A DNA stretch of 64,000 nucleotides, from positions 1 to 64,000 of the forward strand of contig NZ_JASIRT010000017.1 in the NCBI RefSeq assembly GCF_030063475.1, in the 5' to 3' direction. Shown piece after piece: positions 1 to 64,000 of the stretch. Source of the stretch: Roseomonas sp. E05 (GTDB lineage Bacteria > Pseudomonadota > Alphaproteobacteria > Acetobacterales > Acetobacteraceae). The position numbers and the translations under genes were made by a program. The notes below the pieces were generated by a model. That model saw only the letters and a list, made by a program, of their open reading frames with translations, was not told where the DNA came from and did not search any database. Position 1 is the stretch's first letter. Every line of letters starts with the position of its first letter.

Positions 1-1
1 C

Positions 2-100
2 CTCAAGCAGTTCCGTCGCGTCGCAACCCGCTACGACAAGCTCCTCGCCAACTTCCGCGGCTTCGTTCTGCTCGCCTCAATCGCCATCCTACTCCGCTGA
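2..100 (+). mobile_element. 3' end of an IS5-family transposase gene (cut by window edge)
   Basis: Codons from base 2 to the TGA at 98-100 read LKQFRRVATRYDKLLANF and then a short hydrophobic tail ending ILLR. This is the characteristic C-terminus of IS5-group (DDE) transposases: a basic RRVATRYDKL segment followed by an aliphatic end. The rest of the element lies left of the window, so intactness and terminal inverted repeats cannot be judged. Its presence marks the left edge of an accessory region. Confidence 0.7.
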
Positions 101-120
101 AATCGTCACCACCGCCTAGT

Positions 121-230
121 GCCCTGCCCGCTGGGGAAACTGAGTTCTCCCAGACCCCGGCATTCTTTGTGATGGCGGGGTCCGGGGTGGCACTGTCACC
201 CCGGCGGGGTTCCAGGGGCGGCGCCCCTGG
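121..230. repeat. Hairpin-rich GC intergenic repeat overlapping the GntR 3' end
   Basis: There are two perfect stem-loops. CCGGGGTG (182-189) pairs with CACCCCGG (197-204) around the GntR stop codon, and CCAGGGGCG (212-220) pairs with CGCCCCTGG (222-230) inside the last GntR codons. Bases 130-170 also resemble a degenerate left arm of the palindromic repeat found near 15.8 kb. Neither stem is followed by a U-run on the minus strand, so a terminator role is possible but not of the classic intrinsic kind. Confidence 0.5.
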
Positions 231-1194
231 CCCCGGCTGAAGCCTCGGGCGGCCGGGCCTGGCTGGCGGCTTCCAACAGGCCTCGCATGCCACGCAGGCT
301 GGTCACCACCGTGCTCAGATGCGCCCGCATCGCCTCGGCCGCCTCGGCGTTCCGCCCGACCTCCAGCAGGTCGAGGATGGCAAGGTGCTCGCGGGCCTGG
401 CGGTAGAAGCGCTGCCGGTCGGTCAGGGAGCGATAGATCAGCAGCCGGCGGATCCGGTTCACCCGCCGCAGCGTGTCGAGCATGAAGGGATTGCCCGAGG
501 CGCCGATGATGGCCTCGTGGTAGCGCACGCCGCGCTCGTAGAGCGCGTCGGCCGAGGCGGTCTCGATGCCGCCGGCCAGCATGTGCTCCTCCACCGCCCG
601 GCACTGGGCGGCGATCTCGGGGCTCAGCCGGTAGCCCGGCTCCAGCAGCGCCGCCGGCTCGACCGCCAGGCGCAGGCGGTAGGTCTGCTCCAGCGCGTCC
701 GGCGTGGTCAGTACGGAGGAAAAGCGCCAGCCATAGCCCGGCCGCCGCTCCGCCCAGCCTTCCGCCGCGATGCGGTCGAGCAGCTGGGCGAGCTGCCCCT
801 TGCTGACGCCGTAGCGCTCCCGCAGCGCCGCCTCGGAGATCGAGTCGGGCAGCCGGCCGGCCACGCGGTCCTCGGCCATGGCGAAGTAGATGCGCGAGAG
901 CGGGTCCCGCCCGCCGCGCCCGGCCAGCGCCTCCGCCGTGTGCCGCCCCTTCTCGGCGACGAAGAAGCCGCGCCGCGGCTCCGCCTTCACCACCCCCTGC
1001 TCGGCCAGCAGGCGCAGCGCCTGGTTCACCGGGAAGCGCGAGACGCCGAAGCGGTCGGCCAGCAGCTGGGCGGGGAGATGCGTCCCGGGCGGCATCATGC
1101 CGGCGCCGATCTCCCCCGCGATCGCCGCCGCCAGCTCCGCCGCCATGCCGGCCTGGGCACCCGGGGCCGCCCTGGTCGTGATCTCTCGTTCCAT
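196..1194 (-). CDS. GntR-family regulator with two winged-HTH segments and an FCD domain
   Basis: A transcriptional regulator, probably ligand-responsive, of the adjacent divergent Bug/MBL/Ldh genes. From the ATG at 1194 it is 332 aa, longer than the usual 220-250 aa FCD-type GntR protein. The first wHTH covers residues about 20-80 (LADRFGVSRFPVNQALRLLA). A second wHTH-like segment covers about 100-155 (LRERYGVSKGQLAQLLDRIA), and a helical FCD-like ligand domain follows to about 310. An upstream ATG at 1251 was not chosen because it lies inside a palindrome that is better explained as an operator and has no Shine-Dalgarno. The last residues (ARGAAPGTPPG) are encoded by an intergenic repeat, so the native C-terminus has probably been replaced or extended. 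Confidence 0.8.
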   Translation of the reverse strand: MEREITTRAAPGAQAGMAAELAAAIAGEIGAGMMPPGTHLPAQLLADRFGVSRFPVNQALRLLAEQGVVKAEPRRGFFVAEKGRHTAEALAGRGGRDPLSRIYFAMAEDRVAGRLPDSISEAALRERYGVSKGQLAQLLDRIAAEGWAERRPGYGWRFSSVLTTPDALEQTYRLRLAVEPAALLEPGYRLSPEIAAQCRAVEEHMLAGGIETASADALYERGVRYHEAIIGASGNPFMLDTLRRVNRIRRLLIYRSLTDRQRFYRQAREHLAILDLLEVGRNAEAAEAMRAHLSTVVTSLRGMRGLLEAASQARPPEASAGARGAAPGTPPG

Positions 1195-1244
1195 CCCTGC
1201 CGATCTTGCCAGATTGCGCCGGCTTGCGAAGTCGGCGATGCAGG

Positions 1245-1272
1245 ATTGCATTTACATCGAACATTATGCAAT
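1245..1272. promoter_or_regulatory. Candidate GntR operator (inverted repeat)
   Basis: ATTGCAT (1245-1251) and ATGCAAT (1266-1272) are perfect 7-base inverted arms separated by 14 bases, in an AT-rich island between the divergent GntR and Bug genes. The position suits autoregulation and control of the plus-strand operon. Assignment to this GntR protein is inferred from position only. Confidence 0.5.
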
Positions 1273-1341
1273 TCATCAGGGCGAGATGACCTCCGGAGCA
1301 GCGGACCGCACCCTGCCCGTCGCACCAAGGAAGACCCGACC

Positions 1342-2331
1342 ATGCTCACGCGCCGCCATTTCGCCGCCTCCACCGGTCTCGCCCTGCTCGCCCCCGGCTT
1401 CCGCCCGGCCCGGGCGCAGTCCGCCTATCCGGACCGGCCGGTCCATGCCCTTGTCGGCTATCCGCCGGGCGGCGGGGTGGACATCGTGGCGCGGCTGGTG
1501 GGCTCGCCGATGGAGAAGCGGCTGGGCCAGCCGGTGATCGTGGACAACCGCCCCGGCGCCAGCGCGATGATCGCCGCCCAGGCGGTCGCGAAGGCGGCGC
1601 CGGACGGCTACACCCTGCTCTTCGCGGCGGCCGGCGAGGTGGCGGTCAATCCCGCGCTCTACAAGGAGCGCATGACCTATGACCCGGCGAAGGAGCTGGC
1701 GCCGGTCGCGCTCTGCGGCACCGTCCCCTGCCTCGTGGTGGTGCCGGCGAGCCTGCCCGTGCACAACCCGGCCGAGCTGATCGCCTATGCGAAGGCGAAC
1801 ATGGGCAAGCTCTCCTTCTCCTCCTCCGGCATCGGCAACCCGCAGCACCTGGCGGGCGAGCTGATGAACCACATGGCCGGCACCGACGTGCTGCACGTGC
1901 CCTACCGCGGCTCCGCCCCCGCCGTGACCGACGTGGCGGCCGGCCGCGTGACGATGAGCTTCAGCAGCCTCGGCGCCGCCCTGCCGCTGATCCAGGACGG
2001 CAAGCTGCGCGCCGTCGCCGTCACCTCCGGCAAGCCCATGCCGCAGCTGCCGGAGGTCGCGCCGCTCGGCACCGCGCCGGGAATGGAGGGCTACGAGCTG
2101 ATCAACTGGTTCGGCCTCTTCGCCCCCGCCGGGCTGCCGGCCCCGGTGATGGACAAGCTCGCCGCGGCCGCCGACAGCGCCCTGCAGGACGCGACGCTGC
2201 AGCGCAAGCTGATGGAGCAGGGCATCATTCCGCGCCGCCTCGATCCCACCGCCTTCCGCCGCTTCGTCGAGGAAGACGCGGTGAAGTTCGCCAGGATCAT
2301 CGACGACGCCAGAATCACCGTGGAGGGCTGA
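1342..2331 (+). CDS. Bug-family tripartite tricarboxylate transporter substrate-binding protein
   Basis: A periplasmic binding protein of the BugD/TctC family, which usually captures carboxylated small molecules. It is 329 aa, normal for the family. The N-terminus MLTRRHFAASTGLALL has a twin-arginine-like motif followed by an Ala-rich cleavage region (PARAQS). Family blocks include YPDRPVHALVGYPPGGGVDI, VIVDNRPGASAMIAAQAVAKAAPDGYTLL and HVPYRGSAPAVTDVAAG. The ATG at 1342 is chosen over upstream starts because it begins the signal peptide and follows AAGGAAG. No TctA/TctB membrane genes are adjacent, so it is an orphan receptor, which is common for this family. It lies 5 bases upstream of the MBL gene. 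Confidence 0.92.
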   Translation: MLTRRHFAASTGLALLAPGFRPARAQSAYPDRPVHALVGYPPGGGVDIVARLVGSPMEKRLGQPVIVDNRPGASAMIAAQAVAKAAPDGYTLLFAAAGEVAVNPALYKERMTYDPAKELAPVALCGTVPCLVVVPASLPVHNPAELIAYAKANMGKLSFSSSGIGNPQHLAGELMNHMAGTDVLHVPYRGSAPAVTDVAAGRVTMSFSSLGAALPLIQDGKLRAVAVTSGKPMPQLPEVAPLGTAPGMEGYELINWFGLFAPAGLPAPVMDKLAAAADSALQDATLQRKLMEQGIIPRRLDPTAFRRFVEEDAVKFARIIDDARITVEG

Positions 2332-2336
2332 GCGCA

Positions 2337-3086
2337 ATGTACCGCATTGACGTCCTGGTGCAGGGCTTCCCCGGCAAGTCCGTCTGCCATGGCGGGCTGG
2401 GCTGGAGCACCATCGCCCTGCTGCGCGGCGAGGGCCGCTGCATTCTCATCGATGTCGGCGCCTTCGGCGTGCGCAAGGTCCTGGCGAAGCAGCTCGCCGC
2501 CCAGGGCGTGAAGCCGGAGGACGTCACCGACGTCGTGCTGACCCACGCGCATTACGACCACGCCGTGAACTTCACGCTGTTCCCGCGCGCCACGGTCTGG
2601 ATCGGCGAGGAGGAGCTGCGCTGGGCCGCCGCGCAGCCGCCGGGCTTCGACCCGCTGCCCGAGCTTTACGTCGCGGCGCTGGACCGCAACCCGGAGGTGC
2701 GGCGCATCAGGTCCGGCGAGGAGTTCCTGCCCGGGTTGCACGCCATCCTGGCGCCCGGCCACACGCCGGGCTGCCTGGTCTTCCACCTGACGGCAAACGA
2801 GACGCCGGTGATCTTCACCGGCGACGCCGCCAAGAACCGCGCCGAGCTGCTCTGCGGCCGGGCGGACATGAGCGAGGACGAGGCGGCCACCGGCCGTTCC
2901 ATCGCCGCTATCTGGGACCTGTGGCGCAAGGTGCCGGGCACGCTGGTGATCCCCGGCCACGACCTGACCCTGCGCCTCGATGAGAACGGCCACGCCGCCT
3001 ATGTCGGCACGCGCGACGCCGCCATCGCCGCCTGGTTCGGCGAGGACATCGAGCAGATCACCCGTTTCGAACTCCGCTGCGACTGA
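2337..3086 (+). CDS. MBL-fold metallo-hydrolase (AHL-lactonase-like)
   Basis: A metallo-beta-lactamase-fold hydrolase of 249 aa, probably cytoplasmic because it lacks a signal peptide. The dinuclear metal site is complete: HAHYDH at residues 70-75, His141 in APGHTPG, Asp162 in FTGDAAKN and His207 in VIPGHD. The layout matches N-acyl-homoserine lactonase-like or glyoxalase-II-like hydrolases, but the substrate is not determined. It is closely linked to the Bug gene before it and the Ldh-family gene 6 bases after it. A role in opening a lactone or ester within the same catabolic operon is plausible but inferred. Confidence 0.88.
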   Translation: MYRIDVLVQGFPGKSVCHGGLGWSTIALLRGEGRCILIDVGAFGVRKVLAKQLAAQGVKPEDVTDVVLTHAHYDHAVNFTLFPRATVWIGEEELRWAAAQPPGFDPLPELYVAALDRNPEVRRIRSGEEFLPGLHAILAPGHTPGCLVFHLTANETPVIFTGDAAKNRAELLCGRADMSEDEAATGRSIAAIWDLWRKVPGTLVIPGHDLTLRLDENGHAAYVGTRDAAIAAWFGEDIEQITRFELRCD

Positions 3087-3092
3087 GGCACC

Positions 3093-4121
3093 ATGACCGA
3101 GACAAAGATCCCCGAGGCCGAGCTTCTTGCCCTTGCCACCCGCGCCCTGGCGCGCGGCGGCATGCCGGAGGCCGAGGCGGCCGAGGCGGCCCGGGTGCTG
3201 GTGCTGGCCGACATGTTCGGCCTGCGCACGCATGGCATCAGCCGCGTCGCGCAGTACCTGGAGCGGGTGAAGCTGGGCGGCATCAACGCGCAGGCGAAAG
3301 TGGAGGTCACGCGGGTGGCGCCCGGCCTCAGCATGGTGGACGGGCAGAACGGCGTCGGCACGCTGGTCGGCATGCGGGCGCTGCGGGCGGCGACGGAGTC
3401 GGCGCGGGAGGTCGGCGTCGGCGCCGCCTTCGCACGCGGCAGCAACCATTTCGGCCCGGTGCTGCCCTATGCCTTCCTGGCGGCGCAGGAGGGCTTCGCC
3501 TCCTTCATCGCCAGCAACGCCACCACCACCATCGCGCCCTGGGGCGGCAAGGACACGCGGGTCGGCAACAACCCGATGGGCATCGGCATGCCCAATCCGG
3601 GCGGCGACCCGATCATCCTGGACATGGCGCTGAGCGTCGCGGCGCGCGCCAAGATCCGCAAGCTGGCCGAGCATGGCGCGCCGATGCCGGAAGGCTGGGC
3701 GACCGATGCCGAGGGCCAGCCGACCACCGATCCGGTCCGGGCGCTGAAGGGTTTCCTTTTGCCGGTCGGCGGCCACAAGGGTTACGGGCTGGCGGTCATG
3801 GTCGACCTGCTGGCCGGCCTGCTCTCCGGCGCCGCCTACCTGACCCATGTGCAGGCCTGGGACAAGAACCCGGGCGTGGCACAGAATCTCGGCCATGTCT
3901 TCGTCCTGATCGACACCAGCCGGATGCAGGCGCAGGAGTGGCTGCGGGAGCGGATGGCCGATTTCGGCGGCATCCTGCGCAGCACGCCGCCGGCCGACCC
4001 GGCCGCGCCGGTGATGGCGCCAGGCGACCGCGAGATGGCGACCTATGGGCGCAGCCAGCGCGACGGGGTGGTGGTGGCCACAGCCGACCTGCAGGCGGTG
4101 GAGGCGCTGGCCAGGGGCTGA
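3093..4121 (+). CDS. Ldh-family (malate/L-lactate dehydrogenase type) NAD(P)-dependent oxidoreductase
   Basis: A 342-aa member of the MDH2/Ldh2 superfamily. It includes malate, sulfolactate and ureidoglycolate dehydrogenases and Delta1-piperideine/pyrroline-2-carboxylate reductases. The conserved LRTHGISR motif with His47 is near the N-terminus, GSNHFGP with the catalytic His119 follows, and GGHKGYGL lies near residue 230. It is the third gene of the Bug-MBL-Ldh operon. The most likely reaction is interconversion of a 2-oxo (or cyclic imino) acid and its reduced form. The exact substrate is not visible. Confidence 0.88.
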   Translation: MTETKIPEAELLALATRALARGGMPEAEAAEAARVLVLADMFGLRTHGISRVAQYLERVKLGGINAQAKVEVTRVAPGLSMVDGQNGVGTLVGMRALRAATESAREVGVGAAFARGSNHFGPVLPYAFLAAQEGFASFIASNATTTIAPWGGKDTRVGNNPMGIGMPNPGGDPIILDMALSVAARAKIRKLAEHGAPMPEGWATDAEGQPTTDPVRALKGFLLPVGGHKGYGLAVMVDLLAGLLSGAAYLTHVQAWDKNPGVAQNLGHVFVLIDTSRMQAQEWLRERMADFGGILRSTPPADPAAPVMAPGDREMATYGRSQRDGVVVATADLQAVEALARG

Positions 4122-4135
4122 GGCGGCGCGGCCTG

Positions 4136-4705
4136 CTACCGCTGCCGCGGCTGGCTGGCCGTCATGACGGCGCGGTGGACGCTGCGGATAAGCCCGTCGA
4201 GCTCCCCAATGGCGACCGGGTTGGTCGCCACATAGGATGCCACCAGGCGCGCCGTGTAGGCCAGCGCGCCGGTGGCCGGCCGCTCCGCCCTGGCGGCGGG
4301 CGGAGGCTCGGACCCCTTGGGTGGCGCCGTGTCAGGCGCGGCAGGCTCCGGTTCAGCGGGGGCCGAGGGGGCCGCTGCTTCCGGGCTTGCGGCGGGGCGC
4401 GCTTCCTCCGGGGCAGCCGGCGGGTGCGCAGGGCCGATGATGCTCCGCTCGGGCAGGGGCTGCCGCAAAAGGGCCTGCAAGGTGGCCACAGTTTCCAGGA
4501 AGCCATCCGGCCGGACCACCAGAAAGGCCCGCCCCTCCATCCAGAAGACCCGCCGCTGCATCGAGAGGGTTGCGATCTGCTCGTCCGTCGCCGCCACGAC
4601 GTGGCGACCTCGCGCTTGCGCGGCCTGGCGCTGTTCGGGGGTCAATTCAACCAAGACAGTTCCTGATCCGAAAAGGAAGGGGACGAGGCGGCGCTGGGAT
4701 GTCAC
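4136..4705 (-). CDS. Uncharacterised protein with a C-terminal MucR/Ros-like segment but no zinc finger
   Basis: A 189-aa protein starting at GTG 4705. Residues 1-85 form a compact unknown domain (VPFLFGSGTVLVELTPEQR, VFWMEGRAFLVVRPDGF). Residues 95-145 are a Pro/Ala/Glu-rich linker. Residues about 148-182 (AYTARLVASYVATNPVAIGE, then LDGLIRSVHRAV) closely resemble the N-terminal helical region of MucR/Ros regulators. The C2H2 zinc finger (CxxC...H...H) that carries DNA binding in that family is absent; the protein has no cysteine. It could be an oligomerisation partner or antagonist of MucR. A good TATAAT lies 25 bases upstream of the start. Confidence 0.65.
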   Translation of the reverse strand: MTSQRRLVPFLFGSGTVLVELTPEQRQAAQARGRHVVAATDEQIATLSMQRRVFWMEGRAFLVVRPDGFLETVATLQALLRQPLPERSIIGPAHPPAAPEEARPAASPEAAAPSAPAEPEPAAPDTAPPKGSEPPPAARAERPATGALAYTARLVASYVATNPVAIGELDGLIRSVHRAVMTASQPRQR

Positions 4706-4729
4706 GGCTCAAATACAATCCCGCACCTG

Positions 4730-4735
4730 ATTATA
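4730..4735 (-). promoter_or_regulatory. Probable -10 element of the MucR-like gene
   Basis: On the minus strand this reads TATAAT, a perfect consensus -10 in an AT-rich patch 25 bases upstream of the GTG at 4705, implying a very short leader. No convincing -35 hexamer is seen at the usual spacing. Confidence 0.4.
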
Positions 4736-4802
4736 CGCGCTCCATTGCCATATGGGAGGCCGGATCTCGCGACGAGGGATGGCCCCGGCGCAGGAGGCGG
4801 CC

Positions 4803-5639
4803 TCAGCGCCCGCGCGGCCCGGTGCCGGCGGGCTGCGGAGCCGGCTCCATCGCCGCGCCGGCCCGTCGCAGCACGGGATCGAAGGGGTTGAGCCGGGCTG
4901 CGATCGCCGCCGCCTCCTGCTTCAGCATCTGCGCGATCACGGCGCGCCGCGCCGGCGTCAGCCGCTCCTCGATGCTGCCGACGCTGAGCGCGGCAACGGC
5001 TCTGCCCTCGCGGTCCAGGATGGGAACGCCAAGCCCGGCCATCCCCGGAATCAGGCCGGTGGCGCCACCCGCATGCCCCTCGCCCCGCACGCGGATCAGC
5101 TCGGTGCGCACCGAGGCCTCGTCGAACAGGCCGATCTGCTGCATGCGGGGCAGGTTATGGCGGATCACCTCGTCCTGCTCCCCGGGAGGCAGGAAAGCAA
5201 GGATGGCGACCGAGCCCTGCCCCACCCCGAGCGGCACGCGCCCGCCGATGTCGCCGGTGAAGGAACGGATCGGCAGCGGCCCGGCGGAACGGTCAATGCA
5301 GACGGCGTCGTAGCCGTTGTGGACCAGCAGGAAGAGCGTCTCGCCGAGGGAGGCGGTGAGCCGCAGCAGCGCCGGCCGGGCGATCTCGCGCAGGCCCTGC
5401 GGGCTGCCGGCGCGGGCGGCAAGCAGGAACAGGTCGAGCCCGAGCGCATAGCGCTTGCTCCGCGGATCGAACTGCACGAACCCTTCCGCCGCCATGCTGC
5501 GCAGCAGCCGGTGCGCCGTGGGGCGCGGCAGGCCGGCGGCCTCCGCCAGCCCGGTCAGGCGGAGCCCGCCGGGACCGCCCTCGCCAAGCAGGCGAAGCAG
5601 GGTGAAGGCACGGTGCAGGCTGCTGGCGGGGTCGAGCAC
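4803..5639 (-). CDS. IclR-family transcriptional regulator
   Basis: A 278-aa regulator with an N-terminal winged helix (residues about 8-65; LAEAAGLPRPTAHRLLRSMA is the recognition region) and a C-terminal IclR effector domain (about 80-255, containing LVHNGYDAVCIDR, VPLGVGQGSVAILAFL and GGATGLIPGMAGLGVPI). It is divergent from the hydantoinase operon, whose control region contains overlapping palindromes, so it is the likely local regulator. The start is the GTG at 5637-5639, reading VLDPASSLHRAF, typical of IclR N-termini. A Pro/Gly-rich tail follows the effector domain. Confidence 0.9.
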   Translation of the reverse strand: MLDPASSLHRAFTLLRLLGEGGPGGLRLTGLAEAAGLPRPTAHRLLRSMAAEGFVQFDPRSKRYALGLDLFLLAARAGSPQGLREIARPALLRLTASLGETLFLLVHNGYDAVCIDRSAGPLPIRSFTGDIGGRVPLGVGQGSVAILAFLPPGEQDEVIRHNLPRMQQIGLFDEASVRTELIRVRGEGHAGGATGLIPGMAGLGVPILDREGRAVAALSVGSIEERLTPARRAVIAQMLKQEAAAIAARLNPFDPVLRRAGAAMEPAPQPAGTGPRGR

Positions 5640-5681
5640 GAGGAATTCCGGATATCGGCATCACAGGCCTAAGATTTGGTC

Positions 5682-5739
5682 ATGGAATTCCATTGAATGG
5701 AAGTTGCAGCGCGTTTTTCCCATTCAGAGAAAAAGCTGC
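5682..5739. promoter_or_regulatory. Cluster of palindromes in the IclR/hydantoinase divergent control region
   Basis: ATGGAATTCCAT (5682-5693) is a perfect palindrome. It overlaps TTCCATTGAATGGAA (5688-5702), a perfect 15-base palindrome around a central base. GCAGC...TTTTTC (5706-5719) and GAAAAAGCTGC (5729-5739) form a further imperfect inverted repeat. The size and AT-rich character fit IclR-type operators, whose known sites are 15-base near-palindromes related to TGGAAA-n-TTTCCA. Confidence 0.6.
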
Positions 5740-5810
5740 TTGCCGCCCCAGGGGTTGCAACGAAATAGTAATCGCCGTTCCCTGCATCCATCCCTGGAGG
5801 AAGCTGCAGC

Positions 5811-7879
<2,069 letters not shown>

Positions 7880-7883
<4 letters not shown>

Positions 7884-9532
7884 GCCAAGCGTTGCAGGCC
7901 AGCACCGCCCCGGCGCTGGACCCGATCACCGTCGAGGTGATCGGCGCCGCCCTCTCCTCCATCGTCGAGGAAACCGGCGAGGCGCTGATCCGCGCCTCCT
8001 ACTCCACCAACATCAAGGAGCGGCGCGACTGCTCCACCGCACTGTTCAACGCCGCCGGCGAGACGCTGTGCCAGGCCGAGCATATCCCGATCCATCTCGG
8101 CAGCTTCATCGGCATCATCCCGCACATCATGCGCCGCCACCCGGTGGAAGACATGCGGCCGGGCGACGTCTTCGTCGGCAACGACGCCTATGAGGGCGGC
8201 GGCACCCATTTGCCCGACATCGTGCTCGCCGAGCCGATCTTCGTGGAGGGCCGGATCGCCGCCTGGACGGTGAACCTGGCGCACCACTCCGACTTCGCCG
8301 ATCGCGGCCATGCCCACATCTACCAGGAGGGGCTGCGCATCCCGCCGGTGCGGCTCTACCGCGCCGGGGTGCTGCAGAAGGACATCCAGGACCTCATCCT
8401 GCTGAACTGCCAGGTGCCGCACGAGCGGCTCTCGGACCTGCGCGCGCAGATGGCGGCCAACCGTGTCGGCGTGCAGCGCTTCCAGGCGCTCTGCGCGAAG
8501 TATGGCACGGAGACGGTGCTGGCCGCCGGCAGCGCGCTGCTCGACTATGCCGAGCGCAAGATGCGCGCCGGCATCGCCGCCATTCCCGACGGCACCTATG
8601 CCTTTCAGGACGAGTTCGACAGCCCGGAGATCGACGGCACCCTGCCCTTCTCGCTGCGCGTGACGGTGCAGGGCGACGGCATGACGCTGGATTTCGATGG
8701 GCCGGACCAGATGCGCGCCGGCCTCAACATGACCTATACGGCGCTGCTCGCCACCGTGTACTACGCGGTGAAGTCGGTGGTGGACCCGACCATCCTGCCG
8801 AATGCCGGGCTGGCGCGCCCCCTCGCCGTCACGGCACGCGAGGGCAGCATGCTCAACTGCAAGCATCCGGCCGCGGTGAACGGCCGGCTGCAGGCCTGCC
8901 AGCGTGTTTCCGACATGATCCTCGGCGCGCTGGCCCAGGCGGTGCCGGAGCGTGTCACCGCCTGCACCAACTCCACCTGCACCGTCGCCAGCTTCATCGG
9001 CAGCCGCAAGGCGGATGGCGCGCTCTGGGTCTATCTGGAGACCATGGGCGGCGGCAATGGCGCCCGCGCCACCAAGGACGGGCTGGACGGCGTGCATGTG
9101 CACACCACCAACACCTCCAACCTGCCGGTCGAGGCGCTGGAGATCGAGTACCCGTTGACCTTGCTGCGCTACGAGCTGGTGCAGGATTCCGGCGGCATCG
9201 GGCGCTTCCGCGGCGGCATGGGGCTGCGCCGGGTCTATCGCGCCGACGAGGATTGCCGCGTCCGCATCGACACCTCCCGCCTGCACTCGCGGAGCTGGGG
9301 CCTGTTCGGCGGCGGTGGCGGCGGGCATGGTGCGGTGGAGTGCGGACCGGGCGTGCAGTTCACCGGCAACACGGCGGTGTTGAAGGCGGGGCAGTGGTTC
9401 GCCATCGTCAGCCCTGGCGGTGGCGGCTACGGGCCGCCCGAGCAGCGCAGCGCCGAGGCCGTGGCGCGCGATCTGGCCGAGGGGACGATCAGCGCCGCAA
9501 CCGCGCGCGAGGCCTATCACCACGCGCCCTGA
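7880..9532 (+). CDS. Hydantoinase/oxoprolinase family protein, B subunit
   Basis: A 550-aa B subunit paired with the preceding A subunit. Family blocks include DPITVEVIGAALSSIVEETG at the N-terminus, GHAHIYQEGLRIPPVRLY, and a Gly-rich C-terminus (GLFGGGGGGHG, then SPGGGGYGPPE) conserved in HyuB and oxoprolinase C-terminal halves. The catalytic centre of the heteromeric enzyme is contributed by this subunit together with ATP use by HyuA. The start overlaps the hyuA stop. It is followed within 35 bases by the solute-binding-protein gene, so uptake and ring-opening are probably co-expressed. Confidence 0.93.
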
Positions 9533-9566
9533 GCGACAGCGACCATCTGGGAAAGGAGAGTTCCGC

Positions 9567-11093
9567 ATGGCTACCAGTGCCACCCGACGGGCCGTCCTGG
9601 CCGGTACCGCCGCATCCGCCCTGCTGCCCTTCCTGCGCATCCCCGGCGCGCGCGCGGCCAGTTCCGGCGTGCTGCGCTTCGGCCTCTCCAGCTTCCCGCC
9701 CACCATCCAGCCCTGGGCCAACAGCGGCACCGCGGCGGCGACGGTGAAGCTGATGATCCATCGCGGGCTGGTCGCCTATGGCGAGGACGGCTCGCTGCAG
9801 CCGGGGCTCGCCGAATCCTGGTCGCGCGAGGGCGAGACCACCTGGATCTTCAAGCTGCGCGAGGCGAAGTTCCAGAACGGCGACCCGGTGACCGCCGAGG
9901 ACGTGAAGTGGACCATCGAGCAGGTCGCCGGCGAGCGCTCCACCGCCTATTTCCGCAACGAGATGCGCAGCATCGCCCGCATCGAGACGCCGGATGCGCG
10001 CACGGTGCGGCTGACCACCAAGGAGCCGGTGGTGACGCTGCCGAGCTGGATGGCCAGCTATCACATGCCGATCTGCTCGCGGAAATCCTCGGGCAATGAC
10101 TTCATCGGCGCCGGCCCCTTCGTGCTGAAGTCGCAGGAGCGCGGCGCCTCGCTCGAACTGGAGGCCTTCGAGGGCTACTACAAGCCCGGCCTGCCGAAGC
10201 TGAAGGGCATCCGCGCCGTCGCCTACTCCGACGAGAACCTGCGCACTGCCGCCCTGCAGGCCGGCGACGTGGACCTGATCGAATACGTGCCCTGGCAGTC
10301 CATGAGCAGCATCGACGAGAACTCGGCGCTGAAGCTGGACGCCGTGGACGGCCCCTTCATGTTCCTGGTGTTCAACGGCGCGCGCCCGCCTTTCAACGAC
10401 GCGCGGGTGCGCCGCGCCGTGGCGCATGCCATCCGCCGCACGGACCTGGTGAAGGCTGCCTTCTTCGGCCGTGGCTCGCCGCTGGAGCACCTGCCGATCG
10501 ACGAATCCAGCGAGTTCTACAATCCCGAGTTCAAGGACGCCTGGAAGTACGATCCCGAAATGTCGAAGAAGCTGCTGGCCGAGGCGGGGCAGCCGAGCAT
10601 CAGCTGCAACCTGCTCTCCACCGCGCAATACGGCATGCACAAGGACACGGCCGAGGTGGTGCAGCAGCACCTGGCCGCCGTCGGCATCCAGGCGCAGCTC
10701 AACCTGCCGGACTGGGGCACGCGCGTCGCGCTCGGCAACCGCGGGCAGTACGACATGGCGGTGATGGGCACCGCCGCCGACAGCAACGACCCGAACGGGC
10801 TGGCCAACTTTCTCGATGGCAGCCTCTCACCCTCCTATGTCCGCAGCTACGGGCTGAAGATCGACCGCATCACCGAGCTGCTCGCCGCCGGCCGCGCCGA
10901 GTTCGACACGGCCAAGCGCAAGGCGATCTACCGTGAGATGGAGCAGGTCTCGATCGAGCAGGTGCCCATGGTCGGGCTGAACTGGCGCAACCAGGGCTAT
11001 GCCATGCAGAAGGGTATCACGGGCTTCAAGAACCTGCCGGGCGCGCTGACCTTCTATTCCGGCCTCACCTTCGAAAGCACCGCGCTGGCCTGA
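9567..11093 (+). CDS. ABC transporter family-5 (dipeptide/oligopeptide type) substrate-binding protein
   Basis: A 508-aa periplasmic protein of the DppA/OppA (SBP_bac_5) family. The N-terminus MATSATRRAVLAGTAASALL has a twin-arginine-like pattern and an Ala-rich cleavage site (GARAAS). Family segments include LVAYGEDGSLQPGLAESWS, FKLREAKFQNGDPVTAEDVK and FNGARPPFNDARVRRAVAHA. The ATG at 9567 follows GAAAGGAGAG and begins the signal peptide. No permease or ATPase genes adjoin it. It may use the dipeptide-type transporter at 19-23 kb or act with components elsewhere. The location between hydantoinase and dehydrogenase genes suggests it captures the operon's substrate. Confidence 0.93.
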   Translation: MATSATRRAVLAGTAASALLPFLRIPGARAASSGVLRFGLSSFPPTIQPWANSGTAAATVKLMIHRGLVAYGEDGSLQPGLAESWSREGETTWIFKLREAKFQNGDPVTAEDVKWTIEQVAGERSTAYFRNEMRSIARIETPDARTVRLTTKEPVVTLPSWMASYHMPICSRKSSGNDFIGAGPFVLKSQERGASLELEAFEGYYKPGLPKLKGIRAVAYSDENLRTAALQAGDVDLIEYVPWQSMSSIDENSALKLDAVDGPFMFLVFNGARPPFNDARVRRAVAHAIRRTDLVKAAFFGRGSPLEHLPIDESSEFYNPEFKDAWKYDPEMSKKLLAEAGQPSISCNLLSTAQYGMHKDTAEVVQQHLAAVGIQAQLNLPDWGTRVALGNRGQYDMAVMGTAADSNDPNGLANFLDGSLSPSYVRSYGLKIDRITELLAAGRAEFDTAKRKAIYREMEQVSIEQVPMVGLNWRNQGYAMQKGITGFKNLPGALTFYSGLTFESTALA

Positions 11094-11159
11094 GCGCCGC
11101 GGCCTCCGGGCGGCGCCGTCTGCGCCGCCCCTCCCACCTCCACCTCGGAAGGAAACGCC

Positions 11160-11855
11160 ATGCTGACGCCGCAGGGGCGCGTGGTGATGATTTCCGGCGC
11201 TACCCGGGGCATCGGGCGCGCCGTGCTGGAGCGGCTGCTGGCCGCCGGCTGCACCATCAGTGCCGGGGTGCGGGACGCCAGCCGCCTGCCGGAGCATCCC
11301 AACCTCACCCACCACCGCTACGAGGCTGCGCAGCCCGGCAGCGCCGAGGCCTGGGTCGCCGCCACGATCGAGCGCCATGGCCGTCTCGACGCGCTGGTGA
11401 ACGCCGCCGGCAGCAACACGCGCGGCACGCTGCTGGACGGCGAGGAGGCGCCTTTCGACAGCCTCTGGACCATCAACGCCAAGGGTCCGATGCGCGTCAT
11501 CCGCGCTGCCTGGCCGCATCTGGTGGCGAGTGGCACGGGCCGGGTGGTGAACATCGCCTCGCTCTCCGGCAAGCGCGTGCGCAACGACAACCTCGCCTAT
11601 GCCATGAGCAAGTTCGCCGTCATGGCGCTGACACAGGAGGTGCGGCGGCTCGGCTTCGAGCACGGCATCCGCGCCAGCGTGCTCTGCCCGGGCTTCGTGG
11701 ACACCGACATGACGGCGCATGTGACGAAATGGCCGCGCGAGAAGATGTCCCGCCCCGAGGACATCGCCGTGCTGGCCGAGGTGCTGCTGCACCTGCCGAA
11801 CACGGCCAGTGTCGCCGAGCTGCTGGTCAACTGCCGCCACGAGGACATGCTGTGA
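11160..11855 (+). CDS. Short-chain dehydrogenase/reductase (SDR)
   Basis: A 231-aa classical SDR. The nucleotide-binding motif SGATRGIGRAV is at residues 10-20. NAAGSNTRG is in the conserved NAG position. The catalytic Ser lies in VVNIASLSG and the Tyr/Lys pair in YAMSKFAVMAL. SVLCPGFVDTDM is the usual PG motif. It is an NAD(P)-dependent alcohol/ketone oxidoreductase of unknown substrate. The start follows GGAAGGAAACGCC. Its last codons overlap the GTG of the downstream [2Fe-2S] gene (GTGA), which places it in the same operon. Confidence 0.9.
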   Translation: MLTPQGRVVMISGATRGIGRAVLERLLAAGCTISAGVRDASRLPEHPNLTHHRYEAAQPGSAEAWVAATIERHGRLDALVNAAGSNTRGTLLDGEEAPFDSLWTINAKGPMRVIRAAWPHLVASGTGRVVNIASLSGKRVRNDNLAYAMSKFAVMALTQEVRRLGFEHGIRASVLCPGFVDTDMTAHVTKWPREKMSRPEDIAVLAEVLLHLPNTASVAELLVNCRHEDML

Positions 11856-12127
11856 GGCTGCACCGCCTGCGCGACGCCGACCGGCCGCGCATCGCGCTCA
11901 CCCTTGATGGGCGGACGATCGAGGCGCAGCAGGGCGATACGCTGCTGACCGCGCTGCTCGCCGCCGACGCCGGGCATCTGCGCCGCAGCGAGTTCGGCGA
12001 TGGCGAGCGCGCCGGCTTCTGCCTGATGGGTGCCTGCCAGGATTGCTGGGTGGCGGTGGAGGGGCTGGGCCGGGTGCGCGCCTGCGCCACTCCCGCTGAA
12101 GCGGGAATGGCGGTGAAACGCGGATGA
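11852..12127 (+). CDS. Small [2Fe-2S] subunit of an HcnABC/opine-oxidase-like dehydrogenase
   Basis: A 91-aa ferredoxin-like protein starting at a GTG that overlaps the SDR stop. Four cysteines, C57, C62, C65 and C78 (FCLMGACQDCWV, then VRACAT), fit the plant-type [2Fe-2S] pattern Cx4Cx2C...C seen in HcnA and in the small gamma subunit of D-hydroxyproline/opine dehydrogenases. It overlaps the next FAD gene by ATGA. The order FeS-FAD(A)-FAD(B) matches hcnABC-type complexes. The likely role is electron transfer from the FAD subunits to the respiratory chain. Confidence 0.87.
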   Translation: MRLHRLRDADRPRIALTLDGRTIEAQQGDTLLTALLAADAGHLRRSEFGDGERAGFCLMGACQDCWVAVEGLGRVRACATPAEAGMAVKRG

Positions 12128-13518
12128 GGATTGCCGTTGTCGGCGCCGGCCCCGCCGGGGTGCGCGCGGTGGAAGTGCTCATGGCGGCAGGCCACCGCCC
12201 CGTTTGGATCGATGAGGCGCCGGAGGGCGGCGGCCGCATCTACCAGCGCCCCCCTGCCCCGCTGCAACGCAATGCCCGCACGCTCTATGGTTTCGAGGCG
12301 AAGCGCGCCACCGCCCTGCACGCCGCCTTCGATGCGCTGAAGGCCCGCGCCGACTGGCGCCCGGAAACCCTGGCCTGGCACATCCGCCCTGGCGCGAAGC
12401 GGCTGCACACGCTGCATCGCGGCACGCAGGCCGTCGTCGAATATGATGCCGCGCTGCTCTGCACCGGCGCCATGGACCGCGTCCTGCCCGTGCCGGGCTG
12501 GACCTTGCCGGGCGTGACCACCCTGGGCGGCGCGCAGATCGCGCTGAAGGCGCAGGGCTGCGGCATCGGCCGGCGCGTCGTCTTTCTGGGCAGCGGGCCG
12601 CTGCTCTGGCTCGTCGCCTACCAGTACGCCAAGGCGGGGGCCGAGGTGGCGGCGGTGCTGGACACCACGCCCTTCGCCACCAAGGCCGCGGCGGCGCCCG
12701 GGCTGCTGCGCGGCGGCGCCACCTTCGCCAAGGGGCTTTTCTATGTTGGCTGGCTGCGGGCGCATCGTGTGCCGGTCGCGGAAGGCGTGACACCGCTGGC
12801 CATCGAAGGCGGGGCGGAGGGCGTCGCCGGCCTGCGCTGGCGCGACGCTTCCGGCCGCGAGCATGCGGTGGCGTGCGACGCCGTCGGCATGGGCTGGGGC
12901 CTGCGGCCCGAGGCGCAGCTCGCCGACCTCGCCGGCATTCCCTTCCGCTTCGACGCGCTCCAGCACAACTGGGTGCCGGTGCGCGACGCCGCCGGGCGCA
13001 CGCCCGTGGCGGGCCACTATCTCGCCGGGGACGGGGCCGGCATCGGCGGCGCCGAGGTCGCCGAACTGGCCGGCGCCCGCGCCGCTCTCGCGCTTCTCCA
13101 GGATGCCGGGCAGGCGGTGGAGGCCACCACCGTCGCGCGGCTGGATGCGGCGCTCGCCCGCCAGCAGCGTTTCCGCGCGGCGCTGGATCGCGCCTTCCCC
13201 TTCCCCGCCCATCTCGCCGCCGCCCTGCCGGACGAGGCCATCCTCTGCCGCTGCGAGGGGTTGCGCGCCGGCGAGCTGCGCGCCGCCGCCCGCGCCGACA
13301 ACGCCGCCGGCCCGGCGCCGGAGATGAACCGCGCCAAGGCCTTCAGCCGCACCGGCATGGGCCGCTGCCAGGGCCGCGTCTGCGGTGCCGCTGCGGCCGA
13401 GATCCTGGCCGCTGAACTGGGCCAGCCGGTGGAAGCCATCGGCCGGCTGCGCGGCCAGCCGCCGGTGAAGCCGCTGCCCATCGCCGCGCCCCGCCCTGCT
13501 CCGGAGGCCGTACCATGA
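12124..13518 (+). CDS. FAD/NAD(P)-binding subunit (HcnB/OoxA-like) of the dehydrogenase complex
   Basis: A 464-aa pyridine-nucleotide-disulfide-type flavoprotein. The first dinucleotide motif is IAVVGAGPAGVRAVEVL at the N-terminus. The second Rossmann motif is RVVFLGSGPLLWLVAYQYA, around residue 160. ALLCTGAMDRVLPVPGW is typical of HcnB/OoxA proteins. The C-terminal about 80 residues contain a BFD-like cysteine cluster (ILCRCEGL, then GRCQGRVCGA) that would bind another [2Fe-2S] centre. Both ends overlap neighbouring genes by four bases, so the three subunits are translationally coupled. Related complexes oxidise opines, D-hydroxyproline, D-proline or glycine (HCN synthase). Confidence 0.88.
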   Translation: MRIAVVGAGPAGVRAVEVLMAAGHRPVWIDEAPEGGGRIYQRPPAPLQRNARTLYGFEAKRATALHAAFDALKARADWRPETLAWHIRPGAKRLHTLHRGTQAVVEYDAALLCTGAMDRVLPVPGWTLPGVTTLGGAQIALKAQGCGIGRRVVFLGSGPLLWLVAYQYAKAGAEVAAVLDTTPFATKAAAAPGLLRGGATFAKGLFYVGWLRAHRVPVAEGVTPLAIEGGAEGVAGLRWRDASGREHAVACDAVGMGWGLRPEAQLADLAGIPFRFDALQHNWVPVRDAAGRTPVAGHYLAGDGAGIGGAEVAELAGARAALALLQDAGQAVEATTVARLDAALARQQRFRAALDRAFPFPAHLAAALPDEAILCRCEGLRAGELRAAARADNAAGPAPEMNRAKAFSRTGMGRCQGRVCGAAAAEILAAELGQPVEAIGRLRGQPPVKPLPIAAPRPAPEAVP

Positions 13519-14630
13519 GCACCGAAGGCGAGGTCCTGGTGCTGGGCGGCGGCGGCGCCGGCTGCTCGGCGGCGCTGCACCTGGCGCAGCGCGGCGTGAA
13601 GGTGGTGCTGCTGGAACGCGGCCTGGTCGGCTCCCAGGCCTCGGGGGTGAATTATGGCGGCGTGCGCCAGCAAGGCCGGAATCCGGCCGAGTTGCCCATC
13701 GCCCGCCGCTCGCGCGAGCTCTGGGGCCGGCTGAAGGACATCACTGGCACCGAGGCGGAGTTCACCGTCACAGGCCACCTCAAGCTGGCGCGCAGCGACG
13801 CCGAGGAAGCCGAGCTGATCGCCTATCTGGACGTGGCCAAGCAGCACGACCTGCCGCTGCGCATGGTCGGGCGCAACGCCATCCATCGTGAATATCCCTG
13901 GCTGGGGCCGGCGGTGGTGGCCGGCTCCTTCGCGCCGGAGGACGGCTCGGCCAATCCGCGCCTGCTCGCCCCGGCCCTGGCGCAGGCGGCGCGCGCGGCC
14001 GGCGCGGAGATCCGCGAGCACACCACGATCGTCGCGCAGCACCACGCCGCCGGGCAGTTCGAGCTGGTCAGCGGGGCTGGCGAGACCTTCCGCGCGCCGG
14101 TGCTGCTGAACATGGCCGGCTTCTGGGGCGGTGCGGTGGCGGAGGCCTTCGGCGAGCCCGTGCCGGTGAAGCCGCTCAGCCCGAACATGGCGGTGACGGA
14201 GCCGGTCCCCTACTTCATCGAGCCCAATCTCGGCGTGGTCGGCGGCAACGTCTATCTGCGGCAGATCCCGCGCGGCAACGTCATCATCGGCGGCGGGCAT
14301 GGCGAGTCCGACCCCGCCGTCCCCTGGGCGCGCCCGCTGCCGGAGGTCACGCTGGAAATGCTGGACCTCGCCGTGCAACTGGTGCCGGAACTGGCGGGCG
14401 CACAGGTGATCCGCTCCTGGAGCGGCATCGACGGCAAGATGCCCGACGGCATTCCCGTCATCGGGCCGAGCCGCACCACGCCGGGCCTGTTCCATGCCTT
14501 CGGCTTCTCCGGGCACGGCTTCCAGCTCGGCCCCGCCATCGGCGCCATCATGAGCGAGCTGGTGCTGGACGGCCGGACCGACATCCCGCTCGACGCCTTC
14601 CGCATCGACCGCTTCCAGCCTGCCGCCTGA
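13515..14630 (+). CDS. DAO-family FAD-dependent oxidoreductase (HcnC/OoxB-like, catalytic subunit)
   Basis: A 371-aa D-amino-acid-oxidase-fold flavoprotein. VLVLGGGGAGCSAALHLAQR is the FAD-binding motif at residues 6-25. ASGVNYGGVRQQGRNP is the post-motif loop. The C-terminal block GLFHAFGFSGHGFQLGPAIG is typical of sarcosine/D-amino-acid dehydrogenases. It is probably the substrate-oxidising subunit of the preceding [2Fe-2S]-FAD-FAD heterotrimer, producing an imino acid. The start ATG overlaps the previous stop. Confidence 0.9.
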   Translation: MSTEGEVLVLGGGGAGCSAALHLAQRGVKVVLLERGLVGSQASGVNYGGVRQQGRNPAELPIARRSRELWGRLKDITGTEAEFTVTGHLKLARSDAEEAELIAYLDVAKQHDLPLRMVGRNAIHREYPWLGPAVVAGSFAPEDGSANPRLLAPALAQAARAAGAEIREHTTIVAQHHAAGQFELVSGAGETFRAPVLLNMAGFWGGAVAEAFGEPVPVKPLSPNMAVTEPVPYFIEPNLGVVGGNVYLRQIPRGNVIIGGGHGESDPAVPWARPLPEVTLEMLDLAVQLVPELAGAQVIRSWSGIDGKMPDGIPVIGPSRTTPGLFHAFGFSGHGFQLGPAIGAIMSELVLDGRTDIPLDAFRIDRFQPAA

Positions 14631-14643
14631 AAGGAGGCCCGGC

Positions 14644-15813
14644 ATGAAGATCACCCGCGCGCAGATCTACTTCACGAAGATCGACGGCCGCACGCCGCTG
14701 ATCCTGCGCCTCTGGACGGATGAGGGCATCTGCGGCCTTGGCGAGGCGGCGCTGGCCTATGGCATCGGCGCGACCGGCGCCGCCGCCACGCTCGAAGAAA
14801 TGCTGCGCCGGATCGTGCTCGGGCGCGACGCGCGGCAGATCGAGGCGATCTGGAGCGACCTCTACGACCACACCTTCTGGGCCAAGGGTGGCGGGCCGAT
14901 CCTCTACGCCGCCATCAGCGCCATCGAGACGGCGCTCTGGGACATCAAGGGCCGCGCGCTGGGCGTGCCGGTCTATGAGCTGCTGGGCGGGCGCTGCCGG
15001 CAGGAGGTGCGGTGTTATGCCAATGGCTGGTCCTTCCGCGCCGTCACGCCCGACGAGATGGCGCGCGCCGCCGAGCAGGCGGTGGCCAAGGGCTATGACG
15101 CGCTGAAATTCTACCCGCTGGCCACGCCGATCAAGGACCACCCCAACGGCATCTTCGCGCATGTCTCCCGCCGCGAGTTCGACCGCGACTTCGAGAGGCT
15201 TGCGGTGGAACGTGTGCGCGCCGTGCGCGACGCCGTGGGGCCGGATGTGGACCTGATGGTGGACATGAGCGCCGAACTGACCACCGACGCCATCATCCGC
15301 CTCGGCCGGAAGCTGGAGGAATTTGACCTCTTCTTCCTGGAGGAGCCGGTCGATCCCTTCGATCCTGATGCCATGAAGCTGGTGGCCGAGCGCATCACCG
15401 TCCCGGTCGCGGCCGGCGAGCGGCTCTACACGCGCTATGGCTTCCGGCGCCTCTTCGAGTTGCGGGCCGCGGCCATCGTGCAGCCCGATATCGGCACGGT
15501 GGGCGGGATCATGGAGACGAAGAAGATCGCCGCCATCGCGGAGATGTACAACATGCGGGTGCAGCCGCATCTCTGTGCCGGGCCGGTCGCCACCGCGGCC
15601 GCGCTGCAACTCGACGCCTGCATCCCGAACTTCCTGATCCAGGAACTCTATCCCTTCCGCGTGCCGGAGCACTTCGCCCTGGTGGACGCGCCGCTGGAGC
15701 CGCAGGTGAAGAACAGCCGCCTGGCCATTCCCGAGCGTCCCGGGCTCGGCGTGGACCTGGTGGAGGAGCGGGTGGCGCCCTTCCTGCGGGCGGATCTCAG
15801 GCTGGACGCATGA
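14644..15813 (+). CDS. Mandelate racemase/muconate lactonizing enzyme family protein
   Basis: A 389-aa enolase-superfamily enzyme. The likely metal ligands are Asp207 (VDMSAE), Glu233/234 (FLEEPVDP) and Glu259 (AAGERLYT). Asp282 (VQPDIGT) and His309 (QPHLCAGP) supply the His-Asp dyad used by acid-sugar dehydratases and some racemases. The K-x-Y pattern at residues 155-157 (ALKFYPLA) replaces the KxK of mandelate racemase, so true mandelate activity is unlikely. It follows the dehydrogenase genes with GAAAGGAGG before the start. Possible roles are sugar-acid dehydration or epimerisation of an N-containing acid. Confidence 0.9.
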   Translation: MKITRAQIYFTKIDGRTPLILRLWTDEGICGLGEAALAYGIGATGAAATLEEMLRRIVLGRDARQIEAIWSDLYDHTFWAKGGGPILYAAISAIETALWDIKGRALGVPVYELLGGRCRQEVRCYANGWSFRAVTPDEMARAAEQAVAKGYDALKFYPLATPIKDHPNGIFAHVSRREFDRDFERLAVERVRAVRDAVGPDVDLMVDMSAELTTDAIIRLGRKLEEFDLFFLEEPVDPFDPDAMKLVAERITVPVAAGERLYTRYGFRRLFELRAAAIVQPDIGTVGGIMETKKIAAIAEMYNMRVQPHLCAGPVATAAALQLDACIPNFLIQELYPFRVPEHFALVDAPLEPQVKNSRLAIPERPGLGVDLVEERVAPFLRADLRLDA

Positions 15814-15814
15814 A

Positions 15815-15948
15815 AAAGCTTGGGGGAAGGAATTCCCCCAAACCCCCATCTTCTTTTTGTCAGTTTGGCGCTGCGCCGGCCGCCGGCGCGGGAAACTGAC
15901 AGAAGAAAGATGGGGGGCCTGGGGGGAATTCATTCCCCCCAGCCTTCT
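15815..15948. repeat. Palindromic intergenic repeat, copy A
   Basis: A large imperfect inverted repeat that begins directly after the stop of the enolase-superfamily gene. The left arm contains a GGGGGAAGGAATTCCCCC mini-palindrome (about 15822-15839), then CCCCCATCTTCTTTTTGTC. The right arm is the inverse, with AAACTGACAGAAG, GATGGGGGG and GGGGGGAATTCATTCCCCCC (about 15921-15940). A GC-rich centre of about 40 bases separates the arms. Related copies occur at 17.8 and 63.8 kb, and a half copy at 57.25 kb. Confidence 0.85.
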
Positions 15949-15983
15949 TGCCACCGCGCCGATTTCCTGATGCGCTTGCCCCC

Positions 15984-16880
15984 ATGCAGATCCATGACGC
16001 CGCGGAAACCGCCCGCCTGCTCGCCTATCCCCGCCTGATCGCGGCGCTGGAGGAGGTCCTGCCCGCCTATCAGCGTGGCGAGATCGTCAGCCCGGAGCGG
16101 CTGGTGGTGCCGGTCGGCGGCGGGGCGGGGATGCTGCTCTCCATGCCCTGCAGCGCGCCGGACCTGATCGCGCACAAGCTGATCACCATCTACAACGGCA
16201 ACCCGTCAGCGGGCCTTCCGGCACTGCAAGGCCAGGTGACCTGCCTGGACGCGACCAATGGCCGCGCGCTTTTCGTGCTGGACGGCCCGACCGTCACCGC
16301 CCGCCGCACCGCCGCCATCTCGATGCTGGGCATCCAACGCCTGCGCCCCGCGCCGCCACGGGCCGCCCTGCTGATCGGCATCGGCGCGCAGGCGCGCGCG
16401 CATGCGGAGGCGCTGCTGGAACTCTTCCCCGGCGTGCGGATTGCGGTGCAGGGGCGGCGTGCTGAAGCGGTACGCGCCTTCTGCGATGCGCTCGGGGGGG
16501 CCGTGCATCCCGCCGGGAATGACGCAGCAGCCTCCACCGAAGTGGTGATCGCCGCCACCAGCAGCAGGCAGCCGGTCTATGATGCGCCTGCGCGGGCGGA
16601 TTGCCTGGTGATCGGCGTCGGCGCCTACCGGCTCGACATGGTGGAGATCGGCGCGCCGACCATCACCGGCAGCCAGATCTATGTGGACGACCCGGTCGGC
16701 GCCCCGGTCGAGGCCGGGGACGTCGCAGCGGCGGGAACGGACTGGGCCAGCGTGCGGCCGCTTGCCACCGCCCTGGACACGCCGCCCGATTTCAGCCGAC
16801 CCGTTTTCCTGAAGAGCGTCGGCTGCGCGGCCTGGGACCTGGCGGCCTGCCGTGCGGCGCAGGCCGCCTGGGGAGGCTGA
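15984..16880 (+). CDS. Ornithine cyclodeaminase/mu-crystallin family protein
   Basis: A 298-aa NAD(P)-binding enzyme of the OCD/mu-crystallin family, which includes ornithine cyclodeaminase, alanine dehydrogenase and Delta1-pyrroline-2-carboxylate (ketimine) reductases. Residues about 110-130 hold the Rossmann motif (ALLIGIGAQARAHAEALL). LMSMPCSAPD-type and AHKLITIYNGNP segments match the substrate-binding half. The ATG at 15984 (MQIHDAAETARLL) is preferred, because an upstream in-frame ATG at 15948 lies at the edge of the repeat. Next to the HcnABC-like complex, a role in reducing a cyclic imine is attractive but inferred. Confidence 0.88.
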   Translation: MQIHDAAETARLLAYPRLIAALEEVLPAYQRGEIVSPERLVVPVGGGAGMLLSMPCSAPDLIAHKLITIYNGNPSAGLPALQGQVTCLDATNGRALFVLDGPTVTARRTAAISMLGIQRLRPAPPRAALLIGIGAQARAHAEALLELFPGVRIAVQGRRAEAVRAFCDALGGAVHPAGNDAAASTEVVIAATSSRQPVYDAPARADCLVIGVGAYRLDMVEIGAPTITGSQIYVDDPVGAPVEAGDVAAAGTDWASVRPLATALDTPPDFSRPVFLKSVGCAAWDLAACRAAQAAWGG

Positions 16881-16887
16881 GCGGCGT

Positions 16888-17520
16888 TCAGCGCCGCGCG
16901 GCTGCCCAGGCCTCGGCCAGACGGTTCAGGCGCTCCTCGGCAGGCGAGAGCTTCGGCGCGCGGACCGCCATGGTGCCGGCGGGGCCTCCGCCGCCCCAGC
17001 GCCGCACCGGGCCGGAATCGACATGGATGAAGCCGTGCTGCGGATAGAGGCCGACGCCGCCGCGCGCGAGGCGCAGCGCCGCCTCCCCGAAGGCATCGAA
17101 CTTCGCCGCCGGCATTTCCACATCGAGCGCGGCAGCGCGCAGATGCTGGCTGTCGCCGGCACCATGCACGGCGCGGTTGGTGGCCGGTGTGCGATAGCCG
17201 GAGAGGATGGCGAACTCGGTGAACTTCTGCTGCTGACCGAGTTCCCAGAGAATATCGATCACCTCGGGATCGAAGGGGCGCACGGCGCCCGTGCGGGTAT
17301 CGGCCAGCACTTCCGAAAGCTCCGCCATCGCGCCAGGATCCACGGACTGGCCGGTGCGATAGATCCCGGAGAACTTCGCGCCGGATGCAGCATGCCGCAA
17401 TTGCAGCCGCCGGGCGGCTGAAAGCTCGGGAAAGCGACGGCGTGTCGCAGCGTGAACAGCACCCGGCGCGGCCAGCATTCCAGCCGCGGCGGTTGCAAGA
17501 AAAAAGATTCGGCGGCGCAT
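16888..17520 (-). CDS. DUF882/YcbK-type zinc peptidase (M15 fold), secreted
   Basis: A 210-aa protein with an N-terminal signal segment (MRRRIFFLATAAAGMLAAPG, then AVHA) and a peptidase-M15/DUF882 domain at about residues 75-170. The likely zinc ligands are His126 and Asp133 (SQHLRAAALDVEM) and His166 (GFIHVDSG), with Arg110 in LSGYRTPATN. This is the arrangement of murein endopeptidases such as MepK/YcbK, so cleavage of peptidoglycan cross-links in the periplasm is likely. An in-frame GTG at 17547 would extend it by nine residues. The ATG at 17520 is preferred because it starts the signal peptide. It is convergent with the preceding gene and unrelated to the catabolic operon. Confidence 0.87.
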   Translation of the reverse strand: MRRRIFFLATAAAGMLAAPGAVHAATRRRFPELSAARRLQLRHAASGAKFSGIYRTGQSVDPGAMAELSEVLADTRTGAVRPFDPEVIDILWELGQQQKFTEFAILSGYRTPATNRAVHGAGDSQHLRAAALDVEMPAAKFDAFGEAALRLARGGVGLYPQHGFIHVDSGPVRRWGGGGPAGTMAVRAPKLSPAEERLNRLAEAWAAARR

Positions 17521-17767
17521 GGCGGCATTGGTAAGCGTGAACGCCACATGCCGGAACCCGGCCTCGCGCGATTGCGAACATTCCTCCCGCCGCAGGGGGA
17601 AGTCTCACGGTAAAGCGAAAAGTCCTGGAAATCAGCGCGATAAGTGCCCGACCAAGTCTACGCGCATCGCGTGTCCTGCCGGACGCGAATCGGGGCCCAG
17701 CCACTCTGGTCAAACATCCGCTGTAGAAGGGCTGCGATGATCTGGGTCAGGTCTGCGGCACAACAGG

Positions 17768-17897
17768 ATTCGGGAGAAGGAGTTCTCTCAACCTCCCCCT
17801 TCTTCTTACTGCAGATTTTCGCGCTTTCTGGCCGCCTACGGAATGTTTGGAGAAAGAAGATAGGGCCTGGGGGGGAATTCCCCCCCCCCCGCCTTCT
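17768..17897. repeat. Palindromic intergenic repeat, copy B (degenerate)
   Basis: The left arm starts at CGGGAGAAGGAGTTCTCTCA, then CCTCCCCCTTCTTCTT. The right arm is AGAAAGAAGATAGGGCCTGG, then a G7AATTC13-like palindrome at about 17870-17890. The layout is that of copy A, but the mini-palindromes have diverged. It lies immediately 3' of the asparaginase gene. The rest of the gap (17521-17767) shows no convincing gene; it only carries the upstream region of the DUF882 gene. Confidence 0.7.
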
Positions 17898-17900
17898 TCT

Positions 17901-18908
17901 TCAGGCAGTCAGTGCCGCGGCCGGGCGCAGCATGCCGACGGTGATGCCGTTCCAGTTCTGCATCTCCGGCGCGGCGAGGGGCGCGAGCACGCTCTCCTCC
18001 GCGCTGTCCAGCGGCAGCAGACGGCGCAGCAGCGTGGCCATGATCACCTCGGCCGCGCGCACCGCGCCGTCGTCACACTTGATGGCGATCCCCAGCCCAG
18101 CTTCGGGCAAGGCCGCGCAAAACACGCCTTCCGCCCCCACCTTCACGAAAGCCCGCTCGCCCAGGGCCTCCATGACGGCCGTGTCGAAGCGCCCGGTGCC
18201 GGCCACCAGGAAAGGATGCGCAGCCACCGCCCGACGCAGCCGCCGTGCCGCCGCTGCCTGCCCCGGCGCCAGACCGCTTCCGGTGCCGATGCGTGCGAAG
18301 CCCTGCGCCAGCGCGCGAAGGGGGATGGCATAGGTGGGAATGGAGCAGCCGTCGATCCCGTGGCTGCCCTCGCGCAGCGGCGTGCCCGTTACCGCCTCCA
18401 GCGCTGCCCGGACCTCGCGCTGGACGCGGTGGGCGGGCGTCACATAGCCGCGCGGATCCTCGCCCAGCCCGCAGGCCAGGCAGATGAAGCCGGCATGCTT
18501 GCCCGAGCAGTTGTTGTGCAGCGGCCCCGGCTCGGCCCCCTCGCAGGCCAGCGCCCGCGCCGCCGGGGCGAAGCTCGGCCAGTGCGCGCCGCACTCCAGC
18601 CCGCCCGCGTCCTGCCCGGCAGCCGCGAGCATCCGCGCTGCCACCGCGACATGGCGCGCCTCGCCGCCATGCGAGGCGCAGGCGAGCGCCAGGGCCTCGT
18701 CGTCCAGCCCGAAGCGGTCGGCCGCGCCGCTCTCGACCAGAGGAAGGGCCTGGATGACCTTCACGGCGGAGCGCGGATAGACCGGGCGGTCGATGTCCCC
18801 GCCCGAGAGCAGAACGCCGCCTTCCGCATCAACGACGGCGAAGGCGCCGGCATGGCAGGATTCCACCCGCGCGCCGCGCATCACCTCGACCAGAACCGGA
18901 TCCTGCAT
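17901..18908 (-). CDS. L-asparaginase II family (Rhizobium-type) protein
   Basis: A 335-aa enzyme of the R. etli-type asparaginase family, distinct from E. coli AnsA/AnsB and structurally related to serine beta-lactamase/glutaminase folds. The conserved RSAVKVIQALPLVES is a Ser-x-x-Lys-type motif near residues 48-62. CASHGGEARH, GPLHNNCSGKHAGFICL and SHGIDGCSIPTYAIPL follow, all diagnostic of the family. It hydrolyses L-asparagine to aspartate and ammonia, probably in the cytoplasm, since there is no signal peptide. It is monocistronic between repeat copy B and the ABC transporter terminator. Its co-location with amine-acid catabolic genes fits nitrogen scavenging. Confidence 0.9.
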   Translation of the reverse strand: MQDPVLVEVMRGARVESCHAGAFAVVDAEGGVLLSGGDIDRPVYPRSAVKVIQALPLVESGAADRFGLDDEALALACASHGGEARHVAVAARMLAAAGQDAGGLECGAHWPSFAPAARALACEGAEPGPLHNNCSGKHAGFICLACGLGEDPRGYVTPAHRVQREVRAALEAVTGTPLREGSHGIDGCSIPTYAIPLRALAQGFARIGTGSGLAPGQAAAARRLRRAVAAHPFLVAGTGRFDTAVMEALGERAFVKVGAEGVFCAALPEAGLGIAIKCDDGAVRAAEVIMATLLRRLLPLDSAEESVLAPLAAPEMQNWNGITVGMLRPAAALTA

Positions 18909-19066
18909 CTATGGCCTCCTGTGGCAGCCGCCGTCTCCGGTGGCCTGCCGGGCCTTCATCCCCGCGCGGCGGCCGCACCGTCAAGCCGCGCCAGGCGGCC
19001 GAACCCGGCGCCCTTTGCCGGCCGCCGCGCCTTTCCCGCTGCCTGGTCCGGCAAGGAGGAGCATTG

Positions 19067-19095
19067 AAAAAGGCCGGGGAATGCCTTCCCCGGCC
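19067..19095 (-). terminator. Intrinsic terminator of the dipeptide-type ABC operon
   Basis: On the minus strand GGCCGGGGAA, a short loop and TTCCCCGGCC are followed directly by TTTTT. This is a strong stem-loop with a U-run 45 bases past the stop of the last ABC gene. Confidence 0.9.
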
Positions 19096-19140
19096 CTCTT
19101 CCTCCCGACATGGCGGCGGCGCAACCGGCCGCCACCCGCC

Positions 19141-20142
19141 TCAGGTCTTGTCGTTCAGATGGCAGGCCGACCGGTGCCCCGGGGCGATCTCCTTCAGCGC
19201 CGGGCGCTCCACCTTGCAGCGCTCGAAGGCATGCGGGCAGCGCGGATGGAAGTGGCAGCCGGAGGGCGGGTTCAGCGGCGAGGGAATCTCGCCCTTGATG
19301 CCGGCGAATTGCTTCTTGCGCACCTCGATGCGGGGCACCTCGTCGAGCAGCGCCTGGGTATAGGGGTGGTTGGCGTTGCTGAAGACCTCCTCCGCCGAAG
19401 CCTCCTCCACCACCCGGCCCAGATACATGATCACGACGCGGTCGGAGAGATGCTCCACCACGCCGAGGTCATGGCTGATGAACAGGTAGGTGAGGTTCAG
19501 CTCCCGCCGCAGGTCCAGGAACAGGTTCAGGATCTGCGCCTGGATCGAGACGTCCAGCGCCGCAACCGCCTCGTCGCAGACGATGAATTCCGGCTGCACC
19601 GCCAGCGCGCGGGCGATGCCGATGCGCTGGCGCTGACCGCCGGAGAACTGGTGCGGGTAGCGCCGCTTCAGCGAGGGATCGAGCCCGGCGCGGCGGAGCT
19701 GGTTGTCAACGTAGCTGTCGTACTCGCCGCGCTTGGTCAGGCCATGCACCAGCGGCGCCTCGCCCACGATGTCCGCCACCCGCATGCGCGGGTTCAGGCT
19801 GGCATAGGGGTTCTGGAAGATCATCTGGGTCTGCAGCTTGGCGTTCCGCGCCTCGGCGCCGGAAAGCGAGCTCAGCTCACGCCCGTGCCAGCGGATCTCG
19901 CCCGCGGTCGCCGGCATGATGCCGGCCACCATGCGGCCGAGGGTGGACTTGCCGCAGCCGGATTCGCCGACGAGCCCGACCACCTCGCCCTTGTTGACGG
20001 TGAAGCTGACCTCGTCCACCGCATGGACCGTCTCCTCCTTCACCGGCACGCCGAGCTTCTTCGCCAGCTTGCCGGCAAAGTCGAGCTTCTTGGAAAAGCG
20101 CTTGGAGACGCCCTTCAGTTCGATGATCGGCGTCGTGCTCAT
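19141..20142 (-). CDS. Dipeptide/oligopeptide-type ABC transporter ATP-binding protein (DppF/OppF-like)
   Basis: The second ATPase of the importer, 333 aa from the ATG at 20142 ([19 protein letters not shown]). Walker A is GESGCGKST. The signature is FSGGQRQRIGIARAL. Walker B reads FIVCDEAVAALDVS, with Ala where the usual motif has Pro after Asp-Glu. The oligopeptide-ABC C-terminal extension with Cys residues (GCHFHPRCPHAFERC...HRSACHL) may bind the Fe-S cluster reported for DppD/DppF. Its start overlaps the previous ATPase stop by four bases. It is the last gene of the operon, followed by an intrinsic terminator. Confidence 0.93.
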   Translation of the reverse strand: MSTTPIIELKGVSKRFSKKLDFAGKLAKKLGVPVKEETVHAVDEVSFTVNKGEVVGLVGESGCGKSTLGRMVAGIMPATAGEIRWHGRELSSLSGAEARNAKLQTQMIFQNPYASLNPRMRVADIVGEAPLVHGLTKRGEYDSYVDNQLRRAGLDPSLKRRYPHQFSGGQRQRIGIARALAVQPEFIVCDEAVAALDVSIQAQILNLFLDLRRELNLTYLFISHDLGVVEHLSDRVVIMYLGRVVEEASAEEVFSNANHPYTQALLDEVPRIEVRKKQFAGIKGEIPSPLNPPSGCHFHPRCPHAFERCKVERPALKEIAPGHRSACHLNDKT

Positions 20143-21152
20143 GCGGCGGCCTCTCCGGCGGGCACATTGTAGGGGAAGAAGCAGCGTGCCTCGCGCCCCG
20201 GCAGCAACTCGCCAAGCGGCGGGTCCTGCTTGCATTTCTCCTGCGCATTGGGGCAGCGGGTGCGAAAGGCGCAGCCCGCCGGCAGGTTCAGCAGCGAAGG
20301 CGTCATGCCCGGGATCTGCCGCAGCGGCTCGCCGCGCTTGTTGCGCGAGGGCACGCTGCCGATCAGCCCGGCGGTATAGGGATGCAGCGGCGCATCGAGC
20401 GTCTCGCTCACCGGGCCGCGCTCGACCACCCGGCCGGCATACATCACCGCCAGGTCGTCAGCGAGGCCGGCGACCACGGAGAGGTCGTGCGTGATCCAGA
20501 TCATCGCCGTGCCGGTCTCGGCGCAGAGCTTCTGCACCTCCGCCAGGATCTGCGCCTGGATGGTGACGTCGAGCGCAGTGGTCGGCTCGTCGGCGACGAT
20601 CACCTCGGGCCGGTGCAGCAGCGCGATGGCGATGGCGACGCGCTGGCGCATGCCGCCGGAGAACTGGTGCGGATAGGCCTTCAGCCGCTCCTCCGGGGAG
20701 GGGATGCCGACCATGCCCAGCGTGTCGCGGGCGCGCTGGCGGGCCTCCTCGCGGCTGACCTTGGCATGCGCCTGGACCGTCTCGATCATCTGCGTGTCGA
20801 TCCGGAGCACCGGATTCAACGTCATCATCGGGTCCTGGAAGATCATGGCGATGCGGTTGCCGCGCAGCTGCCGCATCTCCTCCTCGGAGAGCTTCGCCAG
20901 GTCCTGCCCATGGAACAGGATGGAGCCGCCGGTGATGCGGCCCGGCGCATCCACCAGCCCCAGGATCGAGAAGCCGGTGACGGTCTTGCCGGAGCCGGAC
21001 TCGCCCACCAGCCCCAGCACCTTGCCGCGCCGGACGGTGAAGGAGACGCCGTCCACCGCCTTGACCACCCCGGCGCGGGTGAAGAAATGGGTCTGGAGGT
21101 CGCGCACCTCCAGCACGGGTGACGCGGCGTTGGCGGTCGGGGTCTGTGCCAT
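20139..21152 (-). CDS. Dipeptide/oligopeptide-type ABC transporter ATP-binding protein (DppD/OppD-like)
   Basis: A 337-aa ATPase subunit. Walker A is [10 protein letters not shown], the signature [15 protein letters not shown], Walker [15 protein letters not shown], and the H-loop [14 protein letters not shown]. The C-terminal Cys-rich extension ([15 protein letters not shown]...EARCFFPY) is characteristic of the peptide-importer group. It follows the DppC-like permease by ten bases and overlaps the DppF-like gene. It powers uptake across the inner membrane together with the two permeases. Confidence 0.93.
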
Positions 21153-21162
21153 GCCCTCCCCT

Positions 21163-22098
21163 TTACTTCTTGAGTCGCGGGTTGAGCACGTCGCGCAGCT
21201 GGTCGCCCACCAGGTTGATGGAGACGATGGTCACGAGCAGCGCGATGCCCGGGTAGAAGCTGATCCAGTACTTGCCGGAGAGCATGTACTCGTAGCCGTT
21301 GGAGATCAGCAGGCCGAGCGAGGGCTCGGTGATCGGCACGCCGAGGCCGAGGAAGGACAGCGTCGCTTCCAGCGCGATGGCGCGCGCCACCTGCATGGTC
21401 GCCACCACGATCAGCGGCGGCAGGCAGTTCGGCAGCAGGTGGCGGAAGATGATGCGGCGCGTCGGCAGCGCCAGGCACTGCGCCGCCTCGATATACTCGC
21501 GCCCGCGCTCGACCAGCGCGGTGCCGCGCACGGTGCGGGCGTAGTAGGCCCATTCGACGATCACCAGCGCCAGCACGACGTTCATCACGCCCTTGCCCAG
21601 GAAGGCCAGGATCATCAGCGCGGCCAGGATCGAGGGGAAGGAGAGCTGCAGGTCGACGAGGCGCATGATCACCGTATCGGCCTTGCCGCCGGCATAGGCG
21701 GCGAGCAGGCCGAGCGTGGCGCCGATGGCGCAGGCAATGATCGCCGAGCCGCCGCCCACGGTGAGCGAGATGCGCAGGCCGTACATGATGCCGGAGAGCA
21801 TGTCGCGCCCCTGGTCATCGGTGCCCAGCCAATAGGTGAAGGTGTCCAGCCCGTTGCGGGTACCCGGCTCCAGGCGCCCGTCGAGGATGTCGAGCTGGGC
21901 GAGGTCGTAGGGGTTCTGCGGCGCCAGCCAGGGCGCGAAGAGGGCGATCAGCGCGATCAGCACGATGACGATCAGCCCGAAGAGCGCCAGCTTGCTCTCG
22001 GCGAACTCGGAGACGAAGCGACGGAACGGCGTCTCGACCTTGGGCGCCGGCGCCGAGGCGGGCGCCGGCGCGGCGGAGTTGGCGGTTGTCGTGCTCAT
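21163..22098 (-). CDS. ABC transporter permease (DppC/OppC-like)
   Basis: A 311-aa inner-membrane permease. A proline/alanine-rich cytoplasmic N-terminus is followed by a first membrane segment (LALFGLIVIVLIALIALFAP) and the BPD_transp_1 domain. The EAA-type coupling loop is EYIEAAQCLALPTRRIIFRH. LGTDDQGRDMLSGIMYGLR is the usual DppC landmark after the first membrane segment. The gene starts one base from the DppB-like gene end, so the two permeases are co-translated. Confidence 0.93.
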   Translation of the reverse strand: MSTTTANSAAPAPASAPAPKVETPFRRFVSEFAESKLALFGLIVIVLIALIALFAPWLAPQNPYDLAQLDILDGRLEPGTRNGLDTFTYWLGTDDQGRDMLSGIMYGLRISLTVGGGSAIIACAIGATLGLLAAYAGGKADTVIMRLVDLQLSFPSILAALMILAFLGKGVMNVVLALVIVEWAYYARTVRGTALVERGREYIEAAQCLALPTRRIIFRHLLPNCLPPLIVVATMQVARAIALEATLSFLGLGVPITEPSLGLLISNGYEYMLSGKYWISFYPGIALLVTIVSINLVGDQLRDVLNPRLKK

Positions 22099-22099
22099 C

Positions 22100-23071
22100 T
22101 CACTTGCCCTCCAGCCGCACGCGCGGATCGAGTGCCGAATAGGCGAGGTCGACCAGCAGGTTGATGGTGATGAACATCAGCACGATCATCATCAGGTAGG
22201 CGACGATGACGGGGCGATCGAGAACATTGATGCTGTCGATGATCAGCTTGCCCATGCCCGGCCAGGCGAAGACGCTCTCCGTCACCACCGAGAAGGCGAT
22301 GGTGGAGCCCAGCTCCAGCCCGACCACGGTGACGACCGGGATCAGGATGTTCTTGAACACGTGCACATAGGTCACGCGCGCCGGGGAGAGGCCCTTGGCG
22401 CGCGCGAACTTCACGTAGTCCATCAGCATGGTCTCGCGCACGCCGGCGCGGGTCAGTCGGATAACCAGGCTGATCTTGAACAGCGCGAGGTTCATCGCCG
22501 GCATGATCAGGTGCTGCAGCCCATCCCAGGTCAGGAAGGACCAGCGCAGCCCCAGCACATCGACGGTCTGGCCGCGGCCGGTGGAGGGCAGCCAGCCGAG
22601 TTGCACGGCGAAGACCATGATCATCATCAGCCCGACCCAGAAGGTCGGCAGCGAGAAGCCCAGGATCGAGCCGGCCATCACGGTCTTGGCGCCGAAGGAG
22701 TTCGGCTTGAGGCCGGCATAGAGGCCGAGCGGCAGGCCGACCAGCAACGCGATGAAGGTGGCGCCGAAGGCCAGTTCCAGCGTCGCCGGCATGCGCTGCA
22801 GGATCAGCTGCAGCGCCGGCTCGTTGAACACGAAGCTGCGGCCGAGATCGCCGCGCAGCGCGTTGCCGAGGAAGGAGAGGTACTGCATCCACAGCGGCAG
22901 ATCGAGGCCGAGCGCGCGGACCGCGCGCTCACGCTCCATCTGGTCGGCCTCCGGGCTGATCAGGATTTCGACCGGGTCGCCGATCGCGTAGATGCCGATG
23001 AAGACGATGACGGACATCGCCAGCATCACGAGGGCCGACTGCAGCAGCCGGCGGAGGAGATAGACCGCCAT
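22100..23071 (-). CDS. ABC transporter permease (DppB/OppB-like)
   Basis: A 323-aa permease with about six membrane segments. The N-terminal MAVYLLRRLLQSALVMLAMS is the classic start of DppB-type proteins. LGRSFVFNEPALQLILQRMP precedes the transport domain, and the EAA loop is DYVKFARAKGLSPARVTYVH. The C-terminal ALDPRVRLEGK is the conserved end of the family. It lies three bases after the substrate-binding-protein stop. Substrate type (peptide, opine or other) is not encoded visibly. Confidence 0.93.
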   Translation of the reverse strand: MAVYLLRRLLQSALVMLAMSVIVFIGIYAIGDPVEILISPEADQMERERAVRALGLDLPLWMQYLSFLGNALRGDLGRSFVFNEPALQLILQRMPATLELAFGATFIALLVGLPLGLYAGLKPNSFGAKTVMAGSILGFSLPTFWVGLMMIMVFAVQLGWLPSTGRGQTVDVLGLRWSFLTWDGLQHLIMPAMNLALFKISLVIRLTRAGVRETMLMDYVKFARAKGLSPARVTYVHVFKNILIPVVTVVGLELGSTIAFSVVTESVFAWPGMGKLIIDSINVLDRPVIVAYLMMIVLMFITINLLVDLAYSALDPRVRLEGK

Positions 23072-23074
23072 CGA

Positions 23075-24664
23075 TCAGCGCGCCGCCGCCGGGTGCACGT
23101 CCTGCGCGCGGGTCAGTTCGTCCGCGCGGGAGTCGTGCCGCAGGGTCGGCCGCATCGCCCAGATGTTCTTCTGGATGTGGATCGGGATGATGCCGACATC
23201 CTGCATCGCGATCGTCGTCGCTTCCTGCAGCAGCTTCTCACGCTTCTCGTCGTCCATCTCGCTCAGCGCCGCCTCAAGCTTGGCGTCCATCTCCGGGTTG
23301 GAGTAGCGACCGCGGTTGGAAGTGCCGTAGCCCTTGTCGCGGTTGTAGGTGGCGACCAGCGAGCGCAGCGGCGAGGAGGCCTCGCCCGAGGAAGTGCCCC
23401 AGCCCACCAGGAAGGCGCTGAACTCCTGCTTGCCGGCGCGGGAGATGAAGGTCGTCCAGGGCTGCGCATCCACCGAGGTGCGCAGGCCGATGCGGGTCCA
23501 GAACTGGCCGATCGCCTGCACGATGCGGCCATCGTTGATGTAGCGGTCGTTCGGCCCGTGCAGGGTGATGCGGAAGCCGTCCGGATAGCCCGCCTCGGTC
23601 AGCAGCTTGCGCGCGGCGTCGGGGTCGGAATTCGGAGCCTCCAGCCCTGGCACGTAGCCGAAGGCGCCCTTCGGCAGGAACTGGCCGGCGGGCTGGGCCG
23701 CGCCTTCCATCACGCGGCTGGCGATGGCCTGCCGGTCGATCGCCATGGAGAGCGCGCGGCGCACGCGGAGATCCTGCAGCGGATTCTTGTTGAGCGGCTT
23801 GCCATCATTGCCGGCGATGAAGGGCGAGCCGTCCTTGTGCAGGTGGTCCAGCGCCAGGAAGATGATGCGCAGGCCATCCTTCTCCGCCAGGCGGACGCGG
23901 CCGTCGCGACGCAGGGAGGTGATGTCGCTGGTCGGCACCTGGTCGATGAAGTCCACGTCGCCCGCCAGCAGCCCGGCAGTGCGCGCGGAGTCGTTGACGA
24001 CGATGCGGTAGTTCACCTTCGCCCAGTCGGGCTTGGGGCCCCAGTAGGCGTCGTTGCGCTCCAGATCCAGCCGGTCGCCGCTGCGGAAGTTCACGTAGCG
24101 GAAGGGGCCGGTGCCGATGGCGACCTTGCCGGAATTGAAGTCATCCGTGCCGGCGCCCTCATGCGTCTCCTTGTCGAGGATCGCAACCTGCGACATGTCG
24201 TTCGGCAGCAGCGGATAGGGCGTGCGGGTGTGGAAGCGGACGGTGGTCGGATCCACCACTTCCACACGCTCGATGGCGCGGGTGTAGATGGCGTAGGAGG
24301 AGGGGCTGTTCGGAACGTTCGGCACCCGGGAAATGGTGAAGGCCACGTCATCGGCCGTCAGCGGATTGCCGTTGTGGAAGCGGACGCCCGGCCGCAGCTT
24401 GAACTCCCAGACGGTCGGCTCGACCACCTTCCAGGACTCCGCGAGCCCCGGCTCCAGCTTCGCAGCGGCATCGAACTGCGTCAGCGTGTCGAACAGCATG
24501 GTCGCCACGGCGAAGTTCGGCGACAGCGCATGGTAATGCGGGTCCAGCGACGTCACCTGCGCACCCACGGCCATGGTGAGGTTCTGCGCCCGGGCGGCGC
24601 CCGTCATGCCCAGCACCAACGCCGAAACGGCGGCCATCGCGGCCGCCTTCTTGCGGTTCATCAT
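23075..24664 (-). CDS. ABC transporter substrate-binding protein (family 5)
   Basis: A 529-aa periplasmic binding protein, the first gene of the ABC operon. Starting at the first ATG of the ATG-ATG pair at 24664 (MMNRKKAAAMAAVSALVLGM), preceded by GGGGGCAGGA, it has a standard Sec signal ending GAARAQ. An upstream in-frame start at 24685 would break the signal peptide. Family blocks are VTSLDPHYHALSPNFAVATM, FKLRPGVRFHNGNPLTADDV and NPLQDLRVRRALSMAIDRQA. The full set SBP-permease-permease-ATPase-ATPase makes a complete importer. It is a distant paralogue of the orphan SBP at 9567-11093. Confidence 0.92.
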   Translation of the reverse strand: MMNRKKAAAMAAVSALVLGMTGAARAQNLTMAVGAQVTSLDPHYHALSPNFAVATMLFDTLTQFDAAAKLEPGLAESWKVVEPTVWEFKLRPGVRFHNGNPLTADDVAFTISRVPNVPNSPSSYAIYTRAIERVEVVDPTTVRFHTRTPYPLLPNDMSQVAILDKETHEGAGTDDFNSGKVAIGTGPFRYVNFRSGDRLDLERNDAYWGPKPDWAKVNYRIVVNDSARTAGLLAGDVDFIDQVPTSDITSLRRDGRVRLAEKDGLRIIFLALDHLHKDGSPFIAGNDGKPLNKNPLQDLRVRRALSMAIDRQAIASRVMEGAAQPAGQFLPKGAFGYVPGLEAPNSDPDAARKLLTEAGYPDGFRITLHGPNDRYINDGRIVQAIGQFWTRIGLRTSVDAQPWTTFISRAGKQEFSAFLVGWGTSSGEASSPLRSLVATYNRDKGYGTSNRGRYSNPEMDAKLEAALSEMDDEKREKLLQEATTIAMQDVGIIPIHIQKNIWAMRPTLRHDSRADELTRAQDVHPAAAR

Positions 24665-24796
24665 GATTCCTGCCCCCGGAAGCAAACGCCTCTCAATCGG
24701 GCCGGTTTAGCAGAATGCAAAAGGGTCCGCTAGGTTTCAGGGCTTTTTCAAACGCGGAGGCAACGAATGCTCACAGCCGCGCCTTCGCTCGCGCGC

Positions 24797-25621
24797 TCAG
24801 ACGGTGAACTGCTCGGCAATGATCCGCTCGGACAGACCGTGGTCCGGATCGAACAGCAGGGTCAGCCGCATCGTACGGTCCTCGCGCACCTCCACCGAGC
24901 GGACGTCGCGAACCTCGACATAGTCGGCAACGGCGGCGACCGGCCGCTTGGCGGGCTCCAGCACCTGGAACATCACCACGGCCTCGGCCGGCAGCAGGGC
25001 GCCGCGCCAGCGCCGGGGGCGGAAGGCTGAGATCGGCGTCATCGGCAGCAGGTTGGCTCCGAGCGGCACGATCGGGCCATGCGCCGAGAGATTGTAGGCC
25101 GTGCTGCCGGCCGGGGTGGCGACCAGGATGCCGTCGCAGATCAGTTCGGCCAGCCGCTCCTTGCCGTCCACCAGGATGCGGATCTTGGCTGCCTGCCGCG
25201 TTTCTCGCAGCAACGAGACCTCGTTGATCGCCAGCGCCTCCTGCATCTGCCCGGCGGCGTTCAGCGCCCGCATCCGCAGCGGGTGCAGCATGGCGGCCTG
25301 GGCGACGCGCAACCGCGGCAGCAGGTCGTCCTCGTGGAAGGCGTTCATCAGGAAGCCGACGCTGCCGCAGTTCATGCCGTAGATCGGCAGGTTGCGGCCG
25401 AGGAAACGGTGTTGCATCTCCAGCATGAAGCCATCGCCGCCGAGCGCCACCAGCACCGCCGCCTGCTCCGGCGCGGCATCTCCGTAGAGGGCGATGAAGC
25501 GGGCGCGGGCATTCTCCGCCACGTCGGTCGGCGCGGCGAAGAAGGCGATCCGCCCCTGCAGCTCGGCCGGCAGCTCCGGCGCGTCGCAGGACGGGGCAGA
25601 GCCCATCAGGGCAGCGGTCAT
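24797..25621 (-). CDS. nadK: NAD kinase
   Basis: Phosphorylates NAD to NADP. From the ATG at 25621 ([12 protein letters not shown]) it is 274 aa, near the usual length for alphaproteobacterial NadK. Longer upstream extensions are Arg/Pro-rich and have no homology-like character. Diagnostic motifs are [12 protein letters not shown] (GGDG), [24 protein letters not shown] (NE motif) and [20 protein letters not shown]. Its neighbours are the start of the ABC operon and the end of the ribosomal cluster, both separate units. Confidence 0.93.
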
Positions 25622-25770
25622 GCACAGCGCCCCACGGCCCTGGCGGGGCCTGCCGGCGCGGTCGGGACAGGCATGGCGGGGACCTCCTTCCGCATCGGCT
25701 GGCATCAAGCCCGGCGGCGCAGTCCGCCGCAAGGGGCCTCTCCGGCACTGTCCGGCAGGCCGGGAACGCA

Positions 25771-25798
25771 AACAGGGCGGATGGTCACCCATCCGCCC
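25771..25798 (-). terminator. Terminator after rplQ
   Basis: On the minus strand GGGCGGATGG (stem 25789-25798), loop GTGA and CCATCCGCCC (25775-25784) are followed by TGTTTG. It is a strong 10-bp stem with a weak U-rich tail, 30 bases after rplQ, at the end of the whole ribosomal-protein block. Confidence 0.75.
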
Positions 25799-25828
25799 CG
25801 TCCGGCAATCCCTGGTGCTGAAGGCAGC

Positions 25829-26257
25829 TTACGCCGCCTCCTGCCCCTCGGCCTCGGCGGCCTCCGGCTTCGGGCCGGAATCCAGCCCCTTGGCCGCGAC
25901 GTCGCGCTCGACCAGTTCAATCACCGCCATGTCGGCAGCATCGCCATAGCGGATGCCCGCCTTCAGCACGCGGGTGTAGCCACCCTGGCGCGCCTTGTAG
26001 CGCTCCGCGATGGTGGTGAAGAGCTTCTCCACCACCTTCTTGTCCATGATCTGCGCGTAAGCCTGACGGCGCGCGTGCAGGTCACCGCGCTTGCCCAGGG
26101 TGATGATGCGCTCCACGTAGGGGCGCAGCTCCTTGGCCTTGGGCAGGGTGGTGGTGATCTGCTCGTGCTTGAGCAGGCTCGTCGCCATGTTACGGAGCAT
26201 GGCGCTGCGATGGGCGGATGTGACGCCGAGCTTTCGGCCGGCAACCCCGTGACGCAT
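25829..26257 (-). CDS. rplQ: 50S ribosomal protein L17
   Basis: A large-subunit protein near the exit tunnel. It is 142 aa and begins with the diagnostic [20 protein letters not shown]. The central [19 protein letters not shown] and [10 protein letters not shown] are family hallmarks. An acidic Ala/Glu-rich tail after residue 120 is typical of alphaproteobacterial L17. It is the last gene of the alpha operon, 27 bases after rpoA, followed by a strong hairpin terminator. Confidence 0.97.
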
Positions 26258-26284
26258 TGGTCCTATTCCTTCACGCCGCCGAAA

Positions 26285-27301
26285 TCAGAACGGCTCTTCG
26301 ATCTTCTTGGCGAGGTCCTCGATATTCTCCGGCGGCCAGCCCGACACGGTCATGCCGAGGGACAGCCCCATGGAGGCGAGGACCTCCTTGATCTCGTTCA
26401 GCGACTTGCGGCCGAAGTTCGGCGTGCGGAGCATTTCCTGCTCGGTCTTCTGCACCAGATCGCCGATATAGACGATGTTGTCGTTCTTCAGGCAGTTCGC
26501 ACTGCGGACCGACAGTTCCAGCTCGTCCACCTTGCGCAGCAGGTTGCGGTTGAAGGGCAGGTCCTCCTGCACTTCCTCCACCTTGCGCTCGCGCGGCTCA
26601 TCGAAGTTGATGAAGAGCTGGAGCTGGTCCTGCAGGATGCGCGCCGCCAGGGCAACCGCATCGTCCGGAGCCACCGTGCCGTCCGTCTCCACCGTCATCA
26701 CCAGCTTGTCGTAGTCGGTGCGCTGGCCGACGCGGGTCGGCTGCACCTGGTACGCCACGCGGCGGACGGGGGAGTAGATGGCATCCACCGGAATCAGCCC
26801 GATCGGGGCATCCTCCGGGCGGTTCTCGCTGGCCGGCACATAGCCCTTGCCGACATCGACCGTCAGCTCCATGGCCAGCTTGGCACCGTCATCGAGGGTG
26901 CAGATGACCAGTTCCGGATTGGCGATCTCGATGTCGCCGGTGGTCTGGATCTGCCCCGCGGTGACCTCGCCCGGACCGGTGGCGATGAGCTGCAGGCGCT
27001 TGGCGCCCTCGCCCGGCATCCGGATGGCCAGCCGCTTGATGTTCAGGACGATGTCGGTGACATCCTCCCGGACGCCCTGCAGGCTGCTGAACTCGTGCAG
27101 CGCGCCGTCAATGCGGATGGCGGTCACGGCCGCGCCCTGCAGCGAGGACAGCAGCACGCGACGCAGCGCATTGCCCAGCGTCATGCCGAAGCCGCGCTCG
27201 AGCGGCTCCGCCACGACCGTCGCAACGCGCGAGGGGTCGCCCCCCGGCTCGACATCGAGCTTTTCGGGGCGGATCAGGGAACGCCAGTTGCGCTCGAGCA
27301 C
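26285..27301 (-). CDS. rpoA: DNA-directed RNA polymerase subunit alpha
   Basis: The assembly platform of RNA polymerase and activator contact. It is 338 aa and starts at GTG 27301 ([19 protein letters not shown]). The N-terminal dimerisation domain contains [20 protein letters not shown]. The C-terminal alpha-CTD (about residues 250-330) has [20 protein letters not shown] and [17 protein letters not shown]. The length is normal for Alphaproteobacteria. It sits between rpsK and rplQ in the standard order. Confidence 0.98.
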
Positions 27302-27325
27302 TACGGTTTCTCCTGCAGCCTCGCC

Positions 27326-27721
27326 TCAGACCCGACGCCGCTTGCGCGGACGGCAGCCATTGTGCGGGATGGGGGTCACGTCCTTGATCGCCGTGACATA
27401 GAAGCCCACGGCCTGCAGAGCGCGCAGCGCGGATTCACGTCCGGAACCCGGCCCGGAGACCATGATCTCCAGCGTCTCCATGCCGTGCTCGCGGGCCTTG
27501 CGGCCGGCATCCTCGGCGGCGACCTGGGCGGCGTAGGGGGTGGACTTGCGGCTGCCCTTGAAGCCCTGGCTGCCGGCCGAAGACCACGCGATGGCGTTGC
27601 CCTGGCTGTCCGTGATGGTGACGATGGTGTTGTTGAAGCTGGCAAGCACATGCGCCACGCCGGTGGCGATGTTCTTGCGCTCCTTCTTGCGCGGGCGCGT
27701 GCTGCTGGGCTGGCGGGCCAT
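27326..27721 (-). CDS. rpsK: 30S ribosomal protein S11
   Basis: A platform protein of the small subunit that contacts the 3' end of 16S rRNA. It is 131 aa, with [40 protein letters not shown] and the C-terminal [18 protein letters not shown], all invariant features. One base separates its start from the rpsM stop, so translation is coupled. Confidence 0.98.
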
Positions 27722-27722
27722 C

Positions 27723-28100
27723 TTACTTCGTCACCTTCTTCTTGCCGGCGATCGCCACGGCCTTACCCTTGCGGGTGCGGGCATTGGTGTGGGTGCGCTG
27801 GCCACGAACGGGCAGGCCCTTCCGGTGACGCAGGCCGCGGTAGCAGGCCATGTCCATCAGGCGCTTGATGTTCATCGCGTTCTCGCGGCGCAGGTCGCCC
27901 TCGACCCGGTACTCGCGGTCGATCAGCTCGCGGATCTTGAGGACTTCCTCATCCGTCAGCTGGTTGACGCGGCGGTCCTCGGGGATGCCGAGCTGCTCGC
28001 AGATGTCCTTCGCGTTCGACGGACCGATGCCGTAGATGTAGCGAAGCGAGATCAGGACGCGCTTGTTGGTTGGAATGTTCACGCCTGCAATGCGTGCCAT
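27723..28100 (-). CDS. rpsM: 30S ribosomal protein S13
   Basis: A head protein of the small subunit that bridges to L5. It is 125 aa. [20 protein letters not shown] and [19 protein letters not shown] form the N-terminal helix-two-turn-helix region. The basic C-terminal tail contains [20 protein letters not shown]. It is the first gene of the alpha operon; a promoter-like sequence lies about 145 bases upstream. Confidence 0.98.
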
Positions 28101-28243
28101 TGATACCTGCTCCCGGGGCCATCCGGCCCCCGTTCGTGCCGGCAGGGGTGCCGGTGAAGGTGATCGGCGCTACCCGGCCCGAAGTCAGCCAGGCGCAGCC
28201 ATCGTCACGGCCGGGGCGAACCCCCGCCGCGCGAGAGGCGCGG

Positions 28244-28272
28244 GTTTAACGAGTTCCGGCAGGGAGAGTCAA
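28244..28272 (-). promoter_or_regulatory. Candidate promoter for rpsM-rpsK-rpoA-rplQ
   Basis: On the minus strand, TTGACT (28267-28272) and TTAAAC (28244-28249) are separated by exactly 17 bases, in the 234-base gap between adk and rpsM. The -35 is identical to that of the rpsL promoter. The -10 is weak. Confidence 0.45.
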
Positions 28273-28304
28273 GGGGCGGGGCGGCCATGCCGGCCCCGCG
28301 CCGG

Positions 28305-28330
28305 AAAGAAGAGCCGCGGCCGGGCCGCGG
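28305..28330 (-). terminator. Possible terminator after adk
   Basis: On the minus strand CCGCGGC, loop CCG and GCCGCGG are followed by CTCTTCTTTCC, a pyrimidine-rich but imperfect U-tract four bases past the adk stop. Together with the promoter-like sequence just downstream it may separate the spc and alpha units. Confidence 0.45.
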
Positions 28331-28334
28331 CGCC

Positions 28335-28982
28335 TCATTTCGCCAGGACGGCCTCGATCTGGCTGGCCACCTCATCCATGCCGGCCATGCCGTCCACGGC
28401 GCTGAGCTTGCCCTGCGCCTGATAATAGGGCAGCAGCGGCGCGGTCTGGCGGTGATAGGCTTCCAGCCGCGCGGCCACCGTCTCGGCCTTGTCGTCGGCG
28501 CGGCGGACGAACTCCGTGCTGCCGCAGGCATCGCAGACGCCGGGCTTGGCCGTCGGCTTGAAGGTGTCGTGATAGCCGGCGCCGCATTTGGCGCAGGTGA
28601 AGCGGCCGGCGATGCGCTCGACCAGCGCATCGTCATCCACCTGCAGCTCGATCACGTGATCGAGCTGCAGTCCCTTCTCCCGCAGCATCCGGTCCAGCGC
28701 TTCCGCCTGCGGCGTGGTGCGGGGAAAGCCGTCCAGGATGAAGCCCTTGGCGCAGTCGGGCTGCGAGACCCGCTTGGCCAGCATCGTGGTGATGATGTCA
28801 TCGGGGACCAGCGCCCCCTGCTCCATGATCGCCTTCGCCTGCCGGCCGATCTCGCTGCCGCTCTTCACCTCGGCGCGCAGCATATCCCCGGTGGAAATCT
28901 GCGCGATCCCATGCCGCTCCTCCAGACGCTTGGCCTGGGTGCCCTTGCCGGCCCCTGGGGGCCCCAGCAAAATCAGGTTCAT
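28335..28982 (-). CDS. adk: Adenylate kinase
   Basis: Converts AMP + ATP to 2 ADP in the cytoplasm. It is 215 aa from the ATG at 28982 ([20 protein letters not shown]), where the P-loop starts at residue 7; an upstream ATG would place extra residues before the core beta strand. The LID domain carries a Cys4 zinc-type motif (CAKCG...CDACG) at about residues 130-155. [16 protein letters not shown] is the conserved AMP-binding block. It follows secY in the spc operon as in many bacteria. Confidence 0.97.
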
Positions 28983-29022
28983 CGCGGCGTTCCCACCTTC
29001 CTGCACGTCGTTGCGTCGTTCC

Positions 29023-30381
29023 TCACCGCAGCCGCGGTGCGCCGCGGCCGCCCAGGCGGGCCTTGCGGATCAGTCCCTCGTACTGGTGCGCGAACAGGTG
29101 CGACTGCACCTGGGCCACCGTATCCATGGTGACCGAAACAATGATCAGAAGGGAAGTGCCCCCGAAATAGAAGGGCACGCCATACTGGCTGATCAGGATC
29201 TCGGGCAGCAGGCAGACGATGCAGAGATAGACGGCGCCGACCCCGGTCAGGCGGGTCAGCACCCGGTCGAGGTAGTCCGAGGTGGCCTGGCCAGGGCGGA
29301 TGCCGGGCACGAAGCCACCATGCTTCTTCAGGTTGTCCGCCGTCTCGGCCGGATTGAACACCACGGCGGTGTAGAAGAAGGCAAAGAAGATGATCAGCGC
29401 CACGTAGAGCGCCATGTAGAGCGGCTGACCATGCGCCAGCGCCGCGCTGATACGGCTGACCCAGCCGTCATCGGCCTGGCCACCGGCGAATCCGGCAAAG
29501 GTGGCGGGCAGCAGCAGCAGCGAGGAGGCGAAGATCGGCGGAATGACGCCGGCGGTGTTCAGCTTGAGCGGCAGATGGGTGCTCTCGCCCCCGAACATCC
29601 GATTGCCGACCTGCCGCTTCGGGTACTGGATGGGGATGCGCCGCTGGGCGCGCTCCATGAAGACCACGAAGGCGATGACCGCCAGCGCGATCAGCAGGAA
29701 GGCCAGAATGAAGACGGTGGAGAGCGCGCCGGTGCGGCCCAACTCCAGCGTGGCCACCAGAGCCGAGGGCACATTGGCCACGATGCCGGCGAAGATGATC
29801 AGGCTGATGCCGTTGCCGACGCCCCGCGCCGTGATCTGCTCGCCCAGCCACATCAGGAAGAGCGTGCCGCCGACCAGGGTGGCGACGCAGGAGACGCGGA
29901 AGAACAGCCCTGCATTGTAGACCGCCGGGCCGAAGCTGCCCTGCATCCCCTCCAGCCCGATGGCGATGCCATAGGCCTGGAAGATGGCGATCAGCACCGT
30001 CAGGTAGCGGGTGTACTGGTTGAGCTTCTTGCGCCCCGACTCGCCCTCCTTCTTGAGGGCCTCCAGGGTCGGCAAGGCCGAGGACATCAGCTGGATGATG
30101 ATGCTGGCCGAGATGTAAGGCATGATGTTGAGCGCGAAGACCGTCATGCGGCCCAGCGCGCCCCCCGTGAACATGTCGAACATGCCCAGGATGCCGCTGC
30201 CATGCTGGCGCAGGATCTCGGCCATCACGCCCGCGTCCACGCCCGGGACGGGAATGTAGGTGCCGATTCGATAGACGATCAGCGCGGCCAGCGTGAACCA
30301 GATGCGCTTCTTGAGCTCGGTGGCCTTGGACAGCACGCCGAGATTGAGGTTGGCCGCGAGCTGTTCGGCGGCGGACGCCAT
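29023..30381 (-). CDS. secY: Preprotein translocase subunit SecY
   Basis: The channel of the Sec translocon in the inner membrane, 452 aa with ten predicted membrane segments. [20 protein letters not shown] is the first segment, and [16 protein letters not shown] is the plug-adjacent region. [18 protein letters not shown] and [13 protein letters not shown]-type loops occur mid-protein (the text here reads [16 protein letters not shown]). [20 protein letters not shown] is near the C-terminus. It works with SecE, encoded at 58.8 kb in this window. Confidence 0.97.
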
Positions 30382-30502
30382 GATTTCGCCCCTCGATGTC
30401 CGATGGGCAACATGACTGCGGCGCCGGGGGGCTGTCCCGCGGCGCCGCTGCCTTGCCCTGATGCTGCATCACCTAGCCCCCCGGAGGTCGGGGGCGCAAG
30501 GC

Positions 30503-30994
30503 TTACGCCGCGGGTGCTTCTTCCTTCGCGGGGGTCAGCACCGTGACGGTGCCGCCGGCCGCCTGGACCGCGGCGACCGCCGCGGCCGAGGCGCCGGAGA
30601 CGGTGATGTTCACCGCCCGCTTGATCTCGCCGCGCGCCAGCAGGCGCACGCCGGCGATCTTCGCCCCGGTACGGACCAGCCCGGCCGCCTCGAGCGCCGC
30701 CTCGTCGATCGCCTGGCCTTCCGGCAGGCGGCCCGACTCGATGGCCGCATCAAGGGTGTTCAGGTTGATCGGCGCGTATTCCTTGCGGAACAGGTTGACG
30801 AAGCCACGCTTCGGCAGGCGCCGGTAGATCGGGAGCTGGCCGCCCTCGAACCCGTTCAGCGACACGCCGGTACGCGCCTTCTGGCCCTTCACGCCGCGAC
30901 CGCCGGTCTTGCCCTTGCCGGAGCCGATACCGCGGCCGATGCGCTTGAACTTCTTCCGCGCGCCCTCGTTGTCGCGCAGCTCGTTCAGCTTCAT
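30503..30994 (-). CDS. rplO: 50S ribosomal protein L15
   Basis: A late-assembly large-subunit protein, 163 aa. [20 protein letters not shown] and [20 protein letters not shown] form the extended Gly/Lys-rich N-terminus. [18 protein letters not shown] is the signature. The C-terminus ends in an Ala/Glu-rich tail. It starts two bases from the rpmD stop. Confidence 0.97.
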
Positions 30995-30995
30995 G

Positions 30996-31211
30996 TCACT
31001 TCTCCGTGGTCTCGCCCACCTGGATCAGGTGCGCGACCTTGCGGATCATGCCGCGCACGGCCGGAGTGTCCTCCAGCTCGCGCGTGCGGCGGATCTTGTT
31101 GAGCCCGAGCCCGATCAGCGTCTCGCGCTGGCCGGGCTTGCGGCCGATGGGGGACGCGATCTGCGTCACCCGCACCGTCTTCTTCGCCCCAGAGGACTGA
31201 TTCTCAGACAC
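30996..31211 (-). CDS. rpmD: 50S ribosomal protein L30
   Basis: A small large-subunit protein, 71 aa from the GTG at 31211 ([20 protein letters not shown]). The GTG overlaps the rpsE stop by eight bases, which favours it over longer upstream starts. [20 protein letters not shown] and [14 protein letters not shown] are the L30 core. Confidence 0.95.
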
Positions 31212-31815
31212 TGGCCACCGCCTCCTGCGCCGGCTCGGCATCCTTGCGGGGGCCGAGCAGGTCCGAGACCTTCTTGCCACGGCGGGACGCCACGGCGCGC
31301 GGGCTGGTGCAACGCGTCAGCGCCGCAAAGGTCGCCTTGACCATGTTGTGCGGGTTCGTCGTGCCGGTGCACTTGGCGACCACGTCGCCGATGCCCAGCG
31401 TCTCGAACACCGCGCGCATCGGGCCGCCGGCGATGATGCCGGTGCCCGCCGGCGCGGCGCGCAGGATCACGCGGCCGGCGCCGAATTCGCCGATCACGTC
31501 ATGGTGCAGGGTGCGACCCTCGCGCATCGGCACACGGATCATGGTCCGCTTGGCGCGCTCGGTCGCCTTGCGGATCGCCTCCGGCACCTCGCGCGCCTTG
31601 CCGGCGCCCCAGCCAACCCGGCCCTTCTCATCGCCCACGACGACCAGCGCGGCGAAGGAGAAACGACGGCCACCCTTCACCACCTTGGCCACGCGGTTGA
31701 TGGTGACCAGCTTGTCCTTCAGCTCGTCGCCCTGCTCGCGCTCATTGTTGCGATCGGGGCCGCGGCCGCGACGATCGCGGTCACCGCCGCCGCCGCTCCT
31801 CGGTTCACGTGCCAT
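31204..31815 (-). CDS. rpsE: 30S ribosomal protein S5
   Basis: A small-subunit protein involved in translational accuracy and helicase activity at the mRNA entry. It is 203 aa. A Gly/Arg-rich N-terminal extension of about 30 residues ([20 protein letters not shown]) precedes the dsRBD-like domain ([20 protein letters not shown]). The C-terminal domain contains [20 protein letters not shown] and [16 protein letters not shown]. The extension is typical of high-GC Alphaproteobacteria. Confidence 0.97.
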
Positions 31816-31827
31816 ATTCTGTGCTCC

Positions 31828-32190
31828 TTAGAACGACAGCCCGCCCTCGCGGGCGCCGTCCGCCAGGGCTTTCACCCGGCCGTGATACAGGTAGGGCCCA
31901 CGGTCGAACACGACCTCGGTCACGCCCGCCGCCTTGGCCCGCTCGGCCAGCAGCTTGCCGACCAGGGTGGCGGCGTCCTTGTCGGCGCCGGTGCGCAGGC
32001 TTTCGCGCTGCGCCTTCTCCAGCGTGGACGCCGCAGCCAGGGTGCGCCCGGCCTTGTCGTCGATGACCTGGGCATAGATGTGCTTGCCCGAGCGGAAGAC
32101 CGAAAGACGGGGCCGACCACCGCTCTTGAGCCGGAGCTGGAAGCGCAGACGGGCGCGCCGCCGCTCCTGCAGATTGAGCTTGTTCGCCAT
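31828..32190 (-). CDS. rplR: 50S ribosomal protein L18
   Basis: A 5S rRNA-binding protein, 120 aa. [20 protein letters not shown] and [20 protein letters not shown] are at the N-terminus; [20 protein letters not shown] and ARE/GGLSF form the conserved end. It starts one base from the rplF stop. Confidence 0.97.
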
Positions 32191-32191
32191 C

Positions 32192-32728
32192 TTACTTCTT
32201 CTTCCCCTCCTTCCGGAGGATCACCTCGTCCGCGTAACGCACGCCCTTGCCCTTGTAGGGCTCGGGGCCGCGGAAGCCGCGGATCTCGGCAGCCACCTGA
32301 CCGACCACCTGCTTGTTCACGCCCTCGACGCGGATGGCGGTCGGGCGCTCGGTGGTGATCTTGATGCCTTCCGGGATCGGATAGCGGATCTCGTGGCTGT
32401 AGCCGAGGTTCAGCACCAGTTCCTTGCCCTGGACCGCAGCGCGGTAACCCGTGCCGGTGATCTCCATGGACTTGGAGAAGCCGGTGGAGACGCCAGTGAC
32501 CATGCCGTTGATCAGGCTGCGGGTGGTGCCCCACAGCGTGCGGGAACGGCGGTCGGAGCCGAGCGGCTTCACCGTGACCTGGTTGTCCTCGACGCTGACC
32601 GAGACGGCGTCCGTGACCACGGGCATGGACAGCTCGCCGAGCTTGCCCTTTGCCGAGACCACACCGTCCTTCAGCGCAACCGTCACGCCCGCAGGAACGG
32701 GGACGGGATACTTGCCGACGCGCGACAT
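32192..32728 (-). CDS. rplF: 50S ribosomal protein L6
   Basis: A large-subunit protein at the factor-binding site, 178 aa from the ATG at 32728 ([20 protein letters not shown]), which follows GGGAGGGAG. An upstream in-frame ATG at 32776 falls inside rpsH. Two repeated L6 domains are visible; [20 protein letters not shown] lies in the middle and the C-terminus has [18 protein letters not shown]. Confidence 0.97.
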
Positions 32729-32741
32729 GCCTCTCCCTCCC

Positions 32742-33140
32742 TCAGAACACGCGGCAGAGGACCTCGCCGCCGACATTGGCAGCGCGGGCCTCGTTGTCGC
32801 TCATCACGCCACGCGGCGTGGAGAGAATGGAAATGCCGAGTCCGTTGTAGAACTTCGGCAGCTCGCGGATCTTGGAGTAGACGCGCCGGCCAGGCTTGGA
32901 GACACGCATGATCTCCTTGATGGCCGGCTCGCCCTCGGAATACTTCAGCTCGATATCGAGCATGCTGATGCCCGGGCGGACCTGCTCGGAGCGCCAGGCG
33001 CGGATGTAGCCCTCGCGCTTCAGCACCTCCAGCACATCGGCGCGGAGGCGGCTGGCGGGTGAGGTGCAGCGGGACTGACGGGCGCGATGCGCATTACGGA
33101 TGCGCGTCAGCATATCGCCCAGCGGATCGGACAGCGACAT
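32742..33140 (-). CDS. rpsH: 30S ribosomal protein S8
   Basis: A primary 16S rRNA central-domain binder, and the spc-operon translational repressor in E. coli. It is 132 aa. [20 protein letters not shown] is the N-terminus and [20 protein letters not shown] the diagnostic C-terminal block. Confidence 0.97.
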
Positions 33141-33149
33141 GCGGCCCCC

Positions 33150-33455
33150 TTACCAGCTCGCCTTAACAAGACCCGGGATCTGGCCGCTCGAGGCCAGATC
33201 GCGGAGCATGTTACGGCTCAGCTTGAACTTACGGTAATTGCCGCGCGGGCGGCCGGTCAGCTCGCAGCGCAGGCGAACCCGCACCCTGGCGCCATTGCGC
33301 GGCAGCTCAGCCAGCTTCAGCGTCGCCTCGAAGCGCTCCTCAACGGGGAGCTCGCGGTTCATCACCACGTCCTTCAGGGCGGCGCGCTTGGCAGCATGCA
33401 GCTTCGAGAGGCGCGCGCGGCGCTGGTTCTTCTCGACAGCCGAGGTCTTGGCCAT
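33150..33455 (-). CDS. rpsN: 30S ribosomal protein S14
   Basis: A 101-aa long-form S14 of the head domain. [20 protein letters not shown] is the N-terminus and [20 protein letters not shown] the signature. Only one cysteine is present, so this is the zinc-independent form. No paralogue is visible in the window. Confidence 0.97.
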
Positions 33456-33507
33456 GCGGTCTAAATCCTCCGGAACCTGCCCGATCCAACGGGCGGTTTT
33501 CCAAACA

Positions 33508-34068
33508 TCAGGTGGCGAAGGGGATGTCGAAACCCTTCAAAAGGGCCTTGGCTTCCTTGTCCGTCTTCGCCGTCGTGACGAACACGATGTCCATGCCGCG
33601 AACCGCGTCCACCTTGTCGTAGCTGATCTCGGGGAACACGATCTGCTCCTTCAGGCCCAGGGCGAAGTTCCCCCGGCCGTCGAAGCCTTTATTGCCCGGC
33701 AGGCCGCGGAAGTCACGCATGCGCGGCAGCGCGATCGTCACCAGGCGATCGAGAAACTCGTACATCCGGGCACGCCGCAGCGTCACCTTGCAGCCGATCG
33801 CCTGACCCTCGCGGATCTTGAAGCCGGCGATCGCCTTCTTGGCCAGCGTCTTCACCGGCTTCTGGCCGGCGATGACAGCGAGGTCGGCCACGGCGGCGTC
33901 CAGCTTCTTCTGGTCGCCCGCGGCTTCGCCCACGCCCATGTTGATGACGATCTTGGAGAGCTTCGGAACCTCCATCGGGTTCGCGTAGCCGAACTCCTCG
34001 ACCAGTCGCTTGCGCACCGCCTCAGCATAATGCTGCTGCAGGCGCGGCAGTTCCTTCGCCTCGCTCAT
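33508..34068 (-). CDS. rplE: 50S ribosomal protein L5
   Basis: A 5S rRNA- and P-site tRNA-contacting protein, 186 aa. [40 protein letters not shown] and [20 protein letters not shown] are diagnostic; [18 protein letters not shown] is the end. Its ATG overlaps the rplX stop (ATGA), giving coupled translation. Confidence 0.98.
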
Positions 34069-34385
34069 GCGTCGATCACCTCGCCCGAGGCCTTGGCCAC
34101 TCGGACCTTCTTGCCGTCCTCAAGCACCTTGAAGCCGACGCGGGTCGGCTTGTCCGACTTCGGGTCGATCAGCGCCAGGTTGGAGAGGTGGATCGGCGCC
34201 TCCTTCTCCACGATGCCGCCCTGCTGACCCATGCCGCGGGGCTTCATGTGGCGCTTCACCACATTGGCGCCCTGCACCACCGCACGCCCGTCCTCAGGCA
34301 GCACGCGCAGCACCTCGCCACGCTTGCCCTTGTCCTTGCCCGTCAGGATCTGGACGCGATCGCCCTTCTTGATCTTCGCGGCCAT
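34065..34385 (-). CDS. rplX: 50S ribosomal protein L24
   Basis: An assembly-initiator protein with a KOW domain, 106 aa from the ATG at 34385 ([20 protein letters not shown]). [40 protein letters not shown] and [20 protein letters not shown] follow. Longer in-frame upstream sequence overlaps rplN and was rejected. Confidence 0.97.
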
Positions 34386-34387
34386 GG

Positions 34388-34756
34388 TTACAGGACCTCC
34401 GGCGCCAGCGAGATGATCTTCATGAACTTCCGCGCGCGCAGCTCGCGCACGACGGGGCCGAAGATGCGGGTGCCGATCGGCTCGTTCTGCTTGTTGATCA
34501 GAACGGCCGCGTTGCGGTCGAAGCGGATGGCGGTGCCGTCCGGCCGGCGCACGGAATAGGCGGTGCGCACGATTACGGCGCGCTGCACGTCGCCCTTCTT
34601 CACCTTGCCGCGGGGAATCGCTTCCTTCACGGACACCACGATGATGTCGCCCACCGAGGCGGTGCGACGCTTCGAGCCGCCCAGCACCTTGATGCACTGG
34701 ACGCGGCGCGCGCCCGAGTTGTCGGCGACGTCGAGGTTGGACTCAACGATAATCAT
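34388..34756 (-). CDS. rplN: 50S ribosomal protein L14
   Basis: A subunit-interface protein of 122 aa, highly conserved. [40 protein letters not shown] and the C-terminal [15 protein letters not shown] are clear. Confidence 0.98.
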
Positions 34757-34769
34757 CGGTCAGTCGTCC

Positions 34770-35063
34770 TCAGGCCTGCGCGACAGCCGCGGCAGCGCCC
34801 GCGCTGAAGCCCGGGGTGACGACCGCCTCACCATTGCGCTCGACAACCAGCCAGGTCTTCCGCTTGCTGATCGGGCGGCACTCCTCGATCGCCACGACGT
34901 CGCCTTCCTTGCACAGGTTGGCATCGTCATGCGCGGCGTACTTCTTCGAGCGCCGGATGAACTTCTTGTAGAGCGGATGCATCACGCGACGCTCGACAAG
35001 CACCGTCACGGTCTTGTCCATCTTGTCGCTGACGACCCGCCCGGTGAGGACGCGCTTCGGCAT
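34770..35063 (-). CDS. rpsQ: 30S ribosomal protein S17
   Basis: A primary 16S binder with an OB fold, 97 aa. [20 protein letters not shown] and [20 protein letters not shown] are diagnostic. An Ala-rich tail ([12 protein letters not shown]) extends it about ten residues past the usual end, a common feature in Acetobacteraceae. Confidence 0.97.
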
Positions 35064-35080
35064 AGCCGGGGTCTCCTCAA

Positions 35081-35287
35081 TCAGGCCTTGGCGGCCGAGC
35101 GGGACTGCTCGGCCAGCACCGTCTTAACACGGGCAATGTCGCGGCGCACCACCTTGATGCGGGAAACCGCCTCAAGCTGGCCCGTCGCGCGCTGGAAGCG
35201 CAGGTTGAACTGCTCCTTGCGGAGGTCCAGCAGCATCACCTTCAGCTCGTCCGGGGTCTTGGCCCGGACATCCACGATCTTCGTCAT
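35081..35287 (-). CDS. rpmC: 50S ribosomal protein L29
   Basis: A small helical protein at the polypeptide exit, 68 aa. [40 protein letters not shown] and [15 protein letters not shown] give the L29 pattern. It starts close to the rplP stop. Confidence 0.96.
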
Positions 35288-35291
35288 CGGC

Positions 35292-35714
35292 TCAGGCCTC
35301 CGCCGCGCCCAGACGGGTCACGAACTTGGTCTTGATCGGCAGCTTGGCCGCCCCGAGGGTCAGCGCCTCGCGCGCCGTCTCGGGCGTCACGCCGTCGATC
35401 TCGAACATCATGCGGCCCGGCTTCACGCGGGCCACCCAGTACTCGGGCGCGCCCTTGCCGGAGCCCATGCGGACTTCGGCCGGCTTGGTCGAGACCGGGA
35501 CGTCCGGGAAGATGCGGATCCACACCCGGCCCTGACGCTTCATGGCGCGGGTGATGGCGCGGCGCGCAGCCTCGATCTGCCGGGCGGTGACGCGCTCCGG
35601 CTCCAGCGCCTTCAGGCCGAAGCCGCCGAAGGACAGCGAGAAGCCGCCCTTCGCCACGCCCTTGATCCGACCCTTGTGCGCCTTACGGAACTTCGTGCGC
35701 TTGGGACTCAGCAT
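35292..35714 (-). CDS. rplP: 50S ribosomal protein L16
   Basis: A protein near the A-site tRNA elbow, 140 aa. [40 protein letters not shown] and [20 protein letters not shown] are invariant elements. Confidence 0.98.
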
Positions 35715-35726
35715 TTCCTATACCCC

Positions 35727-36404
35727 TCAGCGCTGCGGCGCCTGCTCCGCAGCGCGCTTGTCCTGCGCCAGCGGATCATGAGCCAGGATCTCGCCCTTGA
35801 AGATCCACACCTTGACACCGCAGGTGCCATAGGTGGTCTTCGCGGTCGCCGTGCCATAGTCGATATCGGCGCGCAGCGTGTGCAGCGGCACCCGCCCCTC
35901 GCGATACCACTCCATCCGGGCGATCTCGGCACCGCCGAGGCGGCCGCCGCAATTGATCCGGATGCCGCCGGCGCCAAGGCGCATGGCGGACTGCACCGCG
36001 CGCTTCATCGCCCGGCGGAAGGCCACGCGGCGCTCCAGCTGCTGGGCGATGCTCTCCGCCACCAGCTGCGCCTCGATCTCCGGCTTGCGGATCTCGACGA
36101 TGTTCAGCGCCACCTCGGCTCCGGCGAGCTTCGCCAGGTCCTTGCGCAGCACCTCGATGTCGGCGCCCTTCTTGCCGATCACGACGCCCGGACGGGCGGC
36201 GTGGATCGTCACGCGGGGCTTCTTCGCCGGACGCTCGATGATCACCTTCGAGACGCCCGCACCCTTCAGGCGGTCCTTCAGGGTCTTGCGCAGCTTGAGG
36301 TCATCATGCAGCAGCCGGGAATAGTCCTCGCCGGCGAACCAGCGGGAGTCCCAGGTGCGGTTGATGCCGAGCCGCAGCCCGATCGGATTGACTTTGTGGC
36401 CCAT
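35727..36404 (-). CDS. rpsC: 30S ribosomal protein S3
   Basis: An mRNA-entry protein, 225 aa from the ATG at 36404 ([20 protein letters not shown]); upstream in-frame residues lie within rplV. The KH domain has [20 protein letters not shown] (GxxG loop) near residue 65. The C-terminal domain includes [20 protein letters not shown] and [20 protein letters not shown]. Confidence 0.98.
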
Positions 36405-36405
36405 G

Positions 36406-36810
36406 TTACGCGGCCTCCTGCTGTGCCGGCTCGGCTTCCGCCTGCTGCTCGGCAACCGTGATCGACAGGTGGCTGAACCACTTCTCGACCCGCGCCGCCT
36501 TGCCGCGGCCGCGCGCATGGAAGCGCTTCATCACGATGGCGCGGCCCACTTCCACCCGCTCGACGACCAGGCGGTCGACATCGAGCTGGTGGTTGTTCTC
36601 CGCGTTCGCGATGGCGCTCTCCAGCGTCGCCTTCACGGTCTGGGCGATCCGGCGCTTGGAGAAGGTCAGGATCGCGACCGCGTCCTGCGCCTTCTTGCCA
36701 CGGATCAGGCCGGCGGCCAGGTTCAGCTTGCGCGGCGACACCCGGATGTTCCGGGTGACGGCCTGCGCCGCGGTCTCGGCGAGCGTGCGCTCGTGCTTCG
36801 GCTTGCTCAT
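36406..36810 (-). CDS. rplV: 50S ribosomal protein L22
   Basis: A protein lining the exit tunnel, 134 aa. [40 protein letters not shown] and the tunnel loop [20 protein letters not shown] are intact. The C-terminal Gln/Glu/Ala tail is lineage-specific. One base separates it from rpsC. Confidence 0.97.
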
Positions 36811-36814
36811 CGCA

Positions 36815-37093
36815 TCAGCCTCGCTTCGCCTTCTTGTCCGACGAGTGGCCGGTGAAGGTGCGGGTCGGCGAGAACTCGCCGAACTTGTGCCCCACCATGT
36901 TCTCCGACACCTGCACGGGGATGAACTTCTTCCCGTTGTACACGCCGAAGGTCAGCCCCACGAACTGCGGCAGGATCGTGCTCCGCCGCGACCAGATCTT
37001 GATGACCTCGTTGCGGGTGGAGGCACGCGCCGCTTCCGCCTTGTTCAGCAGGTAACCGTCGACGAACGGGCCCTTCCAGACACTGCGCGACAT
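36815..37093 (-). CDS. rpsS: 30S ribosomal protein S19
   Basis: A head protein of 92 aa that binds with S13. [40 protein letters not shown] and [20 protein letters not shown] form the complete family pattern. Confidence 0.98.
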
Positions 37094-37098
37094 CGCGG

Positions 37099-37932
37099 TC
37101 AGCCCTTCGTCACGTTGCGGCGACGGACGATCAGCTTGTCCGTGCGCTTGTTGGTGCGGGTCTTGTAACCCTTGGTCGGCTTGCCCCAGGGAGTGACCGG
37201 GTGACGACCGCCCGAGGTCCGGCCCTCACCACCACCATGCGGGTGATCGACCGGGTTCATCACGACGCCGCGGTTGTGCGGGCGACGGCCCAGCCAGCGG
37301 CTGCGACCGGCCTTGCCGATCTCCTGGTTCTGGTTGTCCGGGTTGGACACCGCACCGATGGAGGCCATGCACTCGCCACGCACCAGGCGCAGCTCGCCGG
37401 ACATCAGCTTCACCTGCGCATAGCCGGCGTCCTTGCCGACGAGCTGGGCGTAGGTGCCGGCCGAGCGGGCGATCTTGCCGCCAGCACCGGGCTTCATCTC
37501 GATGTTGTGGACGATCGTGCCGACCGGGATCGAGCCGAGCGGCATCGCGTTGCCCGGCTTGATGTCGACGCGCTCACCCGCCACCACCGTGTCACCCACC
37601 TTCAGGCGCTGCGGCGCGAGGATGTAGGCGAGTTCGCCATCCTCGTACTTCAGCAGCGCGATGAAGGCGGTGCGGTTGGGATCGTATTCCAGCCGCTCCA
37701 CGGTGGCCGGCACATCGAACTTCCGCCGCTTGAAATCGACGACGCGGTAGCTCTGCTTGTGTCCGCCGCCCCTGAACCGGACGGTGATGCGACCATGATT
37801 GTTGCGGCCGCCGGAGTGGTTCTTGCCCTCCGTCAGCTGCTTGACCGGCTTGCCCTTGTACAGCTCGGAACGATCAATAAGGATCGTCCCGCGCTGGCTC
37901 GGGGTGACCGGGTTAAAGTGCTTCAGCGCCAT
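37099..37932 (-). CDS. rplB: 50S ribosomal protein L2
   Basis: A peptidyl-transferase-proximal protein, 277 aa from the ATG at 37932 ([20 protein letters not shown]). [20 protein letters not shown] and the conserved [20 protein letters not shown] with the essential His are present. Upstream in-frame residues overlap rplW and were rejected. Confidence 0.98.
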
Positions 37933-37936
37933 GGCG

Positions 37937-38269
37937 TTAAGCGAGCCCCGTGGTGAGATCGATGCTCTGGCCTTCGGCCAGGCGCACGATCGCCTTTTTC
38001 CAGTCGGAGCGCTGGCCCTCGCGGCCACGCACCCGCTTGGTCTTGCCCTTGGTCAGGATCGTGTTCACGGCGAGAACCTTCACGCCGAACAGACCCTCCA
38101 CCGAGGCCTTGATCTCCGGCTTCGTGGCAGACAGCGGCACCTTGAAGGTGACCTGGTTCTGCTCGGCGAGGCCGGTGGCCTTCTCGGTGATGACCGGCGC
38201 GAGGATGGTTTGATACATCTTCTCGCGCGAGATCACGATCGCGGGCTTCTTGGTCGCGGTCTCGCTCAT
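37937..38269 (-). CDS. rplW: 50S ribosomal protein L23
   Basis: An exit-tunnel protein that docks SRP and trigger factor, 110 aa. [40 protein letters not shown] and [20 protein letters not shown] are diagnostic. Its ATG overlaps the rplD stop by four bases. Confidence 0.97.
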
Positions 38270-38886
38270 GCCAGCCGCTCCTTCAGAGCCTCGATGGCCT
38301 GGCGTGTCACCGCCAGAACATCATGGTTCAGGATGTCGTAGACGTTCGCACCAAGCGTCGGCAGAACGTTCACGTGCGGGAGATTGCGCACGGCCCGGCC
38401 GAAGCCGTCCTCGACCGTGGCGTCCACCACCAGCGCGCTCTTCCAGCCCAGCGCCTTGACCTTCGAGGCCACAGCGGAGGTCTTGGCCTCGGCGCCCAGC
38501 GCGGCGGTGTCGAGGACGATCAGCTTGCCCTCGGCAGCCTTCTGGCTCAGCGCGCTGATCAGGCCCAGGCGGCGGACCTTCTTGTTCAGCGCGTAGCCAT
38601 GGTCGCGCACGACGGGGCCGTGCACCACACCACCGGTGCGGTACTGCGGCGCGCGGAGCGAGCCCTGGCGCGCGTTGCCGGTGCCCTTCTGCCGATACGG
38701 CTTCTTGGTCGTCCCGGAAACCTCGGCCATCCCCTTCACCTTGTGGGTGCCGGCGCGGCGCTTGGCGAGCTGCCAGTGCACCACGCGCGCCATGACGTCG
38801 GCGCGAGGAGTAGCGGCGAACAGCGCGTCCGGGAGATCGATCTCGCCGGCCTGGCCGTTATCCAGGGTGATGACAGGAACCTGCAT
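38266..38886 (-). CDS. rplD: 50S ribosomal protein L4
   Basis: A tunnel-constriction protein, 206 aa from the ATG at 38886 ([20 protein letters not shown]). The long loop contains [20 protein letters not shown] and [20 protein letters not shown]. In other bacteria L4 represses its own S10 operon. No S10-type leader is visible here because rpsJ follows tuf by only 30 bases. Confidence 0.97.
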
Positions 38887-38896
38887 GTCGTTACCC

Positions 38897-39583
38897 TCAG
38901 GCCACGGCCGCGGGGAACGGCGCATCGGCATGGCGCGCGGACTTCACCGCGTCGCGCACCAGCACATACCCGCCCTTCGCACCAGGCACCGCGCCCTTGA
39001 CCATCAGCAGACCCTTCTCGAGGTCGAAACCGGCGACCTCCAGGTTCTGCGTGGTCACGCGCTCAACACCCAGATGGCCAGCCATCTTCTTGTTCTTGAA
39101 GGTCTTGCCTGGGTCCTGACGGTTACCCGTCGAACCATGGCTACGGTGGCTGATCGAGACGCCGTGCGTCGCTTCCAGGCCGCTGAAGTTCCAGCGCTTC
39201 ATCGCACCCGCGAAGCCCTTGCCCTTCGACTGCCCGGTCACGTCGACCAGCTGACCCTTCACGAAGTGATTCGCGGTCAGCTTGGCGCCCGGCTCCAGCG
39301 CGGCCTCGGCGGCCACCCGGAACTCCACAACCTTCTTCGGAGCCTCGACACCCGCCTTGGCGAAATGACCCTTGTTGGGCTTCGAGACGTTCTTCGGCTT
39401 CGCCAGGCCAATGCCCAGCTGCACCGCACTATAACCGTCCTTCTCATCCGTGCGGGTCGCCACCACGCGCACCTGGTCGAGGTGCAGCACGGTGACGGGC
39501 ACGGTCGAGCCGTCGTCGTTGAACAGCCGGGTCATACCCAGCTTCTTCGCGATCAGGCCGGTGCGACCATTCTTCGCGGCCAT
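38897..39583 (-). CDS. rplC: 50S ribosomal protein L3
   Basis: An assembly-initiator protein, 228 aa. [20 protein letters not shown] is the N-terminus. The central extension has [20 protein letters not shown] and [20 protein letters not shown], the methylated-Gln loop region. [15 protein letters not shown] is near the end. Confidence 0.98.
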
Positions 39584-39604
39584 GGCAGATTGCTCCCCCG
39601 GGCC

Positions 39605-39913
39605 TTAGAGCTTGATCTCGACATCCACACCGGCGGCCAGGTCGAGCTTCATCAGCGCGTCCACGGTCTGCGGGGTGGGGTCGACGATATCAAGCAGTCG
39701 CCGATGCGTCCGGATCTCGAACTGCTCACGGCTCTTCTTGTCGACATGCGGGGAGCGGTTCACGGTGAACCGCTCGATCTCGGTCGGCAGCGGGATGGGG
39801 CCCCGCACGCGCGCGCCGGTCCGCTTCGCGGTGTTCACGATCTCCCGCGTGCTGCCATCCAGCACGCGGTGATCGAACGCCTTGAGGCGGATGCGGATGT
39901 TCTGGCTGTCCAT
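39605..39913 (-). CDS. rpsJ: 30S ribosomal protein S10
   Basis: A head protein also used as the NusE antitermination factor, 102 aa. [40 protein letters not shown] and [20 protein letters not shown] are canonical. It follows tuf by 30 bases and therefore joins the str and S10 groups. Confidence 0.98.
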
Positions 39914-39943
39914 GGTCTGGCGCCTGTCTCTTTCCGCGTCCGC

Positions 39944-41131
<1,188 letters not shown>

Positions 41132-41156
41132 TGTCTTCGTCCCCGATCGGGTGTCG

Positions 41157-41633
41157 TTACCAGCGGTAGTGGCTGAAGGCCTTGTTGGCCTCGGCCATCC
41201 GGTGCGTGTCTTCGCGCTTCTTCACGGCGGTGCCGCGGTTGTTCGCCGCGTCCATCAGCTCGGAAGAAAGCCGCTCCTCCATCGTGTGCTCGCCGCGCTT
41301 GCGGGCAGACTCGATCAGCCAACGGATGGCGAGAGCCTGGCGCCGCTCGGGGCGGACCTCGACGGGCACCTGGTAGGTGGCGCCGCCGACACGGCGGGAG
41401 CGGACCTCGACGGCCGGCTTCACATTGTCCATCGCCTCGTGGAAGAGGCGCAGCGGATCGCTGTTGGGCCCACCACGGCGCTTCAGGGTGTCCATGGCGG
41501 CGTAGACAATACGCTCGGCCGTGCTCTTCTTGCCGTCATACATCAGCACGTTCATGAAACGGCTGAGCACAATGTCCCCGAACTTCGGGTCCGGCAGGAC
41601 TTCTCGCCTCTCGGCGCTGTGGCGACGCGACAT
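41157..41633 (-). CDS. rpsG: 30S ribosomal protein S7
   Basis: The head-assembly initiator, 158 aa. [24 protein letters not shown]-like segments ([20 protein letters not shown]) and [20 protein letters not shown] are canonical. It lies 13 bases after rpsL. Directly downstream is tuf, not fusA. Confidence 0.98.
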
Positions 41634-41646
41634 CGCTCTCTATCCC

Positions 41647-42018
41647 TTACTTCGGCCGCTTCGCGCCATACAGCGAGCGCCGCTTGCGCCGCTTGGCGAT
41701 GCCCTGCGTGTCCAGCACGCCGCGCAGGATGTGATAGCGCACACCGGGAAGGTCCTTCACGCGGCCGCCGCGGATCAGCACCACCGAGTGCTCCTGCAGG
41801 TTGTGCCCCTCGCCCGGGATGTAGGAAACGACTTCGTAGCCGTTCACCAGGCGAACCTTGGCCACCTTGCGCAGCGCCGAGTTCGGCTTCTTCGGAGTGG
41901 TGGTGTAAACGCGAGTGCAGACGCCACGCTTTTGCGGGCAGCCCTGCAGGGCCGGAACCTTGTTACGGCTCGGCTTGGGCTCACGCCCAGTGGCGATGAG
42001 CTGGTTGATCGTCGGCAT
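41647..42018 (-). CDS. rpsL: 30S ribosomal protein S12
   Basis: A decoding-centre protein, 123 aa from the ATG at 42018 ([20 protein letters not shown]). [20 protein letters not shown] carries Lys43, and [14 protein letters not shown] carries Lys88, the two residues altered in classical streptomycin resistance; both are wild type here. It is the first gene of the str unit, behind a strong promoter. Confidence 0.98.
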
Positions 42019-42227
42019 GACGCCCCTTCGTGCCCTTTTTCCAACGCCCAGGTCCCTTGCCAAGCAAGAGCGCCCGAGGGAATGGCGCGGCTGCGCCACC
42101 CTTCGGGCCCTGTGTCCCGCCTCCGGCCTCGGCCTACCCAGAGGGCGGCGGCACCGGCGGCTCAGAACCTGTCGTCCAGAACTCCGCAGGCCGATCCAGG
42201 TAGGGATCGACCCCGTCGAGGGCGCGG

Positions 42228-42256
42228 AACCTACGCGCCGACCCCCCATGAGTCAA
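42228..42256 (-). promoter_or_regulatory. Promoter of the rpsL-rpsG-tuf-S10 unit
   Basis: On the minus strand TTGACT (42251-42256), a 17-base spacer and TAGGTT (42228-42233) match an alphaproteobacterial housekeeping promoter closely. It lies between the rpoC terminator and rpsL, leaving a leader of about 200 bases. Confidence 0.75.
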
Positions 42257-42271
42257 GCACGCCGCACCCTT

Positions 42272-42304
42272 CAACAAAAGAATCCGGGCCCGAATCGAGC
42301 CCGG
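42272..42304 (-). terminator. Terminator after rpoC
   Basis: On the minus strand CCGGGC (42299-42304), a 9-base loop and GCCCGG (42284-42289) are followed by ATTCTTTTG. It lies about 85 bases past the rpoC stop and just upstream of the str promoter. Confidence 0.75.
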
Positions 42305-42388
42305 CTCCCATGCAGCCGGCGCAGAGCGCGCCGGCCAGCTTCAGCCTGGCTGCGGAGCGGGGTCCAACCCCGACCCGCAGCCCTTCCG

Positions 42389-46657
<4,269 letters not shown>

Positions 46658-46742
46658 GCGGCCGTCCTCTCAAGGTGAGGCCGCCGCGCCAGGGACTCCC
46701 CGGCGCGGCTGAGAAAAGTGTCGTTTATGCGCATCGGCAGGG

Positions 46743-50930
<4,188 letters not shown>

Positions 50931-51117
50931 GCCCGTCCTGCTTCCCTTCGCTCCGGCCCATCCGCCCCGGCCGGCGGGTACCCGATCGTCGCGCGCCGCG
51001 TGATGGCTTCACGCAACGCAGTCGCGGGCAGGGACCCGAGAGGATCCCCGCCCGTCTCGCATTCAGTCTCGCCCAGCCAGGCGGCGCCCCGGAAGGCGCC
51101 GCACAGCCGGAAAGCCC

Positions 51118-51498
51118 TCACTTGACCTCGACAGACGCCCCGTTCTCCTCGAGCACCTTCTTGATCTTCTCGGCCTCGTCCTTGGAAACGCCTTCCTTCA
51201 CGGTCTTCGGCGCGCCCTCGACCAGATCCTTGGCCTCCTTCAGGCCCAGGCCGGTGATGGTGCGGATTTCCTTGATGACGTTGATCTTCTTGTCACCGGA
51301 CTTCGCCAGGATGACCGTGAACTCGGTCTGCTCCTCGGCGGCCGGGGCAGCCGCGCCACCCGCCGCCGGAGCGGCGGCAACCGCCACCGGAGCAGCGGCG
51401 GAAACGCCCCACTTCTCCTCCAGCAGCTTGGACAGCTCGGCGGCTTCCAGAACGGTCAGGCTGGAGAGCTCGTCAACCAGCTTTGCGAGATCGGCCAT
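51118..51498 (-). CDS. rplL: 50S ribosomal protein L7/L12
   Basis: The stalk protein that recruits translation factors, 126 aa. The N-terminal dimer helix is [20 protein letters not shown]. An Ala/Gly-rich hinge ([20 protein letters not shown]) follows, then the C-terminal factor-binding domain with [20 protein letters not shown] and [15 protein letters not shown]. It lies 93 bases after rplJ. Confidence 0.98.
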
Positions 51499-51591
51499 GG
51501 TTCTCTATCCTTCGATGTAGTCGCTTGGCATGTTGAATGCAATCCCCGGCACCCCTGGGGCGCCGGAGGTGTCTTCCGCGAAAGGCGCCGC

Positions 51592-52110
51592 TCAGGCCGC
51601 CTCGTCCTTCTTGGCGTAAGCCGCCAGCACTCGCGCCACCTGCCCACCGGGTGCCTGCAGCACGCCGGCGATGCGCGTCGCGGGGGTCTGGATGAGACCC
51701 ACCAGCTGCGCACGCAGGGTTTCGAGCGAGGGCAGGGAAGCCAGCGCCTTCACGCCATCGGCGTTCAGCGTCTGCTCACCCAGCGCCCCGCCCAGGATCA
51801 CGAACTTGTCGTTACCCTTGGCGAACTCCGTGGCCGTCTTCGCCACTGCGACGGGATCCGTCGACCACGCAAGCGCGGTCGGCCCCTTCAGCAGCGGCGC
51901 GATGCCCTGGAAGCGAGTGCCGTCGAGGGCGAGGGTGGCCAGCCGGTTCTTCGCGACCTTATACGTCGCGCCCGCCGCCCGCATCTGGCGCCGCAGACTG
52001 CTCACCTCGGCGACCGTCATCCCGTTATTCTGGGCGACGAGCACAAAGGAAGTATCCGCGAACACCTCCGCGAGGGAGGCAACGAACGCACGCTTCTCCG
52101 TACGATCCAA
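51592..52110 (-). CDS. rplJ: 50S ribosomal protein L10
   Basis: The stalk base binding L7/L12 dimers, 172 aa. The start is TTG at 52110 ([20 protein letters not shown]), behind GGAGACGGGAG; the sequence aligns with the canonical MDR-EKR start of L10, so the uncommon TTG is well supported. [20 protein letters not shown] is the RNA-binding region; the C-terminal helix for L12 binding ends [10 protein letters not shown]. Confidence 0.96.
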
Positions 52111-52434
52111 CTCCCGTCTCCGTCGGTGACCGGCCCTTGTGGAGGGGGACCGGCCGGTTCACACGGGGGCGGACCCGGGCCAATGGCCCCGGTACACCCC
52201 GGTTCGCCTGTCTGAGTCTGCGGAAGACCAAGCCCATCCCGCCGGGCCGCGCGTCGCACGGCACCGGTCGGCGATCTCTCAGCATCCCCATCTCACGCCT
52301 GCGGGACTGACGCCCCCTTAGGGCCCGCGATCGGGCCACATGCGCTCTCGGACAGGTTTCAGAAGCCACGGCCTGCGCCGGAGCTCCCTGCCCGCGGCCG
52401 CCTGGAGGCGGCGCGCGTATTTCTCAGCCCAGGC
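52111..52434 (-). promoter_or_regulatory. rplJ leader region (candidate L10 autoregulatory leader)
   Basis: A 324-base gap with no gene separates rplA from rplJ, while the other gaps in rplKAJL are short. It is rich in potential stems (for example GGGCCC and CCGGGGTGTACCGGGG elements on the minus strand). In many bacteria L10-(L12)4 binds such a leader to repress rplJL-rpoBC translation. The conserved kink-turn was not identified with certainty by eye, so the assignment is from position. Confidence 0.4.
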
Positions 52435-53136
52435 TCAGGCCTGGGCGGCCAGCGAGGCCAGATCCACCTTCAGGCCGGGGCCCATAGAGGAGGACACGGC
52501 AACCTTCTTCACGTAGCTGCCCTTGGCGCCGGTCGGCTTGGCGCGCTGGATGGCCTCGATGAAGGCGCGCGCGTTCTCGACCAGCTGGTCATCGGAGAAG
52601 GACACCTTGCCGATGCCGGCATGCACGATGCCCGCCTTCTCGGCACGGAACTCCACCTGACCGGCCTTGGCCGCCTGCACGGCGCCCTTCACGTCCATCG
52701 TCACGGTGCCCAGGCGGGGGTTCGGCATCAGGCCGCGTGGGCCCAGGATCTTACCGAGCCGGCCCACCAGGCCCATCATGTCGGGCGTGGCGATGCAGCG
52801 GTCGAAGTTGATGTTGCCTTCCTGCACCGCGGCGGCGAGGTCGTCCGCGCCCACCACGTCGGCGCCGGCGGCCAGCGCCTCCTCGGCCTTCGGGCCGCGG
52901 GCGAAGACGCCCACGCGCACCGTCTTGCCGGTGCCGTTCGGCAGGCCGACCACGCCGCGCACCATCTGGTCGGCATGGCGCGGGTCAATGCCCAGGTTCA
53001 TCGAGATCTCGATGGTCTCGTCGAACTTCGCCTTGGCGGCGGACTTCAGCGTCGCGATGGCCTCGGCCAGCGCATACTGCTTGTCACGGTCCAGCCCGGC
53101 GTAGATCGCCTTCAGACGCTTGCCCTGCTTGGCCAT
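52435..53136 (-). CDS. rplA: 50S ribosomal protein L1
   Basis: The L1-stalk protein and classic translational repressor of its own operon, 233 aa. [40 protein letters not shown] and [20 protein letters not shown] are diagnostic. It starts four bases from the rplK stop. Confidence 0.98.
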
Positions 53137-53140
53137 GAGC

Positions 53141-53575
53141 TCAGCCCTCCACCACGGACATGCCCATCGAGCGGGCGGAGCCGGCCAGCATGCGCACGGC
53201 GGCCTCGACGTCGTTGGCGTTCATGTCCTTCATCTTCGTCGCCGCGATTTCGCGCAGCTGCGCCTTCGTCACGCGGCCGACCACGCCACCCTTGCCCGGG
53301 GTCTGGCTGCCCTTGTCGAGCTTGGCGGCCTTCAGCAGGAAGTAGGTGTTCGGGGGCGTCTTGGTGACGAAGGAGAAGGTGCGGTCGGAATACGCCGTGA
53401 TGACGACCGGCGTCGGGGTGCCGGGCTCCATCTGCTGCGTCGCCGCGTTGAATTCCTTCACGAACTGCATGATGTTCAGGCCGCGCTGACCCAGCGCGGG
53501 ACCCACCGGCGGCGAGGGGTTCGCCTTGCCGGCCGGGATCTGCAGCTTGATGTAGCCGACGATCTTCTTAGCCAT
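53141..53575 (-). CDS. rplK: 50S ribosomal protein L11
   Basis: A GTPase-centre protein, 144 aa from the ATG at 53575 ([20 protein letters not shown]). [40 protein letters not shown] and [20 protein letters not shown] are canonical. In most genomes nusG lies just upstream; here nusG is 4.7 kb away, beyond an efflux operon and a fusion gene. Confidence 0.98.
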
Positions 53576-53714
53576 GTCCGTCCTCTGTGCTCTCAGAGGC
53601 GCGCGGTCCTGGCGGCCCCGCCGCTGGGCAAGGGCCTCCCGCGTCCCTGAAAAAACGCCGCAACCACCCGGTCGCGCGAAGCGCGCGCCCCTGGGGAGAA
53701 TTGGCGGAGGCGGC

Positions 53715-53743
53715 CCTATACCCCTCGGAGCCGCGTGAGTCCA
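53715..53743 (-). promoter_or_regulatory. Candidate promoter of rplK-rplA-rplJ-rplL-rpoB-rpoC
   Basis: On the minus strand TGGACT (53738-53743), 17 bases and TATAGG (53715-53720), about 140 bases upstream of rplK. The -10 is good and the -35 has one mismatch from TTGACT. An independent promoter is expected here because nusG is no longer adjacent. Confidence 0.6.
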
Positions 53744-53920
53744 TACAATCGCGCACTGTACGCCGCGCATGGCTCGCCCGCGTCGCCGTGCCGCGGAAGC
53801 CGTTCCGTAACCCCGGCGCCCCAGACTCGTTTCGCCCAGGCGGCGGCCGGAGAGGGCCGGGAAGCCGTCCAGCCCCGTCGTGGCAATAACGGGTATCGGC
53901 GGCGCGGATGGCATCACGCT

Positions 53921-53949
53921 TTGAATCCTAATAATGAGGTTGCTATCTG
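53921..53949 (+). promoter_or_regulatory. Candidate promoter of the FUSC efflux operon
   Basis: TTGAAT (53921-53926), a 17-base spacer and TATCTG (53944-53949) sit in an unusually AT-rich island about 150 bases before the FUSC start. The rest of the 53576-54095 gap, apart from the divergent rplK promoter, shows nothing recognisable. Confidence 0.55.
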
Positions 53950-54095
53950 TTTGCCATGCCGCGCTCCCTTCCCCCGCCTCCACTGGCCGTTCCGTTCCGC
54001 GCCGGGATCGCCTCGGCAGGTCCCGTACCAGCGCGCCGTGCGCCCGGAGATGCGCCAGGGGACGTCCCAGGGGGCGTCCCGGGGGAATTGCGCTG

Positions 54096-56153
54096 ATGCC
54101 CGGCTTCCCGAGTCGCGCCGACTGGCTCTTCTCGCTGCGCAGCTTCGCCGCGGCGGCCCTGGCGCTCTGGATCGCCTTCTCGCTGGACCTGCCCCGCCCC
54201 TACTGGGCGGTGGGCACCGTCTATATCGTCTCGCAGACCTTCACCGGCGCGCTGCGGGCCAAGGCGCTCTGGCGCCTGATCGGCACCTTCTGCGGCGGTG
54301 TCTTCTCCGTGCTGGCGATGCCGAACCTGATCGACGAGCCGATCCTGTTCTCCCTCGCCGTAGCGCTCTGGATCGGCCTCTGCCTCGCCGCCTCGCTCTA
54401 CGACCCGACGCCGCGCTCCTACGGCTTCATGCTTTCGGGCTACACGGCGGCGCTGATCTGCTTCCCCATGGTGGACAGTCCGGGAACCATCTTCGACACC
54501 GCCATCTACCGTGTCATCGAGACCAGCCTGGGCATCCTCTGCGCCCTGCTGATGCATGGCATCCTCTTTCCCCGCCCCTCCGCCCCGCGGCTGCTGGCGG
54601 CCACCCGCGCCTGGCTGAACGACCTCGCCCGCTACGCCGCCGACAGCCTGACCGCACCGCACGACCCGGTGCGCTTTTCCTCCGAGCGCCGCCGCATCGG
54701 GCGGGACGGTGCCGCGCTGCTCGCCCTGTTCCAGCAGGCCCGCTACGAAGCGCCCCATCGCCGGGCGCAGCTTCTCTGGCTGCCGCGGCTGCATGAGCGG
54801 GCCCGTGCCCTGCCGACCCTGCTGACCGCGATCGGCGAGCGGGTGCGCACCCTGGCCGTGCTGGACCCCTCGGCGGCGGCGGCGCTGCGCCCCCTGCTGG
54901 CCGACATGGCCGACTGGATGGCGCAGAGCATCGACGTCCCCGCCGGCCCCGCCCGCACCCTTTCGGCGCACCGCATGGAAGGCCGGCTGCGGGACGCCGA
55001 GCAGCTGGGCATTCCCGCGGAGCCCTGGGCGGCGCTGGTACGCGAGGGCCTGCTGGAGCGGCTGCGCGAGCTGGTCGAGCAGTGGCGCGAGTGCCGGCTG
55101 CTGACGGAGCGCCTGCTGGCCGAACGGCCGCAGGAAGCCGCGCCCACCGAGCCGGACCGCCCGCCCGGCCATGTCGATCCGCTGCTGGTCGGCCTGTCCG
55201 GCCTGGCGGCGGGGCTTGCCCTGCTGCTGGGCTGCGCGCTCTGGATCGGCACCGGCTGGGCGCATGGCTCCAGTCTGGCGATGATGGGCGCGGTGGCGCT
55301 CTGCATCTTCGGCCAGCTCGATGATCCGGCGCCGGCGCTGAAGAAGTTCATCACCGGCTCGATCCTCGCCGTGGCGATTGCCGGCCTCTACCAGTTTGCC
55401 ATCCTGCCGATGATCGACGGCTTTCCGCTGCTGATCCTGGCGCTGGCTCCGCTGTATCTCGTCGCCGGCGCGCTGATCGCCCAGCCGGCGGTGATGGCGC
55501 AGGCCCTCGCCGTCGCCGTCACCGTGCCGACGGTGATGAGCCTGCAGGAGACCTACTCGGCCTCGGCCGATTTCGCCGCTTATCTGGATGGCGGCTTCGC
55601 CACGGTCGGCGGGCTGATCCTGGCGCTCGCCATCACGCGGCTCGTCCGCTCCTTCGGCGTCGCCTGGCGCGTGCACCGGCTGATGGCGGCCGATCGGCGC
55701 GACCTCGCCAGCATGGCGGAGGGCGGCGCCCCGGCCGACCTGCGCCGCATCCTGGGCGTGATGCTGGACCGCTTCGAGGCGCTGGCCGCCCGCCTCACGG
55801 CCATTGACGCCCAGACCGTGCGCCTGACCGAGTTGGCCGAGCTACGCGCGGCGCTGAACGTGCTGCGGCTGCGCGAGGGCATGGCGGAACTGCCGCGCTC
55901 CGCGCGAGCCGCCACGGAGGCCACCCTGGCCGCGGTGGCGGCCACGGCGCGCGGCCGGCTGCCCGCTCCTGCCCTGCTGGAACGCCTGGACGCCGCCCTG
56001 CAGGCCTGCCTGTCGGCCAGGACGCGGCCCGCCCGCCGCGCCACCCTGGCGCTGTCCGGCCTGCGCCTCGCCCTTTTCCCCGATGCCGCCCCTCCCGCCA
56101 TGCGCTCCGGCGATGCGCCACAGCCAGAGCCGGCCAGGAACCTTGTCGCATGA
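54096..56153 (+). CDS. FUSC-family inner-membrane efflux protein (AaeB-like)
   Basis: A 685-aa aromatic-acid-exporter-type membrane protein. The N-terminal membrane half has [40 protein letters not shown] and a string of hydrophobic segments. A soluble helical region (about residues 170-350) follows. A second membrane block includes [20 protein letters not shown] and a second long soluble tail. The start at 54096 ([17 protein letters not shown]) is chosen because earlier in-frame sequence is Arg/Pro-rich. With the following DUF1656 and HlyD genes it forms an AaeXAB-type pump, known to export hydroxylated aromatic acids. Confidence 0.9.
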
Positions 56154-56359
56154 TTGCGGAACTCGACCTCTACGGCGTCTTCCTGCCCGCCCTGCTGGTC
56201 TGGGCGCTGCTTGCCCTGCCCGTCACGGCGGTGCTGCGCGGGCTCCTGCACCGCCTCGGCCTCTACCGCTGGATCTGGCACGCGCCGCTGTTCGACTTCG
56301 CGCTGTTCGTTCTCGTCCTCGGCGGCATCACCGCCGCTTCGGAGTCCCTGCTGCCATGA
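56150..56359 (+). CDS. DUF1656 small membrane protein (AaeX-like)
   Basis: A 69-aa protein with two hydrophobic segments (VFLPALLVWALLALPVTAVL and FDFALFVLVLGGITAA). [15 protein letters not shown] is the DUF1656 signature start. It overlaps the FUSC stop and the adaptor start by four bases each, so the trio is translated together. Its function in AaeXAB pumps is not established. Confidence 0.9.
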   Translation: MIAELDLYGVFLPALLVWALLALPVTAVLRGLLHRLGLYRWIWHAPLFDFALFVLVLGGITAASESLLP

Positions 56360-57267
56360 AGCCCTTCTTCGCCCGCCTGGTGCGGGTCCTCGTCACCCTG
56401 CTGCTGGTCGGCGCGGCGGCGCTCGTCGGATGGCAGCTCTGGCACTACTACATGGAGGCGCCCTGGACGCGGGACGGGCGGGTGCGCGCCGACATCATCG
56501 GCATCGCCCCCGATGTCTCCGGCTTCGTGGCCGAGGTGCTGGTCTCCGACAATGCCGTGGTGCACAAGGGCGACCCGCTGTTCCGGCTGGATCGCGCCCG
56601 CTTCGCCCTCGCCCTGCAGCAGGCCGCGGCGGTGGTGGAGAGCCGCGCCGCCACGCTGGAGCGCGCCCGCCGCGACGAGCGCCGCTATGACCGCCTGGAC
56701 GAGGGCATCGTCTCCGTCCAGCGGCGCGACCAGGCACAGGCCGAGGCCGCCGCCGCCCAGGGCGCCTGGCAGGAAGCGATCGCCGCACGCGATCTGGCGA
56801 AGCTGAACCTGGAGCGCACCGAGGTCCACGCCCCGGCGGATGGCACCATCACCAACCTGACGTTGCGCCCCGGCGCCTATGTCGCGTCCGGCAGCCCGGT
56901 GATGGCCCTGGTGGATGCCAGCAGCCTGCATGTGCAGGGCTATTTCGAGGAAACCAAGCTCGCCCGCATCCATGCCGGCGATCCTGTCGAGGTGCGGCTG
57001 ATGGGCCTGCCGGACAGGCCCCTCTCGGGCCATGTGGAAAGCATCGCCGGCGGCATCGCCGACCGCGAGCAGACCAGCGGGCTGATCGCCAATGTGAACC
57101 CGACCTTCTCCTGGGTGCGTCTGGCACAGCGCATCCCGGTGCGCGTCAGGCTGGACCAAGTGCCGGAAGGCGTGCGCCTGATCCCCGGCCGCACCGCGAC
57201 GGTGACGGTCATGCCGGACGGCGAAAAGCCGAGCCTCTTCGGCGCCCTGACAAGGCTGGGGGAATGA
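56356..57267 (+). CDS. HlyD-family periplasmic adaptor (AaeA-like)
   Basis: A 303-aa membrane-fusion protein. One N-terminal membrane anchor (LVTLLLVGAAALVGWQLWHY) is followed by YMEAPWTRDGRVRADIIGIA, PDVSGFVAEVLVSDNAVVHK and GDPLFRLDRARF, the first lipoyl half-motif. A helical hairpin with RRDERRYDRLDEGIVSVQRR and the second lipoyl half DGTITNLTLRPGAYVASGSP follow. The start ATG overlaps the DUF1656 stop. Its TGA stop lies inside the half-repeat element at 57252. It bridges the inner-membrane FUSC protein to an outer-membrane channel. Confidence 0.92.
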   Translation: MKPFFARLVRVLVTLLLVGAAALVGWQLWHYYMEAPWTRDGRVRADIIGIAPDVSGFVAEVLVSDNAVVHKGDPLFRLDRARFALALQQAAAVVESRAATLERARRDERRYDRLDEGIVSVQRRDQAQAEAAAAQGAWQEAIAARDLAKLNLERTEVHAPADGTITNLTLRPGAYVASGSPVMALVDASSLHVQGYFEETKLARIHAGDPVEVRLMGLPDRPLSGHVESIAGGIADREQTSGLIANVNPTFSWVRLAQRIPVRVRLDQVPEGVRLIPGRTATVTVMPDGEKPSLFGALTRLGE

Positions 57268-57281
57268 ATTCCCCCGGGCTT
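57252..57281. repeat. Palindromic intergenic repeat, half copy C
   Basis: AAGGCTGGGGGAATGAATTC, then CCCCCGGGC and a TTTTT run, matching one arm of the full repeat. It contains the stop codon of the HlyD adaptor and lies between convergent genes. The perfect GGGGGAAT/ATTCCCCC stem followed by TTTTT would terminate plus-strand transcription. Confidence 0.8.
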
Positions 57282-57285
57282 TTTC

Positions 57286-58203
57286 TTACCGTTGCACCGG
57301 CAGATCCAGCAGATCTGCCAGCTTCCTCGCACTTCCCACCGGCGTCCGCCCGCTGGGGTCGAAGATCTGCTCGGAGAAAGGCCGGGCGGCGTAGCCTTCG
57401 GCATACATCTCCCGGATTCGCAGCCGCTCCACCTCGGAGAGCATACGGCCGCCGCGCTCGGTCAGCGCCACTTCCAGCGGCGGCGCCAGCGTCACCACCC
57501 GAAGCCGCGCGCCCCGCGCCGCGCAGGCGGAGGAAAGGCTGCGATAAGCAGCCTCGTCGAGCGGATAGGCCACCACCATCCAGGGCGCCTGGCTGGTGGC
57601 GATCGCTGCGGTGATCCGCTGCAGCGCGCCAGCCCAGCGCTTTTCGCGCGGCAGGCTCGTCGGCAGGCCGTGCGCGTCGCCCTCAAGGAAGGTCGCGCCG
57701 GGCAGCAGGTCCGTCAGGGCAAGCCCGATGCTGCTCTTCCCACTGTTTATGGGGCCGTTCAGGTGCAGCACCACGGGCTCATGCAGGGTAAAGGCGGCCT
57801 CGCGCTGCCGCAGCGCACGACGCGCCATGAATCCCGCCAGCCCTCCAACCAGCAAGGCCAGGATGATGCCGCCGACCAGCACCTCCTCGGCGGCCGGCAG
57901 GCCGGCGAGCAGCCAGGCCGGCCCCTCCCGGGGCAGGAATTCAAGGCGTGGCGGCAGGATCAGGCGGCCGAGCGCGAACTCGGCCGGCAAAAGAAAGGCA
58001 TGGGTGAGCGGATTGCCAAGCGCGAGGCAGGCCGCCGCCGCAACCGGCAGGCTGCCGCCCAGCATCCAGGCGAAGGCCGCGGCGAAGACGAGGTGCAGGC
58101 CGAAGGCGGGCAGCATGGCCGCCGCGCTGCCGGCCGCGGCCCCGCGGGCAATGCGGCCGGCGCCTTCCGGTGAATCGAGCAAGGCTCTCCAGCGCGCCCG
58201 CAA
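57286..58203 (-). CDS. DUF2062 membrane domain fused to a P-loop kinase-like domain
   Basis: A 305-aa protein of two parts. Residues about 15-125 match DUF2062: GAAAGSAAAMLPAFGLHLVF, LALGNPLTHAFLLPAEFALG and a further hydrophobic segment (VGGIILALLVGGLAGFMARR). Residues 143-300 form a nucleotide-kinase-like P-loop domain. Walker A is GPINSGKSS at 150-158, with FLEGDAHGLPTSLPREKRW in the position of a phosphoacceptor-binding loop and MVVAYPLDEAAYRSL in the middle strand. A shikimate- or cytidylate-kinase-like fold is suspected, but no substrate can be named. The two domains share one frame without a break. Confidence 0.7.
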   Translation of the reverse strand: MRARWRALLDSPEGAGRIARGAAAGSAAAMLPAFGLHLVFAAAFAWMLGGSLPVAAAACLALGNPLTHAFLLPAEFALGRLILPPRLEFLPREGPAWLLAGLPAAEEVLVGGIILALLVGGLAGFMARRALRQREAAFTLHEPVVLHLNGPINSGKSSIGLALTDLLPGATFLEGDAHGLPTSLPREKRWAGALQRITAAIATSQAPWMVVAYPLDEAAYRSLSSACAARGARLRVVTLAPPLEVALTERGGRMLSEVERLRIREMYAEGYAARPFSEQIFDPSGRTPVGSARKLADLLDLPVQR

Positions 58204-58234
58204 CCGCCTGATCAGCGCATGCGGGCCAGACGCC

Positions 58235-58771
58235 TCAGAGCTTCTCGACCTGGCCGTATTCCAGCTCCACCGGCGTGGCGCGGCCGAAGATGGAAACCGA
58301 GACCTTCACGCGGCCGCGCTCCTCGTCCACTTCCTCCACCGTGCCGTTGAAGCTGGTGAAGGGCCCGTCGGCGACGCGCACCTGCTCGCCCACCTCGTAG
58401 ACCACGGCGGGGCGCTTCGGCTTCTCCACGCCCTCCTGCACCTGCTGCACGATGCGCAGCGCCTCGGCCTCGCTGATCGGGCTCGGCTTGTTGCGGGCAC
58501 CGAGGAAGCCGGTGACCTTCGGCGTATCCTTCACCAGATGCCAGGCCTCGTCCGACATCTGCATCTTCACCAGCACATAGCCGGGGAAGAACTTGCGCTC
58601 GGAATTGACCTTCTGCCCGCGGCGAACCTCCGTCACCTCCTCGGAGGGGACGAGGATGTCGCCGAACTTGTCGGCGAGACCCTTCTGCGCGGCCTGTTCC
58701 TTGATCTGCTGGGCAATCTTCTTCTCGAAGCCCGAGTAGACGTGAACGACGTACCACTTCATGTCGGCCAT
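58235..58771 (-). CDS. nusG: Transcription termination/antitermination protein NusG
   Basis: A 178-aa elongation factor coupling RNA polymerase to ribosomes and Rho. The NGN domain has [20 protein letters not shown] at its start and [20 protein letters not shown] in the middle. The KOW domain has [20 protein letters not shown] near residue 140. The first of two nearby ATGs (58771) has the better-placed GGCGGAG. It follows secE closely, but rplK is not the next gene. Confidence 0.97.
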
Positions 58772-58786
58772 GGATCTCGCTCCGCC

Positions 58787-58984
58787 TTACGCGCCGAACC
58801 CGAACAACAGCCCCACCGCGAACTGGATGAGCTTGTCGGTGAGGAGGAAGAACACCGCGGCCACGGCGGACAGCGCCAGAACCAGCCCGGTGGTGATCAG
58901 CGTCTCCTTGCGCGTCGGCCAGGTGACGCGGGCCACCTCCTGCCGCACCTCGCGGATGAACAGCGCGGGATTGAGCTTCGCCAA
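58787..58984 (-). CDS. secE: Preprotein translocase subunit SecE
   Basis: A 65-aa single-spanning translocon subunit. The only start consistent with the family is TTG at 58984 (AKLNPALFIREVRQEVARVT), behind GGGGTAGCGA. Longer in-frame sequence would run into tRNA-Trp. VARVTWPTRKETLITTGLVL is the conserved amphipathic helix and hinge, followed by one membrane span (ALSAVAAVFFLLTDKLIQFA). Confidence 0.93.
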   Translation of the reverse strand: MAKLNPALFIREVRQEVARVTWPTRKETLITTGLVLALSAVAAVFFLLTDKLIQFAVGLLFGFGA

Positions 58985-59084
58985 AATCGCTACCCCAGTT
59001 GAATGGCCGGAAACGCTTCGCGGGCGGCATCCGGACCGGAGCCACCCCGCAAGACCCGGCCTCGCACGGCGAAAAGCGGCACAC

Positions 59085-59161
59085 TGGCAGGGGCGGAGGG
59101 TCTCGAACCCCCAACCTCCGGTTTTGGAGACCGGCGCTCTAGCCAATTGAGCTACGCCCCT
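59085..59161 (-). tRNA. tRNA-Trp (anticodon CCA)
   Basis: A 77-nt cloverleaf on the minus strand. The acceptor is AGGGGCG/CGCCCCT, with discriminator G and an encoded CCA. The D arm is GCTCAATTGGCTAGAGC. The anticodon stem CCGGT/ACCGG carries loop CTCCAAA, and the T arm contains GGTTCGAGACC. It lies 100 bases upstream of secE, the usual tRNA-Trp-secE-nusG arrangement. Confidence 0.97.
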
Positions 59162-59190
59162 GCGCGGCGCCAGCGCTGCGCGAGACCGCG

Positions 59191-59219
59191 TCTATAGGTC
59201 AGCGCAAAGCGTCTGTCGA
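59191..59219 (-). promoter_or_regulatory. Promoter of tRNA-Trp-secE-nusG
   Basis: On the minus strand TCGACA (59214-59219), 17 bases and TATAGA (59191-59196), about 30 bases upstream of the tRNA. The -35 half lies within the last codons of the RDD gene. Confidence 0.75.
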
Positions 59220-59684
59220 GGGGCGCGGCAGCCGAAGCACCACCGTCCCGCCCAGCTTGTCGTGCCAGCATTGCCGGCGCCGGTCCCACAGCATCCAGAA
59301 GTAGCCGAGCCCGAGCGGCAGGGTGGAGAGGATGTAGCCGAAATAGCGCGCCAGCATGCGGGGGAAAGGCGGCCGGCCGCCCGTTCGCGCATCGACGATG
59401 CGCAGGCCCAGCAGCAGCTTGCCCGGCGTGGCCTGCCGGGCCGCCCAGAACAGCAGGACGATCAGCGCCAGGATCACCTGCACCATCAGGTCCGAGGCGA
59501 GGGAGAGCCCATCCTCCCCGAGCGGCAGGCCCTGCAGGGCCCGGGAAAAACCCTGCACGCCCTCCAGCAGGAGGGCCGCCACCCCGAGCAGCAGCCCGTC
59601 GATGACCTGGGCCAGGAAGCGGCGGCCGAAGCCGGCATAGTGCTGGCTAGCCCAGCCGGGTGGCAGCGCAGGGTCGGTGGGCAT
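59199..59684 (-). CDS. RDD-family membrane protein
   Basis: A 161-aa inner-membrane protein. [20 protein letters not shown] contains the Arg-x-x-Asp pattern typical of the RDD family. Two to three membrane segments follow ([40 protein letters not shown]). The C-terminal [12 protein letters not shown] is the conserved end. Its function is unknown; some homologues are linked to Na+/H+ exchange. It is inserted between tuf and tRNA-Trp. Confidence 0.85.
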
Positions 59685-59729
59685 GCGAGGGGTCTCGTTC
59701 TACGGCGGCGCCGGCTGGCGCCGGGGCAC

Positions 59730-59762
59730 AAAAAAAGCGGGCCGCCCGAAGGCGGCCCGCTC
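59730..59762 (-). terminator. Intrinsic terminator after tuf copy 2
   Basis: On the minus strand AGCGGGCCGCC, loop TTCG and GGCGGCCCGCT are followed by a run of T. It is a perfect stem with a UUCG tetraloop about 25 bases past the tuf stop. Confidence 0.95.
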
Positions 59763-59785
59763 CATTCAGATCTCGCGGCCGGCGC

Positions 59786-60973
<1,188 letters not shown>

Positions 60974-61054
60974 CTATCGGTCACCCTGTCGGTCCAGCGC
61001 CGATACCGGCGCACCATAACTGGCCTGGCCCATGGTCCACCGCCCGCTCCGGCA

Positions 61055-61128
61055 TGGAGCGGGTGACGGGAATCGAACCCGCACAACCAGCTTGGAAGGC
61101 TGGGGCTCTACCATTGAGCTACACCCGC
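61055..61128 (-). tRNA. tRNA-Gly (anticodon TCC)
   Basis: A 74-nt cloverleaf on the minus strand. The acceptor is GCGGGTG/CACCCGC, with discriminator T and an encoded CCA. The D arm is GCTCAATGGTAGAGC. The anticodon stem CCAGC/GCTGG has loop CTTCCAA, and the T arm is CGGGTTCGATTCCCG. It is probably co-transcribed with tRNA-Tyr and tuf. Confidence 0.97.
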
Positions 61129-61224
61129 ACTGCACGGCATCCGAAAGGTACGCCGCGCGGTGGCGCCTTACAACCGGGACTTCGCCCCGGCTGCTTCGCG
61201 ACGCCGGTCGCGAGCAGGCCGGTA

Positions 61225-61307
61225 TGGAGGGGGTTGGATTCGAACCAACGTAGGCGTGCGCCAACGGATTTACAGTCCGTCCCCTTTAGCCACTCGGGCA
61301 CCCCTCC
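61225..61307 (-). tRNA. tRNA-Tyr (anticodon GTA)
   Basis: An 83-nt class-II tRNA with a long variable arm, minus strand. The acceptor is GGAGGGG/CCCCTCC with discriminator A. The anticodon stem ACGGA/TCCGT has loop CTGTAAA, and the T arm GTTGGTTCGAATCCAAC. CCA is not encoded; the next bases are TAC, unlike the neighbouring tRNA-Gly. Confidence 0.96.
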
Positions 61308-61336
61308 GCGCTTTCCCGGCCGTCGGGAGCGCCGCG

Positions 61337-61365
61337 CTCTATCCCGTTTTCGTGGGACCTGTCAA
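61337..61365 (-). promoter_or_regulatory. Promoter of tRNA-Tyr-tRNA-Gly-tuf
   Basis: On the minus strand a perfect TTGACA (61360-61365), 17 bases and ATAGAG (61337-61342), about 30 bases before tRNA-Tyr. It is divergent from rlmB. Confidence 0.75.
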
Positions 61366-61441
61366 CGCGCCCTGAACGGATCGCGTGAAGAATCCGCGCC
61401 GGACCGCTTGCGCCCGCGCCGCCGATCCGCAGGATGCCGCC

Positions 61442-62344
61442 ATGTCACGCCCGCCCCGCCGGCCCACCGGCCCACGCCTCCCCTCCCGCAGCCGCGACGA
61501 AGGCCCTGGCGCCACCCCGCATGCCCGCCCGCCCCACGGGGCCGGTGGCGAGCGCTCCTCTCCCCGTGGCCCGCGCCCCGATCCGGCCGCCGCCCCCGAA
61601 CGCCCCGCCCCGCGCGAGCGCGGCGAGCCCGGCACCCACTGGCTCTACGGCCTGCACGCCGTGGCCGCCGCGCTCGGCAACCCGCGCCGGCGCCTGCGCC
61701 GCCTGCTGCTGACCGCCGAGGCCGAGCAGGCGCTGCTCGCCGAGCGCCCGAAGCCCTGGCCCGTGCAGGCCGAGCGGGCGGAGCGCGGCCGCTTCCAGAC
61801 CTTCCTGCCGGAGGATGCCGTCCACCAGGGCGCCGCGCTGCTCTGCGAGCCGCTGCCGCCCACCCCGCTGGAGGAGGCGCTGGCCCGCTCGCGCGGCCCG
61901 GTGCTGCTGCTCGACCAGGTGACCGACCCGCGCAATGTCGGTGCCATCCTGCGCTCCGCTGCCGCCTTCGGCGCCGCCGCGGTGGTGATGCAGGACCGCA
62001 ACGCCCCGCCCGAGACGGCGGCGATGGCCCGCGCCGCCGCCGGCGCGCTGGAGGTCCTCCCCGTGGTGCGCGAGGTGAACCTGGCGCGCGCCATCCAGAT
62101 GCTGCAGCGCGCCGGCTACTGGGTGATGGGCCTGGCCGGCGAGGCGACCACCGAACTGGCCCGGGCCAAGCCGAAGGACCGGCCCGTCGCGCTGGTGCTC
62201 GGTGCGGAGGATACCGGCCTGCGCCGCCTGCAGCGGGAGACCTGCGACGAGCTGGTGCGGCTGCCGATCACCGGCGCGGTGGAAAGCCTCAACGTCTCCG
62301 TCGCGGCGGCGGTGGCGCTCTACGAGCTGGTTCGGGAGACGTAA
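61442..62344 (+). CDS. rlmB: 23S rRNA (guanosine-2'-O-)-methyltransferase RlmB (TrmH/SpoU family)
   Basis: A 300-aa SPOUT methyltransferase. From the ATG at 61442 (MSRPPRRPTGPRLPSRSRDE) a disordered Pro/Arg-rich N-terminus of about 60 residues is followed by the substrate-binding domain (THWLYGLHAVAAALGNPRRR). The catalytic knot has motif 1 VTDPRNVGAILRSAAAFGAA, motif 2 LVLGAEDTGLRRLQRETCDE and motif 3 LPITGAVESLNVSVAAAVAL. It probably methylates G2251 of 23S rRNA with SAM, though other TrmH-family targets are possible. It is divergent from the tRNA-tuf unit. Confidence 0.92.
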   Translation: MSRPPRRPTGPRLPSRSRDEGPGATPHARPPHGAGGERSSPRGPRPDPAAAPERPAPRERGEPGTHWLYGLHAVAAALGNPRRRLRRLLLTAEAEQALLAERPKPWPVQAERAERGRFQTFLPEDAVHQGAALLCEPLPPTPLEEALARSRGPVLLLDQVTDPRNVGAILRSAAAFGAAAVVMQDRNAPPETAAMARAAAGALEVLPVVREVNLARAIQMLQRAGYWVMGLAGEATTELARAKPKDRPVALVLGAEDTGLRRLQRETCDELVRLPITGAVESLNVSVAAAVALYELVRET

Positions 62345-62455
62345 GGAGAACGGCACCCGGCGTTCAGCCGCCGTTAAGGTGTGTGCGGCATCCTCACCAT
62401 GCCGCCACCAAGGCGGATCCGATGCCAGGATGGCCCAGCTTCAGGACCTTCTCCC

Positions 62456-62689
62456 ATGTCCAAACGGCCCATCAACTGGCACGACTTCTCCGAGCAGCAG
62501 CAGCTCGCCCTCTCCCAGGAGGCGCTGCGCCGCGCCGCCGAGACGCTCGCCGGCCATGCCGAGCTGCTGGCGCGCGAGATGGAGGGCGGCGCCCTGCTCG
62601 ACCAGGGCGGTCCCGATGCCCTGCGCCTCTTTGCCGCGGTGGTGCGCGCCACCAGCACGGACGCCTTCGGCCCCGTGCTGCGAGCCTGA
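62456..62689 (+). CDS. Small hypothetical protein
   Basis: A 77-aa mostly helical protein (MSKRPINWHDFSEQQQLALS, then QEALRRAAETLAGHAELLAR). No known family was recognised. The ATG at 62456 is preferred over one at 62381 because the residues after it have normal composition. It is followed 11 bases later by another short gene with GAGGAGAG before its start, so the two probably form one unit. Confidence 0.6.
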   Translation: MSKRPINWHDFSEQQQLALSQEALRRAAETLAGHAELLAREMEGGALLDQGGPDALRLFAAVVRATSTDAFGPVLRA

Positions 62690-62700
62690 GGAGAGACGCG

Positions 62701-62889
62701 ATGCCCGACGCCACCGAGATCCGCATCCTCACCCCCGCCCAGGAGACCCAGGCGCGCCTCCTGGCGCGGCAGAACGCGCTCGATGTCCACTTCCGCCCGC
62801 TGGAGGAGTTCCTCCCCGGCGAGGGCACGGGCGCCACCGTCGCCATCGCCCGTGGCACGGCCGCGGCGGCCTGGCTTGCCACCTTTTAG
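62701..62889 (+). CDS. Small hypothetical protein
   Basis: A 62-aa protein (MPDATEIRILTPAQETQARL, then LARQNALDVHFRPLEEFLPG). No family was recognised and there is no signal peptide or membrane segment. Its good ribosome-binding site (TGAGGAGAGACG) and tight spacing to the previous gene support expression as a pair. Confidence 0.55.
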   Translation: MPDATEIRILTPAQETQARLLARQNALDVHFRPLEEFLPGEGTGATVAIARGTAAAAWLATF

Positions 62890-63096
62890 CACTTACGAAC
62901 CAGGGACGCGAAGATTCAGCCATTCTTCACGTCCACCGCTTGCACGCCGCCGATTGCCGGCCTACCGACGCCCTGGTAACAGGAGTGCCGGCCATGGGCC
63001 TGAAGACCGCTGCCAGAAAGGCGCCGCCGAGGGGAGAACCCGGCCAGGCCTGCTGCCGCGCACTGCCGCTCCCCGCCTGAGCCGCGACCGCTCCCG
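62890..63096 (+). other. Gap with one possible 28-codon reading frame
   Basis: No recognisable gene. A short frame at 62994-63080 (MGLKTAARKAPPRGEPGQAC...) has AGGAG eight bases upstream of its ATG, but there is no other support for it. Confidence 0.2.
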
Positions 63097-63726
63097 ATGG
63101 CATGGTTCCGGTGGCTGCTGCGCATCGCCCTCTGCGGTGCGCTGCTGGGGCTGGGTTTCTTCCTGGCAGCAACCGTCATGGCCGGAAATGGCGGCACCAC
63201 GCCCCTGCCGCTCGGCACCGCACTGGATGATGTCGCGCCCTCCACGCTGGGGCGTGCGGCGGGCCTTGGCGCGGCGGCGCTGCTGGTGGCGCAGTTGCTT
63301 TTGCGCCCGATTCCTTTCTGGACCCGCCGCGCCCTGGCCGGGGGGCTGACCGTCGGGGCCGTTGCCATCGTCGCCTTCCACCAGTCCAGTCTGTTCGTGC
63401 TGCATCAGGTGTTCCATCTGGTGCCGGAGCGGGGCTTCCTGTTTGCGCCGCTGCCCTCCAGCAACCTGCCGGCGCTCTATGGGCTGATGCTGGCCGGCGC
63501 CCTGGGCGGCGGTGCGCTGGCCCTGGCGCTGCGCGCCGTGCACGCCCTGCCGGACCTGCTGACAGGCTTCCTCTTCGGCGCCTTCGGCCTGAGCCTGTTC
63601 AGCGTCCTGCCGCGCGTGCCGGGCTTCGACGACGTCTGGTGGCAGTGGCTCGTCATCAATGGCGGCTGGGGCTGGGGCACCGCTTTCCTGATGCGCCCCC
63701 TGGCCCTGCGGGGCGGCGGGGAATGA
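63097..63726 (+). CDS. Hypothetical integral membrane protein
   Basis: A 209-aa protein with about five hydrophobic segments: LLRIALCGALLGLGFFLAAT, AAGLGAAALLVAQLLLRPIP, AGGLTVGAVAIVAFHQSSLF, LPALYGLMLAGALGGGALAL and LPDLLTGFLFGAFGLSLFSV. FHQSSLFVLHQVFHLVPERG and VPGFDDVWWQWLVINGGWGW are distinctive polar loops. The family could not be named. Repeat copy D follows directly. Confidence 0.75.
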   Translation: MAWFRWLLRIALCGALLGLGFFLAATVMAGNGGTTPLPLGTALDDVAPSTLGRAAGLGAAALLVAQLLLRPIPFWTRRALAGGLTVGAVAIVAFHQSSLFVLHQVFHLVPERGFLFAPLPSSNLPALYGLMLAGALGGGALALALRAVHALPDLLTGFLFGAFGLSLFSVLPRVPGFDDVWWQWLVINGGWGWGTAFLMRPLALRGGGE

Positions 63727-63739
63727 GGGGCACACCGGC

Positions 63740-63874
63740 AAGGCTGGGGGAATGAATTCCCCCAGGCCCCCTTCTTTTCCCTTCGAGTCTTCACGCATGC
63801 TGGCGGCCCGCGCAGCCCCGAACTGACAGAAGGAAGAAGGGGGGCTCGGGGGGAATTCATTCCCCCCGACCTTC
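63740..63874. repeat. Palindromic intergenic repeat, copy D
   Basis: The left arm is AAGGCTGGGGGAATGAATTC, then CCCCCAGGCCCCCTTCTTTT. The right arm is the inverse, with AACTGACAGAAGGAAGAAGG, GGGGCTC and GGGGGGAATTCATTCCCCCC, then GACCTT. Both mini-palindromes are perfect. The right arm keeps AACTGACAGAAG as in copy A, while the left counterpart of that segment is lost. It lies just 3' of the membrane-protein gene. Confidence 0.85.
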
Positions 63875-63920
63875 ACTGCGGGGATTGAGTGCCCCCGGCT
63901 GCGGGCGCATCTCTTTCCTC

Positions 63921-64000
63921 ATGCCCGACACACTGCGCGTCCGCCCCGACCCGACCGACCCCCGCCTGACGCGCCGCGTGCGCGGGCTGGACCAGACTGG
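63921..64000 (+). CDS. N-terminus of an unidentified protein, possibly FdhD (cut by window edge)
   Basis: The frame opens at ATG 63921 and reads MPDTLRVRPDPTDPRLTRRV, then RGLDQT, up to the edge. The pattern xxLTRxVRGLDxTG resembles N-termini of the formate dehydrogenase accessory sulfurtransferase FdhD, but 26 residues are too few for a secure call. Confidence 0.3.
   Translation, partial: MPDTLRVRPDPTDPRLTRRVRGLDQT

Follow-up and report, generated by a model that had tools for sequence, protein, structure and literature searches.

A dispersed palindromic repeat family at gene 3' ends in Roseomonas sp. E05, a candidate bidirectional terminator

Copies of the repeat in the 64-kb window

The analysed stretch (hereafter the window) comprises the first 64,000 nucleotides of a contig of Roseomonas sp. 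E05 and contains three two-arm copies and one single arm of a palindromic repeat, at all four places named in a preliminary description of this DNA. At up to three mismatches, the 18-bp arm palindrome yielded 11 strand-hits in the window, compared with 0.05 expected from 100 shuffles. Copy 1 (15813..15948, no strand assigned; 137.6 bits with the family model) is a full copy directly adjoining the stop codon of an enolase-like gene (14644-15813, plus strand), and an ornithine cyclodeaminase family gene begins downstream of it. Its left arm palindrome, GGGGGAAGGAATTCCCCC (15822..15839, plus strand), lies 8 bp beyond the stop, and its right arm carries an 18-mer match in reverse orientation (15922..15939, minus strand). 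Copy 3 (63737..63875, no strand assigned; 119.3 bits) is likewise full, with 18-mer matches in the left (63746..63763, plus strand) and right (63849..63866, minus strand) arms. Copies 1 and 3 both belong to the 43-copy training set of the family model.

Copy 2 (17768..17897, no strand assigned) is a degenerate one, in which no palindrome other than the right one (17871-17888, 3 mismatches) passes the three-mismatch limit. Its fold is ordinary (z -1.5), and the right palindrome lies 12 bp past the stop of an L-asparaginase II-like gene (17901-18908, minus strand). The fourth place is a single arm between convergent genes (57249..57281, plus strand; palindrome 57258-57275), whose loop TGA (57265-57267) is the stop codon of an HlyD-like gene (56083-57267), as had been described; the stop of a DUF2062 gene (57286-58203, minus strand) is located 10 bp beyond. 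The accompanying statement that every copy starts at or just after a stop codon holds for copy 1 and fails for the other two full-length places, as the stop at copy 2 belongs to a minus-strand gene and sits at its right end, and the palindrome of copy 3 lies 19 bp, rather than directly, past the stop of an open reading frame without Pfam match (63097-63726, plus strand).

Genome-wide occurrence, architecture and spread

The 18-bp palindrome with the loop TGAA or GGAA occurs exactly 249 times in the 5.73-Mb genome, compared with 0 occurrences of reversed-pattern controls. The dispersed family at gene 3' ends proposed from four places is thus real and far larger, with neither the low copy number nor the lack of 3'-end enrichment that would have spoken against it. 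Of the 119 elements in a 1.40-Mb sample, 75 are full copies and the other 44 single arms; four lie inside a predicted gene, one of these because its loop holds the stop codon. The 75 full pairs also bear out the proposed inverted orientation of the two arms, a BIME-like architecture. Full copies consist of an A-tract, GGYY, G5AA-NGAA-TTC5, RRACCCCC, a pyrimidine tract and a variable core, followed by the mirror image of this order. Arms with a long alternative loop gave three scan matches in the organism's own sample, two of which are read as such, and none in the relative. At the level of sequence, the descent of the copies from common ancestors is established.

Among the sampled genomes, the family hardly occurs outside this genus and a small number of relatives. 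In the relative, the family palindrome (at up to 4 mismatches) is kept at 19 of 25 comparable orthologous sites.

An unlikely alternative is that most copies are neutral remains of a MITE/ERIC-like element whose transposase has been lost or is encoded elsewhere as a distant one, and that their placement at 3' ends merely reflects the least harmful insertion sites. Consistent with this, a single consensus is common to 49 aligned standard-length full copies (43 of them later realigned), the two arms of a copy differ in type, related species carry elements with the same ends and unrelated cores, and the number of sites within one mismatch ranges from 0 to 289 per genome across 17 genomes of the genus. 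Against it, direct repeats of 4-9 bases at free offsets are not in excess at the flanks of the 75 full copies, in a scan that recovered planted repeats in 20 of 20 controls; among 144 fixed-offset combinations, a single one is conspicuous (3 vs 0.2). MITE status, which had been suggested on layout, thus finds no backing in target-site duplications. Between the arms of 47 pairs spaced 200-6000 bp apart, no recurring open reading frame was seen, a duplicate contig aside; as a search for an autonomous partner this is a weak test, with 10 of the 47 pairs more than 400 bp apart.

Docking at stop codons

A stop codon is faced by 140 of the 194 arms; 107 of these lie 4-16 bp past it and 6 further ones hold the stop in their loop, compared with 6.7% of random intergenic 18-mers, stop-facing or not, within 4-16 bp. 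Among gaps of at least 20 bp in the 1.40-Mb sample, an element is present in 56 of 154 convergent, 56 of 491 tandem and 5 of 169 divergent ones, so that about a third of the convergent junctions in this sampled quarter of the genome carry one. Two findings on spacing argue against neutral relics. In convergent gaps the distance between the ends of a copy and the two stops is typically about 9 bp, and 29 of the 38 convergent-gap copies have little slack, with a standard deviation of the slack split of 0.135 instead of the 0.289 expected if uniform. Furthermore, 63 of the 69 arms nearest the consensus fall within the stop-distance range, compared with 18 of the 29 most diverged arms. As the least diverged arms are the tightest, slow deletion can be ruled out as the origin of the spacing. 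A copy near a tRNA gene is no proof of independence from stop codons, since a stop precedes its other end by 7 bp.

Arm hairpins and terminator-like anatomy

Covariation supports each arm as a local hairpin, with 48 two-sided changed cells versus 14.5 after shuffling and none of 500 shuffles as high. The covarying pairs lie mostly just outside the 18-mer used for finding the copies, and positions -2/-1 are paired in 337 of 388 cases (shuffled maximum 231). Neither a long stem joining both arms nor a middle stem shows covariation, yet strong folds of this kind are predicted for two of the three copies in the window, indicating that single-copy folding energy misleads for this family. The idea that the element inserted into a terminator loop already in place was rejected because the complementarity of the outer dinucleotides that it predicts is absent (77 of 150 vs 84.7 shuffled).

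Adenine, which reads as U on the outward strand, occupies positions -9 to -5 in 76-131 of 147 arms, depending on the position. Convergent and tandem arms have on average 3.2-3.9 of 5 such positions, against 16% A in intergenic DNA; the mean is lower for arms in divergent gaps (2.75 of 5, 8 arms) and within genes (2.25, 4 arms). Only on the outward side does a U-tract directly adjoin the hairpin base. With covarying arms and an outward U-tract, the copies have the predicted form of a bidirectional intrinsic terminator, in which a U-tract immediately succeeds a G/C-rich hairpin on either strand, in line with the role suggested from the four original places. Arm mismatches are G-U pairs in the outward RNA more often than in the inward RNA (60 vs 27, p=5e-4).

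On balance we favour, with some reserve, a BIME/ERIC-like, RAYT-independent, clade-specific non-coding repeat family acting as a candidate bidirectional terminator. Each arm folds alone into a short G/C-rich hairpin which, read outwards, is immediately followed by a U-tract, as in an intrinsic terminator. A transcript leaving a gene would run through the first arm, its stop being predicted at the far one, so that one copy in a convergent gap could serve both strands. Copies may be retained where they end genes, and may spread via a trans-acting factor or via copying between sites. The observations counted for this reading are stop docking, gap context, arm covariation, the outward U-tract, the wobble bias and the orthologous sites.

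Several observations count against the terminator reading. The A-tract is weaker in divergent and intragenic arms, and the wobble bias is not significant in subsets, namely tandem arms alone (14:22 and 5:13, own genome plus relative) and the relative alone (12:20). In full copies of tandem gaps (35 arm pairs), near and far arms are equally conserved, and a simple scan for terminators in the surroundings of copies 1 and 2 gave 3 sites, of which two coincide with family palindromes, versus 1.2 after shuffling. Purely outward termination also does not predict the orientation of the single arms in tandem gaps, which turn the entering side towards the gene in 14 cases versus 7. In addition, single arms have largely retained the pyrimidine tract (on average 2.6-4.5 mismatches of 15, compared with 2.6-3.5 in full copies), though 38 of 44 lack a partner tract with which it could pair.

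Alternatively, the inward orientation might be the working one, which we regard as unlikely: the hairpin, roughly 10 nt behind the stop codon, would protect the 3' end of the gene's transcript, and transcription would end at the single-stranded pyrimidine tract behind it, a Rho- or Hfq-type site. Most stop-facing arms do present hairpin, C-tract and T-rich tract in the sense of the gene, as do most single arms without a partner, and one single arm (C5:131045) folds with its pyrimidine tract unpaired. The wobble bias towards the outward strand and the restriction of the hairpin-base U-tract to the outward side speak against it.

It is improbable that a sequence-specific protein reads the fixed hairpin and that termination is a side effect, although DNA gyrase, IHF and other proteins have been reported to bind BIMEs. 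The motif G5AA-GAA-TTC5 is 93-100% fixed per position across 147 arms while the next two pairs vary freely with compensation, and outside the hairpin the sequences of orthologous copies are close to random, between flanks of about 90% identity. This fixity is partly built in because the arms were gathered by similarity to the same 18-mer (at most 3 or 4 mismatches); such a collection would miss hairpins with another stem, and matches thin out towards the mismatch limit. Moreover, no candidate reader was found, and the U-tract would be superfluous. A more speculative proposal, to which we give little weight, is that G5AA-NGAA-TTC5 marks gene ends in a sequence-specific way for a clade-specific factor that binds RNA or single-strand DNA. 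This factor might also place new copies directly behind stop codons, so that the element would spread by targeting gene 3' ends without RAYT or target duplication.

With copies often docked no more than some ten bases from either stop codon, the family would amount to a genome-wide, sequence-uniform 3'-end system. The family raises the questions of how a RAYT-less non-coding repeat reaches gene ends and whether it was domesticated as the host's terminators, both of which the wide copy-number range within the genus (0 to 289 sites in 17 genomes) makes testable by comparison.

Comparison with known repeat families

The earlier remark that no named family fits the repeat is borne out by Rfam 15, at scores above threshold, and by the open-access papers listed. 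In the window only three tRNAs scored above the Rfam 15 threshold, searches with 12 of 30 loci of this genome gave 10 weak matches, all below gathering, and the open-access papers listed included none on such a family in Roseomonas or Acetobacteraceae.

Enterobacterial repetitive intergenic consensus (ERIC) elements are imperfect palindromes of about 130 bp, intergenic and clade-limited, and they have no known transposase. The Roseomonas family resembles ERIC in all of these respects, but its arms fold separately and carry terminator U-tracts; the two sequences are not known to be related.

In Neisseria and Pasteurellaceae, DNA uptake sequences are paired into terminators (PMC1852404). These share with the present family a G/C-rich hairpin with an A-tract before and a T-tract after it, a location between convergent genes and one hairpin sequence repeated throughout the genome. 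That the family consists of such paired uptake sequences is hardly credible. Its fixed hairpin is repeated in terminator-like places, and in 1.24 Mb of coding DNA two half-motifs are commoner than expected (GGGGAATT, 10 vs 3; CCCCCTTC, 66 vs 35), but GGGGGAA (62 vs 54), GGGGGAAT (10 vs 7) and GAATTCCCCC (1 vs 0.35) remain near chance there while occurring 309, 216 and 149 times within elements. Unlike uptake-sequence terminators, two hairpins and a core form one homologous repeat here, and most half-motifs are not enriched in genes.

RAYT-type REP/BIME elements are defined by a palindrome with the tetranucleotide GTAG (or CGTC) at one of its ends (PMC3733652, PMC2817692). The architecture, copy number and convergent or tandem location of the family resemble those of REPs (PMC3733652), yet its spread by a RAYT is very improbable. 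The tag is absent from the 147 arms, which are bordered by AAAGGYY outside and RRACCCCC inside, and the linked REP-type Y1 transposase (PF01797) that had been suggested as a check was found in none of 12 carriers (this genome and 11 others; a further 11 genomes with family matches lay outside the search), with the control positive in 5 of 14 genomes. These results disfavour a present-day RAYT, and REP membership is not supported. Palindromic families without a dedicated transposase are described for CGTC-tagged REPs (PMC3733652), which the Roseomonas repeat resembles on this point, differing in the absence of the CGTC tag.

Overall, the family shares with the BIME/REP (PU) elements of enterobacteria and pseudomonads its paired inverted palindromes, variable spacer, extragenic position, high copy number and location near gene 3' ends between convergent and tandem genes. 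It differs from them in the missing tetranucleotide tag and the lack of a RAYT in the 12 carriers, and in its conserved outer A/U-tracts, inner pyrimidine tract and tight docking at stop codons.

Copies in the window and across the genome

The arm palindrome of the main repeat family, an 18-mer of the form G5AA-NGAA-TTC5, was matched 11 times over the two strands of the window when up to 3 mismatches were allowed, versus 0.05 in shuffles. Repeats were present as described at all four places named in the preliminary description: full copies (two inverted arms around a variable core) at 15813-15948 and 63737-63875, a single arm with its palindrome at 57258-57275, and the copy at 17768-17897, which however proved degenerate and makes its stop contact at the right end, past the stop of a minus-strand gene. 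The approximately 39 kb from 17889 to 57257, mostly closely packed minus-strand genes, are free of copies at up to 3 mismatches; a 4-mismatch match at 19075 within this stretch may be a decayed arm.

Genome-wide, exact palindromes with the loop TGAA or GGAA number 249 (125 and 124 per strand), and 119 elements were identified in a 1.403-Mb sample, 75 of them full copies and the other 44 single arms, which bears out a dispersed family. The whole genome yielded 144 and 145 matches on the two strands at up to 1 mismatch and 229 and 251 strand-hits at up to 2 mismatches, with each site counted once in the exact and 1-mismatch searches and exact TGAA sites counted twice in the last; reversed-pattern controls gave 0 matches at all three settings. 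A covariance model built from 43 copies accepted all of the at least 150 candidates scored, many places being matched on both strands. Element density is uneven, with 49 in 519 kb of contig C1 and 2 in 80 kb of C6.

Anatomy of the copies

Full copies measure 113-121 bp in 35 of 60 cases from the first 0.84 Mb (range 81-195). Forty-nine full copies of standard length, out of 75, were aligned (43 of them realigned) and share one consensus. The arms differ beside the core, where CTTCGRGTTT is favoured in one and CTGTCAGTTT in the other (by eye), and within a copy the pyrimidine tract of one arm resembles that of the other less than in any of 500 shuffles. Orientation could be assigned clearly for 38 of the 75 copies, with no evident preference relative to gene direction. 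In some arms a 22-bp palindromic module, GGTCAAACCTATAGGTTTGACC, substitutes for the ACCCCC tract beside the hairpin (C1:364092, C1:400724, C1:427845, C1:433192, C5:155521 and C10:123356), with AAACGTATACGTTT as its form in other species (loci L114 and L159). In other species the same ends enclose elements that are 223-267 bp long and have unrelated cores; one of these cores was seen, by eye, in 17 of 20 aligned elements.

Docking at stop codons

The placement at gene 3' ends proposed in the preliminary description was confirmed. Among 194 arms, 140 face a stop codon, and in 107 of these the palindrome lies 4-16 bp past it (median 10 over all 140), a range reached by 6.7% of random intergenic 18-mers, stop-facing or not; in the remainder the stop falls within the TGA loop (6 arms), or the distance is 17-40 bp (19 arms) or greater (8 arms). 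Between convergent genes both arms are docked, the left share having a standard deviation of 0.135 versus 0.289 if uniform (29 of 38 full copies, those with little slack). Counting gaps of 20 bp or longer, elements occupy 56 of 154 between convergent genes, 56 of 491 between tandem genes and 5 of 169 between divergent genes (convergent versus divergent, p=1e-15). Gene calls came from our own hexamer caller, in which starts and small genes are approximate. Docking is looser in other genomes, where 45 of 76 stop-facing arms lie at 4-16 bp, 26 at 17-40 bp and 5 elsewhere (105 fetched loci, 36 elements at locus ends excluded).

Of 13 predicted tRNA genes, one, called tRNA-Sec by ARAGORN, has its 3' end 15 bp from the end of a full copy, C1:433102-433232, whose opposite end lies 7 bp past a stop.

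Hairpin structure and putative function

Each arm forms a local hairpin, with 96.0% of cells paired versus 92.2% when shuffled and 48 double changes versus 14.5 (0 of 500 shuffles as high); the number of further pair types is less telling, being reached in 56 of 500 shuffles. Covariation also holds for 337 of 388 of the -2/-1 pairs, versus at most 231 in shuffles. For a cross-arm hairpin and a middle stem, covariation scores were at or below those of shuffles; even so, a long hairpin is the fold of two copies among the three in the window (z -9.9 and -7.2, versus -1.5 for the remaining copy). Read outward, away from the core, the hairpin is immediately followed by a U-tract, and a C-tract lies immediately inside. 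Wobble mismatches are strand-biased, those giving G-U in the outward RNA outnumbering the other kind by 60 to 27 in this genome (p=5e-4) and by 80 to 39 when a relative is included; with the two genomes taken together, convergent arms are significantly biased (15:37) and tandem arms are not (14:22, 5:13), nor is the bias significant in the relative alone (12:20).

Judged from sequence, bidirectional intrinsic termination is probably, by a modest measure, the role of these elements: the arm hairpin, its outward U-tract, the placement at gene ends and the strand bias are observed, and a copy would stop transcription in both directions. Against this, single arms in tandem gaps show no preference for the outward-facing place (14 versus 7), and arms without a partner have largely retained the pyrimidine tract, which makes a Rho- or 3'-protection role conceivable.

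Distribution and turnover

Within the genus the main family was found in 16 of 17 genomes and, at up to 1 mismatch, within the taxonomic family in 14 of 299 sampled genomes, both including the present one, which alone carried the exact motif among 289 genomes sampled across the class. Among the matches listed for the exact motif, most named records belong to Pseudoroseomonas/Roseomonas, and two metagenome bins of other phyla have single matches each. No main-family palindrome was found in the relative G016, where other sequences fill 14 convergent gaps in the 140 kb looked at.

In a second relative, G162, flanks were covered by the available sequence and colinear for 25 of 119 elements (91 not covered, 3 apart or weak), and a family palindrome (up to 4 mismatches) was kept at 19 of these 25 sites and not at 6. 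Conversely, 17 of 33 elements of the relative have a counterpart here and 2 do not (12 without flank, 2 odd). In 27 orthologous arms with flanks about 90% identical, agreement outside the hairpin was barely above that of random pairs (0.53 versus 0.39 at positions -3 to -1), and hairpin agreement was 0.90 in both orthologous and random pairs; the sites are therefore inherited, and the parts outside the hairpin turn over fast. Copies have presumably spread, and since pairwise identity among 43 copies averages 75% and peaks at 90%, there is no sign of a very recent burst.

That the G5/C5 sequence is nearly invariant is a hint of either a reader or ongoing copying from one shared source. A hairpin serving as a gene-end signal for a clade factor that also places new copies seems unlikely, and a sequence-specific protein reading the fixed hairpin about equally so; both are weighted lower because the arm search tolerated at most 3 or 4 mismatches with the 18-mer and itself produces part of this constancy. 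Palindrome matches thin out towards the mismatch limit.

Other repeats

A second dispersed family of the GAACGGGATCTGCTCTAG / AGAGCATTTTCCGTTCG type occupies convergent gaps (C1:16145-16252, C1:44828-44950, C1:339273 and others), its 17-mer end matching 10 times in 1.403 Mb; in several cases its TAG end appears to provide the adjacent gene with its stop codon. G016, which is without the main family, has similar sequence (loci L224-L225). A third family, GGGGTGGTTCAACCACCCCGG with CAGGGGGCAGCGCCCCCTGG close by, lies at gene junctions (gaps at C1:160706, C1:214177 and C1:303234). By eye, a unit of about 300 bp, bounded by sequences resembling CCTGTCCTCA and TGAGGACAGG, contains a main-family copy and seems to lie inside the loop of main-family palindromes in G162, at the sites orthologous to C5:153136 and C5:160496 (L179) and at about 7.2 kb of g162C3b (L196), suggesting a second element that may target these palindromes.

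Comparison with known repeats

The tests do not support membership of the REPs or the MITEs, to which the element was first likened. The tag that defines REPs (PMC3733652, PMC2817692) was not found, and their RAYT, a Y1 transposase, was absent from the 12 carriers searched. The target duplications typical of MITEs showed no excess at copies, and no Rfam family scored above gathering for the element. The architecture is the same as that of BIMEs. ERIC elements have clade limits and no known transposase, and the main family is like them in both respects and in size.
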